The position numbers and the translations under genes are program-made. Under the pieces are notes generated by a model. The model searched no databases and had not been told where the DNA came from. It saw only the letters and a program-made list of their open reading frames with translations. Below, piece after piece: positions 1 through 64,000 of a DNA stretch of 64,000 nt. How positions within the stretch are numbered: the stretch's first letter is position 1; each line of letters begins with the position of its first letter. The stretch comes from Chitinophagaceae bacterium 26-R-25 (GTDB taxonomy: Bacteria > Bacteroidota > Bacteroidia > Chitinophagales > Chitinophagaceae): positions 1,178,001 to 1,242,000 of the forward strand of contig JARWSJ010000001.1 in the NCBI GenBank assembly GCA_029906195.1, in the 5' to 3' direction.

Positions 1-570
1 CTGACGTACGTGTCGGTGTTTGCTCTAAAAGGCACGTTCAACGTCGATTCCGTGCCGCCTAAAGTAGTGGTTTGGGCCGCTTTGCCGTTAATGGTCATCT
101 TGTTTGGCTTTATTGGAAATACCCCGTTATTTAAAAAACTACTCAGGTCCATTACATTGGAATCGCTTATCGCCGTACATGTATTCAGGGTGCTTGGCAT
201 ATTTTTCATTATCCTTTATGGCTACCACTTACTGCCGAAAAATTTTGCCTTTTCTGCCGACCTGGGAGATCTCATTACAGCCTTGTTGGCTTTGCCCGTG
301 GCTAGAATGGTGTCGAAAAAGAAACCCGGTTGGAAGGTGGCGGTGTATGCCTGGAATATTTTCGGAATACTGGACATCGTTAACCTGCTCACCATTGCTG
401 TTATAATCGGCGCCAATGGGAATCTCCGGGAAATGGCAGTATTTCCTTTTGTTTGGTTCCCTGCTTTTGCGCCGGCAACCATTTTATTTTTGCACATGAC
501 GGTTTTCAGGAAATTACAGCTGCTGAAAACTGTGGAGAATCCAAAAGAATATTCATACGCAAATAATTGA
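1..570 (+). CDS. Partial polytopic membrane protein of unknown function
   Basis: The reading frame is open to the left edge, so the gene probably begins outside the window; the first internal start is a GTG at position 10. About 186 residues are visible. They are strongly hydrophobic, with roughly five or six membrane segments separated by short basic loops (for example KKKPGWK), and end in a short polar tail. I do not recognise a named family or any catalytic motif. No co-directional partner follows closely: about 200 bp separate it from the next gene. A small integral membrane protein is certain; any function would be a guess. Confidence 0.7.
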   Translation: MTYVSVFALKGTFNVDSVPPKVVVWAALPLMVILFGFIGNTPLFKKLLRSITLESLIAVHVFRVLGIFFIILYGYHLLPKNFAFSADLGDLITALLALPVARMVSKKKPGWKVAVYAWNIFGILDIVNLLTIAVIIGANGNLREMAVFPFVWFPAFAPATILFLHMTVFRKLQLLKTVENPKEYSYANN

Positions 571-774
571 AAAGACAGAACATTAAAGGATGTTGGAGAT
601 TCGAATGTTAAAGCAGGCCACGCTTACATACTGCCTGATCTCCGGCACGTCCTTTAGTGAGTCTTACTGAAAAGCGCTTGTTCGTTTCCGATAGTACTTG
701 ATTATTTTGTGTTCTAAATTTGTTTCGTAAATTGACGAGTCCAGGGGCATAACCTGATTGATAACCTGATTTTT

Positions 775-2160
775 ATGAAAGAAATTATTAAGACAAATCT
801 TCTCTTTGCATTCATTCTTTTTACAATGAATGGATATAGCCAAAACTCAACGCCGTTAGTCATCCCTTTAAAAACAGCTGTCGATAAGGATGGTATCACC
901 AACAATGTGCTGATGGGAATGATTGATGACTTGAATATTAGTTATGACAGGACGTTACAATTTACCGGCATACCGAATTCAATAAAGGATAAAGTAATCA
1001 TGCAGATTGACTTTCAGCCTGCCCAGCATTATTTTGAATATTATGTTGCGAACCCCGATTATAGCCTGGAGGGTCTGATGAGCGCGATTAGATACTATAA
1101 GGCCGACACCCTCCAATTAAGCAGAAAGCCAATCAAACATGTGGTTTACCTGGTCTCTGGCGTAGACCATTCCGGCAATAAAGTCTTGATTGTGGATGCT
1201 AACAACAACCACGATTTTAGTGATGACAAATTGATGGTGTATGATTCGGCTTTTCTACGAAAAGGCAACCAGGCATCACGTACTCTTTTGCCCAACATTA
1301 CTGTAAATTTTCAATATGCAAGTCAAAAGCAGGTGTATGACAGAACCTGTAACTTACAAGTTTCGCCGGTTAGTAATATGATAACCAGCGACACGGTATT
1401 TGAGAAATTTAAAGTGCAGGTGATTACCAATGAAATCAAGCAGGGCGCTTTTGTCGTAGGTAAAAGCAATTATTCGTGTGATGTTTTTACAAGGAACAAA
1501 CCGGGCGTTATTTTCGATTCGGTGAGTGCCGTTGTTGATATCATTGAAAAAAACGAAAAAGGCATCGAGATTGGTAAAGCCAGACACATTATCGGAGATA
1601 CTGTTTCAATCAACAATAACAGGTACCTGCTATCTGGCGTTTCAGTTTTTGGTGATAGCCTGAAGTTCTCTTACGTTGGCAGCGGTACCGCTACTTACGG
1701 TATAGATACAGGAATGGTCGCTTATAACATTGAGGCAGTGGATTTTGACGGAAATGAATTTAACCTTCAAAAATGTAGGGGAAAATTTGTGCTCATTGAT
1801 TTTTGGGGATCGTGGTGCACCCCTTGTATTCGGTCCATTCCCGACCTGGTGGCTATTGCAAATAAATACAAAGGTGACATACAACTGGTAAGCGTTGCGG
1901 TGGACGTACTTGGAAACATGCCGGCCCTGAAAAAAATAATAAATGATCAGCAAATGAACTGGATACATGTTTTCCAGAGTAGAAATGATTTGGATAAAAA
2001 GACAATTGTCAACAAATACCAGGTCGTCTTTTACCCCACTCAAATCCTGATCGATCCTGATGGAAAAATAATATGCAGAGAAGTAGGGGCGGGCAAAGGT
2101 GGATATATGAACAGTGTATTGCGTGCAGCAATCGCAAAAAGAAATAAAGCTGCAATGTAA
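775..2160 (+). CDS. Secreted TlpA/ResA-like thiol-disulfide oxidoreductase
   Basis: A 461-residue protein with an N-terminal signal peptide (hydrophobic core LLFAFILFTMNGYS). The C-terminal third is a thioredoxin fold of the TlpA/ResA/AhpC-TSA type: FVLIDFWGSWCTPC carries the CxxC active site at about residue 350, and the cis-proline loop FYPTQILIDPDGK follows. The first 300 residues are a Bacteroidota-specific extension with no motif I can name. Family members act in the periplasm as thiol reductants, for example in cytochrome c maturation or repair of oxidised cysteines. It is monocistronic. A second TlpA-like gene starts near 5.65 kb, but the two N-terminal regions do not look related. Confidence 0.85.
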   Translation: MKEIIKTNLLFAFILFTMNGYSQNSTPLVIPLKTAVDKDGITNNVLMGMIDDLNISYDRTLQFTGIPNSIKDKVIMQIDFQPAQHYFEYYVANPDYSLEGLMSAIRYYKADTLQLSRKPIKHVVYLVSGVDHSGNKVLIVDANNNHDFSDDKLMVYDSAFLRKGNQASRTLLPNITVNFQYASQKQVYDRTCNLQVSPVSNMITSDTVFEKFKVQVITNEIKQGAFVVGKSNYSCDVFTRNKPGVIFDSVSAVVDIIEKNEKGIEIGKARHIIGDTVSINNNRYLLSGVSVFGDSLKFSYVGSGTATYGIDTGMVAYNIEAVDFDGNEFNLQKCRGKFVLIDFWGSWCTPCIRSIPDLVAIANKYKGDIQLVSVAVDVLGNMPALKKIINDQQMNWIHVFQSRNDLDKKTIVNKYQVVFYPTQILIDPDGKIICREVGAGKGGYMNSVLRAAIAKRNKAAM

Positions 2161-2330
2161 ACACCAACATTCAATGTTTTTTTACGAGACACAAAAAAAG
2201 TACAGGATTTTGTTTTGATTGCATTGATCTTTTTTTAATGCTCCCAAACAATATCCTGTACCGGTCAACCAAATGTTTTACTTCAAATTATCATTTGGAT
2301 AAAAAGCCCTTATCATTGAAGGCCTCGTAT

Positions 2331-3116
2331 TTAATTTTGTAAACGAAGGGTGTCAACAGCGGTTACATTGCCGGTCGTAACTGTGATGCCTGGTTTCACC
2401 TGCGATGCATACATTGCATCCGAAGGCCAGTATTTTAAAGTGTAGGTAGCTGCAGGCACGCCCTTTATCAGAAAGCCGCCAGTTGCGTCGGTAAAAGTTG
2501 TCATCGTGTCGGTACCGTTAATCGCATATACCGCCGTACGTACGGACGCTGGAGTCACTGCTCCTTTGATACTGCCGCCCACTGCATTTAATGCCGTACG
2601 GATAACAGGCTTTAGATTGTATTTGCCACCACCTGTTGTTACGATTGATCTGGCACAGTCAAAATCGAGTAGCATAGTATATAAAATGCCACCTTTCACA
2701 TCTTGTTGCACATTGAGTTTTAGGCCGCTTTGTTGAGCACTTGGCGTTTCCAGTTGAGTAGAGACTCCATTCAAAACAATGCTGTTGTTGGTGCCCAGTA
2801 CCAGGCGAATCTGGTGCAGTTTTCCGGAGGGGATATCGGCATCTGCCAACAAAGTGTCTTTGCCATTTACCAGGTCCAGCAGGTTGTAAATACCGGCCTT
2901 TACACCGGGTAATGATTGCCACCCTTTGTCGTCATCGCCGGTTACATTGAGTTGCACATCTTTAACGTCAATGTTAACCGCATCATAAGCAGCGGGATCA
3001 TCGGTTAAGCGGATTTGCAGCTTTGCTTTCTCGCTGGAATCGTTCTTGGAGCAGGAACTCAAAGAATACAAAGATATTGATGCCACTAAAAGGGCCGTGG
3101 GAAGACTGTGTTTCAT
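2331..3116 (-). CDS. DUF4382 lipoprotein
   Basis: A 261-residue lipoprotein. The N-terminus has a signal peptide ending in the lipobox LSSC at about residue 22, followed by SKNDSSEK. Residues 32-165 match the DUF4382 pattern (LQIRLTDDPAAYDAVNIDVK, then VQLNV and a PSGKLHQIRLVL strand). The remainder looks like a carboxypeptidase-regulatory-type beta sandwich (VPAATYTLKYW). DUF4382 proteins are cell-envelope proteins of unknown role in Bacteroidota. The upstream 340 bp hold no other gene, so it is probably transcribed alone. Confidence 0.85.
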   Translation of the reverse strand: MKHSLPTALLVASISLYSLSSCSKNDSSEKAKLQIRLTDDPAAYDAVNIDVKDVQLNVTGDDDKGWQSLPGVKAGIYNLLDLVNGKDTLLADADIPSGKLHQIRLVLGTNNSIVLNGVSTQLETPSAQQSGLKLNVQQDVKGGILYTMLLDFDCARSIVTTGGGKYNLKPVIRTALNAVGGSIKGAVTPASVRTAVYAINGTDTMTTFTDATGGFLIKGVPAATYTLKYWPSDAMYASQVKPGITVTTGNVTAVDTLRLQN

Positions 3117-3460
3117 AGAGATTGAATTTTATACAGACCGAACTGACAAATACAATGCCATAAGCGACATATAATGAAGGAAATGTTGCTGTCTAAGTGT
3201 AAACCTTATTTTTGGGGAGATGGTGGAGCAGTCCCATAACTTCACTATAAGGAAGTAGACGGTGCTTTTGGTTAATTTCCCCTGCTTATTTTTGTAGCCA
3301 TAGAACATTTTTTGAAATACCAGTTATTTATGAAGGCGTGGAGCAACTCTTGAAAGGACGACTGGTAACGTTTGGATACAGCGTTTATTTTATAATTTCT
3401 TCCATTTTAAAATGTAGGTGATCCAACTTCATTGTCCCTCTCAATTTATCTCGCACACGT
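3117..3460. other. Intergenic region, no gene seen
   Basis: This gap lies between the end of an AraC-type regulator gene and the start of the DUF4382 gene, both on the minus strand. It must hold the DUF4382 promoter. I see no convincing Bacteroidota promoter, no repeat and no conserved reading frame. Confidence 0.5.
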
Positions 3461-4381
3461 TTAATTGAATGAAGCGCGAAATTGAACAGGGGAGAGATTG
3501 GTTTTGCTTTTGAATAATTTGCTGAAGGATTGGGGATGCTCAAAGCCTAAGGCATATGCTATTTCGCCTACAGACAGGCTGGTGGTAGAGAGCTTTTCCT
3601 TTGCCTGTTCAATGAGCCGGTCGTGAATGTGTTGCTGCGCGCTTTGGCCGGTGAGTGAACGAAGCATGTCACCCAGGTAGTTTGGCGAAAGGTTGAGTTT
3701 GTCGGCAAGGTAGGCAACTGTAGGGATGCCTTTGGTTAAAGAAAGTTCCTCTTTGAAATACGTGTCGAGCATCTCCTCAAACTTAACCAACAAGTCTGTG
3801 CTCACAGCTTTGCGTGTCAGGAATTGGCGTTTATAAAAACGGTTGGCGTAACTAAGCAGCAATTCGATCTGTGAAATCATTACGTCCTGGCTATAGTCGT
3901 CAATGCGGTTGTTCAACTCTGTTTCCATGAGGTTGAAAATCGCAAGTATCGTATTTTTTTCTTCTTCGGACAAATGCAAGGCTTCGTTCGTACTGTAAGC
4001 AAAAAATCCATACTGCCTGATCTTTTTGGCAAGCGGATATCCTGAAAAGAAATCCGGATGGATGAGCAATGTGTGTTGTGAGCATACCGCTCCATCGGGA
4101 TCATTGCCGCCGATGATCTGCCCCGGTGCCGCAAACAATAAACCACCCTCGTCAAAATCATAGTAGCCTTGTCCATACCTTATCCTGCCGCTCAATTTGG
4201 GTTTGTAAGAAACTTTATAATAAGCCAGCACATGCCGTGCGGGCAATTTATGTTCCGCAAACGGCGTATGGGTGCCGTTGATGAGGCTGATTAAAGGATG
4301 CTTTGGCTGAGGCAGGCCGAAAAGCTTGTGTGCCTCTGTCAATGATTCCAGTCTCAGTAGTTGGTGATCGTCCTTTTTCAT
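3461..4381 (-). CDS. AraC-family transcriptional regulator
   Basis: The C-terminal 100 residues form an AraC double helix-turn-helix: GIPTVAYLADKLNLSPNYLGDMLRS, then SVGEIAYALGFEHPQSFSKLFK, and a final LSPVQFRASFN. The N-terminal 190 residues are a cupin-like sensing domain. An ATG 18 bp upstream is also possible, but it falls inside a 9-bp hairpin (GCATAAGCG), so the start at MKKDDHQ is preferred. It follows an SDR gene on the same strand after about 60 bp, so it is probably co-transcribed with or regulates that enzyme. It is a close paralogue of the regulator at 6810-7721; both end in FR.SFN. Ligand and targets are unknown. Confidence 0.9.
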   Translation of the reverse strand: MKKDDHQLLRLESLTEAHKLFGLPQPKHPLISLINGTHTPFAEHKLPARHVLAYYKVSYKPKLSGRIRYGQGYYDFDEGGLLFAAPGQIIGGNDPDGAVCSQHTLLIHPDFFSGYPLAKKIRQYGFFAYSTNEALHLSEEEKNTILAIFNLMETELNNRIDDYSQDVMISQIELLLSYANRFYKRQFLTRKAVSTDLLVKFEEMLDTYFKEELSLTKGIPTVAYLADKLNLSPNYLGDMLRSLTGQSAQQHIHDRLIEQAKEKLSTTSLSVGEIAYALGFEHPQSFSKLFKSKTNLSPVQFRASFN

Positions 4382-4395
4382 ACTTGTAAAATTAA

Positions 4396-4432
4396 GCATA
4401 AGCGACCATTGGTTTTTAATAGCCGCTTATGC
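4396..4432. terminator. Hairpin between SDR and AraC genes
   Basis: GCATAAGCG and CGCTTATGC pair perfectly (9 bp) around a 19-nt loop, in the short gap after the SDR gene. No long U-run follows, so it may be an attenuator or processing site rather than a full terminator. Confidence 0.45.
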
Positions 4433-4444
4433 AGGTGAATCCTT

Positions 4445-5272
4445 TTATTGTGCCGAGCGCGATATGTCGTCCCATGCTTCCCAGGTGGCAATGCGTTCTG
4501 CATAAGCCGCTTTTATTTGTGGCAGGTTATGACTACCGAGGTTAAAGCGCAGCGGTGGATTTTCCGCATCCACCATTGTAAAGAGGGCTTGCGGTGTCGC
4601 GGAAGGATTGCCTCTTTCCAGGTCTTTCATCCCTTCCATAAATCCTGTTTTGAGATCTTTGTAGACATCCATGCCGTCAAAGAATTTTGATAATTCACCA
4701 TTGCCAAATTCAGTGGCATAGGCGCCGGGTTCAACGATGGATACTTTGATGCCAAACTGGGCTACCTCTGCAGCCAGGCTTTCATGTATCGCTTCAAATG
4801 CCCATTTGGAGGAACAGTAATAACCAAGAATCGGTAATGTCAAATGGCCAAGGCCGCTGGAGGTGCCGAGGATATGGCCGTAACCTTGTTTGCGCAGAAG
4901 TGGCAAAGCTGCCTGTATCACTGTCACAGGGCCTATTACGTTCGTTTCATATAAAGCGCGTATATCAGCGGTATCGACTTCTTCTATGGTGCTGACTACC
5001 GGGTAGCCTGCATTATTCAATACGATATCAAGGTGGCCAAAATGCGCATGCGCTTTGGTAACGGCATCCTTTACCTGTGCAGGGTTGGTGACGTCCAATT
5101 CCAATGTCAGGACCTGTTTGCCATATTTGTCATTCAGACCGGCAATGCTGCTGAGCGTGCGTGCTGTTACGGCGACTTTATCGCCACGTTCGAGTGCCGC
5201 TTCCGCCCATATTCTTCCGAGACCGCGCGAAGCGCCGGTGATGAACCATACTTTAGTTGTTTGATGTGCCAT
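4445..5272 (-). CDS. SDR-family NAD(P)-dependent oxidoreductase
   Basis: A 275-residue classical short-chain dehydrogenase. The cofactor loop TGASRGLG is at residues 12-19, NNAG at about 91, and the catalytic pair at Y-C-S-S-K (about 158-162) after a serine in LGTSSGLG. The basic residue after the glycine loop and the TAR after the second strand suggest NADP(H). The substrate cannot be read from sequence. The AraC-type regulator gene follows on the same strand. A similar SDR-AraC pair lies 3 kb away. Confidence 0.92.
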   Translation of the reverse strand: MAHQTTKVWFITGASRGLGRIWAEAALERGDKVAVTARTLSSIAGLNDKYGKQVLTLELDVTNPAQVKDAVTKAHAHFGHLDIVLNNAGYPVVSTIEEVDTADIRALYETNVIGPVTVIQAALPLLRKQGYGHILGTSSGLGHLTLPILGYYCSSKWAFEAIHESLAAEVAQFGIKVSIVEPGAYATEFGNGELSKFFDGMDVYKDLKTGFMEGMKDLERGNPSATPQALFTMVDAENPPLRFNLGSHNLPQIKAAYAERIATWEAWDDISRSAQ

Positions 5273-5654
5273 AATAGTTTTTTATTACAGCAAAGTTGAG
5301 GAGCCGGGGTTTTATCGATGTAGCCTAATTACGGGTTGTTGTAGGCAAATTGGGGATCGGGAGGATGGGCTAACTCCAAGTATTCAAGTGGCTCCGGACT
5401 TATGAATAGTAAGATGGGGCATTGAGAGCAGTGTTAATCAATTTTTCTCCTTCTCCAATGAATTCACATAAGCAGAAGGCCGCCTTTTTGTTTTGTTAAG
5501 GATTTTGATTATTTTAAGTTAACTATTACACGATGTCGCACTTTTTAAAATTATCTCTCCGTTCACCCACGCAGCATGAATCGTTGGATGTCCTTTGAAT
5601 AACCCACCGCAATGCAACTCTGAAGCTTTTCGAAGAATGCAAAAAACATTTGAA
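5273..5654. other. Divergent intergenic region
   Basis: About 380 bp between the divergent SDR gene and the TlpA-like gene. It should hold both promoters. I see no strong palindrome, array or third gene. Confidence 0.45.
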
Positions 5655-6683
5655 ATGAATTCGACTCTAAACCCTCTAAAGCGAATTTGTAATGTCGCAG
5701 TGTTTGCATCATTGCTTTATTTACCACTGCTATCACTTGCTCAACCACAGAGACCGCCTCGGGACTCTATACCGGTTACACTGGTAGTTGGTTCGCCTGC
5801 TCCGCAGTTGAAAGTATTGAAATGGCTGAAGGGAACTCCAACAGACAGTTTCGAACGTGGAAAGGTTTATGTAGTTGAGTTTTGGGCGACATGGTGTTGG
5901 CCTTGTATTGAGAGCATGCCACATTTGTCTAACCTGGCAAAAAAATATAATGACGTCACTTTTATTGGGGTGACCGCCTGGGAAACAAGCATTGCTGATT
6001 CGCAAAAAGCAGCTGAGTTTGTGAAAGTGTCGGGTGAGATGATGGCCTATAGTGTTGCTTTTGCCGACATTAGAGGCGATGTGCCAAAGCAGTGGCTGAA
6101 TGCCTCTGGAACAAAAGGAATTCCGGCTTCTTTCGTGGTTGATACTAGCGGAAAGATTGGATGGATGGGCATGCCATATTCGGGGTTGGAAGATGCGATT
6201 GAGTTAGCCAGATCTGGAATGCTGACACCATTGGACTCTAGTGTCATCAAACAGAAATATCTTCAAAATTATCAGCAGGGTGTTCAGATTGAGGGAAGGT
6301 TGAAAGTGGCATTGAAAGAGCATAGAACACAAGATGCGATTCAGCTGGTTGATTCTATGGCTCAAAAGTGGCCGTACTTTGCCGAATATACGGCCAGTAC
6401 AAAGTATGCTCTCCTCACGCAAGTAGATGCGACGGCCGCTAAGGCATACGGAGAAAAAATTTTGCAGGATTACTATAATGCCCCGATTGTATTGAAAAAG
6501 GTGGCAACATACATCGTTGACCCCGTTGGTGTATGGTATCCACGCGATCTTATTGCAAAGGTCTCCGGACCCCCGGATTATCAATTCGCTAAACGCCTTT
6601 TACTTCAGGCTCTTCAGTGTACTAAGCCAGATAGAGAGACAGAAAAATATCTAAAAAAAATAGAAAGAAAGGAAACCAAATAG
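5655..6683 (+). CDS. Secreted thioredoxin-fold protein with CWPC active site
   Basis: The frame is open from 5595, but the ATG at 5655 gives a normal signal peptide (RICNVAVFASLLYLPLLSLA), so it is preferred. About 342 residues. Residues 45-180 form a TlpA-like thioredoxin domain with VYVVEFWATWCWPC and a cis-proline loop TKGIPASFVVDTSGKIGW. The C-terminal 150 residues are helical, probably TPR-like. CxxC with Trp-Pro in the middle is an unusual active-site dipeptide compared with the CTPC of the gene at 775. It probably acts on periplasmic thiols. It lies alone on the plus strand between two minus-strand SDR-AraC pairs. Confidence 0.85.
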   Translation: MNSTLNPLKRICNVAVFASLLYLPLLSLAQPQRPPRDSIPVTLVVGSPAPQLKVLKWLKGTPTDSFERGKVYVVEFWATWCWPCIESMPHLSNLAKKYNDVTFIGVTAWETSIADSQKAAEFVKVSGEMMAYSVAFADIRGDVPKQWLNASGTKGIPASFVVDTSGKIGWMGMPYSGLEDAIELARSGMLTPLDSSVIKQKYLQNYQQGVQIEGRLKVALKEHRTQDAIQLVDSMAQKWPYFAEYTASTKYALLTQVDATAAKAYGEKILQDYYNAPIVLKKVATYIVDPVGVWYPRDLIAKVSGPPDYQFAKRLLLQALQCTKPDRETEKYLKKIERKETK

Positions 6684-6809
6684 TGAATGCACAAAACTTC
6701 GTGTGTCCGTGATTTGTCGTTTAATTTATTCGCACTATTCTTTCCTAATCATCAATAAACCGGGGTCATTATTGAAACACCTTCAAACGTCAGATTAATC
6801 TCATAAAGT

Positions 6810-7721
6810 TTAGTTGAATGACTGCCTGAACGTTAATGGAGAAACAGCGGTTTTCTTTTTAAATAATTTATTAAACGATTGCGAGTGTTCAAAGCCCAAT
6901 TGATAGGCAATCTCAGATACAGACAAAGTGGTTTCTGACAAATATTCTTTGGCCCTTTTAATTAATTCTTCATGAATGTGCTGTTGGGCATTTTGCCCTG
7001 TAAGCGAACGAAGCATATCACTTAAATAGCGTGGTGACAAATTGAGCTTGCCCGCCAGTAACTCCACGGTTGGCAAGCCGTGTTCCAGTGGCTCGTCATT
7101 GCCAAAATAGTCGTTCAGGAATTGTGCCATTTTAGAAAGCAGATCATTATTCACCGCTTTTCGGGTTATAAATTGACGTTCGTAAAAACGATTGCTATAA
7201 TTGAGCAACAAGTCAATTTGTGATAAAATAATATCCTGTGTGTGGCGGTCAATATGCTGATATTCGGCATCGATTTTTTGAAGAATTTCTATGATGTTCT
7301 TTTCTTCACGTTCCGAAAGATGCAGGGCTTCATTGACATTGTACGAAAAAAAACCATAATCTTTGATAGCGGTTGCCAGTGGGTGACCGTGCAAAAAATC
7401 AGGGTGAAACATAAGCATATAGCCCACTCCGCATTCCTGATTGATCTTGTTTACTTCCTCAACTTCGAGTGACTGAATTTGTTTTGGCGCAAGAAAGTTC
7501 ATGGTTCCCTTGTCAAAATCATAGTAATGTTGCCCATACTTCACTTTCGCCCGGACATCCCGTTTCATTGAAATGCTGTAGAATTCCACGGAAAACTTTT
7601 TCCAAACTTCATTTTCTGTTAATCGCATGTTGGCAACGTCAATTACGCTTACCAGTGGATGCAATGGTTCAGGCAATGACAATAATTTGTGAAACGCTGA
7701 TATGGATTTGACACTGTTCAT
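6810..7721 (-). CDS. AraC-family transcriptional regulator (paralogue)
   Basis: A 303-residue AraC regulator. The C-terminal DNA-binding part reads LPTVELLAGKLNLSPRYLSD, then SVSEIAYQLGFEHSQSFNKL, and ends PLTFRQSFN. The N-terminal domain shares the YGQHYYDFD strand with its paralogue at 3461-4381. It sits directly downstream of the second SDR gene with a 66-bp gap that holds a terminator-like hairpin, so regulator and enzyme may be only partly co-expressed. Effector unknown. Confidence 0.9.
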   Translation of the reverse strand: MNSVKSISAFHKLLSLPEPLHPLVSVIDVANMRLTENEVWKKFSVEFYSISMKRDVRAKVKYGQHYYDFDKGTMNFLAPKQIQSLEVEEVNKINQECGVGYMLMFHPDFLHGHPLATAIKDYGFFSYNVNEALHLSEREEKNIIEILQKIDAEYQHIDRHTQDIILSQIDLLLNYSNRFYERQFITRKAVNNDLLSKMAQFLNDYFGNDEPLEHGLPTVELLAGKLNLSPRYLSDMLRSLTGQNAQQHIHEELIKRAKEYLSETTLSVSEIAYQLGFEHSQSFNKLFKKKTAVSPLTFRQSFN

Positions 7722-7746
7722 TTTATATTTTTCCTATTCAAATGTA

Positions 7747-7780
7747 CAAAATGCAACTGCCCTGTGAAAGGCAGTTGCAT
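7747..7780 (-). terminator. Terminator-like hairpin after second SDR gene
   Basis: ATGCAACTGCC and GGCAGTTGCAT form a perfect 11-bp stem around 8 nt. Read on the minus strand the stem is followed by TTTTG, which suits termination of the SDR transcript just before the AraC gene. Confidence 0.65.
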
Positions 7781-7787
7781 GTTTTAA

Positions 7788-8597
7788 TTACCCTACAAAT
7801 TGTTTTCTGATTTCTTTTCTAAATTCTTCATTACCTACCTCCAAACGTCTTGCATACATCATATTGGCGTCCGCACCTGCTACGTAACGCACCTGGTCCT
7901 TGCCATCAGTGGCGGCTTCGTAAACCACTTCTGCAATTTGCTCCGCAGTTGAAGCGTTTTTCATTGCTTCTCCGAAAGTATCAAACATTTTCTTCTCGAT
8001 TGCCTGGTATTCTGAAAACGAATTCATGTCAAGTGATCTGCCCGCAAAATCTGTTACAATTCCCCCTGGTGCTACAGTCTTGATACTGATATTGAACGCG
8101 CCTAATTCATGCGACATGCTTTCGGACCAGCCTTCCAAAGCAAACTTGGTAGCGTGATAAACCGAACTTATAGGAAAGCCCCATAGTCCACCAATGGAAG
8201 TAGTAGAAATAAAAACGCCGCTTCTTTTTTGCCTGAAATGTGGAATAAATGCTTGCGTAACCCGTAAAACGCCCAATAGATTCGTATCGATCTGCCTGAC
8301 TATTTTATCGTCGCTAATTCCTTCCAATGCACCCATCAAACCATAACCTGCGTTATTAAAAACTACATCAATATTGTGTAACGAAATCGCTTTTGCTACG
8401 GTTGATTTGATTTGTTCCAAATTAGTAACGTCAAGAGGTAAAACGGTAACATTTTCTAATTTCGTCAGTTCCGTTTCGTTCGCGGGATTTCTCAAGGTTG
8501 CGATAACATTCCATCCCTTGCTTTGAAATAATTTAGCAGTTGCCTTTCCCAAACCTGCTGATGCTCCGGTAATAAAAATTGTCTTTTGTGTAGTCAT
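7788..8597 (-). CDS. SDR-family oxidoreductase (second copy)
   Basis: A 269-residue classical SDR. TGASAGLGKA is at residues 10-19, NNAGYG at about 87, and the active-site Y-H-A-T-K at about 152. It belongs to the large group annotated as 3-oxoacyl-ACP-reductase-like enzymes, but the substrate is unknown. It forms the second SDR-AraC module of this region. The motif details differ enough from the first SDR (YCSSK against YHATK) that the enzymes are not recent copies of each other, although their regulators are closely related. Confidence 0.92.
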   Translation of the reverse strand: MTTQKTIFITGASAGLGKATAKLFQSKGWNVIATLRNPANETELTKLENVTVLPLDVTNLEQIKSTVAKAISLHNIDVVFNNAGYGLMGALEGISDDKIVRQIDTNLLGVLRVTQAFIPHFRQKRSGVFISTTSIGGLWGFPISSVYHATKFALEGWSESMSHELGAFNISIKTVAPGGIVTDFAGRSLDMNSFSEYQAIEKKMFDTFGEAMKNASTAEQIAEVVYEAATDGKDQVRYVAGADANMMYARRLEVGNEEFRKEIRKQFVG

Positions 8598-8739
8598 TGT
8601 TTAAAATTTACAACACAAAGATCTCCAGAAACCTGCGACACAATGTTGCCAAATAGCGTTTCGTTGTATCCAAAATGACGAATCAATGATTATTAAGTAT
8701 GTTCAGAACAACACTTAACATCCAAAAGTATTTCCCCTG

Positions 8740-10068
8740 CTACTGAGCGGGAGGAATGGCAGTTACTTTCCACTGCGATCCGTTCTTAAACCCTGTGGGG
8801 CCTGGTTTGGTTCGCATAAGACCATTTAGCCTGTAAAAATTTTCCAGGTGACGCGTCATTATCATTTCACCGGCTCCTACCTGAATCAAGTCCTCGCCTT
8901 GATCGGCCCCGTAACCACCCAATGCCGCAGATCGCACATCTGCAACATAGCCTGGCCATTTTCCCTTGCTCCAGCTATAGCCAAAGAGAAAAGGTTTAAC
9001 GGCTGCCAAAGATATCTGGCTCTTCCACAAAAGCTGTAGCTGGATAAACAATTCTCCGGGGCAGGTAGCAATAACTATATCCCTGTTGATAATAATGGTA
9101 GAAATATGAACATCAATATTCAGTTGTTTATTAAACCTCCCGGCAAATTGAAGTGAATCTTTCATCAGAAGAAGACTGCTTGTATCCTCTGCAGGCTTTA
9201 GAGATCTGGCCAGTTTTATAACCTGGTTCGCCAGTAATTCACCCGTTCTTTCCATTGGTAAATAGTCTGTTTGGAAAGTATCGTTCGGTCCTTTGCGTCT
9301 CGAACTGATTTGCAATGACTCAATATTACCTCCTGCGCCCTGGATAAAAAGGCAGTTTACTTTGTTGCCAAAAGCTTCCTCAACTCTTTTACTGGCAATG
9401 CCGGGATAATCTGCAGAAACTGCATAGTTAAAGCAAACGATGTCTGCATGCATCGCATAATTCATTAAAATCGCACGGGGTTGTCCCTGCTCGTCTTCGA
9501 TCTTGATTACGCCCACTTCTGGATCAACAGGACCAAAAGGAATTCTTTCAGGGTTTTCGGAAGTATACTCACTGTCTGAAAACCACGACTCTCTTGCATG
9601 GCCATCTTCTCTTTCTATCAACCTGTTAAATCCTAACTGCGGAAAACTTTTATGTCCGGCAGAAACTTTTGCTCTAAACATGTTCTTAACTGATTCGCCA
9701 ACAGCCTTGATGATCTGGTCCTCATAAAAAGCAGCAAACGCTTTTTTTTGAGGGGACATTTTTTCAAACAATAAAGGTTCCGAATGAGTGTGAGATGAAC
9801 ACAACATAAGCTGCGTAATGCCAAATTGCTTCTTGCAGATGTCCACTATACGATCACTCGTAAATATGGCAAGATCGACTGAAACAAAAGCGATGCGATT
9901 TCCATTTGCTTCCAAAACAACGCAACGCGCAAACAACGAGTCATGAATAGGTTCGTCCGTTCTTGGAGTGATGTTAATTTTAGAAGTGCCCGCCATTAGC
10001 GGATTGCCGGCTGCATGAACTTTAATAAAAAAACAGAAAAGCAACAATGTCGCAATCAATCGTTTCAT
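8740..10068 (-). CDS. Secreted neutral/alkaline ceramidase-like hydrolase
   Basis: About 442 residues from the ATG at MKRLIATL; an ATG 12 bp earlier is less good because it puts extra residues before the signal peptide. After cleavage near VHAA the mature start reads AGTSKINITPRTDEPIHD, the hallmark of the neutral/alkaline non-lysosomal ceramidase family. LCSSHTHSEP supplies the zinc-binding histidines and the region QGAGGNIES matches the conserved core. Family members cleave N-acyl bonds of ceramide; many Bacteroidota homologues are of unproven substrate. Bacteroidota make their own sphingolipids, so a role in envelope lipid turnover is plausible but inferred. The C-terminal immunoglobulin-like domain of full-length ceramidases seems to be missing. 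Confidence 0.82.
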   Translation of the reverse strand: MKRLIATLLLFCFFIKVHAAGNPLMAGTSKINITPRTDEPIHDSLFARCVVLEANGNRIAFVSVDLAIFTSDRIVDICKKQFGITQLMLCSSHTHSEPLLFEKMSPQKKAFAAFYEDQIIKAVGESVKNMFRAKVSAGHKSFPQLGFNRLIEREDGHARESWFSDSEYTSENPERIPFGPVDPEVGVIKIEDEQGQPRAILMNYAMHADIVCFNYAVSADYPGIASKRVEEAFGNKVNCLFIQGAGGNIESLQISSRRKGPNDTFQTDYLPMERTGELLANQVIKLARSLKPAEDTSSLLLMKDSLQFAGRFNKQLNIDVHISTIIINRDIVIATCPGELFIQLQLLWKSQISLAAVKPFLFGYSWSKGKWPGYVADVRSAALGGYGADQGEDLIQVGAGEMIMTRHLENFYRLNGLMRTKPGPTGFKNGSQWKVTAIPPAQ

Positions 10069-10121
10069 ATTTAGTGACATAAGTGGAAGGTTTATTTAAA
10101 AAAAATATTATCACGTTTACC

Positions 10122-10295
10122 TTATCTGGACTTGACAGTTTTAATGACACCCTTGGATATTGGTTTCGAATCCATCTCCAGTTCAAGCATTCCGCCATTC
10201 ATTATTTGCTCATGTGTAAACCATGAAGTGTTCAATTCTTTACCATCTATTTTTGTGGTGTCCATTGTACATACAGGCAAAATATGAATCGCCCA
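10122..10295 (-). pseudogene. C-terminal remnant of a GH92-type alpha-mannosidase
   Basis: A short minus-strand frame, closed upstream by a stop at 10296, encodes about 57 residues. It contains KIDGKELNTSWFTHEQIMNG followed by GMLELEMDSKP. This pattern (a small 'ngk' turn, a TH-E-I-M-GG turn, then L.f.M..kP) is the conserved C-terminal end of glycoside hydrolase family 92 mannosidases. The remaining 650 or more residues of such an enzyme are absent. The fragment lies directly upstream of the ceramidase-like gene, so the deletion probably joined the two regions. The family call is from memory of the motif, not a search. Confidence 0.6.
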
Positions 10296-10980
10296 TTAAC
10301 TGCGTCGCTAATAATTCATTAATTTGAATCTGTCCGAAAAATTAATGTGAGGATCAGCTTGAAAATAGGTTGTATCGCACTTTTGATACAGTCTGTTTTT
10401 TTGTATGACAAAAAGAAAATAGGATTTCAACAGATTTCGGACATTGTACAAATGGTTACAAGGGTATGGGTTGTGAACATCGCCCTTATTGCTTTGGGTA
10501 GGGTAGATGCAATAGATTGACGGGTGTATTTTGGGTGTTTGCTTTCTCAACTTCGAACAACCTTCAACGTTGGTTTTGTACTTAATTAAATAATGTAGTA
10601 AAGACTATTTATTTCAGATTAACTTTTTTAGATTTGTCACACTTCATTATCCTTGATGATATCCATTGATAAAATTCTACCCTTCTTCGGTTTTGTTCGC
10701 CAAAATATTTGACGAACAATGTTGATGCTTCCATTATTTATTCGCTGTTTACCTCTTCTGTTTTTTAAAATCATGTGTACGTGGCTATAGCCCTGTGATC
10801 GTGACAGTTTTGCTGCCATGTACTATTGTATTGTTTACTCCCTAAGAGGGTAATCATGCAAGTCGTGCTAAAAAATTGTTCATCAGGAATGCATCATCAA
10901 ATGGATATGTTTACCCAGGCTATTACTGTTAACTATAACTATTACTTGCAACAAAAAAACCATTAACCTAAAAATCCTTT
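10296..10980. other. Gene-poor region upstream of the lectin gene
   Basis: About 680 bp with only short, unconvincing frames. It is AT-rich near the end and should contain the promoter of the large secreted protein. The only structure I can support is a near-perfect dyad at 10693-10719, listed separately. Confidence 0.5.
10693..10719. promoter_or_regulatory. 27-bp near-perfect dyad, candidate operator
   Basis: The arms TTGTTCG and CGAACAA flank an inner pair CAAA / TTTG around an ATA centre, with one mismatched base pair. This symmetry is typical of an operator for a dimeric regulator. It lies about 270 bp upstream of the lectin gene and about 420 bp from the GH92 remnant. No neighbouring regulator gene is obvious. 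Confidence 0.4.
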
Positions 10981-13900
10981 ATGACAAAGAAATCCTCTCT
11001 GCGAGACGCGTTCAGAGCGTCCGTAACGATCTTATTGTTTTTAAGTGTCCTTCAACTACAGCCTTTAATGGCGCAGTACAAGGACAGTAAGGGAAAAGAA
11101 TATTGGCTGATGATGCCCGGCAACAATGACTCTTCAAGCCCGATCGTCTATATCACATCGGCTTTCGATGCGACCGGTTTGATTTTGATACCGGGCCTTT
11201 CTTTCCAGGTTCCCTTTTCTGTAACACCCAATGCAACTACAAAAATCACGCTGCCTGCAGGTGCTGCCGTTCATAAGTCGGGAATTGCAGACAACAAAGG
11301 TGTTTATATCACTGCAACCAACGAAGTTTCTGTTTCCGTAATGAGTTCCACTGCTGCTACCGCAGATGCCTATCTTGCGCTGCCCACTGAAGTTTTGGGT
11401 ACTGACTATGTGGTTGCCTCTTTTCAAAACGGATCAACCGGGGGCTCGCAATTCGGTATTGTCTGCACACAGGAACCTACACTTGTATCCATTTCGCCTT
11501 CCACACCTCCTTTCGGCCAGTATGACGTCTTGCTGCACAGGGGGCAGACTTATGAATTAACAAGTAGCGACCCTAATGCAGATTTTTCGGGAACTATCAT
11601 TACGTCAACCAAGCCAATCGGCGTTTACGGCGGCCATCAGTGCGCCAATGTTCCCGTGGGTTTTGGCAATTGCAACCGCATTGTTGAAATGCTGCCGCCC
11701 ACCAATGCGCTCGGCAGGAAAGTGCTGGCGGTGGGGTTACTCGGACGCGTCAATGGAGATCTCTATCGCGTCATAGGCACTATGCCTAACACATTTATCA
11801 CCATTAACGGGGTGCCGCAACCAATGTCCTACAAAGGGCATGTTACCGAAGCGGTAATTATTGGCGATGCTGTTATAGAATCAAACAATCCTGTTCTCGT
11901 ATGCCAATATTCCTACGGAGATGGAGTTCCCGGCAGACATGGTGCTCCTTTTTCTATGGTAGTTCCGCCGGCAGATCAGTACCTGACTGATTATACCATA
12001 CCAAACGTTGAGGGTTATGAGGTTAATGACATCAATATTGTTACGCCGACTGCCGGTATAGGAAGTCTAACCGTTAATGATCAGCCCTTGCCTGCGTATT
12101 ACTTTCATGCTATAGGCAATACCGGGTATTCAGGTGCGCACATGTCAGTGGGTGGAGGTGCTTTTAAATTGCATGGCAGCCTTCCCTTCGGAGCAACCGT
12201 ATACGGCTACGGCCAAAACACTGGCTTCGGTTTTGGGGCGGGTGAAATGAATGCTGATATTTCGAAGATATGGAGCTTTGAACTAAGGAACACTGATGAT
12301 ACGTTAAACATCAGCCGTCAGTCTTGCTACGAGGCCGTCGTGTTTGATCAGTTAAAATATCACCCGCTACCAGGAATGAACGTTATGTTTACTGTAAAAG
12401 GAAAAAACTCCAACGTTGTCGGCTATGGCATCACAGATAACAATGGTGTTGCTTCTTTTTGTTACCAGGGCGCACAGGCCGGAAAAGACACAGTTGTTGC
12501 AAGCGTTGGTACCATTACCGATTCAAAACCGATGGTGTGGCTGGGTGATACATGCAAACTATCATTTACCAGCCAGGTTGAGGATGCCACCGGAACCATG
12601 GCAAACGGTGCGGTAACACTAATGCCCGCAGGTGGTACGGCCCCTTACACTTTTCTGCTTGGCGATAGGGTGAATAATTCCGGTGCATTCACTGCTGTGC
12701 CATATGGTACCTATTCAGTGGAGGTTAGAGATGCAAAATACTGTGCAACAAAGGCAGACATACAAGTGACGCGGAAAATAATTCCCGGCGCTGACAACAC
12801 GGTAGCTTTGCCGGGCGACACGACATTCAGGGCGAATGAGTTCGACTGCAAGGCAACATTGCACTGGAAAGAACCGGGAGTGTACCAGTCGGTCATTGAG
12901 CTGCCACCTGCCTATAATGATTATTATCCCAACCCAAGCAAACTCATTTATAAAGGAAGCTATAACGGTCATGGCTATTATCAGTCCGCCGGATTCTATC
13001 CATGGCAAACTGCCAAACAACTGGCGGAACAAAAAGGTGCCCACCTTGTTACAGTGAACTCTGCCGGTGAGAATGATTTTATACGCACAAATTTCAAACA
13101 AGACGATAATTATGGCCCGTGGATCGGTTTGTACAATACCGGTACGTTGGGTCAGTTTGCGTGGGTTACAGGCGAACCGTTTAATTTCAGCTATTGGTAC
13201 CCGTCAGAGCCAAGCAATGGCGGCGTTACCAACGTTATAAAAGAACCTTATGTGCACATATGGGGCTATGATTCGCAAAACCGATGGAACGACCTTGATT
13301 CGCAATATTATCTTGCTTTCATTGCAGAATTTGAGGCCCCTAATGTTGAATACAGGCAAATCAGCGGACCTTCCAATGGAAGTGCTGTGCCGGCCGGTGA
13401 TTACAGGGTTTGCTATGAAGTCTTCAATAAGACAACAAACGGCAGGGATACCATTTGCTTTAATGTAAAGGTTGAATGTATTCCTGGTGGCGATGTTATT
13501 CCACGGGATACTACTATTATAGCCGCTGCTGGTGCCTGCACAGCACCGTTGAAATGGAGGCAGCCGGAAAGTCAATGGCCGCAACAGATATGGATTCCAA
13601 ATACATCGTTTGCGCAATCTAATTTCCTTGAGTTGAAGGCATTGTATAACGGTCATGCTTATTACCTGGGCAAAGGCGGATTCCTGTGGGATACGGCCCG
13701 GGCTTATTCAGCACGAGTTGGCGGCCACCTGGCATCCATCACCAGCGCCGCAGAAAACGATATGATCGTGAATAATTTTAAAACGCCCGGAGGCTATGGC
13801 CCATGGATTGGCCTATACAATACAGGCGTCCCGGATGAATTTGCATGGGTTACAGGAGAGCCTTATTATAACAATTATACCAATTGGTTCCCCGGAGAGC

Positions 13901-14484
13901 CAAACAATCAAACCGGCGATTTCTGGCATATTCAAGAGACTTATGTATTGTTGAATAATTACGACAACCTTGCAAGATGGAACGATATCGGTAAAGAATA
14001 TCAGGCTACTTTCATTACAGAGTTTGAGTCGCCGTTGTATCGTTACTACCAGGTGTCCGGCCCGGCATGGGGAACTGTTGTTGCTCCCGGCACTTACACC
14101 ATCTGCTACCAGGTTGAAGATTTACAGGGGCACTTTTCGAGACAAATATGCTTCAAGGTGAAAGTGGAGTGCGGCAATGTACCATCCATCGCAAATACAT
14201 CTACGATGTCAGCCAGCGCGCAGGATGAATCTGCGACATTGTTCAAAGTAAGTGCAGTGCCCAATCCGAGTGTTAACAATTTCAAGGTAAAGGTAGCCTC
14301 TCAAAATATTACGCAGCGTGTAACGGTGCAAGTGGCAGATGTATTGGGAAGGGTAGTGGAAGTGCGAAACAATGTTGTGCCCAACTCCATCATTACTTTA
14401 GGCGATACGTATAAGCGCGGTATTTATTTTGTCCAGGTAATACAGGCCAACAAACGTGAGGTCATTAAAGTGGTAAAGGAATAG
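10981..14484 (+). CDS. Secreted IgGFc-binding / C-type-lectin adhesin with T9SS sorting domain
   Basis: A 1167-residue secreted protein. A signal peptide covers about residues 1-32. Residues 35-430 resemble the IgGFc-binding domain (GKEYWLMMPGN start, PIGVYGGHQCANVP, YTIPNVEGYEVND). Next come an immunoglobulin-like segment and a SprB-like repeat (GGTAPYTFLLGD, TYSVEVRDA). Two C-type-lectin-like domains follow, at about 655-785 and 880-1015. Each has WIGLYNTG, WVTGEP, an EPSN or EPNN calcium-type motif and RWND. HYR-like spacers containing VSGP or ISGP follow each lectin domain. Residues 1090-1167 are a type IX secretion A-type sorting domain (VPNPSVNNF, DVLGRVV, GIYFVQV). It is expected on the cell surface and may bind glycans; the ligand is unknown. 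It is monocistronic and followed by two hairpins. Confidence 0.85.
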   Translation: MTKKSSLRDAFRASVTILLFLSVLQLQPLMAQYKDSKGKEYWLMMPGNNDSSSPIVYITSAFDATGLILIPGLSFQVPFSVTPNATTKITLPAGAAVHKSGIADNKGVYITATNEVSVSVMSSTAATADAYLALPTEVLGTDYVVASFQNGSTGGSQFGIVCTQEPTLVSISPSTPPFGQYDVLLHRGQTYELTSSDPNADFSGTIITSTKPIGVYGGHQCANVPVGFGNCNRIVEMLPPTNALGRKVLAVGLLGRVNGDLYRVIGTMPNTFITINGVPQPMSYKGHVTEAVIIGDAVIESNNPVLVCQYSYGDGVPGRHGAPFSMVVPPADQYLTDYTIPNVEGYEVNDINIVTPTAGIGSLTVNDQPLPAYYFHAIGNTGYSGAHMSVGGGAFKLHGSLPFGATVYGYGQNTGFGFGAGEMNADISKIWSFELRNTDDTLNISRQSCYEAVVFDQLKYHPLPGMNVMFTVKGKNSNVVGYGITDNNGVASFCYQGAQAGKDTVVASVGTITDSKPMVWLGDTCKLSFTSQVEDATGTMANGAVTLMPAGGTAPYTFLLGDRVNNSGAFTAVPYGTYSVEVRDAKYCATKADIQVTRKIIPGADNTVALPGDTTFRANEFDCKATLHWKEPGVYQSVIELPPAYNDYYPNPSKLIYKGSYNGHGYYQSAGFYPWQTAKQLAEQKGAHLVTVNSAGENDFIRTNFKQDDNYGPWIGLYNTGTLGQFAWVTGEPFNFSYWYPSEPSNGGVTNVIKEPYVHIWGYDSQNRWNDLDSQYYLAFIAEFEAPNVEYRQISGPSNGSAVPAGDYRVCYEVFNKTTNGRDTICFNVKVECIPGGDVIPRDTTIIAAAGACTAPLKWRQPESQWPQQIWIPNTSFAQSNFLELKALYNGHAYYLGKGGFLWDTARAYSARVGGHLASITSAAENDMIVNNFKTPGGYGPWIGLYNTGVPDEFAWVTGEPYYNNYTNWFPGEPNNQTGDFWHIQETYVLLNNYDNLARWNDIGKEYQATFITEFESPLYRYYQVSGPAWGTVVAPGTYTICYQVEDLQGHFSRQICFKVKVECGNVPSIANTSTMSASAQDESATLFKVSAVPNPSVNNFKVKVASQNITQRVTVQVADVLGRVVEVRNNVVPNSIITLGDTYKRGIYFVQVIQANKREVIKVVKE

Positions 14485-14485
14485 C

Positions 14486-14523
14486 AGGGCAGGATATTTC
14501 ATTAACTATGGGCAACCTGCCCT
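14486..14523 (+). terminator. Hairpin directly after the lectin gene
   Basis: AGGGCAGG and CCTGCCCT pair perfectly around a 22-nt loop just past the stop codon. It lacks a U-run and is followed by the stronger hairpin at 14535. Confidence 0.5.
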
Positions 14524-14534
14524 AATTTGAAACC

Positions 14535-14566
14535 AACAGGGGAGAATATTTTCTTCCCTGTTTTCA
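14535..14566 (+). terminator. Rho-independent terminator of the lectin gene
   Basis: AACAGGGGAGAA and TTCTTCCCTGTT form a 12-bp stem with one G-T pair and a TATT loop, followed by TTTTC. This is a good intrinsic terminator. Confidence 0.75.
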
Positions 14567-14742
14567 TTTATGAACGCGGCGGTAGCTCGTATCTGCAACT
14601 GTTTATTCCAATAAAGAAAACTTGCACAGGACCTTCAGATCTTCAAACAAAAAATGAGCTTTTTAGAAACTGATGTTTGAGCTTTCTAGAAACAACAGTT
14701 TCCATTAGATTTTCCGAAATTTGGTACATAAATTCTTTCCAG

Positions 14743-15234
14743 ATGGATATTTTAAAATTGAGCACAGAGTGGGCAAAAGCAGAACTGTTTTCATCGAAGA
14801 TAGTATTGCTGTTCAGTGTTATCGTATTGCTAAGTGCCGCGGGGTTTGCTGTGTGGGGCAAAACTGTAATGGCCAAAGCATTTGTTGTTCCGATGATTGT
14901 TGCAGGATTGTTCATGGTGGCTGTGTCAATTGGATTGTATGCAGCCAACAAACCACGCGTTGAGCAATTTGAAAAAGAATACAGCGCCAATGCAGACAGC
15001 TTTATAAAAAAAGAAATTGCACGAACCACAAAATCGCAGGGTGAGCTAAAAATGGTTTTCAAGATACTACCCGCAATTATTATTGTAGCTGCTATTTTGC
15101 TCATGTTGTTTCCGTCTGCCAACTGGCGCGCCATAACGGTTACACTGATAACAACTGCGGCATTTCTAATGATAGTGGACAGCCATACCGATGCCCGGAA
15201 CAATGCTTATCGTGAACAGCTTATTCAACTGTAA
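14743..15234 (+). CDS. Small integral membrane protein
   Basis: About 163 residues starting at MDILKLSTEW; the frame is open for 22 more codons upstream but those residues do not look like protein. Four hydrophobic segments are visible: two near the N-terminus (IVLLFSVIVLLSAAGFAVW, VVPMIVAGLFMVAVSIGLY) and two near the C-terminus. A charged central loop lies between the pairs. No family is recognised. It is followed after 5 bp by an AraC regulator and then an NTF2-like enzyme, so the three form one operon. Confidence 0.75.
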   Translation: MDILKLSTEWAKAELFSSKIVLLFSVIVLLSAAGFAVWGKTVMAKAFVVPMIVAGLFMVAVSIGLYAANKPRVEQFEKEYSANADSFIKKEIARTTKSQGELKMVFKILPAIIIVAAILLMLFPSANWRAITVTLITTAAFLMIVDSHTDARNNAYREQLIQL

Positions 15235-15239
15235 GTAGC

Positions 15240-16061
15240 ATGAAAATTCTCGAACCGAAAACCGAAGATTCATTTGTATACTCTTGCAGTTCTACAAGTC
15301 AGTGGGGTTATGAACAATTTATAGCCGAACATGTACTTGCTTTTCAGTTGTCGGGCGAAACGCATATTTACCATCAGCAAGGAACATTTGTACTAAAGAA
15401 AAATCGTCTGCTACTGGCGCATCGGAATCAATTTGCCAGGACACTTAAAGTTCCCGCCGCAGATGCTGAATATAAAGCAGTGTCGATTATCCTGAAAACG
15501 GAGGATCTGCGAAAATTTGCAGCACTTAATAAAATTGCCAGCGACAAAAAATATTCGGGAAAGAATAATGTGGTGCTAAAGCCGGATGCATTTTTGAAAA
15601 GCTATTTTCAATCATTGGTGCCTTACCTGGAGCAGCCCCAACGCAGCAATAAAAGAATGGCCTTTTCAAAAATCGCTGAAGCCATAGAATTGCTGTTGAA
15701 TATTGATCCGGAGTTTAAGCATTTTCTTTTCGATTTCGGCGAGCCAAATAAAATAGACCTTGAAGAATTTATGCTCAGCAATTACCGTTATAATGCGCCA
15801 ATTGAAAATTTTGCGAAACTTACTGGCAGGAGCCTTGCTGCATTTAAGCGGGATTTTGTACATGTATTTGATATTTCGCCAGCAAAGTGGTTGAAAGAAA
15901 AAAGACTGGCAGAGGCTTATCAACTCATTCATCACCACGATAAAAAACCATCTGATATTTATTTGGATCTCGGTTTTGAGAACCTCTCGCATTTCTATAC
16001 CTCATTCAAAAATAAGTATGGCGTTACGCCAACAGAAAGCTTACTCATCAAAAATAAATGA
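15240..16061 (+). CDS. AraC-family transcriptional regulator
   Basis: A 273-residue regulator with a cupin-like N-terminal domain (SGETHIYHQQGTFVLKKN) and a C-terminal AraC DNA-binding domain (NFAKLTGRSLAAFKRDFVHV, then PSDIYLDLGFENLSHFYTSF, KYGVTP). It lies 5 bp after the membrane-protein gene and overlaps the next gene by 4 bp (ATGA). It probably controls its own operon. It is only distantly related to the SDR-linked AraC genes in this window. Confidence 0.9.
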   Translation: MKILEPKTEDSFVYSCSSTSQWGYEQFIAEHVLAFQLSGETHIYHQQGTFVLKKNRLLLAHRNQFARTLKVPAADAEYKAVSIILKTEDLRKFAALNKIASDKKYSGKNNVVLKPDAFLKSYFQSLVPYLEQPQRSNKRMAFSKIAEAIELLLNIDPEFKHFLFDFGEPNKIDLEEFMLSNYRYNAPIENFAKLTGRSLAAFKRDFVHVFDISPAKWLKEKRLAEAYQLIHHHDKKPSDIYLDLGFENLSHFYTSFKNKYGVTPTESLLIKNK

Positions 16062-16510
16062 CAATGAATATTCAACAAAAAATTGAAGAAGCGGAAGACC
16101 GTTTGGCGATCCGCAATTTGGTGGACAACTATGCGTATTGCGCCGATAGACGTGATGCGCAAGGACAAATGTCGTTGTTCACAGAAGATACAAAATTTGA
16201 AGTCTATTACGATCCTAAATCAGGAACGGCATCGCAGGTTATCAATAGCAGATCAGATTTGTTTCCGGTGTTTGATAATTTGAATACTTATAATGCCACT
16301 ATGCACTTCAACGGGCAAAGTACGATAATACTAAATGGCAACACGGCCACAGGCATTACTTATTGTATGGCGCATCACTTAACCATTGAAGACGGTAAAC
16401 AAAAATTTATGATAGCGGCTATTCGCTATGAAGATTTGTTTGTAAAGCAAGAAGATAAATGGCTCTTTGCAGGGCGAAAGTTACTGGTAGATTGGATAGA
16501 GAACAGGTAG
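16058..16510 (+). CDS. NTF2-like / SnoaL-type protein
   Basis: A 150-residue cone-shaped NTF2-like fold protein: EDRLAIRNLVDNYAYCADRR, FTEDTKFEVYY, and HHLTIEDGKQKFMIAAIRYE. It has no signal peptide. The family includes dehydratases, ketosteroid isomerases and uncharacterised proteins that bind small hydrophobic molecules. The ATGA overlap with the AraC gene implies translational coupling. Substrate unknown. Confidence 0.85.
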   Translation: MTMNIQQKIEEAEDRLAIRNLVDNYAYCADRRDAQGQMSLFTEDTKFEVYYDPKSGTASQVINSRSDLFPVFDNLNTYNATMHFNGQSTIILNGNTATGITYCMAHHLTIEDGKQKFMIAAIRYEDLFVKQEDKWLFAGRKLLVDWIENR

Positions 16511-16571
16511 GCCCAGGATTAATCATATCAAATTGATAAAAATTTTTTTTTCATTGCCGGTAACACATAGT

Positions 16572-17942
16572 TTACCTGGCTTTTTCAATGCCAAGTTTTT
16601 TAATTCTTGAATTAAGGGTCGAAACTTTCAGTCCCAGAAGTTCTGCCGCCCCGCCGGGACCATATACTTTCCAGTTGCAGCTTTTTAAAACAGCCAGGAT
16701 ATGGTCTCTTTCATTCTCAACAATGCTTTTGAATTTATCCGTTGTTACCGTAACTCTAATGGTTTCGGGTTGATGATAAAATTCGTTGACAATGGTTGAT
16801 GAAGTCAGTAAAACTGTTCGCCTCATTAAATTTTCCAGCTCCCGGATGTTGCCGGGCCATTGGTAATTTTCCATTTTTTGTATTACGTCAGAAAGGAAAC
16901 CTTTAATGACCTTACCTTCATCTTCTGCAAATTTTCTCAGGAAATGTTCCGCTAATAATGCGATATCTTCTTTTCGTTCGCGCAATGGTGGAATGGAAAT
17001 GGGAAACACATTTAGCCTGTAAAACAGGTCCATCCTGAACCTACCACTCGCCACTTCTTCTTCCAGGTTGCGGTTAGTGGCAGCAATAATACGCACATCG
17101 GTTTTTCTTGTTTTTCCACCAATAGGTTCAATTTCCTTTTCCTGCAATACACGCAAGAATTTAGTTTGTGTGTCCAGGGGAAGTTCACCCACTTCATCAA
17201 GGAATATGGTGCCGCCGTCTGCCTGTTCAAATTTTCCGATACGTTTTTCAAAGGCACCGGTGAATGCTCCTTTTTCATGACCAAATAGTTCTGACTCGAT
17301 AAGATTTGCAGGAAGTGCTCCGCAATTAACGACAACAAGTGGTTTCGAATTTCTTTTTGAAACCTGATGAATGGTTCGCGCGACAAGCTCTTTGCCGGTG
17401 CCACTTTCTCCCAATATCAACACGGAACTTGCAGAAGGCCCGACCAACCGGATATGCTCGATAACGTTTTGCATTGATCTGGATCGCGTGATAATGTCAC
17501 AGTTTTCACTGCAGCTTGAAGTGTTACCTACGTTTACTTCGTTAGCTGTTTTTGCTTGTACGCGTTGCATTGCCTCATTCAGTTCAAATGCCACTTCGAG
17601 GGTTGCAAGTACATCACGTTGCCGGAATGGTTTCACTAAAAAACCATAAGGTTTTGTTGCTTTGGCAGCGAGGAATATTTTTCGGTTGGAATTAGCGGAC
17701 AAGTAGACAAATGGAACTTTTCTTGTAATGAGGACTTTTGCGATGTCGATCCCCGTTAGTGTTCCTTCCAGATAGATATCAAGCAATACCAGGTCAGGCT
17801 TATGCCTGTCAAGCATTTCTATAGCTTCTGCAAACGAAGAGGCAAGAGGAGGTACTACATATCCTGCGCGGGTAAGAATGAGCCGAAGATTATTGGCTTC
17901 AATAAATTGGTCCTCTACTATAAGAATTTTATGCTTCATCAT
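16572..17942 (-). CDS. NtrC-type sigma-54-dependent response regulator
   Basis: Receiver domain at residues 1-120 with phospho-acceptor Asp in DLVLLDIYLEG (about residue 55), AAA+ domain at 145-385, and a Fis-type helix-turn-helix at the C-terminus (GGAAELLGLKVSTLNSRIKK). The AAA+ domain has Walker A GESGTGKE and the sigma-54-contacting GAFTGA loop. A TTG two codons earlier also opens the frame, but the ATG giving MMKHKILIVEDQ is more likely. It overlaps the end of the upstream histidine kinase gene by 14 bp, so the two are coupled partners. It should activate sigma-54 promoters when phosphorylated. Confidence 0.93.
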   Translation of the reverse strand: MMKHKILIVEDQFIEANNLRLILTRAGYVVPPLASSFAEAIEMLDRHKPDLVLLDIYLEGTLTGIDIAKVLITRKVPFVYLSANSNRKIFLAAKATKPYGFLVKPFRQRDVLATLEVAFELNEAMQRVQAKTANEVNVGNTSSCSENCDIITRSRSMQNVIEHIRLVGPSASSVLILGESGTGKELVARTIHQVSKRNSKPLVVVNCGALPANLIESELFGHEKGAFTGAFEKRIGKFEQADGGTIFLDEVGELPLDTQTKFLRVLQEKEIEPIGGKTRKTDVRIIAATNRNLEEEVASGRFRMDLFYRLNVFPISIPPLRERKEDIALLAEHFLRKFAEDEGKVIKGFLSDVIQKMENYQWPGNIRELENLMRRTVLLTSSTIVNEFYHQPETIRVTVTTDKFKSIVENERDHILAVLKSCNWKVYGPGGAAELLGLKVSTLNSRIKKLGIEKAR

Positions 17943-20397
17943 GGGCAAGGTTTTTTTGCATGGTTGGTTCCGTTGATAAAACCGGGTCTTTTTTGAACTG
18001 AACGATTACCCTGGTTCCTTTTGTTCCGTCAATAGATACTGTTCCCCTGAGCTCTTTGGTCAATCCTTTGATAAGTTGGATCCCCAGACTTTTATTTTCA
18101 ATCTCGTCATTTAAAATAATGCCTTTGCCGTTGTCTGCTATAGTAAGAATTACGGCATTTGTACGCTCATTTATCGAAATAACAATTTTGCCTGTATCGG
18201 AATCAACGAACGCATATTTAATAGCGTTCGTAACCGCTTCGTTTATGATAAGTGCTACAGGTATCGCTTGCGATAAATTTAAATGGACCTGCTCAACATT
18301 TATTATGAATTCAATCTTATCGGTATCGAAACTATTCTTCAAATACCCAATAAATTCTCCGAGGTATAATGACAAGTCAATAGTACGTTGTTCTTCATTC
18401 TGATAAAGCTTCTGATGGATCAATGACATTGCGTAGATCCTGTGCTGGCTTTTTTCAATGGCCTCAAGTGCATCTTTTTCGAGATACATGGCCTGTGATT
18501 CAAGCAGGCAAATGATTGTGTGGAGATTGTTTTTTACACGGTGGTGCACCTCTTTCAACCACCATTCTTTTTCAGCCAGCATATCTTTCAACTCCTGGTT
18601 TTTTTGCGAAATGATCTTATTGTTTTTTTGATTGTTCCTGAATTGGTAATAGAGTAGACCAAGAGCAATCAGCGTAAACACGATGCCGGCAATGGTAATA
18701 TTTTTAATAAGGGTTGCTTGTTTTAATTGAGATGCCTCCAATTTTGCATTTTGATTAAGCAGAATGATCTGGTTCTCTTTTTCATCTGTTTCATACTTTA
18801 CCCTTAGCTCTTCTGCCTGCCGCACAGAGGAGACTTTGAAGTTAGAATCAAGTAAAGCCGTATACCGCATGTAGTGTTCCAATTGGGCCGTTTTGTTTCC
18901 CATGATGGAATCCAGCTCAATAGTAGTTTGCAGCGCTGTCAAGGCTATGCCAAGTCCATTGCCAAGAAAGGAGGGTGCCTTAAAAAATCGCTCAAATGAC
19001 AACAGCGCCTTGTTGTATTCTTTTTTGTTATAGTAAAGAAGGCCAAAATGAAAGTCGATCAAAGCTTGTCTGGCTGTTCCCTGGAGAAGTACAGATTGTT
19101 TTTCAAACTTAGCTGCTTCTATCAAATGTTTCTCTACAAGATCATATTGTTTTAAAGATGAGTAACAAACAGACAGTGCCAGATGATAAAAGAAATGATC
19201 GCTCGGCGATTCCGGTGGCATTCTTCTTTGGACGTCCATAATTTGCGCAAGCATTTGCCGGCAGCGCTGTTCATCTCCTTTGGCTGCAATGCCCGCCAGG
19301 TTCCCGATGGTTGCATATAAAGAAGGATTACCCTTACCCATAGAAAAACGTTCGATTGATTTTTGCAACCATATCATTGCTTCATCGTCTTTATCACCCA
19401 GCATTTGATACATTAGCCCAAGACGACTATAGAAATACCCCAGGCCAATACTGTCCCTGAGCGATTCTGCAATTTTTATTTCTTCTAAAGTGTATTTTAA
19501 TGGCTCGCCGAATTTACCTTTCCATGAAGTAACCAGCGCCAGTATATCGTAATTATAGTGCGTTGCGGGAAAACCCAAAGTTTTTTCTACAGTCAATGCC
19601 TGGCGCAAAACATTTTCAGCCCTGTTCAGTTGAAAATGGGCAACGTGCAGATAGCCTATATCGGTAAGCATATTTGCGACTTGCTCGTTGTTTTCCTGTT
19701 TTTTATATAGGTCAAGTGCCTTTTGAAGGTAGCTGATCCGTTCATCTATATTGGTAGGTAAGAAGATCGTGTACACGCCTCGCCAGGCCCAGGCTCTGGC
19801 CTCGGTTACAAAATCTTTTGCTGCTTCGCATTGTTTAATGAGTTGGTTGAAAATGGCATCTCCCTGTTCTAAGTCTCCGCGTTCAACATATAGTTTTACC
19901 ATAAGGCATAGAGCTAACCGTTCAACCTTATCTGTTCTGGTTTGTTTGCTTTCTTCAATTGCTTTGTTAAGAAAAAACAGTGCACTGTCTTTCTCGCTGC
20001 TATTGTTTTTCGGTTCAAACACATAGTAGGCACCAAGTAATAAAAGTAACTGCAAACGTTTAGTGCCAGTCACATTAGGGAGCTGCGAAATGCCGGTAAT
20101 TGGCGCTCTTTCATCTATCCAATGAAACTCTCTTTGTAAATGCTCGCTATTAATTCCTTCAGCGATAACAGTGAGACGATTAATTCCAAGTGATTTGCTT
20201 GTATAGATCAAACTGCTATCCAGGTTGATCTGTGTTTCTCTGGCAACAGTAAAATAAGTGGTGCTGAGTTGCAAAAGCAATCGCTGCCAAGACAATTCGT
20301 ATCTGTTTGGCGGAGGATATTCTGATTGGGCGATTCCTCTAATGGTCAAAAAGCAACTCGATAGAACAAATGTTATGAACAATGCTCTTTTAAACAT
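17929..20397 (-). CDS. TPR-containing sensor histidine kinase (HisKA_2 type)
   Basis: An 822-residue kinase. A signal peptide is followed by about 450 residues of TPR-like helical repeats (QENNEQVANMLTDIGYLHVA and similar), one membrane span at about 569-590 (IAGIVFTLIALGLLYYQF) and a coiled coil. The HisKA_2 dimerisation domain has phospho-acceptor His in KEVHHRVKNNLHTI at about residue 617. An HATPase domain follows (NEAVTNAIKYAF, DNGKGI, GIQLIKGL). Periplasmic TPRs with HisKA_2 catalytic parts are common in Bacteroidota. Pairing with an NtrC-type partner, encoded in overlap, is less usual. Confidence 0.93.
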   Translation of the reverse strand: MFKRALFITFVLSSCFLTIRGIAQSEYPPPNRYELSWQRLLLQLSTTYFTVARETQINLDSSLIYTSKSLGINRLTVIAEGINSEHLQREFHWIDERAPITGISQLPNVTGTKRLQLLLLLGAYYVFEPKNNSSEKDSALFFLNKAIEESKQTRTDKVERLALCLMVKLYVERGDLEQGDAIFNQLIKQCEAAKDFVTEARAWAWRGVYTIFLPTNIDERISYLQKALDLYKKQENNEQVANMLTDIGYLHVAHFQLNRAENVLRQALTVEKTLGFPATHYNYDILALVTSWKGKFGEPLKYTLEEIKIAESLRDSIGLGYFYSRLGLMYQMLGDKDDEAMIWLQKSIERFSMGKGNPSLYATIGNLAGIAAKGDEQRCRQMLAQIMDVQRRMPPESPSDHFFYHLALSVCYSSLKQYDLVEKHLIEAAKFEKQSVLLQGTARQALIDFHFGLLYYNKKEYNKALLSFERFFKAPSFLGNGLGIALTALQTTIELDSIMGNKTAQLEHYMRYTALLDSNFKVSSVRQAEELRVKYETDEKENQIILLNQNAKLEASQLKQATLIKNITIAGIVFTLIALGLLYYQFRNNQKNNKIISQKNQELKDMLAEKEWWLKEVHHRVKNNLHTIICLLESQAMYLEKDALEAIEKSQHRIYAMSLIHQKLYQNEEQRTIDLSLYLGEFIGYLKNSFDTDKIEFIINVEQVHLNLSQAIPVALIINEAVTNAIKYAFVDSDTGKIVISINERTNAVILTIADNGKGIILNDEIENKSLGIQLIKGLTKELRGTVSIDGTKGTRVIVQFKKDPVLSTEPTMQKNLAHDEA

Positions 20398-20688
20398 AGA
20401 TTTCTTATTTAATAATCAGAAAATCCCGGCATTAAACAAAGCATTTGCACGTTTTAAAAATACAACTCTCTGATTTACTTTATCAAATACCACCGGGAAA
20501 ATTAATAATCTTTCCCGATTGTTGAAATATCGACAATCGTCACACTGAATTTGTTTAAATCCCGACAAAACATTCCATGATTTTTTCCTAATAGGTTGAG
20601 AGGTAATGGAGTATTTCTATTGGCACACTAGTTGAAAACAACTGAAGACAACATCTATTCTAAAATTGAACCTTAAAATCAAGTTTCT

Positions 20689-21492
20689 ATGAGCGCAGAA
20701 TTTGTAAATCAAAAAACTTCAGGTCTCTTAAAAGCAATCGGAATGGTTATACTGTTTTCGTTTGCATTATTCACAAATCTAAATGCACAAAAAATGAAAG
20801 TAAAAAATGTAGTATTGGTTCACGGAGCATTTGCGGATGGCTCCGGTTGGAAAGGTATTTATGACATACTTTCCAAGAAAGGCTACAACGTGACCATTGT
20901 TCAAAATCCTTTATCATCGCTGGAAGAAGATGTAGCCGCAACCAATCTTGCGCTGGATCTGCAAGACGGACCTGCAATTCTGGTGGGTCATTCATGGGGA
21001 GGCGCTGTAATATCACAGGCAGGTGTACATAATAAAGTAGCAGGGTTGGTATATGTTGCTGCTTTCCAGCCAGACCTTGGCGAATCAGCATTCACATGGT
21101 TCAGTTCAATGCCGCCAGTGCCTGAAAACGGGGTAATGCCTCCGGATGAAAAAGGATACGTGTACTATTCAAAAGAAAAGTATCATGCGGGCTTTTGTGC
21201 AGATTTAAGTAAATCCGAGTCTGATTTCATGTATGCATCACAAGGTGCATTCGCTGGAAAATCTTTTGCTACGCCACTTACACAAGCCGCCTGGAAAACA
21301 AAGACCAGTTACGGAATTGTGGCAACAGAGGACAAGAGTATCCGTCCCGAAATTGAAGAAAAAATGTACCAGCGATCTAATACCAAAATATATAAGATCA
21401 AAGGAAGTCATGCCGTGTATATATCCCAGCCGGATGCTGTGGCGAAGATCATAATAGAAGCCGCAGAAAACGCGTCAAAAAGTTCGAATTAA
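20689..21492 (+). CDS. Secreted alpha/beta hydrolase
   Basis: 267 residues with a signal peptide (VILFSFALFTNLNA), then an alpha/beta-hydrolase fold: VVLVHGAFADGSGW oxyanion region, nucleophile elbow GHSWGG at about 103, and a C-terminal catalytic His in KGSHAVYISQP. This is the small esterase / hydroxynitrile-lyase-like group. The true substrate is unknown. It stands alone and ends at a strong terminator. Confidence 0.9.
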   Translation: MSAEFVNQKTSGLLKAIGMVILFSFALFTNLNAQKMKVKNVVLVHGAFADGSGWKGIYDILSKKGYNVTIVQNPLSSLEEDVAATNLALDLQDGPAILVGHSWGGAVISQAGVHNKVAGLVYVAAFQPDLGESAFTWFSSMPPVPENGVMPPDEKGYVYYSKEKYHAGFCADLSKSESDFMYASQGAFAGKSFATPLTQAAWKTKTSYGIVATEDKSIRPEIEEKMYQRSNTKIYKIKGSHAVYISQPDAVAKIIIEAAENASKSSN

Positions 21493-21502
21493 TACGACTA
21501 CT

Positions 21503-21537
21503 ATGAAAGAAAGGGATGGTTCATCCCTTTCTTTCAT
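21503..21537 (+). terminator. Strong hairpin terminator
   Basis: A 16-bp perfect stem (ATGAAAGAAAGGGATG with its complement) around a 3-nt loop lies just after the hydrolase stop codon. The T-rich 3' arm serves as the tail; it may act on both strands. Confidence 0.7.
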
Positions 21538-21614
21538 TAAATGTTTTGTCGGCATTTAAAATGATTTTTTTGCTACTTGTTCCATTTTATAATTTGAATT
21601 GAATAAAAGATTTG

Positions 21615-22142
21615 TCATTGTTTTTCCGCCTCAGATTTTAAATTATTCAGCCAGGTGTCCAGTGATTGTTCTAGTCCGGTTTGAAATTTTCTGTGCAGTA
21701 ATTTCACCAGCCATCCTTCCATACTCTCTTCCACAAGCACTTCTGTGTAACCATTCATTTTTGTAAATGTCCAGTTGTGAATCGCAAAAGCGCCAAATGC
21801 CTTGCCAGACCAGCCAATTTTCGAGTAAGGAATTGCCGTGTGAATGGTTGAATGAATCGTCAATCCTCCCGACTTCCAGTCGAATGAAGTCCCAGGCTGA
21901 AAGGCTCCAGCGATCTTTGGTGATTGTACATCCCTGTGCCATTGCGCCCACTCGTCAACCTTGCTCATGATTGTCCATATCTTTTCAGGTGAAGCTTTAA
22001 TTGCAATGCTTTTTATTGTTTGAACAGGTGCTTTACCATTAATGTTTGCTGAAGCTTTGTATGAACTGAACAATTCCAAACCCGCTATTAGCAACGCTAT
22101 CGAGACAATGAATAACACAATGCTGATAATTATTTTTCTCAT
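21615..22142 (-). CDS. SRPBCC-fold protein with N-terminal membrane anchor
   Basis: 175 residues. An N-terminal hydrophobic segment (ISIVLFIVSIALLIAGLELF) precedes a START/Bet v1-like (SRPBCC) domain: KSIAIKASPEKIWTIMSKVD, AQWHRDV, SGGLTIHSTI and ESMEGWLVKLLH. Such proteins bind hydrophobic ligands in a deep pocket; the ligand is unknown. It follows a quinone-reductase-like gene by 18 bp, so the two form an operon. Confidence 0.88.
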   Translation of the reverse strand: MRKIIISIVLFIVSIALLIAGLELFSSYKASANINGKAPVQTIKSIAIKASPEKIWTIMSKVDEWAQWHRDVQSPKIAGAFQPGTSFDWKSGGLTIHSTIHTAIPYSKIGWSGKAFGAFAIHNWTFTKMNGYTEVLVEESMEGWLVKLLHRKFQTGLEQSLDTWLNNLKSEAEKQ

Positions 22143-22160
22143 TTTATTTGGTTTTAAATT

Positions 22161-22754
22161 TTACAAAACGGATGGTTCGTTTACTGTGTAGGCGTCAATG
22201 ATTGCCGATGTCCATTGGTCGACAATCTCTGCTGTTGCGCGGTCGGCCCGGTCGAAAAAGAAATGTTCTTTGATGTCGAAGCCGCAATAGGTATAGATAC
22301 CCCTGTCGGAAGTTAGCTTTAGTGCCTTGTCCATTCCGGTTTCTTCGTATTCCGTTTTTGACTTGCCATGTGAATTAATGATATAAGCTGACTTGCCTGC
22401 CAATAAGCCTTTTTGTATGCCCTGATCATACCTGTAGGCAAAACCATAACTGAAGACGCGATCAATGTAACCTTTCAAAATGCCGGGCATACCTGTCCAC
22501 CAGATCGGGTAAATAAAGGTGATTACATCGGCCCAGGTGATGTGATCCTGTTCTTCTTTAATTGCTTCAGCAACGATCCCTCTGCGCTGACCTGCCATAT
22601 CTTCAAGGGATAGCACGGGGTCGAAATGAAGTTGGTACAGATCCCTGATTATTACTTCGTGCTTATTTTGCTGAAGAATTTTTACGATGGTCTGTTTAAA
22701 CAGATGGTTTAAACTCGCGGCATTGGGATGGGCATAAATGATTAGATGTTTCAT
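22161..22754 (-). CDS. NAD(P)H dehydrogenase (quinone), flavodoxin fold
   Basis: About 197 residues from MKHLIIYAHP; an ATG nine codons earlier is less likely because the family normally starts at this strand. The FMN/FAD pocket is visible in HPNAASLN and in TFIYPIWWTGMPGILKGYIDR, which is typical of the KefF/MdaB/NQO1 family. It should reduce quinones by two electrons using NAD(P)H, as an antioxidant function. It is divergently oriented to nothing nearby; the AraC gene behind it is on the same strand and may regulate it. Confidence 0.9.
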   Translation of the reverse strand: MKHLIIYAHPNAASLNHLFKQTIVKILQQNKHEVIIRDLYQLHFDPVLSLEDMAGQRRGIVAEAIKEEQDHITWADVITFIYPIWWTGMPGILKGYIDRVFSYGFAYRYDQGIQKGLLAGKSAYIINSHGKSKTEYEETGMDKALKLTSDRGIYTYCGFDIKEHFFFDRADRATAEIVDQWTSAIIDAYTVNEPSVL

Positions 22755-22832
22755 TCTTTTTACTTTTATTTGATTGAACACAACAAAAGTAGAATGACTG
22801 CGAAAGGGAGAATTGTAAGAAAACGAAATTGG

Positions 22833-23657
22833 TTATTCCGCTGAGGCCTGGCAAATATCCTGCTGAAACTTCAAAAAGTTTTTAGGAGAGAGGTTGATGA
22901 AATGTTTGAAATCGTGAATGAGCTGGCTTTGGTCGTAGTATCCACACTCGTCGATAATTTCAAACCAGTCAACGCTGCCGGTTGTTGAAGCTATCTGTTG
23001 AATTAACCCAATCGCTTTTTCAAAACGCTGGTACCTGTTGATCTCTTTTGCACTATACCCAAAGTGTTTTTTGTGCATCAATTGGATGTTCCTTTCGGTC
23101 TGGCCGGTTTCATCTGCGATGGATTTGATCGGATTAAGCGAACCTGATTTAAAGTTCGTCAGCAAGGCGGAGGTAGCACTTTGCGACCTTACATAGGGCC
23201 TGCAAAAATCGAGAATACAATCTACTTTTTGCTCCACCGAATCGATCTTATCTAACTGATGCCATAAATACGTAAAGCAATTTTCCTCCACTGCTTCATC
23301 GGGGTTGATCGGTAGATGATCAGAAAGAAATGCTTTGCCAAAAAAACGGTAAAACGCATCAGCCTTGAAATTGGCCACGAGTATTTGTGCTCCCGGCGGG
23401 AGGGTGTAGTCAAATGCACATTTTATAGGGCCAAGCACTATGCACCTGCTAATTTCAATCTCAGTTTGCGCCCTGGAAACCAGAGAGGCTTTTGACCCGA
23501 AATTGAATACCATAATGGTTTGAAAAGATGGCAACAGCGTTTTAGTCAACGGAGCCGCAGAATCATTCTCTGCAAAATAGAAATGCGAGAATATCGCTTC
23601 AAATTCCGGCGGAACGGGCAATCGGTAATTGTGATATGTTTGTTCGTCTGATGCCAT
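22833..23657 (-). CDS. AraC-family transcriptional regulator
   Basis: 274 residues. The C-terminus carries the AraC helix-turn-helix pair (IKSIADETGQTERNIQLMHKK, then FEIIDECGYYDQSQLIHDFK, FINLSPKNF). The N-terminal domain shows the cupin-like FNFGSKASLVSR. It is upstream of the quinone reductase and SRPBCC genes on the same strand, so it probably controls them. The 79-bp gap between it and the reductase can hold a promoter. Confidence 0.88.
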   Translation of the reverse strand: MASDEQTYHNYRLPVPPEFEAIFSHFYFAENDSAAPLTKTLLPSFQTIMVFNFGSKASLVSRAQTEIEISRCIVLGPIKCAFDYTLPPGAQILVANFKADAFYRFFGKAFLSDHLPINPDEAVEENCFTYLWHQLDKIDSVEQKVDCILDFCRPYVRSQSATSALLTNFKSGSLNPIKSIADETGQTERNIQLMHKKHFGYSAKEINRYQRFEKAIGLIQQIASTTGSVDWFEIIDECGYYDQSQLIHDFKHFINLSPKNFLKFQQDICQASAE

Positions 23658-23850
23658 TGAATTTATTCAGGTCATAGTTTGTAAAGAAGTCTTGTGTTGT
23701 TTGTGTCTCATTCGTGTCTCGCCAAATCAACACAAACAAATTAAGATCAAAAAATGGAAACATCAACGATTTTTCTTGTTAGATGTTGTTTTTTGCGGAG
23801 TACATGTCGATCTGTTTTTATTAAACTATTTTTATTAAAACAAAAAAAGC

Positions 23851-24039
23851 ATGAAAGAGACATTTGGAAGTCCTGATGATGTTGCCGCAAAAATTCTTCG
23901 TCATTCGAAAGCGCTTGGGGGAATTTCGAGACTTACTTTTCAATTGGATAGTGCAGAATTGCCGCATAAAAAATTAATGCAGTCGATTGAATTAATTGGA
24001 ACACGCTTAAAACCCCTCATCGCTAAGCCTGGAGAATAG
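23851..24039 (+). pseudogene. C-terminal remnant of an LLM-class flavin monooxygenase
   Basis: 62 residues, with SPDDVAAKILRHSKALGGIS followed by RLTFQLDSAELPHKKLMQSI and ELIGTRLKP. This matches the last 60 or so residues of bacterial luciferase-like (LLM class) oxidoreductases, whose full length is about 340. The start ATG lies where the barrel would still be incomplete, so this is a truncated gene. A hairpin downstream at 24131 is probably its original terminator. Confidence 0.7.
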
Positions 24040-24130
24040 TTGGAGAGAAACTGGAGCAATTCGGGAGCTTGTAAAGACAAATCTGTTATTGTTATTTATG
24101 AAACTCCTAAAAAGAGAGCAGGAAGCATGT

Positions 24131-24165
24131 AAGGCCTATAAAAATACTGATTTTACAGGCCTTTC
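24131..24165 (+). terminator. Terminator-like hairpin after the LLM remnant
   Basis: AAGGCCTATAAAA and TTTTACAGGCCTT pair with one mismatch around a 7-nt loop, followed by TCTCTTCTTT. Confidence 0.55.
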
Positions 24166-24263
24166 TCTTCTTTGAATAAATCATGTCAGTTTATTTCAAA
24201 GAGTTCAGCGAGTAAAGTGGTGAGTTATGGAGGGAGATTTTTTTGCAATGTGGATGACTTCTC

Positions 24264-24620
24264 TTACTTCTTTTCATAATAAGGCACTTCCTCGTTTGAT
24301 ACGCTTTCTTTTTGTTGCCAGTATGCTAATGTAACAACATGTCCGTCTTTCGTATGTAACTGCCGCCCGAAAACAGCCATGACGGCGCTAAAACTAACGT
24401 CGGTAACACCTATAGTGTAACTTGCCGGTGCCGCAGGCGCTTCTTCTACGACAGCCGGTACTGCTTTTGGCGGCGGTGTCGCCGCAACTACTACTGTATA
24501 GCCGTTAAATTCAAGAAGTGGCTTCAAAAAGTCTGCGCGATCCTGTGAAACATTTTTTTCTACTATTGCACACTTTGTTCCGAGCAAGTCGTCAAACTCA
24601 TGATTTTTATTAATAGCCAT
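24264..24620 (-). CDS. Conserved-looking small protein at the end of the nuo operon
   Basis: 118 residues, not recognised. The N-terminal 50 residues look like a small alpha/beta domain (LLGTKCAIVEKNVSQDRADF, GYTVVVAATPP). A proline/alanine-rich linker follows (PPPKAVPAVVEEAPAAPA), then a C-terminal half with YTIGVTDVSF and HTKDGHVVTLAYWQQK. There are no cysteines typical of iron-sulphur ligands and no membrane span. It lies 47 bp after nuoN on the same strand, with a heptamer array in the gap. Its position suggests a role linked to the complex, but nothing in the sequence proves it. Confidence 0.7.
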   Translation of the reverse strand: MAINKNHEFDDLLGTKCAIVEKNVSQDRADFLKPLLEFNGYTVVVAATPPPKAVPAVVEEAPAAPASYTIGVTDVSFSAVMAVFGRQLHTKDGHVVTLAYWQQKESVSNEEVPYYEKK

Positions 24621-24632
24621 GGTGGAAAGAAA

Positions 24633-24660
24633 AATTAATAATTAACAATTAATAATTAAG
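24633..24660. repeat. Heptamer array, single arm
   Basis: Four consecutive 7-bp units: AATTAAT, AATTAAC, AATTAAT, AATTAAG. The unit is the same as at 29671-29698. No inverted partner array is present. It fills most of the gap between nuoN and the small downstream gene. Confidence 0.85.
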
Positions 24661-24667
24661 AGCATCC

Positions 24668-26080
24668 TCACTGCATCTGTGCAATAAGCGAATAAATGTA
24701 GTCGTATATCGGGCTTGCTACACCTACTGTTACCACACCTGCAATGCAAACAACAAATGCCAGCTTTGACATAAGCGGTATCCTGATGGGTTGAAGAGGC
24801 GTTGGGTTTGCATCCATGAAAATTGCTTTTACTACCCGCAAATAATAATAAAGCGAAATGACAATATTTAGTGCAGCAATGCCTATCAAAAGATAATTTC
24901 CTTTGCCTGCACCAGCTATCAGCAAAAAGAATTTACCAAAAAATCCGGCGGTTGGTGGTACTCCGGCCAGCGAAAACAGACCAATGGCTAATACCCAGGA
25001 TAGAGTGCGATTGGTTTTGTAAAGTCCTTTATAATCGCTGATATTTTCTTTTCCCGTTACAGAGGAAACCAATGCCACTACACCAAATGCCGCAAGGTTG
25101 GAGAAAACATAAATCAAAACAAAATAGATAACCGATGCGGTTGAAACATCCGATCCTCCGGAAATACCAACCATTATGAAACCCACTTGGGCAATGGATG
25201 AAAAAGCAAGAAAGCGCTTGAAGTTTTCCTGCCGTATGGCAAACAAATTTCCTATTATTATAGTGAGCAGCGACAGGATAAACAACATGTTGTACCATAC
25301 TGTTGCAAGCGGACTGAATACTTTATACAATACTGATACGAAAACAAAAAGTACAGCTCCTTTTGATACCACTGATAGGAATGAAGTTACAGCTACCGGC
25401 GCTCCCTCATATACATCCGCTGTCCACAAGTGAAAGGGTACTACCGATATTTTAAAAGCAAATCCTGCAATGATCAATATAAAAGCAAATAACTGCAATG
25501 GGTTATTGCTTATGAGGTGCGGCAATTCAGAAAATATCAAAGTGCCAGTGGTTCCATACAATAAAGAAATACCAAACAGCAAACACCCTGATGAAAAAGC
25601 AGAAGAGAAAATCAATTTCATTGCCCCTTCGGACGAACGCCTTTTTGCCAAATCAAAATTGGCTGCCGCTGCCAATGGAATGGTAGACATTTCCAGGCCC
25701 AGGTAAAACATGAGCAGGTTGCCCGAAGAAATCATAAAGAACATGCCCAGCAGTGACGATAACAGCAGTATGTAAAACTCCGGTACATGCTTGTGCGTTT
25801 TGAGCCATGAGTAAGATTGCAGCGAAACAATCAACATCGCGAGGTTGAGAATGTTTTTTTCCAGTGCGATCAACTTACTGGTCCGGAACATTTCATTAAG
25901 CAATACGCCGTCTCGATTGCCTATGAAACCAAGGGTCAAATTCAGCAATAGCAGCACATTCATCGTGTTCATAAAACTCTCATTGCTTCTATCTCTGCCC
26001 AGTTTCATAAACAGTAGTATAAAAATCATGGCAATTACTGCCATTTCCTGTTTCATGAGTAATAAAAAATCAGTCCACAT
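24668..26080 (-). CDS. nuoN: NADH-quinone oxidoreductase-like subunit N
   Basis: 470 residues, about 14 membrane spans, an antiporter-like proton channel of complex I. The conserved core is clear: FYLGLEMSTIPLAA, FKISVVPFHLWTADVYEGAP (Lys and His in broken helices), and LAFSSIAQVGFIMVG. It is the terminal membrane subunit and closes the A-D,H-N gene order. It is separated from nuoM by 132 bp that hold a heptamer palindrome. Full family length, no degeneration. Confidence 0.95.
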   Translation of the reverse strand: MWTDFLLLMKQEMAVIAMIFILLFMKLGRDRSNESFMNTMNVLLLLNLTLGFIGNRDGVLLNEMFRTSKLIALEKNILNLAMLIVSLQSYSWLKTHKHVPEFYILLLSSLLGMFFMISSGNLLMFYLGLEMSTIPLAAAANFDLAKRRSSEGAMKLIFSSAFSSGCLLFGISLLYGTTGTLIFSELPHLISNNPLQLFAFILIIAGFAFKISVVPFHLWTADVYEGAPVAVTSFLSVVSKGAVLFVFVSVLYKVFSPLATVWYNMLFILSLLTIIIGNLFAIRQENFKRFLAFSSIAQVGFIMVGISGGSDVSTASVIYFVLIYVFSNLAAFGVVALVSSVTGKENISDYKGLYKTNRTLSWVLAIGLFSLAGVPPTAGFFGKFFLLIAGAGKGNYLLIGIAALNIVISLYYYLRVVKAIFMDANPTPLQPIRIPLMSKLAFVVCIAGVVTVGVASPIYDYIYSLIAQMQ

Positions 26081-26109
26081 TGTTTACCCGTTTAGGTTGT
26101 TAAGTTAAG

Positions 26110-26223
26110 TCAAAAGGAAAAAGTCAAAAATCAAAAGTCAAAACCTGCAATGCTTTCTTTTTTTAATATTGCTATCACAGCATTACGGGGGGGCATTCTT
26201 ACTTTTTACTTTTTACTTTTGAA
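26110..26223. repeat. Facing heptamer arrays between nuoM and nuoN
   Basis: Left arm (26110-26144): GTCAAAA, GGAAAAA, GTCAAAA, ATCAAAA, GTCAAAA. Right arm (26199-26223): partial unit then TTTTTAC, TTTTTAC, TTTTGAA. The right arm is roughly the reverse complement of the left. The right arm includes the last codons and stop of nuoM (TAA at 26213-26215). Confidence 0.85.
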
Positions 26224-27694
26224 TTGTTACTATGGTCAATACCTTATTCATAATAACATCTGTTGAAGGTGTTATCAGTTTTGTAATTAAAAAAGGAGCA
26301 AGGCCCATTATTACAATTCCTGTAATCAATACGCCGGCAGCCAGTTTTTCATTCCATGTCGCATCCGTCAATTGATTGTGAGTTACATGCAGAGGCCCCA
26401 TAATTGATTTGCCTGTCGCCCTTAAAATATACACTGCTGTCACTACAATAGAGGCACAGGCAAGAATGGTGGCGAAACGATACCAGCCGTCAGGGTTTTG
26501 CCAGGAACCCATGAACACCGTCATTTCAGCAACAAAGCCGCTAAAACCCGGAAGTCCCAATGAACATAAACCTGCAATTATAAACACAGTAGAAATAAAC
26601 GGTGTTACTTTCAGCAGGCCGCCTAACTGCGCTACTTGTCTTGTATGAGTACGGCTGTAAATCATGCCAATGGCGGCAAAGAAAAGAGCTGTCATCAAAC
26701 CATGCGATACCATTTGCAATACGGCGCCATTAACAGATGTTTTCGTTAGCATTCCAATACCAAGCAGCACAAAGCCGCAGTGGCTCACAGAAGAATAAGC
26801 ATTGATGTATTTTAAATCCGTTTGCATCATCGTCGCGAATGCTCCGTATATGATAGCAATGGTTGCCAACAAAATTATTATCCATGAATAGCTATGTGCC
26901 GCATCTGGCATTAAGTACGTGGCTACACGCAAACACCCATATCCGCCCAGCTTCATGGATATGCCTGCTAAAAACATAGAAGCAGCAGTTGGTGCGGATG
27001 AGTGACCATCTGGTACCCATGTATGAAATGGAAAGAGTGCCGTAAAAATGCCAAAGCCGATAAATGCAAATGGGAAAAATGTTTTTTGAACAACCAACGG
27101 AATTTGCATACCCGCAATTTGTACAATATCAAAAGTGTTTGTGTGGAAATAAATACCTGTCAGGCCTATAAATACCAAAGCTGAACCACCCATGAGCATT
27201 AATGCCAGCTTCATAGCACTGTACTCTTTTTTTCCACTACCCCAAATACCAATCAATAAAAACTTGGGAACAACTGCTACTTCGAGGAAGAAGAACATGG
27301 TAAAGAGATCGAGCGAAATGAAAAAGCCGTATGCTCCCGTGCTTAACAGCGCGAGCAAAAAGAAAAATTCTTTATTCAGCCTTTCCGTATTCCATGAAAC
27401 AAGTGTACCTGCGAGCACCACTAAAGCAGTAAGCATGATCATGGCAAGGGATATGCCATCCACGCCCACATGGTAATTGATATTGAGTGGCTTGAACCAC
27501 ATCACATTCGATTCGAACAGAAAATGGCCATCGCCCGATGCCTGTTGCTGGTAGGCTACCAGCAAAAAAATGACCGTTGCCAATTGCAACACAGCCCCTG
27601 CTAGCGATATCGTTCTCACTTGCTTTAATCCTTTGCAAAAAAGAATAGCAATCGCTGTGAGAAAAGGCACTACAATTAGAAGTGTTAAGTTCAT
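26213..27694 (-). CDS. nuoM: NADH-quinone oxidoreductase-like subunit M
   Basis: 493 residues, about 14 spans, second antiporter-like subunit. Recognised by LALLSTGAYGFFISLDLFTM with FFFLEVAVVPKFLLIGIWG, by FPFHTWVPDGHSSAPTAAS, and by YINAYSSVSHCGFVLLGIG. The conserved Glu in FLEVAVVP and Lys in TDLKYINAY are key channel residues. It starts 7 bp after nuoL. Its C-terminal codons IQK* fall within a heptamer array, so the final residues may be repeat-derived. Confidence 0.96.
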   Translation of the reverse strand: MNLTLLIVVPFLTAIAILFCKGLKQVRTISLAGAVLQLATVIFLLVAYQQQASGDGHFLFESNVMWFKPLNINYHVGVDGISLAMIMLTALVVLAGTLVSWNTERLNKEFFFLLALLSTGAYGFFISLDLFTMFFFLEVAVVPKFLLIGIWGSGKKEYSAMKLALMLMGGSALVFIGLTGIYFHTNTFDIVQIAGMQIPLVVQKTFFPFAFIGFGIFTALFPFHTWVPDGHSSAPTAASMFLAGISMKLGGYGCLRVATYLMPDAAHSYSWIIILLATIAIIYGAFATMMQTDLKYINAYSSVSHCGFVLLGIGMLTKTSVNGAVLQMVSHGLMTALFFAAIGMIYSRTHTRQVAQLGGLLKVTPFISTVFIIAGLCSLGLPGFSGFVAEMTVFMGSWQNPDGWYRFATILACASIVVTAVYILRATGKSIMGPLHVTHNQLTDATWNEKLAAGVLITGIVIMGLAPFLITKLITPSTDVIMNKVLTIVTIQK

Positions 27695-27701
27695 ATACTA
27701 A

Positions 27702-29633
27702 TTATTTCCAGAGATAAATAAATAAAACAGCCAACCCTGCAATACCTGAGAAAAAATACAAAGCATATGTTTGTACTTTGCCGGACTGCAACCCTTTGAT
27801 ATAACCTGAAACTGAACGGGTAGTTGCCGCCACGCCATTTACAAAAGCGTCAATAATGTTCTTGTCAATCCACGCTGCCGGACGACCAATTAAATTGAAA
27901 ATAACTTTTCGGGTGATGAAGAGATAAATTTCATCAACGTAAAATTTCTTTGTTGCTGCTTTGTAAAAGCTGCCGAAAGTGGCTGCCAGTTTATCCGCAG
28001 ACCCGTTTTCTTTTTTGTAAATGCGTGCGGCTGCAAATATGGCCAGCAACACAAGCACAATAGGCACAAGGGAAAACAATATGTCCATGTGTGTTTCCAA
28101 CGGAGCTCCATCAGTTGTAACCATTTTTGTAAAGGGCACAAAACCTGCACCGACAGAACAGATCATCAGAATAATCAAAGGGATCTTCATGGAAGTCGTT
28201 CCATCTGCATGATGGGTTTCATGCACGCTGGCTTCTTTTCGCCAGAAGATTGAAAAGTACAAACGGAACATATAGAACGCCGTAAGCATGGCAGTGAACA
28301 ATGCAATGACGTAAATAAGTTTATTGGAATGGAATGAAGCGGTAAGGATTTCTTCCTTGCTGAAGAATCCTGCAAATGGCGGAACACCAGCAATAGCAAG
28401 GCATGCAATCAAAAATGCAATATGCGTAACAGGCATAAGTTTGCGCAGCCCTCCCATATCTTTCAAATCGTTACTGTGCACAAAATGTATGATAACACCT
28501 GCACCCAGGAACAACAGTGATTTGAAGAATGCATGTGTGAAAAGGTGAAACAAGGATGCCGTATAGCCCAACCCATTTTCACCACCGTAACGCGATATAC
28601 CGAGTGCAAACATCATGTAACCGATTTGTGACATAGTAGAGTAGGCAAGTACTCTTTTGATATCGGTTTGCGTGCAGGCAATGATAGCGGCAATTAAAGC
28701 GGATATAGCACCTACCCATGTAACAATTTGCAATGCAGAAGCATCAATGGAGAAAACAGGAAACAATCTCGCAACGAGATAAACGCCTGCTACCACCATC
28801 GTAGCTGCGTGTATTAATGCAGATACAGGCGTTGGCCCTTCCATTGCATCGGGTAACCAGATGTGCAGCGGAAACATAGCGGACTTTCCGGCGCCTCCGA
28901 TGAACACAAGGCTCAGACCCCATGTAAGCATGGATATGCCAAGAAAAGATGCTGTTGTAATGTTTACATATTCGCCCGATTGTGTCGAAGTAAGTCTTTG
29001 AATGAGCGTATTAAAATCCAGGGTGCCGCCATAAAAACTAAGTACCAGGATGCCTATTGAAAATCCGAAGTCTGCAAAACGGGTAACAATAAATGCTTTT
29101 TTGGCGGCGGCAATTGCCGAAGGTTTGTTGTAATAAAAACCGATCAGCAGGAAGGAAGACACACCCACTAACTCCCAAAAAATATAGATCTGGAATATGT
29201 TGGATGAAAGTACAAGCCCGAGCATGGAGAATGTAAACAAAGAAAGATATGCATAGTAAGTTGCAAAACGCTCTTCTCCCTTCATGTACCCAAGGCTGAA
29301 TATGTGCACCATGAGCGATATAAAGCTTACCACCACTATCATCATCATTGATATGGGATCAACAATGGCGCCCATATCAATAGACATGGTGGGTGAAAAT
29401 GCCAGCCAGTTGTATTTGTACGCAACTATTTGCTGATACACTCCATTTACTTTTCCGTCTGTAAAAAAATACCGGCCGGCGACTAACACTGAAATTAGCG
29501 TAACAGCAAGCATGGAAATTGTACCGATAACTCCGGAAGCATTTTTTAAATACTTTTTTCCAAACAGGCCAAGTATTAAGAAACACGTTATTGGAAGTAG
29601 AAGGACCGGTAAAAGATATTCTTGATAATTCAT
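27702..29633 (-). CDS. nuoL: NADH-quinone oxidoreductase-like subunit L
   Basis: 643 residues. The antiporter core contains YIFWELVGVSSFLLIGFYYN, FPLHIWLPDAMEGPTPVSAL and KRVLAYSTMSQIGYMMFALG. The C-terminal part includes the long lateral helix region and a final span (FFSGIAGLAVLFIYLW). This distal subunit is expected in proton pumping. A 175-bp gap with an AATTAAT palindrome separates it from nuoK, whereas nuoM follows after 7 bp. Confidence 0.96.
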   Translation of the reverse strand: MNYQEYLLPVLLLPITCFLILGLFGKKYLKNASGVIGTISMLAVTLISVLVAGRYFFTDGKVNGVYQQIVAYKYNWLAFSPTMSIDMGAIVDPISMMMIVVVSFISLMVHIFSLGYMKGEERFATYYAYLSLFTFSMLGLVLSSNIFQIYIFWELVGVSSFLLIGFYYNKPSAIAAAKKAFIVTRFADFGFSIGILVLSFYGGTLDFNTLIQRLTSTQSGEYVNITTASFLGISMLTWGLSLVFIGGAGKSAMFPLHIWLPDAMEGPTPVSALIHAATMVVAGVYLVARLFPVFSIDASALQIVTWVGAISALIAAIIACTQTDIKRVLAYSTMSQIGYMMFALGISRYGGENGLGYTASLFHLFTHAFFKSLLFLGAGVIIHFVHSNDLKDMGGLRKLMPVTHIAFLIACLAIAGVPPFAGFFSKEEILTASFHSNKLIYVIALFTAMLTAFYMFRLYFSIFWRKEASVHETHHADGTTSMKIPLIILMICSVGAGFVPFTKMVTTDGAPLETHMDILFSLVPIVLVLLAIFAAARIYKKENGSADKLAATFGSFYKAATKKFYVDEIYLFITRKVIFNLIGRPAAWIDKNIIDAFVNGVAATTRSVSGYIKGLQSGKVQTYALYFFSGIAGLAVLFIYLWK

Positions 29634-29670
29634 GTTGAATATATTTCTGTTCAGTTATCGAATAGTTGGG

Positions 29671-29800
29671 AATTAATAATTAATAATTAATAATTAATTC
29701 CTGAGGCCTGTAATACTATCATTGCTCTCTGTTTAGCGGCCTAGAAAGTTTGTTACATTTTCTAATGACTGCAAGCCTTTTAATTATTAATTATTAATTG
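29671..29800. repeat. Facing heptamer arrays between nuoK and nuoL
   Basis: Left arm: four exact AATTAAT units (29671-29698). Right arm: TTAATTA, TTAATTA, TTAATTG (29780-29800), the reverse complement with a shifted frame. The loop of about 80 nt has its own dyad-like GAGGCC..GGCC sequence. Confidence 0.88.
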
Positions 29801-29808
29801 ACCTCGCG

Positions 29809-30123
29809 CTACCACTTCAGCTCCGTTGCATCATCTACATCAATCGATTTATGTGTCCTGTACAAATTAATGATGATGGCGATAGCCACCGCAGCTTCAG
29901 CTGCAGCAATCGTTACAATGAATATGGAGAAAAATATCCCGTCCATTTTTTGCGGAAACAGATACTTATTAAAAGCAACAAAGTTGATGTTCACGCTATT
30001 TAGGATCAATTCAATCGACATTAACATCGTGATCATATTGCGGCGCGTAAACAAGCCATACATTCCCGTAAAGAATAAGGCTGTGCTTACAAATAAAATA
30101 TGGGTGAGTGGTACAGTGCTCAT
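29809..30123 (-). CDS. nuoK: NADH-quinone oxidoreductase-like subunit K
   Basis: 104 residues with three spans. LMSIELILNSVNINFVAFN carries the conserved membrane glutamates of the E-channel, and TIAAAEAAVAIAIIINLYRT the second. Directly abuts nuoJ (TAA then ATG). Normal family length. Confidence 0.96.
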   Translation of the reverse strand: MSTVPLTHILFVSTALFFTGMYGLFTRRNMITMLMSIELILNSVNINFVAFNKYLFPQKMDGIFFSIFIVTIAAAEAAVAIAIIINLYRTHKSIDVDDATELKW

Positions 30124-30741
30124 TTAAACCTCCGTTGTGATTAATGGTTCGGAAATATTTTCAGTTACTTTTTCCTCCTCAGGTTCAGGACTACTTACAT
30201 TTTCCGGCTTGGTCCCGATCTTTTCCGCATGTTCCTGTGGTGGCTTGATCGCGATAACAATACAGCCAATCATTGCGGATAAGAGCAGCATACTGACTAC
30301 CTCAAAGGGCAGGATATATCCATGTTCTGTTGTGCTGAGCATTTGTGTACCTACATCGCTTACTGATGCATTGAAGTGTTGCGAACCTGTACTCTTAAAG
30401 CCATAATGATTAATGAGATTAAAAGAAAATGCCAGCCCGAAGAATGCTGCGAGCGCCGAGCCAATCGTTCGCCTTAGTAAGGCTTTGGGCATTTTGGTGC
30501 CCGCCTGCTGCGTCAGGAAAATGGAAAAGATGATTAAAACAACAATGCCGCCAACATATACAATGATTTGAATTGCGGCGATAAATTCTACCTGCATCCA
30601 AAAATAAAGTGCGGCAATGCCCACCAACGACAACAAAAGCCAGATGGCGGATCTGAAAATTTTTGATGATGTTACTGCCATCAAACCCATTGCGAGCGTA
30701 AAGGCTGAGATGGCGTAAAATATAATTGCTGAAGTGTCCAT
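30124..30741 (-). CDS. nuoJ: NADH-quinone oxidoreductase-like subunit J
   Basis: 205 residues with five spans. The conserved stretch is EFIAAIQIIVYVGGIVVLII, which forms the pi-bulge helix region near the quinone site and E-channel. The acidic C-terminal tail (PEPEEEKVTENIS) is longer than in E. coli. Its ATG overlaps the nuoI stop as TAATG, implying coupled translation. Confidence 0.95.
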   Translation of the reverse strand: MDTSAIIFYAISAFTLAMGLMAVTSSKIFRSAIWLLLSLVGIAALYFWMQVEFIAAIQIIVYVGGIVVLIIFSIFLTQQAGTKMPKALLRRTIGSALAAFFGLAFSFNLINHYGFKSTGSQHFNASVSDVGTQMLSTTEHGYILPFEVVSMLLLSAMIGCIVIAIKPPQEHAEKIGTKPENVSSPEPEEEKVTENISEPLITTEV

Positions 30742-31217
30742 TATTCAACTCCCTCCCTGATTTTTGAACCGGGTTTATTTAATTTTTTTGTCAACGTACT
30801 GCGGTCGTAAACACTATGCTCAAAGTTTTGTCCCATCTGTATAGCGCCGGTAGGACAAGCATCCACGCATAAGCCGCAGAGCGTACACATATCCAGGTGA
30901 TATACGAATGTGTCCAATGCTTTTTTCTTTTTGTTCTCCGGTGTCAGTTCAAATTTGGTGATCACCTTAATCGTAGCATTTGGACATGCAAGTTCGCAAG
31001 CTGTGCATCCGGTGCAGGCGTGCAGATTGTCTGCATCGTGCGGCATAATGACTTCACCACGGAACCGGTCGGCCATTTTAAGTGTATCACGATTGTCCGG
31101 ATATTGCTGTGTGATAACCGTTTTGGGCCTTACGAAATAATGCCCCGTAAGCCGCATGCCTGTCCACAGCGATTTTGTGGCCTTTGCGATTTCAGATATG
31201 TATTCTTTTATAAACAT
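30741..31217 (-). CDS. nuoI: NADH-quinone oxidoreductase-like subunit I (2 x [4Fe-4S])
   Basis: 158 residues. Two full cluster motifs: CTGCTACELACP (Cys 68, 71, 74, 78) and CTLCGLCVDACP (Cys 111, 114, 117, 121). These are the N6a and N6b clusters that carry electrons to N2 in NuoB. In complexes lacking NuoEFG this subunit is the likely docking partner for reduced ferredoxin. No unusual extension is seen, unlike archaeal or cyanobacterial versions with modified surface. Confidence 0.96.
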   Translation of the reverse strand: MFIKEYISEIAKATKSLWTGMRLTGHYFVRPKTVITQQYPDNRDTLKMADRFRGEVIMPHDADNLHACTGCTACELACPNATIKVITKFELTPENKKKKALDTFVYHLDMCTLCGLCVDACPTGAIQMGQNFEHSVYDRSTLTKKLNKPGSKIREGVE

Positions 31218-31257
31218 TCTTAGTGTTTAAATATTTTCAAAAAAGCAATCGATGCAT

Positions 31258-31351
31258 GTCAAAGTCAAAACGAAAAAAACAAAAGTCAAAAGGTGGTGGC
31301 GCTATCAGCGTAATATTTTTGAATTTTTACTTTTGAATTTTTACTTTCAAA
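31258..31351. repeat. Facing heptamer arrays between nuoH and nuoI
   Basis: Left arm (31258-31291): GTCAAA, GTCAAAA, CGAAAAA, AACAAAA, GTCAAAA. Right arm (31317-31351): TTTTGAA, TTTTTAC, TTTTGAA, TTTTTAC, TTTCAAA. The loop is 25 nt and holds GGTGGTGGCGCTATCAGCG. The same unit occurs between nuoM and nuoN. The nuoH stop codon (31347-31349) lies inside the right arm. Confidence 0.88.
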
Positions 31352-32423
31352 AATGCCAGTTCATAATGGCGATAACCGTTACCAATAGCAGGTTAAAAAG
31401 ACTGATAGGTAATAGATACTTCCATTCCAGGGTTAGCAGCTGGTCAACCCTCAACCTTGGGAACGTCCATCTGAACCACATGATCAGAAAAATTAAAAAG
31501 AAGGTTTTTCCGAAGAACCATATGGAGGATGGTATGTAATCCATGACGTGGTTAAACTGTGCCCAGTCGCCAATGTGAAAAGGCATCCAGCCACCGAGGA
31601 AAAGTGTCGCTCCGATAGCACACACAATAAATATGTTGATGTACTCTGCCAGGAAAAACAAGGCGAACTTCATTCCGGAATACTCCGTGTGAAACCCTGC
31701 CGTGAGCTCTGATTCGGCTTCTGCCAAATCGAATGGAGCTCTGTTTGTTTCAGCCGTCGCTGCAATGATAAATATGATGAATGCTATAACAACGGGTATG
31801 TGTCCCTTAAACAGCCACCAGCCGTTTTGCTGCGCATGAACGATATCTGAAATTTGCAGGCTGCCGGTAAGTACCACAATAGTAAGAATGGAAAGCCCTG
31901 CCGAAAGCTCGTAGCTTACAATCTGCGCCCCGCTTCGCATAGCGCCAAGCAATGAATACTTGTTGTTGCTGGCCCATCCTGCTATCAGGATACCTATTAC
32001 TGAAAGCGAAGAAATGGCAGATACATAAAGCACACCGATGTTAATGTCCCAAATTTGAAAGCCGTTGGCGAACGCAATAGGAGCCAATGCCAGCATCGCG
32101 ACGATCATTACTACAAAAGGCGCGAAGTTGAAGAGGAATTTATCTGCACCATCGGGTGTTAATCCTTCTTTTAAAATTAGTTTTAACGTATCTGCAGATG
32201 TCTGAAAAATTCCTGCAGGTCCCACGCGATTTGGTCCGAGACGAATCTGCATGTGAGCCGCTACCTTTCTTTCGAGCCAAACCAGTATCAATCCTAGTAC
32301 GGCAAACAATCCAATGGCGAGTACGATCACAATGATGCTCTCGATCATCAATACCCATACAGGGCTTAACCTGGCACTCAACCAGTCTTGAATGGAATGT
32401 GTTATGGCATGCAAACTATACAT
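31347..32423 (-). CDS. nuoH: NADH-quinone oxidoreductase-like subunit H
   Basis: 358 residues with eight spans. The quinone-site helices are clear: ERKVAAHMQIRLGPNRVGPA, then AETNRAPFDLAEAESELTAG, then FRWTFPRLRVDQLL. It joins the peripheral arm to the membrane arm. In canonical bacterial operons nuoE, F and G come directly before it; here it follows nuoD with a 154-bp heptamer region in between. Confidence 0.97.
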   Translation of the reverse strand: MYSLHAITHSIQDWLSARLSPVWVLMIESIIVIVLAIGLFAVLGLILVWLERKVAAHMQIRLGPNRVGPAGIFQTSADTLKLILKEGLTPDGADKFLFNFAPFVVMIVAMLALAPIAFANGFQIWDINIGVLYVSAISSLSVIGILIAGWASNNKYSLLGAMRSGAQIVSYELSAGLSILTIVVLTGSLQISDIVHAQQNGWWLFKGHIPVVIAFIIFIIAATAETNRAPFDLAEAESELTAGFHTEYSGMKFALFFLAEYINIFIVCAIGATLFLGGWMPFHIGDWAQFNHVMDYIPSSIWFFGKTFFLIFLIMWFRWTFPRLRVDQLLTLEWKYLLPISLFNLLLVTVIAIMNWHF

Positions 32424-32427
32424 AGAA

Positions 32428-32577
32428 GTTGTGAGTTATGAGTTTTGTGTTATGAGTTGATAGTTGTTAGTTGATAGTTGTTAGGCATTAGAGTGAATCT
32501 TTGCCGCTTAAGTCGAACAACTAACAACTATCAACTAACAACTAATTCCTGATTTCTAATTTCTAATTCCTGACATC
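32428..32577. repeat. Long facing heptamer arrays between nuoD and nuoH
   Basis: Left arm (32428-32483): eight in-register units GTTGTGA, GTTATGA, GTTTTGT, GTTATGA, GTTGATA, GTTGTTA, GTTGATA, GTTGTTA. Right arm (32515-32577): GAACAAC, TAACAAC, TATCAAC, TAACAAC, TAATTCC, TGATTTC, TAATTTC, TAATTCC, TGACATC. The inner parts of the arms are perfect reverse complements. The array runs from near the nuoH start to the last base before the nuoD stop, so the gap is almost pure repeat. Confidence 0.9.
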
Positions 32578-33699
32578 TCATCTGTCAATATCCGGTATTA
32601 CCAAATCAAGTGTTCCCATTGTTGCCATGAGGTCACCAATTTTACCACCCCTCGCCATCTGGTCCAAGGCAGAAAGATTGGAGAAGCCCGGTGAGCGAAA
32701 CTTAATCCTGTAAGGGGTTGCGGCACCTTCACTTACGATGTACACACCCAATTCGCCTCTTGCGGTTTCTACTCTTGTGTAGAAATCACCCTTCGGCAAT
32801 TTTAATACGGCCTTCGTTTTTGCCTGGTAATCACCTTCGGGTATATTGTCAATCAACTGCTCGATAATTTTTATCGACTCTCTCATTTCCCCCATCCGTA
32901 TCATATACCTGGCAAATGAATCACCTGCTGTTTCTAAAATTTCATTAAACGTTACTTTGTCGTAAATGTCGTAGGGATATAGTTTTCTAATATCGCACGA
33001 TACGCCGCTGGCTCTGGCAACCGCTCCGGTACAACCATATGAGATGGCATCTTCTTTCGATAAATGACCAACGCCCTTTGTACGGTTCTGGAAGATGATA
33101 TTGTTCGTCACCAGATCATCATATTCATCAATCTTTGACTTGAAGAGTTGAATAAACTCTTTTACTCTTTTTTGAAAATCCGGATGAATATCTGTCATTA
33201 CACCACCAGGCACCATGTAATTCATGGTCAGTCGGGCACCGCAGGTTTCTTCCATAATTTCAGTAATCACTTCACGTTCCCTGAAAGCATAGAAGAAAGG
33301 GGTGAACGCGCCCAGATCCATAGCCATTGCGCCCCACCACAATTCATGTGAAGCTATACGTGTAAGCTCGTCCATAATAACGCGTATATATTGCGCTCTT
33401 TGAGGCACTTCTATTTGTGCACCCTTTTCTACCGTCAATGCACACGCGTGATTGTTGATGTGTGCGGATAGATAATCCATTCGGCTGGAAGCGCAAATGA
33501 ATTGCCGGTAGGTGAGGCTTTCACACATTTTTTCAATCGAACGATGAATATAACCCAGATGCGGTTCTACTTTTTTTATCGTTTCACCTTGAAGAGTGAT
33601 CACGAGGTGCAAAACGCCGTGAGTAGCCGGATGTTGAGGTCCGACGTTTATCACCAGTTCGTCGTTGCTATTGTTTATAATCTGTGTTTCTGTATACAT
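32578..33699 (-). CDS. nuoD: NADH-quinone oxidoreductase-like subunit D
   Basis: 373 residues, the 49-kDa-type subunit that forms the quinone pocket with NuoB. Recognised by VNVGPQHPATHG-type start (INVGPQHPATHGVLHLV), by LGYIHRSIEKMCESLTYRQF, and by the C-terminal RSPGFSNLSAL and MGTLDLVIPDIDR. It is a separate gene from nuoC, unlike the nuoCD fusion seen in some Bacteroidota. The gap to nuoC is 37 bp. Confidence 0.97.
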   Translation of the reverse strand: MYTETQIINNSNDELVINVGPQHPATHGVLHLVITLQGETIKKVEPHLGYIHRSIEKMCESLTYRQFICASSRMDYLSAHINNHACALTVEKGAQIEVPQRAQYIRVIMDELTRIASHELWWGAMAMDLGAFTPFFYAFREREVITEIMEETCGARLTMNYMVPGGVMTDIHPDFQKRVKEFIQLFKSKIDEYDDLVTNNIIFQNRTKGVGHLSKEDAISYGCTGAVARASGVSCDIRKLYPYDIYDKVTFNEILETAGDSFARYMIRMGEMRESIKIIEQLIDNIPEGDYQAKTKAVLKLPKGDFYTRVETARGELGVYIVSEGAATPYRIKFRSPGFSNLSALDQMARGGKIGDLMATMGTLDLVIPDIDR

Positions 33700-33736
33700 A
33701 TGGCTCGTGTGTATCCCGCTTGCGGGAATGAAGCTT

Positions 33737-34189
33737 TTATAATTTTATCATGTTGACAGCATCTTCAAAATCCTTTCGCAATGGATAGCCTTCAAAGTCG
33801 TCAGTTAAAATCAGTCTTCGTAAGTCAGGATGGTTCTTGAACCGCACACCAAACAGGTCGAATACTTCCCGTTCGTGAAACTCTGCTGTTTTCCAGATAT
33901 CTGAAACTGTTTCTATCAACGGGTCGTTTCTGTCTACTTTAGCCTTGACTACAATTGCACGCCGATGATTAGTAGATGTTAAATGATAGACTGTGGTGAA
34001 ATGTGTTTTCCAGTCTATGCAAGTCACGCAAAACAAATAGTTAAAATTGTAAGGCACACCGCGCAGCAATGTGGCCAGGCTCTTCCATTCAGTCGCATCA
34101 ATCTGAATGGTGAAAAATTCTCCGCTCTCATCAAATGTTGCGGAAGGCACGACATTGAACACAAACTCTTTTATTGCTTCGTTTGTCAT
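33737..34189 (-). CDS. nuoC: NADH-quinone oxidoreductase-like subunit C
   Basis: 150 residues, the 30-kDa-type subunit. Signature [20 protein letters not shown] (here [13 protein letters not shown]), then [14 protein letters not shown]. The start ATG overlaps the nuoB stop by 4 bp (ATGA). Normal for a stand-alone NuoC, slightly short at the N-terminus. Confidence 0.96.
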
Positions 34190-34749
34190 AGCTGAATTGG
34201 GTTTGCTTTTATTTGTTCTCTGGTCAATCCACTTTTTATTTTTCCCTGTAATGTGATCAACGCATGAAGCAGTGCTTCGGGGCGTGGAGGACAGCCCGGT
34301 ATGTAAACATCAACGGGTATCACATGGTCCGCGCCTTTCACTACCGAATAGGTATTGTAAAAAAAAGGTCCGCCGCTGATGGCACAGGCTCCCATTGCAA
34401 TAACATACTTGGGATCGGCCATTTGATCATACAGCCTTTTCAGCACGGGCGCCATCTTTTGAACGATTGTTCCGGCTACAATGATAACGTCTGCCTGACG
34501 GGGAGAGGCTCTTGCAACTTCAAAACCAAAACGTGAGAAATCGTATTTGGAAGGTGCCACGCTCATCATTTCAATGCCACAGCAACTGGTCGCAAAAGTG
34601 AGTGGCCACAATGAATTTGAGCGGGCCCAGTTGATAACATCCTGAATAGTGGAAGTTATAATGCCGCCACCTTGGGTGGGAATGACATGTCCGGGAAACG
34701 TCTCTTGTTGTTTACTTTGCGGCTCTGATATGATTTCTTTTACATCCAT
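34186..34749 (-). CDS. nuoB: NADH-quinone oxidoreductase-like subunit B (cluster N2)
   Basis: About 187 residues from [10 protein letters not shown]. The frame is open further upstream but that part only overlaps nuoA, so this start (10-bp overlap with nuoA) is chosen. The N2 [4Fe-4S] ligands are the adjacent Cys 56-57 in [10 protein letters not shown], Cys 122 in MGACAISGG and Cys 153 in [10 protein letters not shown]. This subunit passes electrons to quinone. All ligands are intact, so the complex should be active even though nuoEFG are absent here. Confidence 0.96.
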
Positions 34750-35090
34750 TTCAACGCTCCTTTTTTGTGGGCATACAGAAAGCCCATAAATAAAATGAAA
34801 ATGAAAATGACTATTTCGAACAACGCAGTTATGCCCATCTTTTTTACTACTACCGCCCACGGATACATAAATACCATTTCCACATCAAAAATCAGGAACA
34901 GTAGCGCAAACAAATAATACCCTACATTGAATTGATGCCACGGCGATGTTTCCGTAGGAATGCCACATTCGTAAGGTTGACCTTTCTGAGCATTCTTGCT
35001 TCCTTTCGTAAATAATTTGCCGGCCATAATGCCGCCTGCTGAGAAAGCGATCGCTGCGATGGTTAATACTATTAGTGAAAAAGCTCCCAT
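34740..35090 (-). CDS. nuoA: NADH-quinone oxidoreductase-like subunit A
   Basis: 116 residues with three spans. The loop YECGIPTET and the motif [15 protein letters not shown] are diagnostic. First gene of the nuo set proper; it follows korB after a 114-bp gap with a GTTGAGA heptamer palindrome. Confidence 0.96.
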
Positions 35091-35103
35091 TTTTTTGTTT
35101 TTA

Positions 35104-35201
35104 GTTGAGAGTTGAGAATGGAGAGTTGAGAGTTATGCTTTTTGTTTTTGAGTTGTTATGCGCAACTCTCAACTCTCAACTCTCAACTTTCAATTCTCAA
35201 C
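35104..35201. repeat. Facing heptamer arrays between korB and nuoA
   Basis: Left arm (35104-35138): GTTGAGA, GTTGAGA, ATGGAGA, GTTGAGA, GTTATGC. Right arm (35167-35201): TCTCAAC, TCTCAAC, TCTCAAC, TTTCAAT, TCTCAAC. The arms are reverse complements of a unit (GTTGAGA / TCTCAAC) used nowhere else in the window; the loop is 28 nt. Confidence 0.9.
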
Positions 35202-35204
35202 TAC

Positions 35205-36245
35205 TTATCCAATCGTCCATGTTTTTTCTCCGGACAAAATTTTATCTAAAGACATACTTCCCTTACACGCATTGAGGTGGTCAATTTGAGCAGAAAGTAT
35301 TTCTTCATACACCGGTCTTTCTTGCGCATAGATTACACCAAATGGTCGTGGAAAGGCAACGTTGTTAAATGTTGTATCAAAAAATCTTGAAATGAAAATG
35401 GCCTTTGTTTTATCATTTTCATCGTGTATCCACAAATCATTTACACTTATGTTCTGTTCTTGTAAGTTTACAATTGTAGGTGTTAATCCATCCAGCCTGA
35501 TGCCTTTCTCATTATTGTTTCCAAACACAAGTGGCTTGCCATGTTCCAACCGAATTGCATCTTCATTTTTAGTTTCTTTTTCCGAGAAAGCGAAGAAAGC
35601 ACCGTCATTAAACACCGGACAATTTTGGTAGACTTCTACAAACGAAGTGCCTTTATGTGCGTGTGCTCTTTTTAAAATGCTTTGCATATGTTTTGGATCC
35701 CGGTCCAGTGTGCGGGCGACAAAAGATGCTTTGGCGCTTAATGCGAGCTCAACCGAGTTGAACGGTTCTTCAATGGAACCGTAGGGAGAGGTTTTTGTTA
35801 CTTTTCCTTTTTCTGAAGTGGGAGAGTATTGTCCTTTGGTGAGGCTGTATATCTGGTTATTGAACATCAGATAGTTTATGTCAAAATTCTTCCTCATCAA
35901 ATGAATGAAATGATTTCCTCCAATGGACAAAGAATCACCATCTCCAGAAATAACCCAAACGCTCAGTTCGGGATTGACAGCTTTTACACCAGATGCAATT
36001 GCGGCTGCGCGGCCATGAATTGAGTGCATGCCGTATGTATCCATGTAGTAAGTGAAACGTGATGAGCAACCTATTCCGGAAATAAAGACAAAATTTTCTT
36101 TTGGCACTCCAAGGTCAGGAAAGATGGTTTGCACTTGTTTTAAAATAGAATAGTCGCCACAACCGGGACACCATTTTACATCAGCTTCCGGTGCAAAATC
36201 TTTCGGCGTGAGTTTTATTTTTTCATCTGTTGCAATCGTTTCCAT
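35205..36245 (-). CDS. korB: 2-oxoacid:ferredoxin oxidoreductase beta subunit
   Basis: 346 residues. Thiamine-pyrophosphate domain: VKWCPGCGDYSIL, SGIGCSSRF, HGRAAAIASG, and the TPP/Mg motif ISGDGDSLSIGGNHF followed by NYLMFNNQIYSLTKGQYSPT. Four cysteines at WCPGCGD, GIGCSS and NCPVFND (about residues 26, 29, 54, 208) fit the single [4Fe-4S] cluster of two-subunit oxidoreductases. KorAB enzymes oxidise 2-oxoglutarate to succinyl-CoA and CO2, reducing ferredoxin. Overlaps korA by 1 bp (TAATG). Other 2-oxoacids cannot be excluded from sequence. Confidence 0.93.
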   Translation of the reverse strand: METIATDEKIKLTPKDFAPEADVKWCPGCGDYSILKQVQTIFPDLGVPKENFVFISGIGCSSRFTYYMDTYGMHSIHGRAAAIASGVKAVNPELSVWVISGDGDSLSIGGNHFIHLMRKNFDINYLMFNNQIYSLTKGQYSPTSEKGKVTKTSPYGSIEEPFNSVELALSAKASFVARTLDRDPKHMQSILKRAHAHKGTSFVEVYQNCPVFNDGAFFAFSEKETKNEDAIRLEHGKPLVFGNNNEKGIRLDGLTPTIVNLQEQNISVNDLWIHDENDKTKAIFISRFFDTTFNNVAFPRPFGVIYAQERPVYEEILSAQIDHLNACKGSMSLDKILSGEKTWTIG

Positions 36246-38125
36246 TACAATGGTTTTAATGTTTCAAGTATCTTTTCTTTTATCTCCACTGTGGTAAAAG
36301 GCATTCCCTGTACTTTGGAAAATCCAAGCGCAGGCACCAGGTATTTTGCTCTTATCAGCTGCAGCAGTTGTCCGCAGTTCATTTCAGGAATTAAAACTTT
36401 ATCGAAGCCATGCAGTAGTTCACCTAAATTTTTAGGGAAAGGATTGATATAACGTAGATGCAAATGCGCAACATCGTGGCCCTCGGCAAGTAATTCTTTC
36501 ACGGCTGTTTTAATTGCTCCATAAGTGGATCCCCAGCCCAGCACCAATAGTTTCCCAGTTGTGCTGCCGTTTTCGGTTTTTGCCAAAGGAAGGTGATCTG
36601 CTATTTTTTTTACTTTCTCTGCTCTCAGTCTAACCATGTTTTCATGGTTGGCCGGTTCGTAGCAAACAGCGCCTGTTCCATCCTGTTTTTCTAAGCCGCC
36701 TATGCGGTGAATAAGTCCTTTTGTACCGGGTTTGATCCACGGACGCACAAGGTTTTCATTTCGTTTGTATGGGAGAACGGTTCCGTCTTCTCCATTGGGT
36801 TTATCCAAAAAAGAAACTTCGATATTTTTTACTTCGGATGCTTTGGGGAATTTCCACGGCTCCGAACCGTTGGCTATATAACCGTCACTTAAAAAGATCA
36901 CCGGAGTCATGTGTTCCAGTGAAAGCTTACAGGCTTCGAACACTGTTTCAAAGCAATCGGACGGTGATGATGCAGCCAAGACTATTAACGGGGCTTCGCC
37001 ATGACGGCCATGCATTGCCATTAATAGATCTGCCTGTTCGGTTTTTGTAGGTAAGCCTGTGGAAGGGCCTCCACGCTGAACATCTATGACCACCAAGGGC
37101 TGTTCTAACATGGTAGCAAGTCCCAACGCTTCTGTTTTCAACGCCATCCCTGGGCCGGAAGTGGTGGTGACTGCCAGGTTGCCCGCGTAGGAAGCACCTA
37201 TCGCAGAACAGATGCCTGCAATTTCATCTTCCGCCTGGAACGTTTTTACGCCGTTGGCTTTGTATTTTGAAAGCTCTTGTAATATATCCGTCGCAGGAGT
37301 AATAGGGTACGAACCTAAAAACAAGGGCAATCCGGATTTTTCTGATGCGGCTATTAAACCAATAGCGGTGGCGTGATTGCCCGTTATGTTCCGGTATGTG
37401 CCTGGAGGCAATTTTGCCGGAGCTACTTTATATTGTGTAACAAAAATTTCAGTACTCTCGCCATAGTTCCAGCCCGCTTGAAGGGCTTTGGTGTTGGCAT
37501 TGGCTATTTCAGGTTTTTTACCAAACTTTTCTTTAATGAAGTTTAGCGTATAGTCCAACGGTTTATCAAACATCCAGAACAACAAGCCGAGCACAAACAT
37601 ATTTTTGGAACGCTCTATTTCTTTAACGCCCAAGCCAAGGTCTGCAAGGCTTTCTTTTGTGAGTTTAGTGATATCTACTTTGTGTACTATATAGTTATCC
37701 GTTATGCTGCCTTCGAGCGGATTGGATCCTTCAGGGTATTTGGCAAGCGATAAATTTTTATGATCAAAGCCTTGTATGTTGGCAAGAATAACACCACCAT
37801 TTTTTAAGCGGGGCAAATCAACTTTCAGTGCTGCTGCATTCATTGCCACAAGCACATCATATTTGTCGCCTGGGGTATATATTTCAGTACTTCCGAAATT
37901 TATCTGAAAGCCTGAAACACCTGCTACAGTACCTATTGGGGCACGTATTTCGGAAGGAAAGTCTGGAAAAGTGCTCAGGTCATTTCCAAACCATGCGGCA
38001 GTGTCGGTAAACTGCATACCGGTTAGTTGCATACCATCGCCGGAGTCGCCTGAGAATCGGACAACAATCTTGTCCATCTCTTTTATCGAGACATGTTTCT
38101 TTATTCTGTTCTCTGAAATTTCCAT
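36245..38125 (-). CDS. korA: 2-oxoacid:ferredoxin oxidoreductase alpha-gamma subunit
   Basis: About 626 residues from MEISENRIKK. The frame extends 13 codons further upstream, but those residues do not resemble the family. The N-terminal gamma domain begins VVRFSGDSGDGMQLTG (about 22-37). The alpha domain begins near 275 with GSYPITPATDILQEL, then TTSGPGMALKTEALGLA, and a C-terminal domain with VLGWGSTYGAI. The gamma-alpha fusion with a separate beta is the KorAB architecture. With the ferredoxin gene upstream and nuo downstream, it is the likely entry point of TCA-cycle electrons to complex I. Confidence 0.93.
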   Translation of the reverse strand: MEISENRIKKHVSIKEMDKIVVRFSGDSGDGMQLTGMQFTDTAAWFGNDLSTFPDFPSEIRAPIGTVAGVSGFQINFGSTEIYTPGDKYDVLVAMNAAALKVDLPRLKNGGVILANIQGFDHKNLSLAKYPEGSNPLEGSITDNYIVHKVDITKLTKESLADLGLGVKEIERSKNMFVLGLLFWMFDKPLDYTLNFIKEKFGKKPEIANANTKALQAGWNYGESTEIFVTQYKVAPAKLPPGTYRNITGNHATAIGLIAASEKSGLPLFLGSYPITPATDILQELSKYKANGVKTFQAEDEIAGICSAIGASYAGNLAVTTTSGPGMALKTEALGLATMLEQPLVVIDVQRGGPSTGLPTKTEQADLLMAMHGRHGEAPLIVLAASSPSDCFETVFEACKLSLEHMTPVIFLSDGYIANGSEPWKFPKASEVKNIEVSFLDKPNGEDGTVLPYKRNENLVRPWIKPGTKGLIHRIGGLEKQDGTGAVCYEPANHENMVRLRAEKVKKIADHLPLAKTENGSTTGKLLVLGWGSTYGAIKTAVKELLAEGHDVAHLHLRYINPFPKNLGELLHGFDKVLIPEMNCGQLLQLIRAKYLVPALGFSKVQGMPFTTVEIKEKILETLKPL

Positions 38126-38154
38126 ATGGCAAGTCGTTTGAATCGTTTGAATAC

Positions 38155-38204
38155 GCCACTCCAACTCCGTCTGAACGGTTGTACATCATGGCAAGTGGAG
38201 TGGC
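38155..38204. repeat. Inverted repeat between ferredoxin and korA
   Basis: GCCACTCCA and TGGAGTGGC, perfect over 9 bp with a 32-nt loop, lie in the gap between the ferredoxin gene and korA. No U-run. It may be an mRNA processing hairpin that sets ferredoxin against korA expression. Confidence 0.4.
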
Positions 38205-38247
38205 TTTAAATTGCGGCTCTAAATACTTTATGAAAAATTGAAAACGC

Positions 38248-38595
38248 TTATGCGTGCAGCAATTCTTTTTTCGATAGCAATTGTTCTACTGTTTCTGCAT
38301 AGTTTTCATCGGATACGCAGCAGTCTACAGGGCAAACAGAAGCACACTGCGGTTCTTCATGAAATCCCTGGCATTCAGTACATTTGTCCGGTACTATATA
38401 ATATGTGTCAGCAGAAATTGGCGCTTGTTGATCATCTACATTTACGATCGTTCCATTCTTAAGTACGTAGGTGCCTTTTATGGTAGTGCCATCGGAAACG
38501 GCCCATTCAACACCGGCTTCATAAATTGCGTTATTAGGACATTCTGGTTCGCAGGCGCCGCAGTTGATACAATCGTCAGTTATTTTAATAGCCAT
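38248..38595 (-). CDS. 2[4Fe-4S] ferredoxin with inter-cluster insertion
   Basis: 115 residues. First cluster motif CINCGACEPECP (Cys 9, 12, 15, 19). Second motif Cys 72-x2-Cys 75-x8-Cys 84-x3-Cys 88 (CTECQGFHEEPQCASVCP), the long-loop form known from Allochromatium-type ferredoxins that have very negative potentials. Between the two sites is a 50-residue segment (VEWAVSDGTTIKG, VLKNGTIVNVDD), longer than in classical ferredoxins. It is first in the kor-nuo operon and divergent from nifJ, so it is the natural carrier linking both oxidoreductases to complex I. Confidence 0.93.
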   Translation of the reverse strand: MAIKITDDCINCGACEPECPNNAIYEAGVEWAVSDGTTIKGTYVLKNGTIVNVDDQQAPISADTYYIVPDKCTECQGFHEEPQCASVCPVDCCVSDENYAETVEQLLSKKELLHA

Positions 38596-38687
38596 AAAAA
38601 ATAAAATTTTTAAGAGTTGTTATTTTTTGCTCAATAAAGGAACTCCGATTTTGGGAAGTAATAATTGACTAAAATTTTATTTTTATC

Positions 38688-38699
38688 TGATATTCGTCA
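38688..38699. promoter_or_regulatory. Candidate Crp/Fnr-type operator, nifJ-ferredoxin intergenic
   Basis: TGATATTCGTCA fits TGAY-N4-RTCA, and differs by one base from the TGAT-N3-TGTCA form seen at three other sites. It lies 53 bp before the nifJ ATG and 93 bp before the ferredoxin ATG. A -7-like TAATCTTG follows at 38713 for nifJ. Confidence 0.5.
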
Positions 38700-38751
38700 A
38701 CGTTCGAACATTTAATCTTGAATAGCTTGGCTGATTCAAATTATTATCGAT

Positions 38752-41700
38752 ATGCAGCCAAAATCAGATTCTCAGGAAGTTGAGACATTATCATCAAAGA
38801 AAACATTGTCTACAATAGATGGCAACGAAGCTGCGGCTTATGTTGCGTACAAGTGCAGCGAGGTATGTGCTATTTATCCGATTACTCCATCGTCGGCTAT
38901 GGGAGAGTGGAGTGACGAGTGGAGCAGCGATGGCAGAACCAACATCTATGGGCAGGTTCCTAAAGTAATTGAAATGCAAAGTGAAGCGGGCGCAGCCGGG
39001 GCCATACACGGTGCCCTGCAGGGAGGCGCATTGGCCACAACATTTACCTGCTCGCAAGGCTTGTTGCTAATGATACCCAACATGTTTAAGATTGCGGGAG
39101 AATTAACACCAACGGTTTTTCATATTGCAGCAAGAGCATTAGCAACGCATGCGTTGTCCATATTTGGCGACCATAGTGATGTGATGGCAGTTCGCTCTAC
39201 CGGTTTCGCACAGTTGTTTGGCGAAAACCCGCAGCAGGCACATGATATGGCGATGATTGCTACTGCAGCGTCTTTGCAGTCAAGCGTTCCATTTTTGAAT
39301 ATATTTGACGGCTTCCGTACCTCTCATGAAATTAATGAAGTGGAACTCCTGGCCGACGATATTATCCGGAAAATGATAAACGAAGAAGATGTTACAAGAC
39401 ACCGAAATCGTTCGCTAAATCCTTCCAGCCCTTTTATCAGAGGCACTGCACAAAATCCAGACGTGTTTTTCCAGGGTAGGGAAGCAGCAAATCAATACTA
39501 CTGGAATACGCCTAAAATAGTAGAAGATACGATGAATAAGTTTGCTTCGCTTACTGGGCGACGTTATAAATTGTTTGAGTATCATGGCGACCACCAAGCA
39601 GAAAGTGTCATTATTATTATGGGTTCAGGATCGGGCGCTGTAGAAGAAACAGTAAACTATCTGAATAACCACGGTAAAAAAGTTGGCTATCTGCAAGTGC
39701 ATCTTTACCGTCCTTTTTCAGTAACACATTTTTTAAGTGCGTTGCCTGCAACCGTTAAAAAAATTGCGGTGCTGGATCGCTGCAAAGAAAATGGCGCTAT
39801 TGGCGAACCGCTGTTCATGGACGTTGTAAATGCAATACATGCACAATGGGAGCACGGCACGCCTGTGATCATAGGAGGTCGATACGGACTTGGCTCAAAA
39901 GAATTTAGTCCGAGCATGGTGAAAAGTATTTACGATGAACTTGACAAGCAAAATCCAAAAAAACAATTTACCATCGGCATTGATGATGATGTGACTTTTA
40001 CCAGTCTTGATTATGATAAAAAGTTCTCGCTGGAAAATCAACATATCTTCCGCGGATTATTCTTTGGGCTCGGTGCCGATGGTACCGTTAGTGCCAATAA
40101 AAATACGATCAAGATCATTGGTGATGTAACAGACAATCATGTGCAGGGTTACTTTGTATATGATTCTAAAAAGTCCGGTTCATTAACTACATCACATCTT
40201 CGCTTCAGCAATAAACCAATTCAATCAACTTATCTTATCAACTCAGCAAACTTTATTGCCTGCCATCATTTTCATTTTCTTGAAAAGTTTGATATACTGA
40301 AAGATGCGGAGAATGGTGCTACATTCCTGCTCAATTCACCTTATGACAAAAGTGAGGAAACGTGGAACCAGTTGCCTCAGAAAGTGCAAAATGAAATCAT
40401 AGAAAAAGGATTGAAATGCTATGTCATCAATGCATCGAAAGTGGCAAAGGAAACTGGTATGGGATCTCGTATCAATTCTATTTTGCAAACATGCTTCTTT
40501 GCTATTTGCAATATCATGCCAAAGGATGATGCCATTGATTATATTAAAAAGAGCATAAGAAAATCGTACGGTCGTAAGGGTGAGGCCGTGGTGCAGAAAA
40601 ATTTTGAGGCCATAGATAAAACGCTGGCGAATCTTTTTGAACTTGACTATAGCAGTTATAAACCGGGTAATAAACAGATAGAAGGTCTTGCAGTAGAGAA
40701 TGCTTCGGATTTTGTAAAAAATATACTCACAAAGGTTATTGCAGGAGAGGGAGATGATTTGCCTGTAAGTTCTTTCCCCGCTGATGGCACTTATCCTTCG
40801 GCTACTACTAAAATTGAAAAAAGAAATATTGCAGACGTGGTTCCTGTCTGGGATGAATCGCTTTGCTCGCAGTGTGGCAAATGTTTTTTTGTATGCCCTC
40901 ATGCAGCTATTCGTCCAAAAGTTTACGACAAAGGATTGCTTAAAGATGCACCTGATTTCTTTAAACACGTAGCGCCAATAGGTAAAGAGTTTTTGAAGGA
41001 CCAGGAAGCTTACACATTGCAGGTTTCTGTTGAAGACTGTACAGGTTGTAATTTATGCTACGAAGTATGTCCGGTAGAAAGTAAAACACAACCGGGACAC
41101 AAAGCGGTTAATATGCAAGATGTGATTCCGCTGAGAAAAACAGAAAAACAAAATTGGGAGTTCTTCCTTTCTCTACCAGATATTGATAGAACAAGGGTTA
41201 ATCGCAATACAGTAAAAGGTTCGCAACTATTGGAACCATTATTTGAGTTTTCCGGAGCCTGCAGCGGATGCGGTGAAACGCCTTACCTTAAACTGCTAAC
41301 ACAATTGTTTGGTGATCGGATGATGGTGGCCAACGCTACAGGATGCTCTTCCATTTATGGCGGTAACTTACCTACCACTCCATGGGCAAAAAATAGTGCG
41401 GGATGTGGACCGGCATGGGCCAACTCCCTGTTTGAGGACAATGCCGAATTTGGACTGGGCATTAAACTGGCAGCTGATCAAAAAAGAGATTTTGGCAGAT
41501 ATCTCCTCACACAATTGGCATCAGAAGTAGGCGAAGATCTGGTTAACGCGATTGTAAATAATCCTGAAAGCCAGGAAGCAGAATTAATCCAACAACGTAA
41601 AGATGTAAATGAATTAAAGGGTCGACTGAGAACGCTTTCAAATCCTTTGGCAATTCAATTGCTGCACATTGCAGATTTCTTACAGCGCAAATCTATGTGG

Positions 41701-42324
41701 ATCATAGGGGGCGACGGATGGGCATATGACATTGGCTTCAGCGGTTTGGACCATGTATTGTCCACTGGTGAAAATGTAAATATACTTGTGATGGACACAG
41801 AGGTATATTCCAATACCGGAGGGCAAAAATCAAAATCCACACCATTGGGAGCAAGCGCCAAGTTTGCGATCAAAGGAAAAACAACAGGTAAAAAGGATCT
41901 CGCAATGCAAGCCATAGCACATGGAACAGCGTATGTTGCTGAAATAGCACTAGGCGCAAATGATGTGCATGCATTGAAAACCATATTGGAAGCAGAAGCT
42001 TTTCCTGGGCCTTCCATCATTATAGCGTATAGTCATTGCATCGCGCATGGCTATGATATGAGACATGGACTTGAACAACAAAGTCTGGCTGTTAAAACCG
42101 GCTACTGGCCTTTGTTCCGTTACAATCCTTTGAAAGAAAAAGGACAGAGATTTGTATTGGATAGCAAGGATCCAAGCATTACGCTGGACAATTTCCTTTA
42201 CAATGAAAACCGTTTTGCAGTTGTAAAAAACAGTTCTCCGGAAAAGGCGGAAGAAGTCTTTAATGCTGCAAATGAAGCGCTGCGAAGCCGCTGGGAAAAA
42301 ATAGAGGCACTCAAAGCTTTGTAA
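38752..42324 (+). CDS. nifJ: Pyruvate:ferredoxin (flavodoxin) oxidoreductase
   Basis: 1190 residues, the full length of a single-chain PFOR. The N-terminal pyruvate domain starts TIDGNEAAAYVAYKCSEVCA with YPITPSSAMGEW. Two [4Fe-4S] motifs follow: CSQCGKCFFVCP (about 705) and CTGCNLCYEVCP (about 762). A third cluster site and TPP domain start with CSGCGETPYLKL (about 836), and the TPP motif is GGDGWAYDIGFSG (about 985) with VYSNTGGQ. It decarboxylates pyruvate to acetyl-CoA and CO2, reducing ferredoxin. Divergent from the ferredoxin-kor-nuo operon. It ends at a strong terminator. Such enzymes are oxygen sensitive, which supports micro- or anaerobic metabolism. Confidence 0.97.
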   Translation: MQPKSDSQEVETLSSKKTLSTIDGNEAAAYVAYKCSEVCAIYPITPSSAMGEWSDEWSSDGRTNIYGQVPKVIEMQSEAGAAGAIHGALQGGALATTFTCSQGLLLMIPNMFKIAGELTPTVFHIAARALATHALSIFGDHSDVMAVRSTGFAQLFGENPQQAHDMAMIATAASLQSSVPFLNIFDGFRTSHEINEVELLADDIIRKMINEEDVTRHRNRSLNPSSPFIRGTAQNPDVFFQGREAANQYYWNTPKIVEDTMNKFASLTGRRYKLFEYHGDHQAESVIIIMGSGSGAVEETVNYLNNHGKKVGYLQVHLYRPFSVTHFLSALPATVKKIAVLDRCKENGAIGEPLFMDVVNAIHAQWEHGTPVIIGGRYGLGSKEFSPSMVKSIYDELDKQNPKKQFTIGIDDDVTFTSLDYDKKFSLENQHIFRGLFFGLGADGTVSANKNTIKIIGDVTDNHVQGYFVYDSKKSGSLTTSHLRFSNKPIQSTYLINSANFIACHHFHFLEKFDILKDAENGATFLLNSPYDKSEETWNQLPQKVQNEIIEKGLKCYVINASKVAKETGMGSRINSILQTCFFAICNIMPKDDAIDYIKKSIRKSYGRKGEAVVQKNFEAIDKTLANLFELDYSSYKPGNKQIEGLAVENASDFVKNILTKVIAGEGDDLPVSSFPADGTYPSATTKIEKRNIADVVPVWDESLCSQCGKCFFVCPHAAIRPKVYDKGLLKDAPDFFKHVAPIGKEFLKDQEAYTLQVSVEDCTGCNLCYEVCPVESKTQPGHKAVNMQDVIPLRKTEKQNWEFFLSLPDIDRTRVNRNTVKGSQLLEPLFEFSGACSGCGETPYLKLLTQLFGDRMMVANATGCSSIYGGNLPTTPWAKNSAGCGPAWANSLFEDNAEFGLGIKLAADQKRDFGRYLLTQLASEVGEDLVNAIVNNPESQEAELIQQRKDVNELKGRLRTLSNPLAIQLLHIADFLQRKSMWIIGGDGWAYDIGFSGLDHVLSTGENVNILVMDTEVYSNTGGQKSKSTPLGASAKFAIKGKTTGKKDLAMQAIAHGTAYVAEIALGANDVHALKTILEAEAFPGPSIIIAYSHCIAHGYDMRHGLEQQSLAVKTGYWPLFRYNPLKEKGQRFVLDSKDPSITLDNFLYNENRFAVVKNSSPEKAEEVFNAANEALRSRWEKIEALKAL

Positions 42325-42344
42325 AATCATACACATAACAGTAA

Positions 42345-42378
42345 GGGCCGGGCGAATATCATTTCACCCGGCCCTTTT
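42345..42378 (+). terminator. Rho-independent terminator after nifJ
   Basis: GGGCCGGG and CCCGGCCC form a perfect 8-bp GC stem around a 14-nt loop, followed by TTTT. Confidence 0.85.
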
Positions 42379-42396
42379 ATATTGCGTCGCTTATTG

Positions 42397-42786
42397 CTAT
42401 TTGTCAGTATCTATGAATGATAATGCTTCGTCGAGTTGATCCAGGTCGAAATATTTTTCTTCGAAGGCAGCATTGGCAATATGCAGCACTTTACTTTCCA
42501 CGTTTACAACTGCTTTGATAAAATCGGAGTGTGCTACCACTGCGCAACGACCTAGTTTGCGAAAATGTTTAAATCCCCATGCTTCACCATGAATGAATGC
42601 TTTAAAGTCCGTACGCTTAAGTATAGACATATCTTTCACCTTCAGCAATAAGTTTACATGTTCGTAACCCGCCTCAAACTTTTCTTCAAAGAGTTGTTCT
42701 ATTTCAACAACATCTGTTTCGGTAAATGTTTCATCCAAAGATAAGGCCAGTGCGTTCTTTTCAAATATTTTGATTTGTGTTATCAT
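42397..42786 (-). CDS. SpoIIAA-like (STAS-fold) protein
   Basis: About 130 residues from MITQIKIFEK. The frame is open for 32 more codons, but these would overlap the end of the ATPase gene and do not look like the family, so the shorter start is used. Strand-helix pattern of the SpoIIAA-like family: LALSLDETFTETDVVEIEQL, HVNLLLKVKDMSI, GRCAVVAHSDFIKAVVNVES. Members are small cytoplasmic proteins of unclear function that may bind lipophilic ligands. It follows the P-type ATPase by 71 bp on the same strand and is probably co-transcribed. Confidence 0.8.
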   Translation of the reverse strand: MITQIKIFEKNALALSLDETFTETDVVEIEQLFEEKFEAGYEHVNLLLKVKDMSILKRTDFKAFIHGEAWGFKHFRKLGRCAVVAHSDFIKAVVNVESKVLHIANAAFEEKYFDLDQLDEALSFIDTDK

Positions 42787-42857
42787 AACGGAAGTTTTAA
42801 ATGCACAACTAAAAGTAAACGTTTTATGGTTGTTGATGTGTTGTTTACAAGAGAGAT

Positions 42858-45362
42858 TCAGCCTTTGTGCCATCGTTTCCATAGTTTAAAAATTTCAAAC
42901 CAAAGAACAGATACAGCGGCAATACCGAAGGATTCAAACAACTCCATAAGCGTCAATCTTCTTATTTTAAAAAAATGGGATACAGGTTCCACATAAAGAA
43001 TGACAGCTAACAGAAGAATGATTAGAATTGTCATACCAACTAAAAGGAAATTGCGATTTTTAAAACTTTCGAAGATGCTAAAGAAGAACGATCTGTTGGT
43101 GAAACTTAAAAGTATGTTGGCAAAGATCAAAGTGCAAAAGACCATTCCTCTTGTCTTTTCTTCAGAGCCGCCGTTCTGTACAGCGAGTTGGTAAGCAAAC
43201 AATACACCTGCGGTAATAACTATTCCTTGTATTATACTAAGGGATAGTTCTCGCCAATTCAAGAACGTATCGGTCATGGCCCTTGGAGGCTGCCGCATGG
43301 TATGCTTTTCCATAGGTTCGTTTTCATATACAATTGAACAGGTCGGGCCCATCACCAGTTCGAGAAATATAACATGCACGGGCGTAAAAATATGAGGGTA
43401 TATCCAGCTAAAAAACAATGGCAGTGACACGGTTAGAATAATCGGGATGTGGATGGCAATGATATACTGAACAGCCTTTTTAATATTAGCATAAATCCTT
43501 CTTCCGGCGGCAATGCCGGTAATCAGTTTTTCAAGATCATCATTTGTAATCACCAGCGATGATGCAGCCTTTGCAATTTCAGTTCCTTTATTTCCCATAG
43601 CCACACCGATGTTCGCTGCTTTAAGCGCCGGGCCGTCGTTTACGCCATCGCCGAGTACCGCGACTATTTCGCCCTTTTGTTTTAGCGCCTCCACTACAGC
43701 AAGCTTTGCTTCAGGAAACATCCGTGTAAAGAGTGCCGTGCGTTCCGCCGCATCCATCAGCTCCTGTTTGGAATAATTCATAATGTCGTTCCCTGTCAAA
43801 ATTTGTGAGGCGTTGGTGATGCCTGCCTGCGTTGCAATGCTGCCGGTAGTTTCTGCGTTGTCGCCGGTTATCACCTTCACTTTAATACCAGCATCGTAGA
43901 TGTGTCTGAACACATCCTTAATGACTTTTTTGGGTGGATCATAAAATACAGTTAACCCTAAAAAAATAAATGTAAAATCCTGTTGTTTTTCGGGAAATTC
44001 GTTGCCCTCAAAATGTGATTTGGCAACCCCCAAAACTCTGTAGCCCTGCCGGCCAAATGTTGTTACGTATGTTCTTATTTTTTCCTTTTCCTGTTCGGAT
44101 AAGTCAGACACTTGCAACATTGCTTCCGGGGCCCCTTTTGCTGCTATGATCCTGTTTTTGTGCTTGTTCTCAAAAAGATGGGTCATCATCGGCGGCCTGC
44201 CGTCGAGAGGGTATTCATGAAACAAATGAAACTCCTTTCTGCGATCATCTGTGTGCGTTTGTTCATATACGTTATGAATTGTTTTTTCCATCGGATCAAA
44301 AGGGACGGGCTCGCTGCTCCACATGGCATAGCTGATAAGTTCTGCCAGCTGATTGTCGCCAAATTCATTTTCCTCATAAGTCTTGTCTGTCCTGAAATCA
44401 TACAGCAATTTTAGTTGCATGGAATTCTCCGTTATGGTGCCGGTTTTATCAGTGCAGATAACAGTGGTACTTCCCAATGTTTCTACAAAGCTGCTTTGCT
44501 TAACAATGATGCCTTCTTTCATCAACCGCCAGGCACCCAACGCCATAAAGGTGGTAAGTGCAACAGGAATTTCCTCAGGAAGGATCGACATGGCAAGCGT
44601 GAGGCCATTGAGCAGACTCTCGATAAAATTCTTGGTATGGAGATAGTTAACGGCACATACAGCTACAACCACTACAACGCCGACGATTGCCATTGTCTTT
44701 ACAAATTTTGTGACCTGTAATTGTAGCGGGGAGCGTTCTTCAACGATGGTGAGGATCGATTCTCCGATCTTGCCTATCCTGGTTTCCATGCCAATTTTAT
44801 GCACTTCAAAAACAGCCAGACCTGATACCGCTAAAGTTCCGCTATACACTTTGTTGTCTTCTGTTTGTTTATCCTTAAATACAGAAAAGCTTTCACCCGT
44901 GAGAGAAGCCTCGTTAACCGAAAAGTCGTGACTGTACACAATCTGCCCGTCTGCATTAATCATTTTTCCTTCTTCCGTAATACACAGATCGCCTACGACA
45001 ATTTCGTGTGTTGGTAAATCAATGACCTGTCCGTCGCGAATAACTTTACTAAGCGGTTCATTAAGTTTCTCCAATGCTTCCAATGCTTTTTTGCTTCGGT
45101 TGTCCTGGTAAAAAGAAATCGCGGAGACCGCCACAATCGATACGAACATAAATGCAGCTTCCCCATAATCACCCACCATGACATAGATAAAGGAGATGAC
45201 AATGAGCAGGATGAGCATCGGCTCTTTAAGAATATCAACCAGCAGTTCGAACCAACTGTTTTTGTGAACTGCATCCATTCTGTTGTAACCAAACTTTTTT
45301 CTTGATAAGGTCACCTCGTTTTGTGTAAGCCCTCTTAAATGGCCGGGAATATTATTGGACAT
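42858..45362 (-). CDS. P-type cation-transporting ATPase (P2-like)
   Basis: 834 residues, full length. Actuator loop NEASLTGESFSV (about 150), the M4 motif ILPEEIPVALTTFMA, the phosphorylated Asp in CTDKTGTITEN (about 305), and the hinge AVLGDGVNDGPALKAANIG (about 570). The overall form, with an N-terminal cation-ATPase domain and ten spans, fits the Ca2+/Mg2+/heavy-ion P2 group rather than CPx heavy-metal pumps; no CPC motif and no metal-binding N-terminal domain are seen. The transported ion is not certain; PEEIP in place of PEGLP is a variation in the ion site. It lies within a stress island, much as CtpF does in the DosR regulon. Confidence 0.9.
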   Translation of the reverse strand: MSNNIPGHLRGLTQNEVTLSRKKFGYNRMDAVHKNSWFELLVDILKEPMLILLIVISFIYVMVGDYGEAAFMFVSIVAVSAISFYQDNRSKKALEALEKLNEPLSKVIRDGQVIDLPTHEIVVGDLCITEEGKMINADGQIVYSHDFSVNEASLTGESFSVFKDKQTEDNKVYSGTLAVSGLAVFEVHKIGMETRIGKIGESILTIVEERSPLQLQVTKFVKTMAIVGVVVVVAVCAVNYLHTKNFIESLLNGLTLAMSILPEEIPVALTTFMALGAWRLMKEGIIVKQSSFVETLGSTTVICTDKTGTITENSMQLKLLYDFRTDKTYEENEFGDNQLAELISYAMWSSEPVPFDPMEKTIHNVYEQTHTDDRRKEFHLFHEYPLDGRPPMMTHLFENKHKNRIIAAKGAPEAMLQVSDLSEQEKEKIRTYVTTFGRQGYRVLGVAKSHFEGNEFPEKQQDFTFIFLGLTVFYDPPKKVIKDVFRHIYDAGIKVKVITGDNAETTGSIATQAGITNASQILTGNDIMNYSKQELMDAAERTALFTRMFPEAKLAVVEALKQKGEIVAVLGDGVNDGPALKAANIGVAMGNKGTEIAKAASSLVITNDDLEKLITGIAAGRRIYANIKKAVQYIIAIHIPIILTVSLPLFFSWIYPHIFTPVHVIFLELVMGPTCSIVYENEPMEKHTMRQPPRAMTDTFLNWRELSLSIIQGIVITAGVLFAYQLAVQNGGSEEKTRGMVFCTLIFANILLSFTNRSFFFSIFESFKNRNFLLVGMTILIILLLAVILYVEPVSHFFKIRRLTLMELFESFGIAAVSVLWFEIFKLWKRWHKG

Positions 45363-45527
45363 ATCGTTGTATGATCAGCATAGTTAAACCTGGACGTCTT
45401 TCACTAATGTATGGATTTGCAATAAGAACTGCAACTCCTGACTGTTATACCGCAAATTTCAGGACATAGCGTAGTCGTTTATTTTTCATAAATGGGGGAC
45501 GGTGCCAGGTTAATAAAGATGATCACC

Positions 45528-46361
45528 CTAGTAATTTTTTTTGGACATATCACAGTCGTACGCTATTTCGAGAGAATCACATTCAATGTTAAACAACACA
45601 GGTCTGTAGCCACTGTATTTCGGCCGAATATACTTTGTCGGTAGTCCATATGCGTTATATCTTACTATTTCCGGGAACATGGAGCTAAAGAAGAAGTTAT
45701 CTGTTGCATTGTTCACGCTGTAATTCCGGTTCACAAGTTGCCACATGGAATTAGTAAGATATGGGTTGATCTGTTCGTCATATACCGGGGGAAGAATTGG
45801 CGATTCAAAAACAAGATTTCCGTCTTTATTATACTTGTAGTAGACGGTATCTATAAACATGTTGGTGGTCGGAGTGACTGATAGCGGAATGAATCTAATC
45901 TCCCTGGAAACTCTTCCATGTGCGTCACTATTTAGGACTGCCCATTTTTTATCCCATGCATCATATGGAGGATGTGGATCTGTTATGTATCCTGCATAAT
46001 AATAGCTCGTGTCCATAATTTTGTCGGGAAAATAGATATATGAATCCCATCCTACAACGCCTGTATTGCCAACGTAAACAAAGAGCCGGTCAGTAAGCCT
46101 GTTTTTTTTATCGTAACGGAAATAGAAATTCTCGCGTCCGGCTGAAGAATATTTATCTGTAAGCATGCTTGTTACATTGCCGTTTTTGTCGTAGGAAATG
46201 TTGTAAATGGCGCTGTTGCCGCCAATATAGAATGTAAGTTGTGCTATCCGGCAAATGTTTTGTACCGCTTTTGGATTGGCAATGTATACGTCATACATTT
46301 TTTTACAGCCTGTCATGCTCAACACCATTGTCGCGAGCAGATAAAAGGATGTTTTTTTCAT
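45528..46361 (-). CDS. Lipoprotein with YD-like repeats
   Basis: 277 residues. A signal peptide with lipobox MTGC (about residue 19) is followed by KK. The body has irregular beta-hairpin repeats of the RHS/YD type (ISYDKNGNVTSMLTD, FRYDKKNRLTDRL, YKYNKDGNLVFES), and it ends with LEIAYDCDM. It is a paralogue of the lipoprotein at 56348-57163, which has the same lipobox, repeats, a DPHPPYD / DQHPPYN motif, and an IEYDC end. Function unknown. The two copies bracket the stress island. Confidence 0.8.
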   Translation of the reverse strand: MKKTSFYLLATMVLSMTGCKKMYDVYIANPKAVQNICRIAQLTFYIGGNSAIYNISYDKNGNVTSMLTDKYSSAGRENFYFRYDKKNRLTDRLFVYVGNTGVVGWDSYIYFPDKIMDTSYYYAGYITDPHPPYDAWDKKWAVLNSDAHGRVSREIRFIPLSVTPTTNMFIDTVYYKYNKDGNLVFESPILPPVYDEQINPYLTNSMWQLVNRNYSVNNATDNFFFSSMFPEIVRYNAYGLPTKYIRPKYSGYRPVLFNIECDSLEIAYDCDMSKKNY

Positions 46362-46499
46362 CGCAAAAAATTTAATGATGAATAAAAAATAAGACGAAGG
46401 GAACGCGGATTGGTGTCTTCTATTGGTAGGAATTTGTTAAATGCAACAGGGTTTGTTTCTATGAATCATTCGAAATAAGGAGACTTAATGGAAGCAACG

Positions 46500-47012
46500 T
46501 TAGCCTTTAACGGAAATTAGCGTATCATTTATCAGTGAAGCAAGTTCTTCCTTTTTTACTCCAATTAAATCTTCATTCAGCGCCTTTCTTTTTTCCGGAT
46601 CCCTTTGCACGCCGGCTACAAGTTTTAAAATCAGTTTGTCTCTAAAAGAAAGCCTTTGATGGATGACCTGCCCGGGTAAAAAGTAAAATTGGCAATAGGG
46701 TTTTAGTTCTGCAGGTACATTCTGTTCGATAAACCTGGCGCAAATTTCCTTGTCTTGTGACCCTGTAGCACTCACTATAAAAAAGAATAACTTTTTATGC
46801 AGGAGATATCTGACGTTGTGAACAAGCCATGCTTTTAATTTAAAAGTGCCGAAATATACAGGCGTTCCCAATAGAATAAAATCATATTTGCTTAGCTCTT
46901 CTTCTGTAATATCTGTAGAAGGCTTTACTGTGAGTTGTAGCATTTCTCCGAGCCATTCTGCGTACTGCTGTGTTGCGCCGTATTTGGAAGTATAAATAAT
47001 AAGTCCGGGCAT
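46500..47012 (-). CDS. Flavodoxin-fold protein, HemG-like
   Basis: 170 residues. The phosphate-binding loop IIYTSKYGATQQYAEWL is at the N-terminus, and ILLGTPVYFGTFK follows. This fits the flavodoxin domain of menaquinone-dependent protoporphyrinogen IX dehydrogenase (HemG) and related electron carriers. Either a haem-biosynthesis enzyme or a redox carrier working with PFOR is possible; the C-terminal 60 residues with VAGVQRDPEKRKALNED lack a clear HemG extension. A candidate operator and a palindrome lie 60 bp upstream. Confidence 0.75.
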   Translation of the reverse strand: MPGLIIYTSKYGATQQYAEWLGEMLQLTVKPSTDITEEELSKYDFILLGTPVYFGTFKLKAWLVHNVRYLLHKKLFFFIVSATGSQDKEICARFIEQNVPAELKPYCQFYFLPGQVIHQRLSFRDKLILKLVAGVQRDPEKRKALNEDLIGVKKEELASLINDTLISVKG

Positions 47013-47066
47013 GATTATTTATTTTTTTTCTACCATGAATATAATTAAAGCCTATTCGCAATGCTG

Positions 47067-47078
47067 TGATAACTGTCA
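47067..47078. promoter_or_regulatory. Candidate Crp/Fnr-type operator, flavodoxin-usp intergenic
   Basis: TGATAACTGTCA matches TGAT-N3-TGTCA exactly. The left half is TGTGA when extended by two bases, as in Crp sites. It lies 54 bp before the flavodoxin-like gene and 187 bp before the universal stress gene on the other strand. Confidence 0.55.
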
Positions 47079-47091
47079 TCGCATTCGATGA
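47076..47091. promoter_or_regulatory. 16-bp perfect palindrome
   Basis: TCATCG-N4-CGATGA overlaps the end of the candidate Crp/Fnr site. Six-base half sites with a four-base centre suit a second dimeric regulator. Confidence 0.35.
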
Positions 47092-47264
47092 TTCATTTCA
47101 TTGCAAAGAAATCAGAGAGCACGTCCCAGTGTCGTAAATATCACCGCTCTACATCTTACTGTTTCACCAATCAGTATTTCAATATGTCAATCATCGTAAG
47201 CAATAACCGTTATCATCGTTTTCGCTTGTGTAGTGATATAGTTTTAGAGTATTAATTTTTTTTT

Positions 47265-48104
47265 ATGGAAAATATTCTGCTAGTAATAGATGGTGCAAGA
47301 ATGGACAGAGCGATGGTAGATTTCTCCTGTTATTTGGCGAAGCTAACCAGATCACGTCTCAGAGCTTTATTTATGGAGCATCTTAGTATAGAAGGCGAGT
47401 CCGAAAAGTTCGAGATTTTCGGGAGTGTAAGCAGCACGATGGTATTGCCGCGGGAACTTCACGAAAAACAAAAGATACTCCAGGTTTGTGAGTCGAACGA
47501 AAAGCTATTTGCTGAAACATGCATCAGTAATGGCATTGATTTTAGCATAAGAAGCCAGTATCATAACTGGATCGAATTGCTCGTGGAGGAAACCAGGTTT
47601 GCCGATGTAATGGTTATCAATCCGCAAACTTCTTTTTCTGATAAGGTAGCCAATATACCATCAAATTTTGCAAAGCAGGTACTTGAAAAAGCCGAGTGTC
47701 CTGTAATTATAGCGCCTGGTAGTTTTGAGGGAGTTGATCAATTGCTTTTTGCCTACGATGGAAGCAAATCCTGTGTATTTGCTATCAAGCAGTTTGCTCA
47801 CACATTTCCGCAATTAACGGGGCTGCCGGTGACCTTATTGCAAATTGGAACGGCTGAGGACGCTTTTGCCAACGATTCCGAAAAAGTTAATGAACTGCTG
47901 GATGCTCATTTTCCAAATCACCATTTCGAATTGCTGGAAGGAAGTCCGTCCAATGAACTCTTTGGGTACCTGTTGGGCAAACGAAATGTGTTCATAGTAA
48001 TGGGGGCTTATGGAAGAAATAATATTTCGAGGTTTTTCAGGCAAAGCACTGCAGACCTGGTCATGAAAACAATCAATCTTCCTTTTTTTATTAGTCATGC
48101 TTAA
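47265..48104 (+). CDS. Tandem-domain universal stress protein
   Basis: 279 residues with two UspA-like domains. The first begins NILLVIDGARMDRAMVDFSC and ends with VIIAPGSFEG; the second begins LLFAYDGSKSCVFAIK and ends VIMGAYGRN-type (IVMGAYGRNNISRFF). The GxGxxG-type ATP-binding pattern is only partly preserved, so nucleotide binding is uncertain. It is followed after 11 bp by a related gene on the same strand. Usp proteins promote survival of stress and growth arrest. Confidence 0.9.
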   Translation: MENILLVIDGARMDRAMVDFSCYLAKLTRSRLRALFMEHLSIEGESEKFEIFGSVSSTMVLPRELHEKQKILQVCESNEKLFAETCISNGIDFSIRSQYHNWIELLVEETRFADVMVINPQTSFSDKVANIPSNFAKQVLEKAECPVIIAPGSFEGVDQLLFAYDGSKSCVFAIKQFAHTFPQLTGLPVTLLQIGTAEDAFANDSEKVNELLDAHFPNHHFELLEGSPSNELFGYLLGKRNVFIVMGAYGRNNISRFFRQSTADLVMKTINLPFFISHA

Positions 48105-48115
48105 AAAGCGATGTT

Positions 48116-48955
48116 ATGAAAAAGATTATTGTAGCAATTGATGGGCTTAAGTTTTCACACAGTACCACCAATTATGCTATTCACCTGGCAAAGCAAACTT
48201 ACGCACATGTAGTGGGCGTTTTCCTGGATGATTTTTCTTATCACAGTTACAGGGTTTATGAACTGGCAAACGTGCCGGTTGACGAGCTGCAGGAAAAAAT
48301 AGATTATCTAGGTGAAAGGGATGCGCGCAAAAGAGAGGCTGCAGCAGAGGAATTTAGAGAAGCCTGCAATAGCGCTAATCTTCCCTGCACTATCCACCAT
48401 AGTAAAAATTTTGCGCTGAACGAACTGCTTCATGAAAGTGTATATGCAGATCTGCTGATCATTAACAGGAAAGAAACTTTCTCTCATTTTGATGACTCGA
48501 TACCCTCCACGTTTATTAAAGATCTCATGGCAGGTGTTCAATGTCCGGTGTTGGTCGTGCCTAACTCATTTAAAAAAATAGAGGAAATAATGTTGTTGTA
48601 TGATGGCAAACCATCTTCTGTTTATGCGATAAAAATGTTTGGTTACATCTTTCCACTGTTAAACAAACTGGATACCGAGGTGTTATTTGTAAATGAAGAG
48701 AGTCCGATGTATTTGCCGGATAACAAGCTGGTGAAAGAGTTTATCAGGCTTCACATTCCGAATGCTACCTACACTGTTTTAAAAGGTGCTCCGCAAGACG
48801 AGATTATTAGGTACTGCAAAGAGCGTACGAAGAACAAAATGATAGTGTTAGGTGCGTACAGCCGCGGAACAGTTTCCCGCTGGTTCCAGCACAGCATGGC
48901 AGATGCTTTAATGCAGCAGTTGGATAACCCTTTGTTTATTGCACATAATAAATGA
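48116..48955 (+). CDS. Tandem-domain universal stress protein
   Basis: 279 residues, the same length and layout as the preceding protein: KIIVAIDGLKFSHSTTNYAI start, mid-protein VLVVPNSFKK, second domain MLLYDGKPSSVYAIKM, and IVLGAYSRGTVSRWFQHS end. The pair is a tandem duplication. Both are expected to be cytoplasmic. The gene ends at a bidirectional terminator shared with hsp20. Confidence 0.9.
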   Translation: MKKIIVAIDGLKFSHSTTNYAIHLAKQTYAHVVGVFLDDFSYHSYRVYELANVPVDELQEKIDYLGERDARKREAAAEEFREACNSANLPCTIHHSKNFALNELLHESVYADLLIINRKETFSHFDDSIPSTFIKDLMAGVQCPVLVVPNSFKKIEEIMLLYDGKPSSVYAIKMFGYIFPLLNKLDTEVLFVNEESPMYLPDNKLVKEFIRLHIPNATYTVLKGAPQDEIIRYCKERTKNKMIVLGAYSRGTVSRWFQHSMADALMQQLDNPLFIAHNK

Positions 48956-49001
48956 CTTTTTAGTGTTTTTCTGTTTCTTTTTTCGATTGGTGTATTTAGA
49001 A

Positions 49002-49030
49002 AAAAGCTCCGGTGAATTTCCGGAGCTTTT
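49002..49030. terminator. Bidirectional terminator between usp and hsp20
   Basis: AAAAGCTCCGG and CCGGAGCTTTT form a perfect 11-bp stem around 7 nt, with A-rich and T-rich flanks, between two convergent genes. Confidence 0.85.
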
Positions 49031-49072
49031 CAATGTAAGATAGGACGAAGGTTTAAGGTAGGATGAAGGTTG

Positions 49073-49516
49073 TTATCCGATGGTAATGTTCTTTATATTA
49101 GCCTTCGGCTTCTTTCCGTTTCTGGGTACATCAATTTTCAGTTCTCCATTCTTGTATTCGGCTTCAATTTTTTCATCGTCTGCATCTTCAGGCAAAGAGA
49201 AGGAGCGGGTCCAACTTGTGTAATTGTATTCCCTTCGGTTATATTTTCCGTCCTTTTCCAGTTTTTCTTCTTTTTCTGCACTAACAGTAATCATTCCATC
49301 TTGTATCTGAACATGGAAATCATTTTTCTCAAGGCCAGGTGCTGCGATAGAAATGGCGTAGGTTGTTTCCGTTTCATTAACGTTAACAGCCGGCACATTC
49401 AGCACATAATCGCGGTTGAAATATTTGTCGAGCGGAGCATTAAAGAAAGTGTCGAACCAGTCTGTGTTGTCAAACAATGATGGCCATTTTGATTTGGTAA
49501 TAGCTTGTGTTTCCAT
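49073..49516 (-). CDS. Small heat-shock protein (Hsp20)
   Basis: 147 residues. Alpha-crystallin domain: VNVNETETTYAISIAAPGLE, FHVQIQDGMITVSAEKEE, RREYNYTSWTRSFSLPEDAD, and EYKNGELKIDVPRN. Both the A-x-x-x-G-L-type terminus and the short C-terminal tail are present. An ATP-independent holdase. Adjacent divergent hsp20-like gene at 49919. Confidence 0.95.
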   Translation of the reverse strand: METQAITKSKWPSLFDNTDWFDTFFNAPLDKYFNRDYVLNVPAVNVNETETTYAISIAAPGLEKNDFHVQIQDGMITVSAEKEEKLEKDGKYNRREYNYTSWTRSFSLPEDADDEKIEAEYKNGELKIDVPRNGKKPKANIKNITIG

Positions 49517-49683
49517 AATCTTGTTTTTTTAAGTTAAAAAAATCTGTCGTCATAAGAGACGGATCAAAGTCTATTTATTATTTCTTTGGAGAAGATTGTT
49601 GGGCACATTGAAATGGCGATTTTTTTTCTTACAAAATAGTGCTGAGACAAGTGGTGGTAAATAACGGTGAGCATTGTTTGCGT

Positions 49684-49695
49684 TGATAGATATCA
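49684..49695. promoter_or_regulatory. Candidate Fnr-type operator between the hsp20 genes
   Basis: TGATAGATATCA, preceded by T, matches TTGAT-N4-ATCA of the Fnr box with one deviation at the last base. It fits TGAY-N4-RTCA and lies 168 bp upstream of the minus-strand hsp20. Confidence 0.4.
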
Positions 49696-49702
49696 TCGGG
49701 AA

Positions 49703-49797
49703 GCGTAAGGCGTAACGCAAAACGCATAACGCATGGTACAGGTATTCACGACTGTTGCATTCACAGTGCGTAATGCGTTTTGCGTTAAGCTTTAAGC
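49703..49797. repeat. Facing heptamer arrays between the hsp20 genes
   Basis: Left arm (49703-49734): GCGTAAG, GCGTAAC, GCAAAAC, GCATAAC, GCAT. Right arm (49770-49797): GTAATGC, GTTTTGC, GTTAAGC, TTTAAGC. The arms are reverse complements of a GC-containing unit used only here. This is the sole locus of the family in the window outside the kor-nuo operon. Confidence 0.88.
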
Positions 49798-49835
49798 ACT
49801 GGAATATGTAACCAGCTTTAAGCATTCCTCCTCGC

Positions 49836-49847
49836 TGATACCTGTCA
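49836..49847. promoter_or_regulatory. Candidate Crp/Fnr-type operator before hsp20-like gene
   Basis: TGATACCTGTCA matches TGAT-N3-TGTCA exactly and lies 72 bp upstream of the ATG, a spacing close to that at nifJ and at the flavodoxin gene. Confidence 0.55.
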
Positions 49848-49918
49848 TTACAATAACAACCACCGTCATTTCTATTGATGCCTCCCGAAGATAATTTTAG
49901 AGAACAAAAAGTAACTGT

Positions 49919-50350
49919 ATGCAACAACGTCTAAGCGGAAAGAGAGAAACATATATTGGCAATATTGCTCCTGTTTCAGCAAACGAAACGGTTGCGGATA
50001 ATTTGCCAGCTGCGGCCAGGCAGAAAGACGACTCTTTTTCCATTGCTGAATCTGGCATGTGTTATGTTGTCACCATTCGGGTGCCGGCAGAAAAAAAGGA
50101 AAATATAGTGGTTTATGCTGTGGATCATCGGGCAACGGTTGTGGTTTTCAAAGAAAATAATATTGAAGACTGGGACGAGGATATTTCTTCCGACGACCTT
50201 AGTATTGTTTTCAGGCAAAAGATCTCTTTACCCTTAGATGCCGATGCAGATTTTATGCATGCAGTATTTCACAATGGAGTGCTGCGCTTGTATGTATCGA
50301 AATGCAAAAGGCCATGTGATGTGGTTTTTCATCCCGTTGCAGTGTACTAA
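49919..50350 (+). CDS. Hsp20-like protein, divergent
   Basis: 143 residues with a degenerate alpha-crystallin fold: FSIAESGMCYVVTIRVPAEK, NIVVYAVDHRATVVVFKEN, RQKISLPLDADADFMHAVFH, NGVLRLYVSK. The order of strands is right but the consensus residues A-GL near the end are missing. It starts on the other strand from the typical hsp20, with the heptamer arrays and two candidate operators in the shared gap. It may be a specialised holdase under low-oxygen control. Confidence 0.8.
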   Translation: MQQRLSGKRETYIGNIAPVSANETVADNLPAAARQKDDSFSIAESGMCYVVTIRVPAEKKENIVVYAVDHRATVVVFKENNIEDWDEDISSDDLSIVFRQKISLPLDADADFMHAVFHNGVLRLYVSKCKRPCDVVFHPVAVY

Positions 50351-50418
50351 ACATGAGGCTGATCAAAGGAGAGACGGCAGATGAAAACATCATGCATTAA
50401 GTGTCTTGTGCTATGACC

Positions 50419-51480
50419 CTAATTAATCATCCGTTCCAGCTTTTTCTCATCAAGTATAGAGATCTCACCATTGACTATGTCAATCAGTTTTTCGGTTTTA
50501 AACTCGCTCAGTGTACGTATCAATGATTCTTTCGCCGTGCCCGCAATGGAAGAAAGGTTTTCCCGGTTAATATCAATTACAAACTTGCTTTCGCTGCCTT
50601 CCTTGTTATATTTTTTTCTGATCAGCAGAAGTGCCTCTGCCACTTTTTTGCGCAGGGAATTGTATGCCAGCCCCAGCAGTTGTGTTTCCTTGTCCGATAT
50701 ATTTTTCGCCAGCAAACGAATAAATTGTTTGGCTACTTCTTTGTCCCTGTTCATCAGATCCTCAAACTCTTTTTTGGGAATTACAGCCACCTCTGTGTCT
50801 TCCAGGGCTTCGGCGGTATCTTTGTAGGGCAAATCTTCCAGTAGTGCAACATAACCGAAGAAGTCACCGGGACTAAAAAGATCCGTTACCAGTTCCTTTC
50901 CCTGCTCGTTGTTTTTATAAATTTTCACTTTGCCTTTGGTAACGTAATACAATTTGTTAGGATGGTTGCCTGCGAAATAAACAATCTGTTTCTTTTTAAA
51001 ACGGCTTATCTCATTCATTTGTGTCAGTTCCTGCAAAGCATCCTGCCCCCTTGATGTTTGTAGCAAATCCCGTAATTTTTCGATGTCCGGCTGTAGTTCT
51101 TTTTTCAACAATTCCATTTTCTTAATCCTGCCTTCCACCGCATTGAGTAATTCTGTAGCGTTGAAAGGTTTGGTTATATAGTCATCCGCACCTAGTTCCA
51201 TTCCTTTTCTGAAATCCGATCGTTCTGTTTTAGCTGTTAGAAAAATGAAGGGCGTGTTCTTGATTGATTCGTTGCGGTGAATGGCGTGCAATACTCCGTA
51301 TCCGTCAAGCAGAGGCATGATAATGTCACAGATGATGAGATCTGGCTTGCTTTCGATTGCTTTTTCTACACCCGTTTTTCCGTTTTCTGCTACAACTACT
51401 TTGTAATTGGAAAGCGCGAGTATCTCCGCCATATTGTTGCGGATGTCTTCATTGTCCTCAATTAGAAGTATCGTTTTCAT
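50419..51480 (-). CDS. Receiver-Crp/Fnr fusion response regulator
   Basis: 353 residues. Receiver domain at 1-120 with phospho-Asp 52 in LIICDIIMP and a KP motif in YITKPF. A cyclic-nucleotide-type domain lies at about 155-265 (IVYFAGNHPNKLYYVTKGKV, FSPGDFFGYVALLED), and a Crp-type winged helix near the end (NRENLSSIAGTAKESLIRTL). The recognition helix A-K-E-S-L-I-R keeps the Glu and the Arg that contact the TGA half-site in Crp and Fnr. Its start codon lies inside the end of the kinase gene (23-bp overlap). It is the best candidate to bind the TGAY-N4-RTCA sites in this region. Confidence 0.92.
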   Translation of the reverse strand: MKTILLIEDNEDIRNNMAEILALSNYKVVVAENGKTGVEKAIESKPDLIICDIIMPLLDGYGVLHAIHRNESIKNTPFIFLTAKTERSDFRKGMELGADDYITKPFNATELLNAVEGRIKKMELLKKELQPDIEKLRDLLQTSRGQDALQELTQMNEISRFKKKQIVYFAGNHPNKLYYVTKGKVKIYKNNEQGKELVTDLFSPGDFFGYVALLEDLPYKDTAEALEDTEVAVIPKKEFEDLMNRDKEVAKQFIRLLAKNISDKETQLLGLAYNSLRKKVAEALLLIRKKYNKEGSESKFVIDINRENLSSIAGTAKESLIRTLSEFKTEKLIDIVNGEISILDEKKLERMIN

Positions 51481-53101
51481 GGCTCATCGTTTGATCAAAG
51501 GTTAATATGAATTCAGTGCCTTTTTCAAGTTCGCTATGGCAACATAGTGTGCCCTTCATCAATTCAGTGTATTTGGCAACAATGTGCAAGCCAAGTCCGG
51601 TACCCTGAATATCGGTTGCATTGGTGCCCCTGAAAAAACGCTCCGTCAAATGTTTCTGATCTTCTGCAGAAATTCCCATTCCATGATCCTTTACTGAAAG
51701 TATTATTTTTCCATTATTGCAGGTTGTTGCTACATTAATAATTGCATCATGTGCTGAGAATTTGCTGGCATTTGAAACAAGGTTGATTACAATATATTTT
51801 AACAGGGAAGGGTCCATCACAACTTCTTTGTAGCCATTATGAACATAATTCAGCGACTGGTTCTTTTTTATATTGTCAGCAATTTCGTTAATTACATTTG
51901 TAATACTTTCTTCAATTTCGAACCTCATAAGCTTTGCCTGTATCTTGCCTTCTTCAATTCTGCCTGCACTTAAAAAATCGTTTAAGATGTCGGCAAGCAT
52001 GTTTACGGATGAAACGATACGTTGCAAATGTTTCTGACGTTTTTGCCGATCAGCTTCGTTTGCATATTGCTCTATGAGATATGAGGAGGATAAGATGGTT
52101 GTAAGCGGCGTGCGAAATTCATGTGACGCCATGGATACAAATCTTGATTTAAGTTCGCTGAGTTCCCTTTCTTTTTCCAGAGATGACCTAAGTTTCTCTT
52201 CCGATCTTTTTCTTACAGAAATATCTATGGCTATTGCCACAAATCCCAGAAGTTGGTCTTCAGCATCATAAATTGAAGCAATGGTCATTGATACCGGAAG
52301 CGCAGTTTGATCTTTACGTCTAAAAGTGAACTCCTGCTCCTCATGAATGTTTCGTTTGGTTTTTTCTATCAACACCTGGAAATCATCATCAATCACCAGT
52401 TTAAGTTCTTCTGCTATTTTGTTACGCTGATGTTCCAATTCTGCCTTGTCCAGAAAAAACGTGATGGAGTGATTGTTAATAATTTCAGACTCTGAATAAC
52501 CGAGGATCAATACCGCTTCGGGGTTAAAGAGTTTTATAATGCCACGGGGGTCCAGTGCTATGATCATGGCTCCGGCATTATCCAGCAGTGCCTTTTGAAA
52601 AGACAGGAGGTTGTCCTGCCTGTCACGGGCAATTTCCAGATGCCGCATCGTTTCTTTAAGATCCCGGGTCCTTTTCTCCACAGTGGCTTCCAACTCTTCA
52701 TTAAGCTTCTTTATCTGAGCCTCCGTATTTTTTCGAATAGTAATGTTATTGATAAATGCTATGACAAAATTCTCACCATCAGCCTCATATGGACTAAGGC
52801 TGATTTCCACGGGAAACTCTGATCCGTCCTTACGTAACGCAAAAAGCTGTAATCCTGCGCCCATGGGCCGACCATAGGGGTGTTTTGCATACGTTTCACG
52901 GTGTAGCATATGCGTGTTTTTAAACCTGGTGGGAATTAGTTGTTCTATGCTCTTGCCTGTAAGATCTTCTTCTTTATATCCAAATTCCTGAAGTGCGAAA
53001 GGGTTTATCGCCACAATTTTACCGCGACTGTCGGTAATTAATATGCCCATCGTAGCAAAAGAAAACAGGGCCTCAAATGATTTGATTTTTGTGTACGGCA
53101 T
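51458..53101 (-). CDS. PAS-domain sensor histidine kinase, soluble
   Basis: 547 residues with no membrane span. Two PAS domains (about 8-115 and 165-285) are joined by a coiled coil (EELEATVEKRTRDLKETM). The HisKA His is in MASHEFRTPLTT (about 329) and the ATPase has NLVSNASKFSA, KDHGMGI and GTGLGLHIV. The first PAS contains THMLHRETYAKH at the position of the haem helix in FixL-like proteins, but this pattern is also common in non-haem PAS domains. It shares an overlapping operon with the receiver-Crp/Fnr regulator and would be its cognate kinase. Confidence 0.93.
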   Translation of the reverse strand: MPYTKIKSFEALFSFATMGILITDSRGKIVAINPFALQEFGYKEEDLTGKSIEQLIPTRFKNTHMLHRETYAKHPYGRPMGAGLQLFALRKDGSEFPVEISLSPYEADGENFVIAFINNITIRKNTEAQIKKLNEELEATVEKRTRDLKETMRHLEIARDRQDNLLSFQKALLDNAGAMIIALDPRGIIKLFNPEAVLILGYSESEIINNHSITFFLDKAELEHQRNKIAEELKLVIDDDFQVLIEKTKRNIHEEQEFTFRRKDQTALPVSMTIASIYDAEDQLLGFVAIAIDISVRKRSEEKLRSSLEKERELSELKSRFVSMASHEFRTPLTTILSSSYLIEQYANEADRQKRQKHLQRIVSSVNMLADILNDFLSAGRIEEGKIQAKLMRFEIEESITNVINEIADNIKKNQSLNYVHNGYKEVVMDPSLLKYIVINLVSNASKFSAHDAIINVATTCNNGKIILSVKDHGMGISAEDQKHLTERFFRGTNATDIQGTGLGLHIVAKYTELMKGTLCCHSELEKGTEFILTFDQTMSHENDTSN

Positions 53102-53171
53102 CTAATACAAATTACCAAGTTATATAGATACATTGTTGTTTGCCAATTCTTAAGAACATCGCACTTTAAGT

Positions 53172-53204
53172 TATAAAAACAGGAGCGTAGGAGAACTCCT
53201 GTTT
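53172..53204 (-). terminator. Terminator after the PNPOx-like gene
   Basis: AAACAGGAG and CTCCTGTTT form a perfect 9-bp stem. Read on the minus strand it is followed by TTTTAT, so it ends the three-gene usp-ATP-grasp-PNPOx transcript. Confidence 0.65.
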
Positions 53205-53267
53205 ACCGGTTCGCAGGCTTTCGGATCGCATTATTAAAAATTATGCTTAACGTACGAAAGGCCCTGA

Positions 53268-53750
53268 TCAGGCGGGCATATTTCCCAGTTCAAACCTGCC
53301 TGTTTTTTCAATAGGAACTATTCTGTAAATAACAGGTTTTGCTTTGCTTGCAGCCAATTGGCTGTGTTGGCCGGTGTTTGCTTTGCCAACATGATCGCTG
53401 TCTACTTTAGCCTTCATGTGCATCATCTTTGCTACAAACAACTGCATGGCTTGATAGCGATCCCTTTCTGACAAAAGCTCCTGGAACTTGCCCCAAACAA
53501 TAACACTTTGCCAATGTGTGATGTCTTCCATTTGGTCTACTTCAAAACATACATCCGGGTTTTTTCGCATCATCAGGATCTTCATCCCTTCTGGTGAATG
53601 AGCGATGATGTAGTGTCCGTCGTACACATAATTTACGGGTACGACATACACTTTTTTGCCATCGCAACATCCTATGCGACCTACAATGTTTCGATTCAAG
53701 ACATTGTCAATTTGCTCAATAGAAAGCTTTTCAATCATTGTGACACTCAA
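53268..53750 (-). CDS. PNPOx-fold flavin-binding protein
   Basis: 160 residues of the pyridoxamine-phosphate-oxidase-like split-barrel fold: NIVGRIGCCDGKKVYVVPVN, YDGHYIIAHSPEGMKILMMR, NPDVCFEVDQME and QSVIVWGKFQEL. The set resembles 'flavin-nucleotide-binding' proteins that reduce or bind F420 or FMN. Cofactor and substrate are unknown. Last gene of the operon starting with the usp gene at 55679. Confidence 0.88.
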   Translation of the reverse strand: MSVTMIEKLSIEQIDNVLNRNIVGRIGCCDGKKVYVVPVNYVYDGHYIIAHSPEGMKILMMRKNPDVCFEVDQMEDITHWQSVIVWGKFQELLSERDRYQAMQLFVAKMMHMKAKVDSDHVGKANTGQHSQLAASKAKPVIYRIVPIEKTGRFELGNMPA

Positions 53751-53791
53751 ACGTTTTTAAATCGCATAGGTTCAGAAGTAGCCATGTTAAG

Positions 53792-54844
53792 CTAGCTAAC
53801 GACTGCTTTCCTTGTTGCGGTTATTAAGCTTTTTACCGGCGCATTATACCGTTGCATTGAGTGCTGTTTTTCTCGTGCGGGCAGCGTTGCCGGCATTGCC
53901 CGCACGATGTACAATTCGCCTGTTTTACCGTCTTTCATCCATTCTATATCCATCTGTTTACCAAAATGGGCATCAATCATAAAAGCCCAATTTGCCAGCG
54001 TTATGATCTCGGTGTCTGTCAGTATATAACCGGGTTGTATTTGGTTGTTTCCTTCGGTAACATGCATGCGGTGATCTTTTCGGATCCTTTTTTTTATGAA
54101 AGGATTTTTGTGTTGCAGCAGGGCTGATCTGGAAATGACATAATTGTCGGAGGAATCAGCTGACTGACCGGGCGACTCTTTTGAATACGTCGACGCTTTT
54201 ATTTCCAGCATTTCACCGCAAGCGCTTTCTGTCATTGTTCCAGCATAACTGTTTTGAGAATGAACCATTTTTTGAACGCCTATGGAGAAAGACAGCCTGG
54301 CATGGGCGAGATGGTTGTCCACTCTGTATTTTATTGCACGGTCGGAATAAAGTGATGCAAAGCATTTTTTTATTGCCTCAAGCAAGCTGTCTTCGTTATC
54401 AATGCTCAGAAAGCTTTCATGCAAGTCCGCAAAACTAACCAATGGCAAATTCGCTGCGTACGCACTGCTACGAACAACAACGGCTACCGATTTTTCTTTG
54501 TTGTTACACAATTCCTCATAGGCATTTCTTACCGATACAACTATGAAATAAGGGGTGATTGCCCGCAGTATCAAAGCTCTTGCTTTCGCACTGATACTTT
54601 TCAGGTTAGAATAGTTTTCCTGGTCGAGTTCATTCATCAACTCGTTTAAAGGTTGATGCAGCGCGTTTGCTGTTAGAAAATGTTCGAAGGCAAAAGAAGT
54701 TACTGCGAAGCCGTTCGGTATTCGCAGCCCCTGAGGAGAAAGTTGTGAATATATCTCTCCCAATATGGCATTCTTCTCTCCAACGGCAATGACGTCTGCA
54801 GCTTTGATATCGCTAAATTTCCGGGTAAATGCAGTCGTAACCAT
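53792..54844 (-). CDS. Stand-alone PEP-synthase-like ATP-grasp domain, degenerate
   Basis: 350 residues matching only the N-terminal ATP-grasp part of PEP synthase / pyruvate phosphate dikinase (about 800-900 residues in full). Recognised by VGEKNAILGEIYSQ, IPNGFAVTSFAFEHFL, VVVRSSAYAANLP (family VRSSATAEDLP, with the acidic pair lost), VQKMVHSQNSYAGTM, and the final MDIEWMKDGKTGELYIVRAM. The swivelling His domain and the PEP-binding barrel are absent. The product can hardly make PEP; a role as an ATP-sensing or phospho-transfer partner is possible. Starts 10 bp after the usp gene. Confidence 0.82.
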   Translation of the reverse strand: MVTTAFTRKFSDIKAADVIAVGEKNAILGEIYSQLSPQGLRIPNGFAVTSFAFEHFLTANALHQPLNELMNELDQENYSNLKSISAKARALILRAITPYFIVVSVRNAYEELCNNKEKSVAVVVRSSAYAANLPLVSFADLHESFLSIDNEDSLLEAIKKCFASLYSDRAIKYRVDNHLAHARLSFSIGVQKMVHSQNSYAGTMTESACGEMLEIKASTYSKESPGQSADSSDNYVISRSALLQHKNPFIKKRIRKDHRMHVTEGNNQIQPGYILTDTEIITLANWAFMIDAHFGKQMDIEWMKDGKTGELYIVRAMPATLPAREKQHSMQRYNAPVKSLITATRKAVVS

Positions 54845-54854
54845 AAGTTTAGTT

Positions 54855-55679
54855 TTAATGAATGGCCATTATGGGTACATGTGTCTGTAATGCAAGATTT
54901 TTAGAGTGATGGTGCCTAAAGAGGTCGCGCAGGAAGTTGTATTTTTTCGGAATGACGATGAGTAAATCAATGTCATTATTTTCGGTAAATTCTGTGACGC
55001 TTTTCTCCACCTCTTCTCCGTTAATGATATGATATTTCGGATGTACTCCCCTTAATATTTCCTTAAGCCAATCAAATTCTTCTTCTGCTTCGCGACTGTT
55101 GAAATTGTGATCGTGTTGGGCAATATGCAATACATGCAATTGTGCATGAAGGTCCTTTACCAGCGTCCTAATATAGAACCCGGGCAATGTTTCCACTACG
55201 TCTTTGCAATCGCATGCAAGTGCAATGTTGCGGATGGCCGAAAACTTAATATTCGGAGGAACTACGATCAGGGGCCATGCAACTTGTTTTAGAGCAGCTA
55301 TTGTTTTTCCGCCAAACAAATATCTTTCAAAAGCATTTGTGGTTTCCGCGCCCATTACAACTGCAAAGGGTTTGATGGTATTGCAATGCTCGTTAATTTC
55401 ATCAATAACTTCACCAATCCTTACCTGTGTCTTAACGGGCAGGCGGCCTCCTGAACTTTCTTCCAGGTTTTCTTTTATTCTTGCCAAATCATTTTCTGCA
55501 TCGGCCCGTGCTTTGACAAGATCACAAGCAGGAGCGGGTATTTCGCTGAAGGACATAGGGATCCCGCATACATGTAAAACAGATAATTTCATTCCCAGCA
55601 CTGAAGCCAGTTCAGCTGCATAGTGGACCGCGTTTTGCGATACCGGTGTAAAATCTGTGGTTGCTACAATCGTTTTCAT
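54855..55679 (-). CDS. Universal stress protein
   Basis: 274 residues with an N-terminal Usp domain (MKTIVATTDFTPVSQNAVHY, PFAVVMGAETTNAFERYLFG, PLIVVPPNIKF) and a second, less conserved half (ITPKKYNFLRDLFRHHHSKN region with LLIVIPKKYNF). It heads the operon usp-ATP-grasp-PNPOx. A candidate operator lies 148 bp upstream. A decayed copy of its first codons lies at 57208-57270. Confidence 0.9.
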   Translation of the reverse strand: MKTIVATTDFTPVSQNAVHYAAELASVLGMKLSVLHVCGIPMSFSEIPAPACDLVKARADAENDLARIKENLEESSGGRLPVKTQVRIGEVIDEINEHCNTIKPFAVVMGAETTNAFERYLFGGKTIAALKQVAWPLIVVPPNIKFSAIRNIALACDCKDVVETLPGFYIRTLVKDLHAQLHVLHIAQHDHNFNSREAEEEFDWLKEILRGVHPKYHIINGEEVEKSVTEFTENNDIDLLIVIPKKYNFLRDLFRHHHSKNLALQTHVPIMAIH

Positions 55680-56092
55680 CCTTTTCCAGTTTTAAAAATG
55701 TAGAATGAATGTGAGACTTGTTTAAATAAAGTACTGATGTCTTTTTGGTTTTTACAGGAAGGATGCGGGGCTTGAGGAGTAATCGAAAGGTTATACGAAT
55801 CTACTAATGCTCGTTAGGGTATAAAATGATCTATGTCACCTATGGTTTTGATTGTACTCATCGCCTTACGGGTTATCGATGGGAGCCCGACCGGAAGAAT
55901 TGATTTGTTTTTTTATAAAAAGACTTTCTCTTTTTCAGCACCGGTACAGAATGTCAAGGTATTCATAGCAATGCTTGCTTGCAATAATGGCTGTCACTGT
56001 GCCTGCTAACGGTCGTCATTTCAGGTGGTAAAATCGGCTTTTACTTTAGTATACGGTTTCGAGTTATTTGGAAATACTAAATTGATTTTTTT
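55680..56092. other. Divergent intergenic region with a candidate operator
   Basis: About 410 bp between the usp operon and a small membrane-protein gene. It should hold both promoters. Besides the operator-like site at 55827 I see no repeat or gene. Confidence 0.5.
55827..55838. promoter_or_regulatory. Candidate Crp/Fnr-type operator upstream of usp operon
   Basis: TGATCTATGTCA matches TGAT-N3-TGTCA exactly. It lies 148 bp upstream of the usp ATG and about 255 bp before the divergent gene. Confidence 0.5.
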
Positions 56093-56290
56093 ATGAAAAA
56101 GAATATGGGCCTGATTGATCGCATGATACGGCTTCTCGTAGCCATGTTGTTTGTAGCCTTGTATGTCATGGGACTTGTAACTGGTGTCTTCGGTGCTTTT
56201 TTGATAGCAGTTAGCATTGTTTTTATAGCCACCAGCCTAATTGGTTACTGCCCGGTTTACGATGTCTTTCATATTAAAACCTGCAAATAG
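56093..56290 (+). CDS. DUF2892 (YgaP-like) membrane protein
   Basis: 65 residues. A short basic N-terminus (MKKNMGLIDRMIRLLVA) is followed by two spans separated by VTGVFG, ending with GYCPVYDVFHIKTCK. The GxCPxY ending is diagnostic of the inner-membrane family found next to rhodanese domains. Role unknown. A weak hairpin (ACCTGCAA / TTGCAGGT) overlaps its stop codon. Confidence 0.9.
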   Translation: MKKNMGLIDRMIRLLVAMLFVALYVMGLVTGVFGAFLIAVSIVFIATSLIGYCPVYDVFHIKTCK

Positions 56291-56308
56291 AAAAAAATTG
56301 TTGCAGGT
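56279..56308 (+). terminator. Weak hairpin at the end of the DUF2892 gene
   Basis: ACCTGCAA and TTGCAGGT form an 8-bp stem with a 14-nt loop that spans the stop codon; AGTTTT follows. Confidence 0.4.
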
Positions 56309-56347
56309 AGTTTTCCAATCTGATGGTGTTTTTATTATAAGCCTTAA

Positions 56348-57163
56348 TCAATAGTACTTGGGCATATTTTTACAGTCATACTCGATTGTCAATCGGTGGA
56401 AAACAAATGATACTCCCCAAAACTGCTCGAGGTCCATACTGGATTCCGGCGTTACATCTATTACTGTTGGTAACATATACGAGTTATAAGTGTAGGCGTT
56501 TGCGAAATAACCTTTGGTGAAATTGTTGGTATTGTAATTCATGTTAACAAACATCCAGACCTTGTTTGTCCGCATAAGATTTATTCCATTGTCGTATGCC
56601 TCATATAAATTAGAGTTGCCGTTGGCATCATACACAATGTCCTGAACGTAGCCCGGCACAAGCGATGTTATTTTTATCGCTCTTCCATAGCTGTCATAAT
56701 CAATAATTCTGCACAGAATAAAGGCGCCGGATGAGTTGTACGGCGGATGCTGATCTGTGATATATGAACCGTTTACACCATTTAGTTCATAAATGGAATC
56801 TAAAACTCGTGTAGGGGATAAGTAATGGAAAGTTTCCCATTGGAAAACATTTTTTAATCCCGGAGAATTGTGGATCCAATCGGTAACCCTTCCCTTGGCG
56901 TCGTATCTGAAATGTTGGTCATAGCTCCAGGTTTGTCTCGCTGTATCAGGATATGTGCCGAGGACATCTTTGGGTTGGCCGTTTTTGTTGTAATAAACGG
57001 TAAATTCGTTGTAACTGTCCCTCATCCATACCTTGAATTTTTTTATGTCGCAATATTGAAAATCCTGCCCCGGATTGTCATGTATCTGGCTGATAATTTT
57101 TTTGCAACCTGCAAAATTGAATGTGATAATGACTGCAAGCAATGTTAGTGATAGTTTTTTCAT
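56348..57163 (-). CDS. Lipoprotein with YD-like repeats (paralogue)
   Basis: 271 residues. Signal peptide with lipobox FAGC (about residue 19) followed by KK. Repeated hairpins FRYDAKGRVTDWIHN, IDYDSYGRAIKITS and IVYDANGNSNLYE; a conserved TDQHPPYN loop; final RLTIEYDCKNM. Paralogue of 45528-46361. Function unknown; both are predicted to be outer-membrane anchored. Upstream lies a decayed usp start. Confidence 0.8.
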   Translation of the reverse strand: MKKLSLTLLAVIITFNFAGCKKIISQIHDNPGQDFQYCDIKKFKVWMRDSYNEFTVYYNKNGQPKDVLGTYPDTARQTWSYDQHFRYDAKGRVTDWIHNSPGLKNVFQWETFHYLSPTRVLDSIYELNGVNGSYITDQHPPYNSSGAFILCRIIDYDSYGRAIKITSLVPGYVQDIVYDANGNSNLYEAYDNGINLMRTNKVWMFVNMNYNTNNFTKGYFANAYTYNSYMLPTVIDVTPESSMDLEQFWGVSFVFHRLTIEYDCKNMPKYY

Positions 57164-57207
57164 AAATAGCCCAGGTATAAAGTTTGAAAATTGATGTTAC
57201 TTAACTG

Positions 57208-57270
57208 TAATTCGGCACTTCTCGGAAGCGAAACCGGAGTGAAATCCGACGTTACTAAAATCGTTTTCAT
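57208..57270 (-). pseudogene. 5' remnant of a universal stress protein gene
   Basis: A short frame begins MKTILVTSDFTPVS, nearly the same as the first 14 residues of the usp protein at 54855-55679 (MKTIVATTDFTPVS), then LPRSAEL. After that the similarity ends. Eleven of the first 14 residues match. The rest of the gene is gone. Confidence 0.6.
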
Positions 57271-57698
57271 AACGCGTTCAATTGACAGACGTGGACATAT
57301 AGGATGCGCTGTAAATAGAGTACGGAAGTCTTTTGCTTTGCTATAGAGTATCGATATAGAGATAGAAGTTGAAGGAGCTCTCACGAAGCTAGCAATAGAA
57401 CTTATTTTATAAAATGACTCTAGTCACTGAAGGGCTTAATGGTGGTCAATTAAATGCAGTTATCTGTTTCTTGCGATTTGAATAGAGTGAGAACAATAAA
57501 GCGAGTGAAAAAGAGTGGGGTGGGAAAAGACATAAAGCGTTGAGTCGCTTTGCCATTGAATTTGGAAGTAATTGATATTGGCATTATTATAAGAAAGTCG
57601 AATAGAGTCTCCGCGACGAAATGGAAATAATAGGCAAAACCGGTTCATAAAACCTGTTACACGATGGGTAATATGTTTAGGTGAGTATTGAGATTTTC
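57271..57698. other. Intergenic region upstream of the usp remnant
   Basis: About 430 bp with no supported gene. It contains the perfect dyad TGACTCTAGTCA at 57415, listed separately, and the 3' flank of the winged-helix regulator. Confidence 0.45.
57415..57426. promoter_or_regulatory. Palindrome of the Crp/Fnr-type pattern
   Basis: TGACTCTAGTCA has perfect TGACT / AGTCA half sites and fits TGAY-N4-RTCA. It lies 145 bp upstream of the usp remnant, a spacing like that of the intact usp operon (148 bp). Confidence 0.4.
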
Positions 57699-58589
57699 TT
57701 AAGCGCTGATTTCAAGCTTATATCCTTTGCCGCGTATAACAACAATCTTGATGTTCGGATCAATTTCCAGTTTTTTTCTAAGCTTTGAAATGAACATATC
57801 GAGACTGCGGCCTACTATAACACCTTCATCTTCCCATATTTCTTTTTGTAGCCGGCTTCGCTCTATGGCCTCGTTTGGAGACAACGCGAAAATGCTTAGT
57901 ACACGCGTTTCAGTTCTGGTCAGGTCTATGGTATTTCCGTTTATCATGAGCTTACCGGACTTCGCGTCGAACGACATTGACCCTAAAGTGAAAATGCCAG
58001 TTTGCTGACTGTCAGGTAAGGCCTTTCGCGGCTTAACAGGTCTTAAAAAAATAAATCCAACAAATGCTAAAACTGCCAGACCGCCAAATAGATATCCATT
58101 CTTTGCTGTAATTATTCCTGCCGGTTTGAATTTAATATCAATCATGTAACACGCTATGGGTTGCTTTCTTCCTATACAGGCTGCAATATCATCTTTCTTA
58201 TTTTTTGATATAGCATATCCATAGGCTACACTGCCATTGGCGCAGTTCAGTACATCAACAACGTAATCACTTGCGAGTGGGTCTTGTGCTAATAAACGCT
58301 GGGTAATATTCACCAGGGATCCGGGTTGAAAAGTAAATGCCTTCTCAAAACTGATCTGGTATTCATTGTCGGCGATTTTTTTTACTGGAAGTACCCGTGA
58401 CGTACTGTCGCCCGACTGAAGGAGTATTTCATGCCCGATCCGGCGAAGCAAAATTTCCCTTCTGGCAGAGTCAAATTTATCACTGCCGGTCAAGCTGAAA
58501 GCCACGCAGATTACAGCGATAAACGTGAGTATTAATAATCCGCCGACGTGCTGATGTTTTATGTGCAGGAAATTTCTTCTAACAAGCAT
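57699..58589 (-). CDS. Membrane-bound winged-helix regulator
   Basis: 296 residues. An N-terminal span (GGLLILTFIAVICVAFSLTG), a periplasmic region of about 130 residues with paired cysteines (LNCANGSVAYGY, AACIGRK, IACYMID), a second span (GYLFGGLAVLAFVGFIFLRP) and a C-terminal OmpR-type winged helix (LTRTETRVLSIFALSP, EAIERSRLQKEIWEDE, RSLDMFISKLRKKLE, VIRGKGYKL). The effector domain is at the C-terminus, the reverse of ToxR and CadC. It is likely a one-component sensor of envelope conditions. Targets unknown. Confidence 0.85.
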   Translation of the reverse strand: MLVRRNFLHIKHQHVGGLLILTFIAVICVAFSLTGSDKFDSARREILLRRIGHEILLQSGDSTSRVLPVKKIADNEYQISFEKAFTFQPGSLVNITQRLLAQDPLASDYVVDVLNCANGSVAYGYAISKNKKDDIAACIGRKQPIACYMIDIKFKPAGIITAKNGYLFGGLAVLAFVGFIFLRPVKPRKALPDSQQTGIFTLGSMSFDAKSGKLMINGNTIDLTRTETRVLSIFALSPNEAIERSRLQKEIWEDEGVIVGRSLDMFISKLRKKLEIDPNIKIVVIRGKGYKLEISA

Positions 58590-58746
58590 AATGTCAAGAT
58601 ATTATTTACAAAGTTTACACTATTATTTACAATCTGGATTCCTTTGTCTGAAGACGATCAAAGTATTTTTGTTGCGTCAACTCTAAAAGGATACGAAAAA
58701 TAAAAGGAATGCCTTAAACGGAGGTGATTTATCAGGAGACAGATCT

Positions 58747-59313
58747 ATGTTAATTAAAACTACAAAAAATATGAAAAAAGCTATTTATGCGCTGATCTTA
58801 TTGGTAGTTGTGGTAAGCGGACTGGTATTTGCTAATCACGAAATCAAAAATGACACTTCTAAAAAAACAACCTCAAAGCCACTCTCTGCGGCTGATAGGG
58901 AAGCCGCAGTGAAAAAATGGGAGGCTACCCCTGGTGGTATAGCGTACACAAAATGGAAAGCGTCTCCCGAAGGTAAAAAAGTACTTGCCAGTGCTACTAA
59001 AATACAGAAATATATTAATGATTCTACCAGTATGGAGGCTGTTGTAACCTCTCTTTCACTTCCGCCAGGATCACGATTAGGTTTCGGAGTGATGGTCAGG
59101 ATTGACGGGGAAGATTATATTCTAAGTTTTGGACTGGAAACGTCTAATGAATTTCAGCAATTGCAAAGTCTGAAAGTTAACGACAAAATAGTTATAAGAA
59201 GCAGTGTTGTATCGCACGCCCCCAAGTATGGATATCCAATAGTATCGGGCGACTATGTAGAACGAGATGGTAAGATAATTTATAAACGTGCCCCTCACAA
59301 AGGCGGTTGCTGA
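58747..59313 (+). CDS. Exported small protein, unknown function
   Basis: 188 residues. AGGAG lies 8 bp upstream of the first ATG, an uncommon Shine-Dalgarno match in this organism and the reason for this start; a second ATG eight codons on (MKKAIYALILLVVVVSG) also gives a signal peptide. The middle is a charged helix (ADREAAVKKWEATPGGIAYT, KWKASPEGKK), then a beta-rich part (GFGVMVRIDGEDYILSFGLE, SGDYVERDGKIIYKRA). No family recognised. It is divergent from the membrane regulator and may be its target. Confidence 0.7.
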   Translation: MLIKTTKNMKKAIYALILLVVVVSGLVFANHEIKNDTSKKTTSKPLSAADREAAVKKWEATPGGIAYTKWKASPEGKKVLASATKIQKYINDSTSMEAVVTSLSLPPGSRLGFGVMVRIDGEDYILSFGLETSNEFQQLQSLKVNDKIVIRSSVVSHAPKYGYPIVSGDYVERDGKIIYKRAPHKGGC

Positions 59314-59382
59314 GTAAAGTTATCGTGGAAAGACCTTTACGAGATTTAAGTGTAAGAGAGTCTCCATTTACCCCGCCTACAG

Positions 59383-59448
59383 TTAATTGAATGAAGCGCG
59401 AATTTGAAGAGGGGAGAGGATATTATTTACGCAGCATTTCAAAGAATC
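59383..59448 (-). pseudogene. C-terminal remnant of an AraC regulator
   Basis: A short frame ends LSPLQIRASFN plus stop, against LSPVQFRASFN in the regulator at 3461-4381. The DNA matches that gene's 3' end at 34 of 36 positions, including 20 identical bases at the stop. Upstream of this only traces remain (SLKCCVNNI). It touches the 3' end of the barrel gene. Confidence 0.65.
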
Positions 59449-60229
59449 AATGCGCATGTGATTTTTTTGAAGTGTTGAACCCCCAGGTTCCGTTAACTGC
59501 GAAATAATTTTTGGGCGCTAAGGATGAGATACCCGTGCCCGCAGTGATGCCAAACTGTACCAGGTCGTTAATCGTATAAGCTATGCTGGCATCAAGATTA
59601 TTTTGCACCATATCGTGGTTAATGAAGCCGAAACACTCAGCTGTCATCATCCACCTTTTCTTATAGTAGTAGGAGGTGCTGGCATTATAAGTGAAATTAG
59701 GTGAAGTAGCATATCCATCCCACAGCAAACCGCCGCTTAATCCGAATATCCATTTTTCGCGTAAGGCCTCCTGTACGTTTATCTGCAGAACGGGCGAAAG
59801 ATAATTTATTGTAAATGCTTTTGTTGAAAGGAAAGGAATTGCCAATTGAGCAGAAACGATAACAGAAGGGCTATTATCGTTGTCCCGTAGTACTTGATAA
59901 TTGGCACCGATCAGAACAGGCTCTATTCCTGTAGTATTTTGTTTGCCTGAATATGAATTGTTCTTTGCCGTGACCCAACTCATCTCTGTATTTACTTCCA
60001 GGCGATCGCTGAGCGCATAATGCAGAATTAAGTTTGGGTAAATGATAGTTGTCAGTTGTGAGTCAATGGTCTCTCTTCCAATCTCCCATTCAGCCTGGAA
60101 ATCATTTTTATTTAATACGAATTGGCTCTCAGACTTATATCGTCTCCCTTTTTTGATTCGCTTTACAACCTGAGCTTCGCAGCTAATTGTCAGCGCAAGC
60201 GATAAAAGGAGGGCTAGCAGACTTCTCAT
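59447..60229 (-). CDS. Outer-membrane beta-barrel, transporter-like
   Basis: 260 residues with a signal peptide (LLALLLSLALTISCEA). Alternating strands with aromatic girdles (PNLILHYALSDRLEVNTEMS, GIEPVLIGANYQVL, WIFGLSGGLLWDGYA, YYYKKRWMMTAECFGF) fit a small barrel of the 'MetA-pathway of phenol degradation' or transporter type. The ligand is unknown. Its 3' end abuts the AraC remnant. Confidence 0.8.
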   Translation of the reverse strand: MRSLLALLLSLALTISCEAQVVKRIKKGRRYKSESQFVLNKNDFQAEWEIGRETIDSQLTTIIYPNLILHYALSDRLEVNTEMSWVTAKNNSYSGKQNTTGIEPVLIGANYQVLRDNDNSPSVIVSAQLAIPFLSTKAFTINYLSPVLQINVQEALREKWIFGLSGGLLWDGYATSPNFTYNASTSYYYKKRWMMTAECFGFINHDMVQNNLDASIAYTINDLVQFGITAGTGISSLAPKNYFAVNGTWGFNTSKKSHAH

Positions 60230-60353
60230 TATGGGCTACACTTTAAGATTTTGGGTATTCAGCTACTCAAACTCCACAATACATTCAAATAAAGTTAAGC
60301 CCAAAATGATTTTCTTCATCTAAATCTCCGTTGCTTTTCTGTCGATGTATCTA

Positions 60354-60809
60354 TTATTTTCCTGCATTAGGATTATTTGGGAAACTTACACCGGTCCCAA
60401 AGAAACATTCATTCGAAATTATTTTTCCGTCTTTGAATTTAAAAATCTCAGTGTTCCGGAATAATTTGCCCTCCGTAGTCCAGCCATTGTATGTTACATA
60501 GGCCAGGTCTCCATCAATAATAATCTTTTCCAAATCAAACTTTTTGGTTCTTTCGGCATTTGGCCAGCATCTTTGCTTGTATAGATCTAAATTAATATGA
60601 TCATCGCCAGCCGGGCTGGTGAAAGTGAATTCCTTAGCGAGAATGGGCTCCATCAGGCTCCAATCCTTTTTCTCATATGCTGCATAATAATCTTTAACCA
60701 TTTGTTGGGAAGATATCCCTTGGCTTGGCTTGCTACAGTTGCAGTTAAGCAACACCAGGCTCATTGATAAAAAAAATACAGCTCCATTTTTTTTGAATAA
60801 ATTTTTCAT
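60354..60809 (-). CDS. SnoaL/NTF2-like lipoprotein
   Basis: About 151 residues from MKNLFKKNGAV. The frame is open further upstream but the extra residues are not protein-like, and this start gives a proper signal peptide with lipobox LNCNC. The rest is an NTF2-like cone: MVKDYYAAYEKKDWSLMEPI, KEFTFTSPAGDD, GDLAYVTYNGWTTEGKLFRN, TEIFKFKDGKI. Periplasmic, ligand unknown. Confidence 0.85.
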   Translation of the reverse strand: MKNLFKKNGAVFFLSMSLVLLNCNCSKPSQGISSQQMVKDYYAAYEKKDWSLMEPILAKEFTFTSPAGDDHINLDLYKQRCWPNAERTKKFDLEKIIIDGDLAYVTYNGWTTEGKLFRNTEIFKFKDGKIISNECFFGTGVSFPNNPNAGK

Positions 60810-61121
60810 TTTTTCAAATTTTAAATGTTTACAGGATGTCAAAAAACTTGTGTTGTGATGAGATAAGTCGGTGGCGCAATCGTCGTTTGCGTTCATCTCC
60901 TGATGAAACAATTATTTTTTCTCATCCTCATTTCTCCACTACAAAAGTCGGCAACAATACCTTGTCGTTTGCAGGGTGATTGCGGCAATTCCAGGACTAA
61001 ATGCGACAAGTATTTATACGCCGACAGAGAAAATTGCGTGTAAAAAAATGTAAATTGAGCTGTATAATTTTGCAAACAACTCATTTAAAAGCATCCTGCG
61101 TTACCACATAAAATACTAAGC

Positions 61122-61775
61122 ATGAAGACCACGAGGCTATCGCTTTCATTACCTGCGCCACAGGAAAAAGTTTCTGCAATTTACATCACACCGGAAAAAC
61201 CCGTTTGTATCATGACACTGGCGCATGGTGCGGGCGCTAACATGGAACATGCTTTCATGGAATCGCTCGCCACCGATCTTGCAGCCGTGGGCATCGCTAC
61301 GCTGCGATTTAATTTCCCGTTTATGGAGCATGGCAAAGGCCGACCAGATACGCCGGCAGTGGCCCACCAGGTAATTGCCGCGGCCATTGATAAAGCGTTG
61401 AAGCTACAGCCTTCCCTTCCATTGTTTGCGGCAGGGAAATCATTTGGCGGAAGGATGTCTTCCCAATACCTTTCCCTCCATCCGCGTAAAGATGTGGCGG
61501 GGCTCGTCTTTTACGGCTTCCCGTTGCATCCCGCGGGCAAGCCTGGTACTGACCGGGCGGCACACCTGGCTGAAGTAAAAGTGCCTATGCTCTTTTTGCA
61601 GGGCACCAAGGATACACTGGCGCAATGGGATTTGATAGAACAGGTATGTGCGACTTTGAAGAAGGCCACACTGATCAAGATAGAAGGAGCAGACCACTCG
61701 TTCAAGGCGGGTAAGAAAGTGGATGTAATGAGCATACTGTTAAATGCAACGCAGGAGTGGGTAAACTCCCGGTGA
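61122..61775 (+). CDS. KANL3/Tex30-like alpha/beta hydrolase
   Basis: 217 residues without signal peptide. PVCIMTLAHGAGANMEHAFM near the N-terminus, nucleophile elbow AGKSFGGRMSSQ at about 110, catalytic Asp in GTKDTLAQWD and His in EGADHSFKAG. This is the dienelactone-hydrolase-like KANL3/Tex30 branch; substrates are unknown. Convergent with the next gene across a palindrome-rich gap. Confidence 0.9.
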   Translation: MKTTRLSLSLPAPQEKVSAIYITPEKPVCIMTLAHGAGANMEHAFMESLATDLAAVGIATLRFNFPFMEHGKGRPDTPAVAHQVIAAAIDKALKLQPSLPLFAAGKSFGGRMSSQYLSLHPRKDVAGLVFYGFPLHPAGKPGTDRAAHLAEVKVPMLFLQGTKDTLAQWDLIEQVCATLKKATLIKIEGADHSFKAGKKVDVMSILLNATQEWVNSR

Positions 61776-61841
61776 CCGTTACAACATAGTGAGGACAACC
61801 GAGAAAGATAATCGCAAAAGAGCTGCAGGAACTCAGCGCTC

Positions 61842-61869
61842 TTCGAGATGTTCCGCAGGGCATCTCGAA
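61842..61869 (+). terminator. Hairpin after the hydrolase gene
   Basis: TTCGAGATG and CATCTCGAA form a perfect 9-bp stem around TTCCGCAGGG, 66 bp after the stop codon. No U-run. Confidence 0.45.
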
Positions 61870-61973
61870 CGACAAATAAAAGGATATTCATCCCCTGCAA
61901 ATGAACGGTTGATTTACGGATTAAAAAATCAATGTCGTTTAGTAAGGTTGTTTGAAAAATAAAAAGCACGTCG

Positions 61974-62066
61974 CTTGTCATCCCGACGAAGGAGGGATCT
62001 GCGTGATTGATACGCATAGTGTGCGACAGTATTAGACCCAGATCCCTCCTTCGTCGGGATGACAAG
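61974..62066. repeat. 28-bp perfect inverted repeat (REP-like element)
   Basis: The arms at 61974-62001 and 62039-62066 are perfect reverse complements over 28 bp, around a 37-nt loop. The arm core is TCATCCCGACGAAGGAGG. GC-rich palindromes with this kind of core are familiar from Bacteroidota genomes as interspersed repeats. The long arms could form a very stable hairpin or cruciform. Confidence 0.9.
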
Positions 62067-62107
62067 CAGTCTTTCGTTCCTGGGAATACCAACCAGTAAC
62101 TGAAGCG

Positions 62108-62157
62108 ACAGACCCCATTTGGCGAGTTGATTTTACAACCGGCCAAATGGGGTCTGT
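62108..62157. repeat. 16-bp perfect inverted repeat
   Basis: The arms begin ACAGACCCCATTTGGC and end in its exact complement, with an 18-nt loop. Third palindrome in this 480-bp gap; it may terminate the convergent NIPSNAP-like gene or be a second mobile palindrome. Confidence 0.85.
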
Positions 62158-62258
62158 TAGACTGGAATTTCCAACCTGCAAACATTGAATGAATAATAGC
62201 CAGGCCCGCAAGTTTATTACTTTATGTTGAGGCCGTTATTAATCCACCAGAGAAAAAA

Positions 62259-63002
62259 TTATTTAGAACTTAGGTCTTTACGAAAGAACAGCAATTCGCT
62301 CCAACTTTCCTGCACGAACTCACCTATGTCCTTTAGATATTGTGCATAAGAGCCTTCGCCGTTGATTGATTCATATACTTCCTTAAAGGGCTTGCGAAAA
62401 CCAACTGCTCGTTCTTTTAACCCCTGCTTATACCTTGTTACCACCGTATATTGTATAGGGCCAGAAGAACTGGCCATATAAACGGCAACAGTAACACCTG
62501 CAGCCTCCCATGTCTTTTTCAATTTCTTAATGATGTTCATAACATTATCGCTCTGGCCAGGTTTTGGGAACACATGATTAATGCTGATTTTATCAGTAAA
62601 ATCTCCTAATGCAATGGTGCTTAATGAATCCTGGTAAACGGAGTAACCGCCGCTCTGCCGGTCTGTTAAATAAATGGCTACGTTTTTATTCCAGTCGGCC
62701 ATATGTTCGGGGCTTATTTCTCCTCTTGTATCTTCACTTTCCCAACTTTTAGGGCCTTCAGTAATATGATATCCACCAAAATCAGGGCCTGATTGAATTT
62801 TAAACACATGCCAGTTCACATCGCCGCTGTGATATTTTTGTGCATGAGCAGCCAGGGCCTTTTCAAATTCCATGATTTTGTCTACCTTAGGAAACACCCG
62901 ATGAAAAGAAATCACATTTTTGGTTTGACTGATACCTGCAAAAGAGAGTAGCAACATTAAAAGAACAAATGCGCCGGATTTTTTAAGAAGTTTCTGTTTC
63001 AT
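62259..63002 (-). CDS. Exported protein with two ferredoxin-like repeats
   Basis: 247 residues with a signal peptide (LLMLLLSFAGIS). Two similar units follow: VISFHRVFPKVDKIMEFEKA (about 30-140) and ISINHVFPKPGQSDNVMNII (about 148-240), each with an antiparallel dimeric alpha/beta barrel layout like NIPSNAP or antibiotic-monooxygenase domains. A single chain would thus form the pseudo-dimer. Periplasmic; no cofactor motif is seen. Function unknown. Confidence 0.75.
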   Translation of the reverse strand: MKQKLLKKSGAFVLLMLLLSFAGISQTKNVISFHRVFPKVDKIMEFEKALAAHAQKYHSGDVNWHVFKIQSGPDFGGYHITEGPKSWESEDTRGEISPEHMADWNKNVAIYLTDRQSGGYSVYQDSLSTIALGDFTDKISINHVFPKPGQSDNVMNIIKKLKKTWEAAGVTVAVYMASSSGPIQYTVVTRYKQGLKERAVGFRKPFKEVYESINGEGSYAQYLKDIGEFVQESWSELLFFRKDLSSK

Positions 63003-63225
63003 ACCGATTTGTTTTGGTTTTACGAATCTTGAGGTTAAACGTTCCTCAAAGCTCAGTTAAAACAAAAGTTTTTGTGAGTACAAATCCACCGTTTAGGTTC
63101 AGTTTCTCTTCAATCAACAGGACAAATTGTGCAGCGTCAGGATAAATTGATATTTCTAAAAAAATGCCCCCTGTTTAATAGGAGACGGATGAAATAGAAA
63201 GTAAGTCGTCAAATCTTTATAAACT

Positions 63226-64000
63226 AATGCTTAAAGCCCCCATCACCACTAAACTGCTGCTTGCCTTTTTGGGGTTTGGATTGGCTGTGCCTGTTTTTGG
63301 ACAACTTAAGTATGACTGGCTAACGACATCTAACGGGTTATCGCGTTGGTTCGCTTATCTTATTTACGTGCTGTTGATTGGGTTCGCAGTGAGGGCCTAT
63401 TTTTTATTCAGGATCAATAAAACAAGACTTCAATCTCAATTAGATTATGAGCATCAGGAAGCAAAACGTGTGAAGGAATTAGATACGCTTAAAACACAAC
63501 TCTATGCCAATTTTACGCATGAGTTTAGAACACCACTCACTGTTATACAAGGCATGGCCAACCAGGTAAAAAACGAACCGGAAAAATACCTCGATACCGG
63601 CACTGAGATGATTGTACGTAACAGTCAGTACCTGCTCAACCTTGTAAATGAAATGCTCGATTTATCAAAGCTGGAAGAAGGGAAGATGAAGCTTCACCTT
63701 ATAAATGGCGATGTGATTATTTTTTTAAGATATGTGGTAGAATCTTTTCAATCCTTAGCCGTCGGCCAGCAAAAGCAATTTCACTTTTTACCTGATACGG
63801 ATGAATTGACGGTGGCTTATGATGCAGAAAAGTTGCGGCAGATTGTTTCCAATCTTTTGTCCAACGCCTTAAAGTTTACACCGGAAGAAGGCAATGTGTA
63901 TATAAGTGTTTCGCAGGAAGCAGCTACAGCCGCTGACCACACCATATTGGTTTTAAAAGTAAAAGATACTGGCATAGGTATTCCTGAAAATCAAGTGCAG
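63226..64000 (+). CDS. Sensor histidine kinase, 5' part
   Basis: 258 residues visible; the gene runs off the right edge. It has a hydrophobic signal anchor (LLLAFLGFGLAVPVFG) and a second span (FAYLIYVLLIGFAVRAYFLF), then a coiled coil and HisKA with the phospho-acceptor His in YANFTHEFRTPLTVI. The start of HATPase follows (LRQIVSNLLSNALKFTPEEG, KDTGIGIPENQ). There is almost no periplasmic sensor, so it may respond to a membrane partner or be a hybrid kinase with receiver and AraC domains beyond the edge. Confidence 0.88.

What the first reader, a model, noticed from the sequence alone, without database searches (positions are those of the whole stretch)
24633..49797. A family of intergenic heptamer arrays, mostly facing inverted pairs, that fill the kor-nuo operon gaps
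Seven loci carry tandem units with an exact 7-bp period (24633, 26110, 29671, 31258, 32428, 35104, 49703). Six lie within or at the end of one operon. Six of the seven are two arrays in inverted orientation around loops of about 25-80 nt. Each locus has its own unit (GTTGAGA, GTTGATA/GTTGTTA, AATTAAT, GTCAAAA, GCGTAAC), yet both arms of a locus share that unit. Arms must therefore evolve together, for example by hairpin-templated repair or inverted duplication. Two arrays run into gene ends and set the stop codons of nuoM and nuoH. Heptamer short tandem repeats (STRR) are known in cyanobacteria, but paired inverted, locus-specific heptamers are not something I know from Bacteroidota.
Basis: seen in the sequence. 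Interest (0 to 1): 0.82.

Follow-up and report, generated by a model that had tools for sequence, protein, structure and literature searches.

The report
Heptamer-armed hairpins at gene ends
A soil bacterium related to Pinibacter carries many short hairpin-forming DNA elements built from tandem 7-, 8- or 9-base repeats that often start almost exactly at gene stop codons, and a related species sometimes holds a differently built hairpin in the same slot.

Summary
In detail: all seven loci carry period-7 arrays and six are inverted pairs. They are not a kor-nuo peculiarity. In 1.26 Mb of contig 1, intergenic arrays number 161 (period 7), 50 (period 8) and 5 (period 9), against 0 for periods 2-6, 10, 11 and 13 and 1 for period 12. 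Units are not locus-specific; they belong to a small vocabulary of dispersed families, two of which align as ~90-105 bp elements (28 and 18 copies).

Main new fact: register to stop codons. The outer array edge lies a median 2 bp from a stop (108 of 194 within -10..+5), against 74.5 bp on start sides (10 of 160).

Of 117 array-bearing gaps orthologous with Pinibacter soli, 74 hold arrays in both species. In 22 of the 74 the unit differs, in 7 the period too. Eight slots were read in full.

Best reading: dispersed, REP-like 3'-end hairpins that turn over as cassettes. Mobility is inferred, function untested, and the RAYT link inconclusive. Close precedents: Xanthomonas GGGAATC heptamers (inverted pairs at stops) and Nostoc trnL P6b stems.

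The parts
24633..24659 (.). single AATTAAT-type arm between nuoN stop and the next gene; 8 bp from the nuoN stop
   Evidence: P. soli has an AATTAGG array in the same slot; no significant fold
26107..26143 (.). AAAAGTM arm, nuoM-nuoN gap
26195..26231 (.). inverted AAAAGTM arm that covers the nuoM stop codon (TAA)
   Evidence: hairpin z -4.06
29671..29698 (.). AATTAAT arm, nuoK-nuoL gap
29780..29799 (.). inverted AATTAAT arm, 9 bp from the nuoK stop (TAG)
   Evidence: hairpin z -3.70; same unit in P. soli, none seen in DXS
31258..31291 (.). degenerate AAAAGTC arm, nuoH-nuoI gap (not called by TRF)
31317..31347 (.). inverted arm (14-bp super-unit TTTTGAATTTTTAC) touching the nuoH stop (TGA)
   Evidence: hairpin not significant, z -1.03
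32427..32484 (.). AGTTGWT / AGTTATG arm, nuoD-nuoH gap
   Evidence: 84 matches at about 40 places in G000, a lower bound because 40 of 164 candidates were scored
32516..32568 (.). inverted AGTTGWT arm plus AATTAGA units, 9 bp from the nuoD stop (TGA)
   Evidence: hairpin z -6.26
35103..35134 (.). AGTTGAG arm, korB-nuoA gap
   Evidence: 113 matches in G000, most of single arms
35163..35202 (.). inverted AGTTGAG arm, 2 bp from the korB stop (TAA)
   Evidence: hairpin z -9.01
49701..49735 (.). AACGCRT-type arm between two divergent hsp20 genes
49766..49791 (.). inverted partner of 49701-49735
   Evidence: by eye; hairpin z -4.48

Best explanation
The loci are members of several families of short, dispersed, hairpin-forming elements, mostly about 80-250 bp. 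Each element is two inverted arms, typically four or five tandem copies of a 7-, 8- or 9-base unit, around a core. Shown: they are intergenic, hug gene stop codons, are scarcer in divergent gaps, fold into long A+T-rich stems, and in some slots hold a different family in a related species. Inferred: they spread as non-autonomous elements or by copying of one element over another, and settle or survive just behind stop codons because the hairpin is harmless or useful there. Once transcribed they would act like REP/BIME hairpins: a 3' barrier that protects the upstream message, or a slowdown at the stop, and in a gene row such as kor-nuo they would tune neighbouring genes rather than terminate transcription. 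The 7-9 base period would come from how the arms grow (slippage), and the shared unit of two arms from copying of whole elements. Which enzyme copies them is not known.
For: Abundance and period: 161/50/5 intergenic arrays of periods 7/8/9 against none for periods 2-6, 10, 11 and 13 and one for 12 in 1.262 Mb; 62/18/1 in 800 kb of P. soli. Pairing: 98 of 132 adjacent array pairs in one gap are inverted with >=6/7 unit identity. Stop register: median 2 bp, 108 of 194 within -10..+5, against 10 of 160 on start sides; P. soli 46 of 102 against 10 of 80. Gap class: arrays in 96 of 307 tandem, 34 of 88 convergent and 12 of 75 divergent gaps of 80-400 bp. Folding: 57 of 58 pairs z < -2, median 85% of the left arm paired with the right (the 58 are those up to 260 bp among the first 60 of 100 pairs). 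Dispersed elements: 28 AGTTGTT-type and 18 AGTTGAG-type copies from two genomes align end to end (one of the 18, L240, is of the related AATTGAA type); AGTTGTT cores are related (mean score 0.082, maximum of 100 shuffles -0.056). Slots: 200 orthologous gaps with P. soli, 74 with arrays in both, 38 only here, 5 only there, 83 in neither; of the 74, 10 have unrelated units (7 of them also another period) and 12 merely similar ones. Eight such slots read in full: in six both arms differ between species as matched pairs, in two the P. soli element has arms of two families; the stop is at the same position in seven and two codons earlier in P. soli in one. A short slot next to a stop: C1:970858, 250 bp here and 77 bp in P. 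soli.
Against: No transposition event, target duplication or enzyme was shown. Over all families, cores are mostly unrelated between loci (5 hits, one of them a neighbouring duplicate, in 4950 pairs), which a simple transposed element would not predict. Stop hugging is weak or absent in the DXS sample (3 of 11 against 2 of 9), and G111 has arrays in 4 of 6 divergent gaps of a 60 kb sample. Two of the seven window loci do not fold significantly, and the hsp20 locus is in a divergent gap. Arrays only in this genome (38) outnumber those only in P. soli (5), partly because the P. soli copies are degraded below threshold. No expression data exist, so every statement on RNA function is inference. 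No terminator-like site was found in the array gaps on the operon strand, but that scan cannot see loops over 8 nt.
Confidence: 0.5

Rival explanations
1. Ordinary neutral simple-sequence repeats: replication slippage with a heptamer bias makes arrays in each gap, and hairpin-templated switching copies one arm into the other.
For: A heptamer excess and a slippage hypothesis are published (PMC4692102 discussion). Arms share sub-variants within a locus beyond family level in AATTAxx (0 of 500 shuffles reach it) and AGTTGxx (p 0.006). Most cores are unrelated.
Against: The same units recur at very many places. Position-specific unit variants are shared between loci (second unit AGTTGAT in 15 of 24 parsed left arms, though the 20 parsed right arms are less clear; CTCCATTCTC in 11 of 18 AGTTGAG-type right arms). 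AGTTGTT cores are related. Variants are not mirrored between arms. It does not predict register to stop codons or period changes at one slot.
Confidence: 0.15
2. They are REPINs moved by REP-associated tyrosine transposases (RAYTs).
For: The genome has one intact RAYT (NCBIfam NF047646, 106.8 bits). A 9-base-period inverted element lies about 75 bp past its stop. In G111 and P. soli a second RAYT type is followed at its stop by an 8-base AATTTGAA-type inverted pair.
Against: By eye, the RAYT-A flanks carry other, G+C-richer palindromes on both sides, better candidates for its cognate REP; the arrays lie on the 3' side only, where any gene has a good chance of one. Of 18 RAYT-like loci (8 checked with NCBIfam, 7 over its cut-off), 3 had a called array within 500 bp and a fourth (L297) a related inverted repeat; of 20 IS200-like loci, 2 had an array. 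None of the 18 had a 7-base array within 500 bp. RAYT-like genes occur in relatives nearly without AATTAGG arrays; their other arrays were not counted.
Confidence: 0.2
3. The arms exist to provide stop codons in all three frames behind the gene (a heptamer or octamer shifts the frame at each copy).
For: Read into the element, 144 of 200 arms close all three frames, against 66 of 200 read outwards. The stop lies in or at the array in many genes; TAG is 43 of 106 abutting stops against 244 of 919 overall.
Against: Composition explains most of it: 31 of 36 distinct units hold a stop, against 26.7 expected from shuffled units (p 0.043). The Xanthomonas GGGAATC repeat has no stop codon in any frame (read from the unit), and a 9-base unit does not shift the frame.
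Confidence: 0.05
4. They are conserved operon signals (attenuators or terminators) selected at each site.
For: Slots are shared between species (74 both, 38 and 5 single, 83 neither), and arrays are scarcer in divergent gaps.
Against: The same gaps in Flavihumibacter measure -9 to 59 nt and its 21 kb locus has no lag array at score >=14; DXS shows none by eye at nuoK-L. Sequence, unit and period change at a slot.
Confidence: 0.1

Closest known systems
GGGAATC / GGGGAYT heptamer repeats of Xanthomonas and Nostoc (PMC4692102; passages and sections 13 and 16 read)
   Same: Intergenic heptamer arrays; 70 and 75 inverted pairs in two Xanthomonas; G-rich strand on the coding strand within 0-50 bp of the stop, some overlapping it; few in divergent gaps; same genes in two species with much length and sequence variation.
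   Different: One G-rich unit type is described there. Here at least eight unit families with periods 7, 8 and 9, mostly A+T-rich, sit side by side in one genome, and unit and period can differ between species at one slot.
Nostoc trnL intron P6b stem (PMC4476775; passages read)
   Same: A stem built from paired heptamers, with two unit classes that replace one another while the structure stays.
   Different: One site inside a group I intron; here many intergenic sites.
REPIN / REP-BIME (PMC3116915 and PMC12306157; passages read)
   Same: Dispersed extragenic inverted pairs forming hairpins, some close to stop codons.
   Different: REPs are short imperfect palindromes tied to a RAYT; here arms are tandem arrays and the RAYT link is inconclusive.
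TAACTGA direct repeats in Beggiatoaceae, Cyanobacteria and five Bacteroidetes (PMC4679880; abstract and section 10 read)
   Same: Intergenic heptamer arrays, also in Bacteroidetes; the octamer family here contains TAACTGA at 8-base spacing.
   Different: Mostly direct repeats just upstream of start codons in the main species; here inverted pairs at stops.
Cyanobacterial STRR (recalled; a search listing and one passage)
   Same: Heptanucleotide tandem repeats.
   Different: Inverted pairing and stop register were not described in what I saw.

Membership tests
Xanthomonas-type intergenic heptamer arrays | tandem heptamers, intergenic | tested here: met
   161 of 169 period-7 arrays are mostly intergenic
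Xanthomonas-type intergenic heptamer arrays | inverted pairs, purine-rich strand first, near the stop, few in divergent gaps | tested here: met
   90 of 104 inverted pairs have the purine-richer arm first; of the 14 others five are 9-base, five AGTTGTT-type, one AACGC-type and three neighbouring arms of different elements; stop register; divergent 12 of 75
Xanthomonas-type intergenic heptamer arrays | G-quadruplex-capable GGGAATC-type unit | tested here: not met
   no unit consensus listed has three G in a row
REPIN | two inverted copies around a spacer, dispersed, extragenic | tested here: met
REPIN | each copy an imperfect palindrome with the GTAG or CGTC tag (tag recalled, and from the title and abstract start of PMC3733652 in a listing) | tested here: not met
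   arms are tandem units; no such tag seen by eye in the consensus of two aligned families; other families not aligned
REPIN | cognate RAYT flanked by the same repeat | tested here: inconclusive
   9- and 8-base elements on the 3' side only, for two RAYT types
MITE | target-site duplication and conserved internal sequence among copies | tested here: inconclusive
   cores related in the AGTTGTT family, mostly unrelated over all pairs; no duplication seen by eye in the few short slots
intrinsic terminator | short G+C stem followed by a T run | tested here: not met
   one search lists none in the array gaps on the operon strand (one at 31299 on the other strand); long A+T stems are outside that scan
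Rfam RNA families | match at the gathering score | tested here: not met
   0 matches in window 24000-50000

The most novel reading that the evidence does not exclude
Chitinophagaceae of this genus carry a set of stop-codon-registered hairpin cassettes in which both arms, the core and even the repeat period (7, 8 or 9) are exchanged as one unit at a fixed slot. That implies a copying process guided by structure and position (the stop codon or 3' end) rather than by sequence, and not yet tied to any known enzyme.
Probability: 0.3. Interest if true: 0.8.

Novelty: new variant of a known kind. Interest (0 to 1): 0.6.

Why it matters
Why bacterial genomes favour 7-base repeats is an old open question. 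Here one genome offers several unit families of period 7, 8 and 9 at comparable sites, with close species for before-and-after comparison, so slippage, element copying and selection for a 3' hairpin can be told apart. If the cassettes move, they form a large population of small elements that reshape message ends even among the complex I genes.

Tried and rejected
Locus-specific units: rejected, units recur genome-wide. Stop-codon supply as the reason for the units: weak once composition is allowed for. Mirrored copying between arms: no sign, but locus-level sharing of sub-variants remains in two families. One conserved core for all families: rejected (5 hits in 4950 core pairs), though an inner motif with GTGY six bases past the array is enriched (17 seen, about 1 expected) and AGTTGTT cores are related. 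Mobilisation by the RAYT: looked promising at first, then inconclusive because the RAYT has other flanking palindromes and the arrays lie only on its 3' side. My first parse of AGTTGTT cores caught array sequence; one search replaces it. An earlier count said 114 of 194 within -10..+5; the table gives 108 (114 only when six deeper overlaps are added). The gene calls are my own six-frame hexamer scoring, not an annotation. In 'same', 'similar' and 'different' rest on the best match between any two called arms, so a slot with one called arm counts too. Period counts for L172 and L182 include runs of N and were not used. L185 duplicates L169.

Literature searches for a prior description of inverted heptamer or octamer arrays in Bacteroidota gave me only the papers named here as relevant, judged from listings; subscription papers are not held.
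Full report
WHAT IS THERE. The window is C1:1178001-1242000 of a 6.51 Mb genome. The nearest named relatives by KorB are Pinibacter soli (95% amino-acid identity) and Chitinophagaceae bacterium DXS (94%). A genus member in the family sample, G011, shares RAYT coordinates with the P. soli record G001, so P. soli is of the window's own genus. All seven period-7 loci are real. Six are inverted pairs around loops of about 25-81 nt; 24633 is a single arm. Six lie in or at the end of the kor-nuo gene row (Pfam hits of the complex I families and of the KorA-type protein; the gene letters are recalled from those families, and korB itself was not put to Pfam). The seventh lies between two divergent hsp20 genes. 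As RNA, five of seven fold better than shuffles (z -3.7 to -9.0); 31258 (z -1.03) and the single arm (z -0.72) do not.

GENOME-WIDE. I read C1:1-1262000 (19% of the genome) with my own gene calls (919 genes, 87% coding). Intergenic lag arrays with score >=14 number 161 for period 7, 50 for period 8, 5 for period 9, 1 for period 12, and 0 for periods 2-6, 10, 11 and 13. Five order-2 Markov simulations of the intergenic DNA gave none for periods 7 and 8. P. soli (800 kb) gives 62, 18 and 1 for periods 7, 8 and 9, and one each for periods 4, 5 and 10. Density is uneven: of 86 gaps of 80-400 bp in the bins from C1:240 to 540 kb only 3 hold an array, against 142 of 470 classified gaps in the whole stretch.

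FAMILIES, NOT LOCUS-SPECIFIC UNITS. The arrays fall into a few vocabularies: AATTAAT/AATTAAG/AATTAGG, AATTGAA/AGTTGAA, AGTTGTT/AGTTGAT/AGTTGAG, AAAAGTC/AAAAGTA, AACGCYT, an octamer ACTGAATA, an octamer AATTTGAA, a nonamer GATTTTCAT, and rarer ones. AATTAGG arrays (up to 1 mismatch, both strands) give 475, 245 and 117 hits in the three genus members sampled and at most 10 in each of the other 144 genomes. Another AATTAAK pattern gave 224 hits in P. soli and 0 in DXS. Other genera have heptamers of their own: DXS, and several of 79 loci of Bacteroidota and others at the kor genes (22 arrays of period 7-9 at score >=12, 7 of them within 7 bp of a stop by simple ORF calls). Several family genomes showed none in a single 20 kb sample. 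Two families were aligned over 28 and 18 copies from this genome and a congener (28 of 36 and 18 of 42 fetched loci passed the filter for length and duplicates; L240 among the 18 is AATTGAA-type). AGTTGTT copies mostly have four-unit arms, with AGTTGAT as second unit in 15 of 24 parsed left arms (the 20 parsed right arms are less clear), and related cores (mean pair score 0.082, maximum of 100 shuffles -0.056). Over all families cores are mostly unrelated (5 hits in 4950 pairs), but a motif of the type ATGCTTTAGGTGC sits just inside the arms (GTGY at offset 6: 17 seen, about 1 expected).

PAIRING. Of 132 neighbouring array pairs in one gap, 98 are inverted with >=6/7 unit identity (7 of these also match directly), 3 match directly only, and 13 differ in period. 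Arm sharing is 82% among same-period pairs, 24% when shuffled, at most 38%. Of 104 inverted pairs (>=5/7), 90 have the purine-richer arm first. Variants are not mirrored between arms. Within AATTAxx and AGTTGxx, arms of one locus are more alike than arms of other loci (0 of 500 shuffles and p 0.006). The 9-base and AAAGTNA families show no such effect; the other three give p 0.03-0.06 on shared words and none on the consensus unit.

REGISTER TO STOP CODONS. The outermost array edge (score >=12) lies a median 2 bp from the stop on stop sides (108 of 194 within -10..+5) and a median 74.5 bp on start sides (10 of 160). P. soli: 46 of 102 (median 8) against 10 of 80 (median 45); congener G111, 60 kb: 8 of 14 against 2 of 14; DXS, 101 kb, shows no clear bias, 3 of 11 against 2 of 9. 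In the six operon loci the stop-side distances are 8, -19, 9, -1, 9 and 2 bp and the start-side ones 12, 26, 37, 40, 3 and 12 bp, so here both sides are near. Arrays occur in 96 of 307 tandem, 34 of 88 convergent and 12 of 75 divergent gaps of 80-400 bp. P. soli agrees (55 of 208, 16 of 52, 7 of 49); the small G111 sample does not (4 of 6 divergent). TAG is commoner among abutting stops (43 of 106) than overall (244 of 919).

SLOTS AND CASSETTE EXCHANGE. Of 719 gaps tested, 200 had both flanks in the P. soli stretches: arrays in both 74, only here 38, only there 5, neither 83. 'Only here' includes degraded arrays in P. soli. Of the 74, 52 share a unit, 12 have a similar one and 10 an unrelated one, 7 of these 10 with another period. 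Eight slots were read in full. Matched pairs of different units in both species: C1:958426 (AACGCYT here, TGAGTGA there), C1:795113 and C1:992286 (AACGCYT, period 7, here; ACTGAATA, period 8, there), C1:986867 (AGTTGTT here, AAAAAGT there), C1:1082196 (AATTAGG here, AATTAAT there) and C1:1052413 (AATTGAA arm plus AGTTGTT pair here, AAAAGTA pair there, with the DNA downstream conserved). At C1:731089 and C1:718100 the P. soli element has arms of two different families; at C1:718100 the two species differ by a 199-bp indel and this genome has a solo arm. The stop stands at the same position in seven of the eight and two codons earlier in P. soli at C1:958426. A short slot exists at C1:970858 (250 against 77 bp). 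In the kor-nuo row, Flavihumibacter has gaps of -9 to 59 nt and no lag array at score >=14 in 21 kb, against 47-175 bp in the array-bearing gaps here. DXS shows by eye a differently built, AAAGTAA-like pair in the nuoD-nuoH gap and none at nuoK-L.

HOW IT MAY WORK. Shown: structure, place, families, slot-wise difference between species. Inferred: copying of whole elements, and a REP-like role at message ends. REPs within 15 nt of a stop are reported to stall ribosomes (PMC12306157, passages read). If kor-nuo is one transcript, which I did not test, the elements in it cannot be full terminators. The copying enzyme is open. One RAYT is present here (NCBIfam 106.8 bits); a 9-base element lies past its 3' end, and in two congeners an 8-base element stands at the stop of a second RAYT type, but other palindromes flank RAYT-A on both sides. 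I call this inconclusive.

KNOWN OR NEW. Xanthomonas GGGAATC arrays match in inverted pairing, strand, stop proximity, scarcity in divergent gaps, and variable sequence at shared sites (PMC4692102). Nostoc P6b stems show two heptamer classes replacing one another (PMC4476775). What I did not find in print is many unit families of period 7, 8 and 9 side by side in one genome, registered to stops to within a few bases, and differing as whole cassettes between species at one slot. Hence a new variant of a known kind.

Noticed in passing
G000 C1:240000-540000 and C1:1140000-1200000 (outside or next to the window): Few arrays although gaps of 80-400 bp are present (3 of 86 and 1 of 22); a 12 kb sample (L023) matches P. 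soli at only 68-77% over its three main hits, which suggests younger or faster-changing DNA.
   Followed up: partly
window about 61930-62076, and many loci of contig 1: Another dispersed inverted repeat (GTCATCCCGAsGAAsGAGGGATCTG type) unrelated to the heptamers; it also lies in the core of two array elements (C1:467503, C1:485291).
   Followed up: no
L190 1029-1152 and 1228-1791 (G000 C1 near 2.605 Mb): The only intact RAYT gene found in this genome, with palindromes on both flanks and a 9-base-period inverted element past its 3' end.
   Followed up: partly
P. soli slots opposite C1:972782, C1:838240 and C1:970303: Same slots filled by quite different inverted repeats (types with GATGACGCTGATT or ACCGCAAAGG, GATGACACTGATT, and CACTAAGG).
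   Followed up: no
G000 C1:579589-579708: An unusually long AGTTGAG arm of about 120 bp (score 101) with a normal partner arm.
   Followed up: no
L076 (a Bacteroidota MAG): A 160-bp period-8 array (ATCAACCA/ATCAACTT) 6 bp from a stop in the kor region.
   Followed up: no
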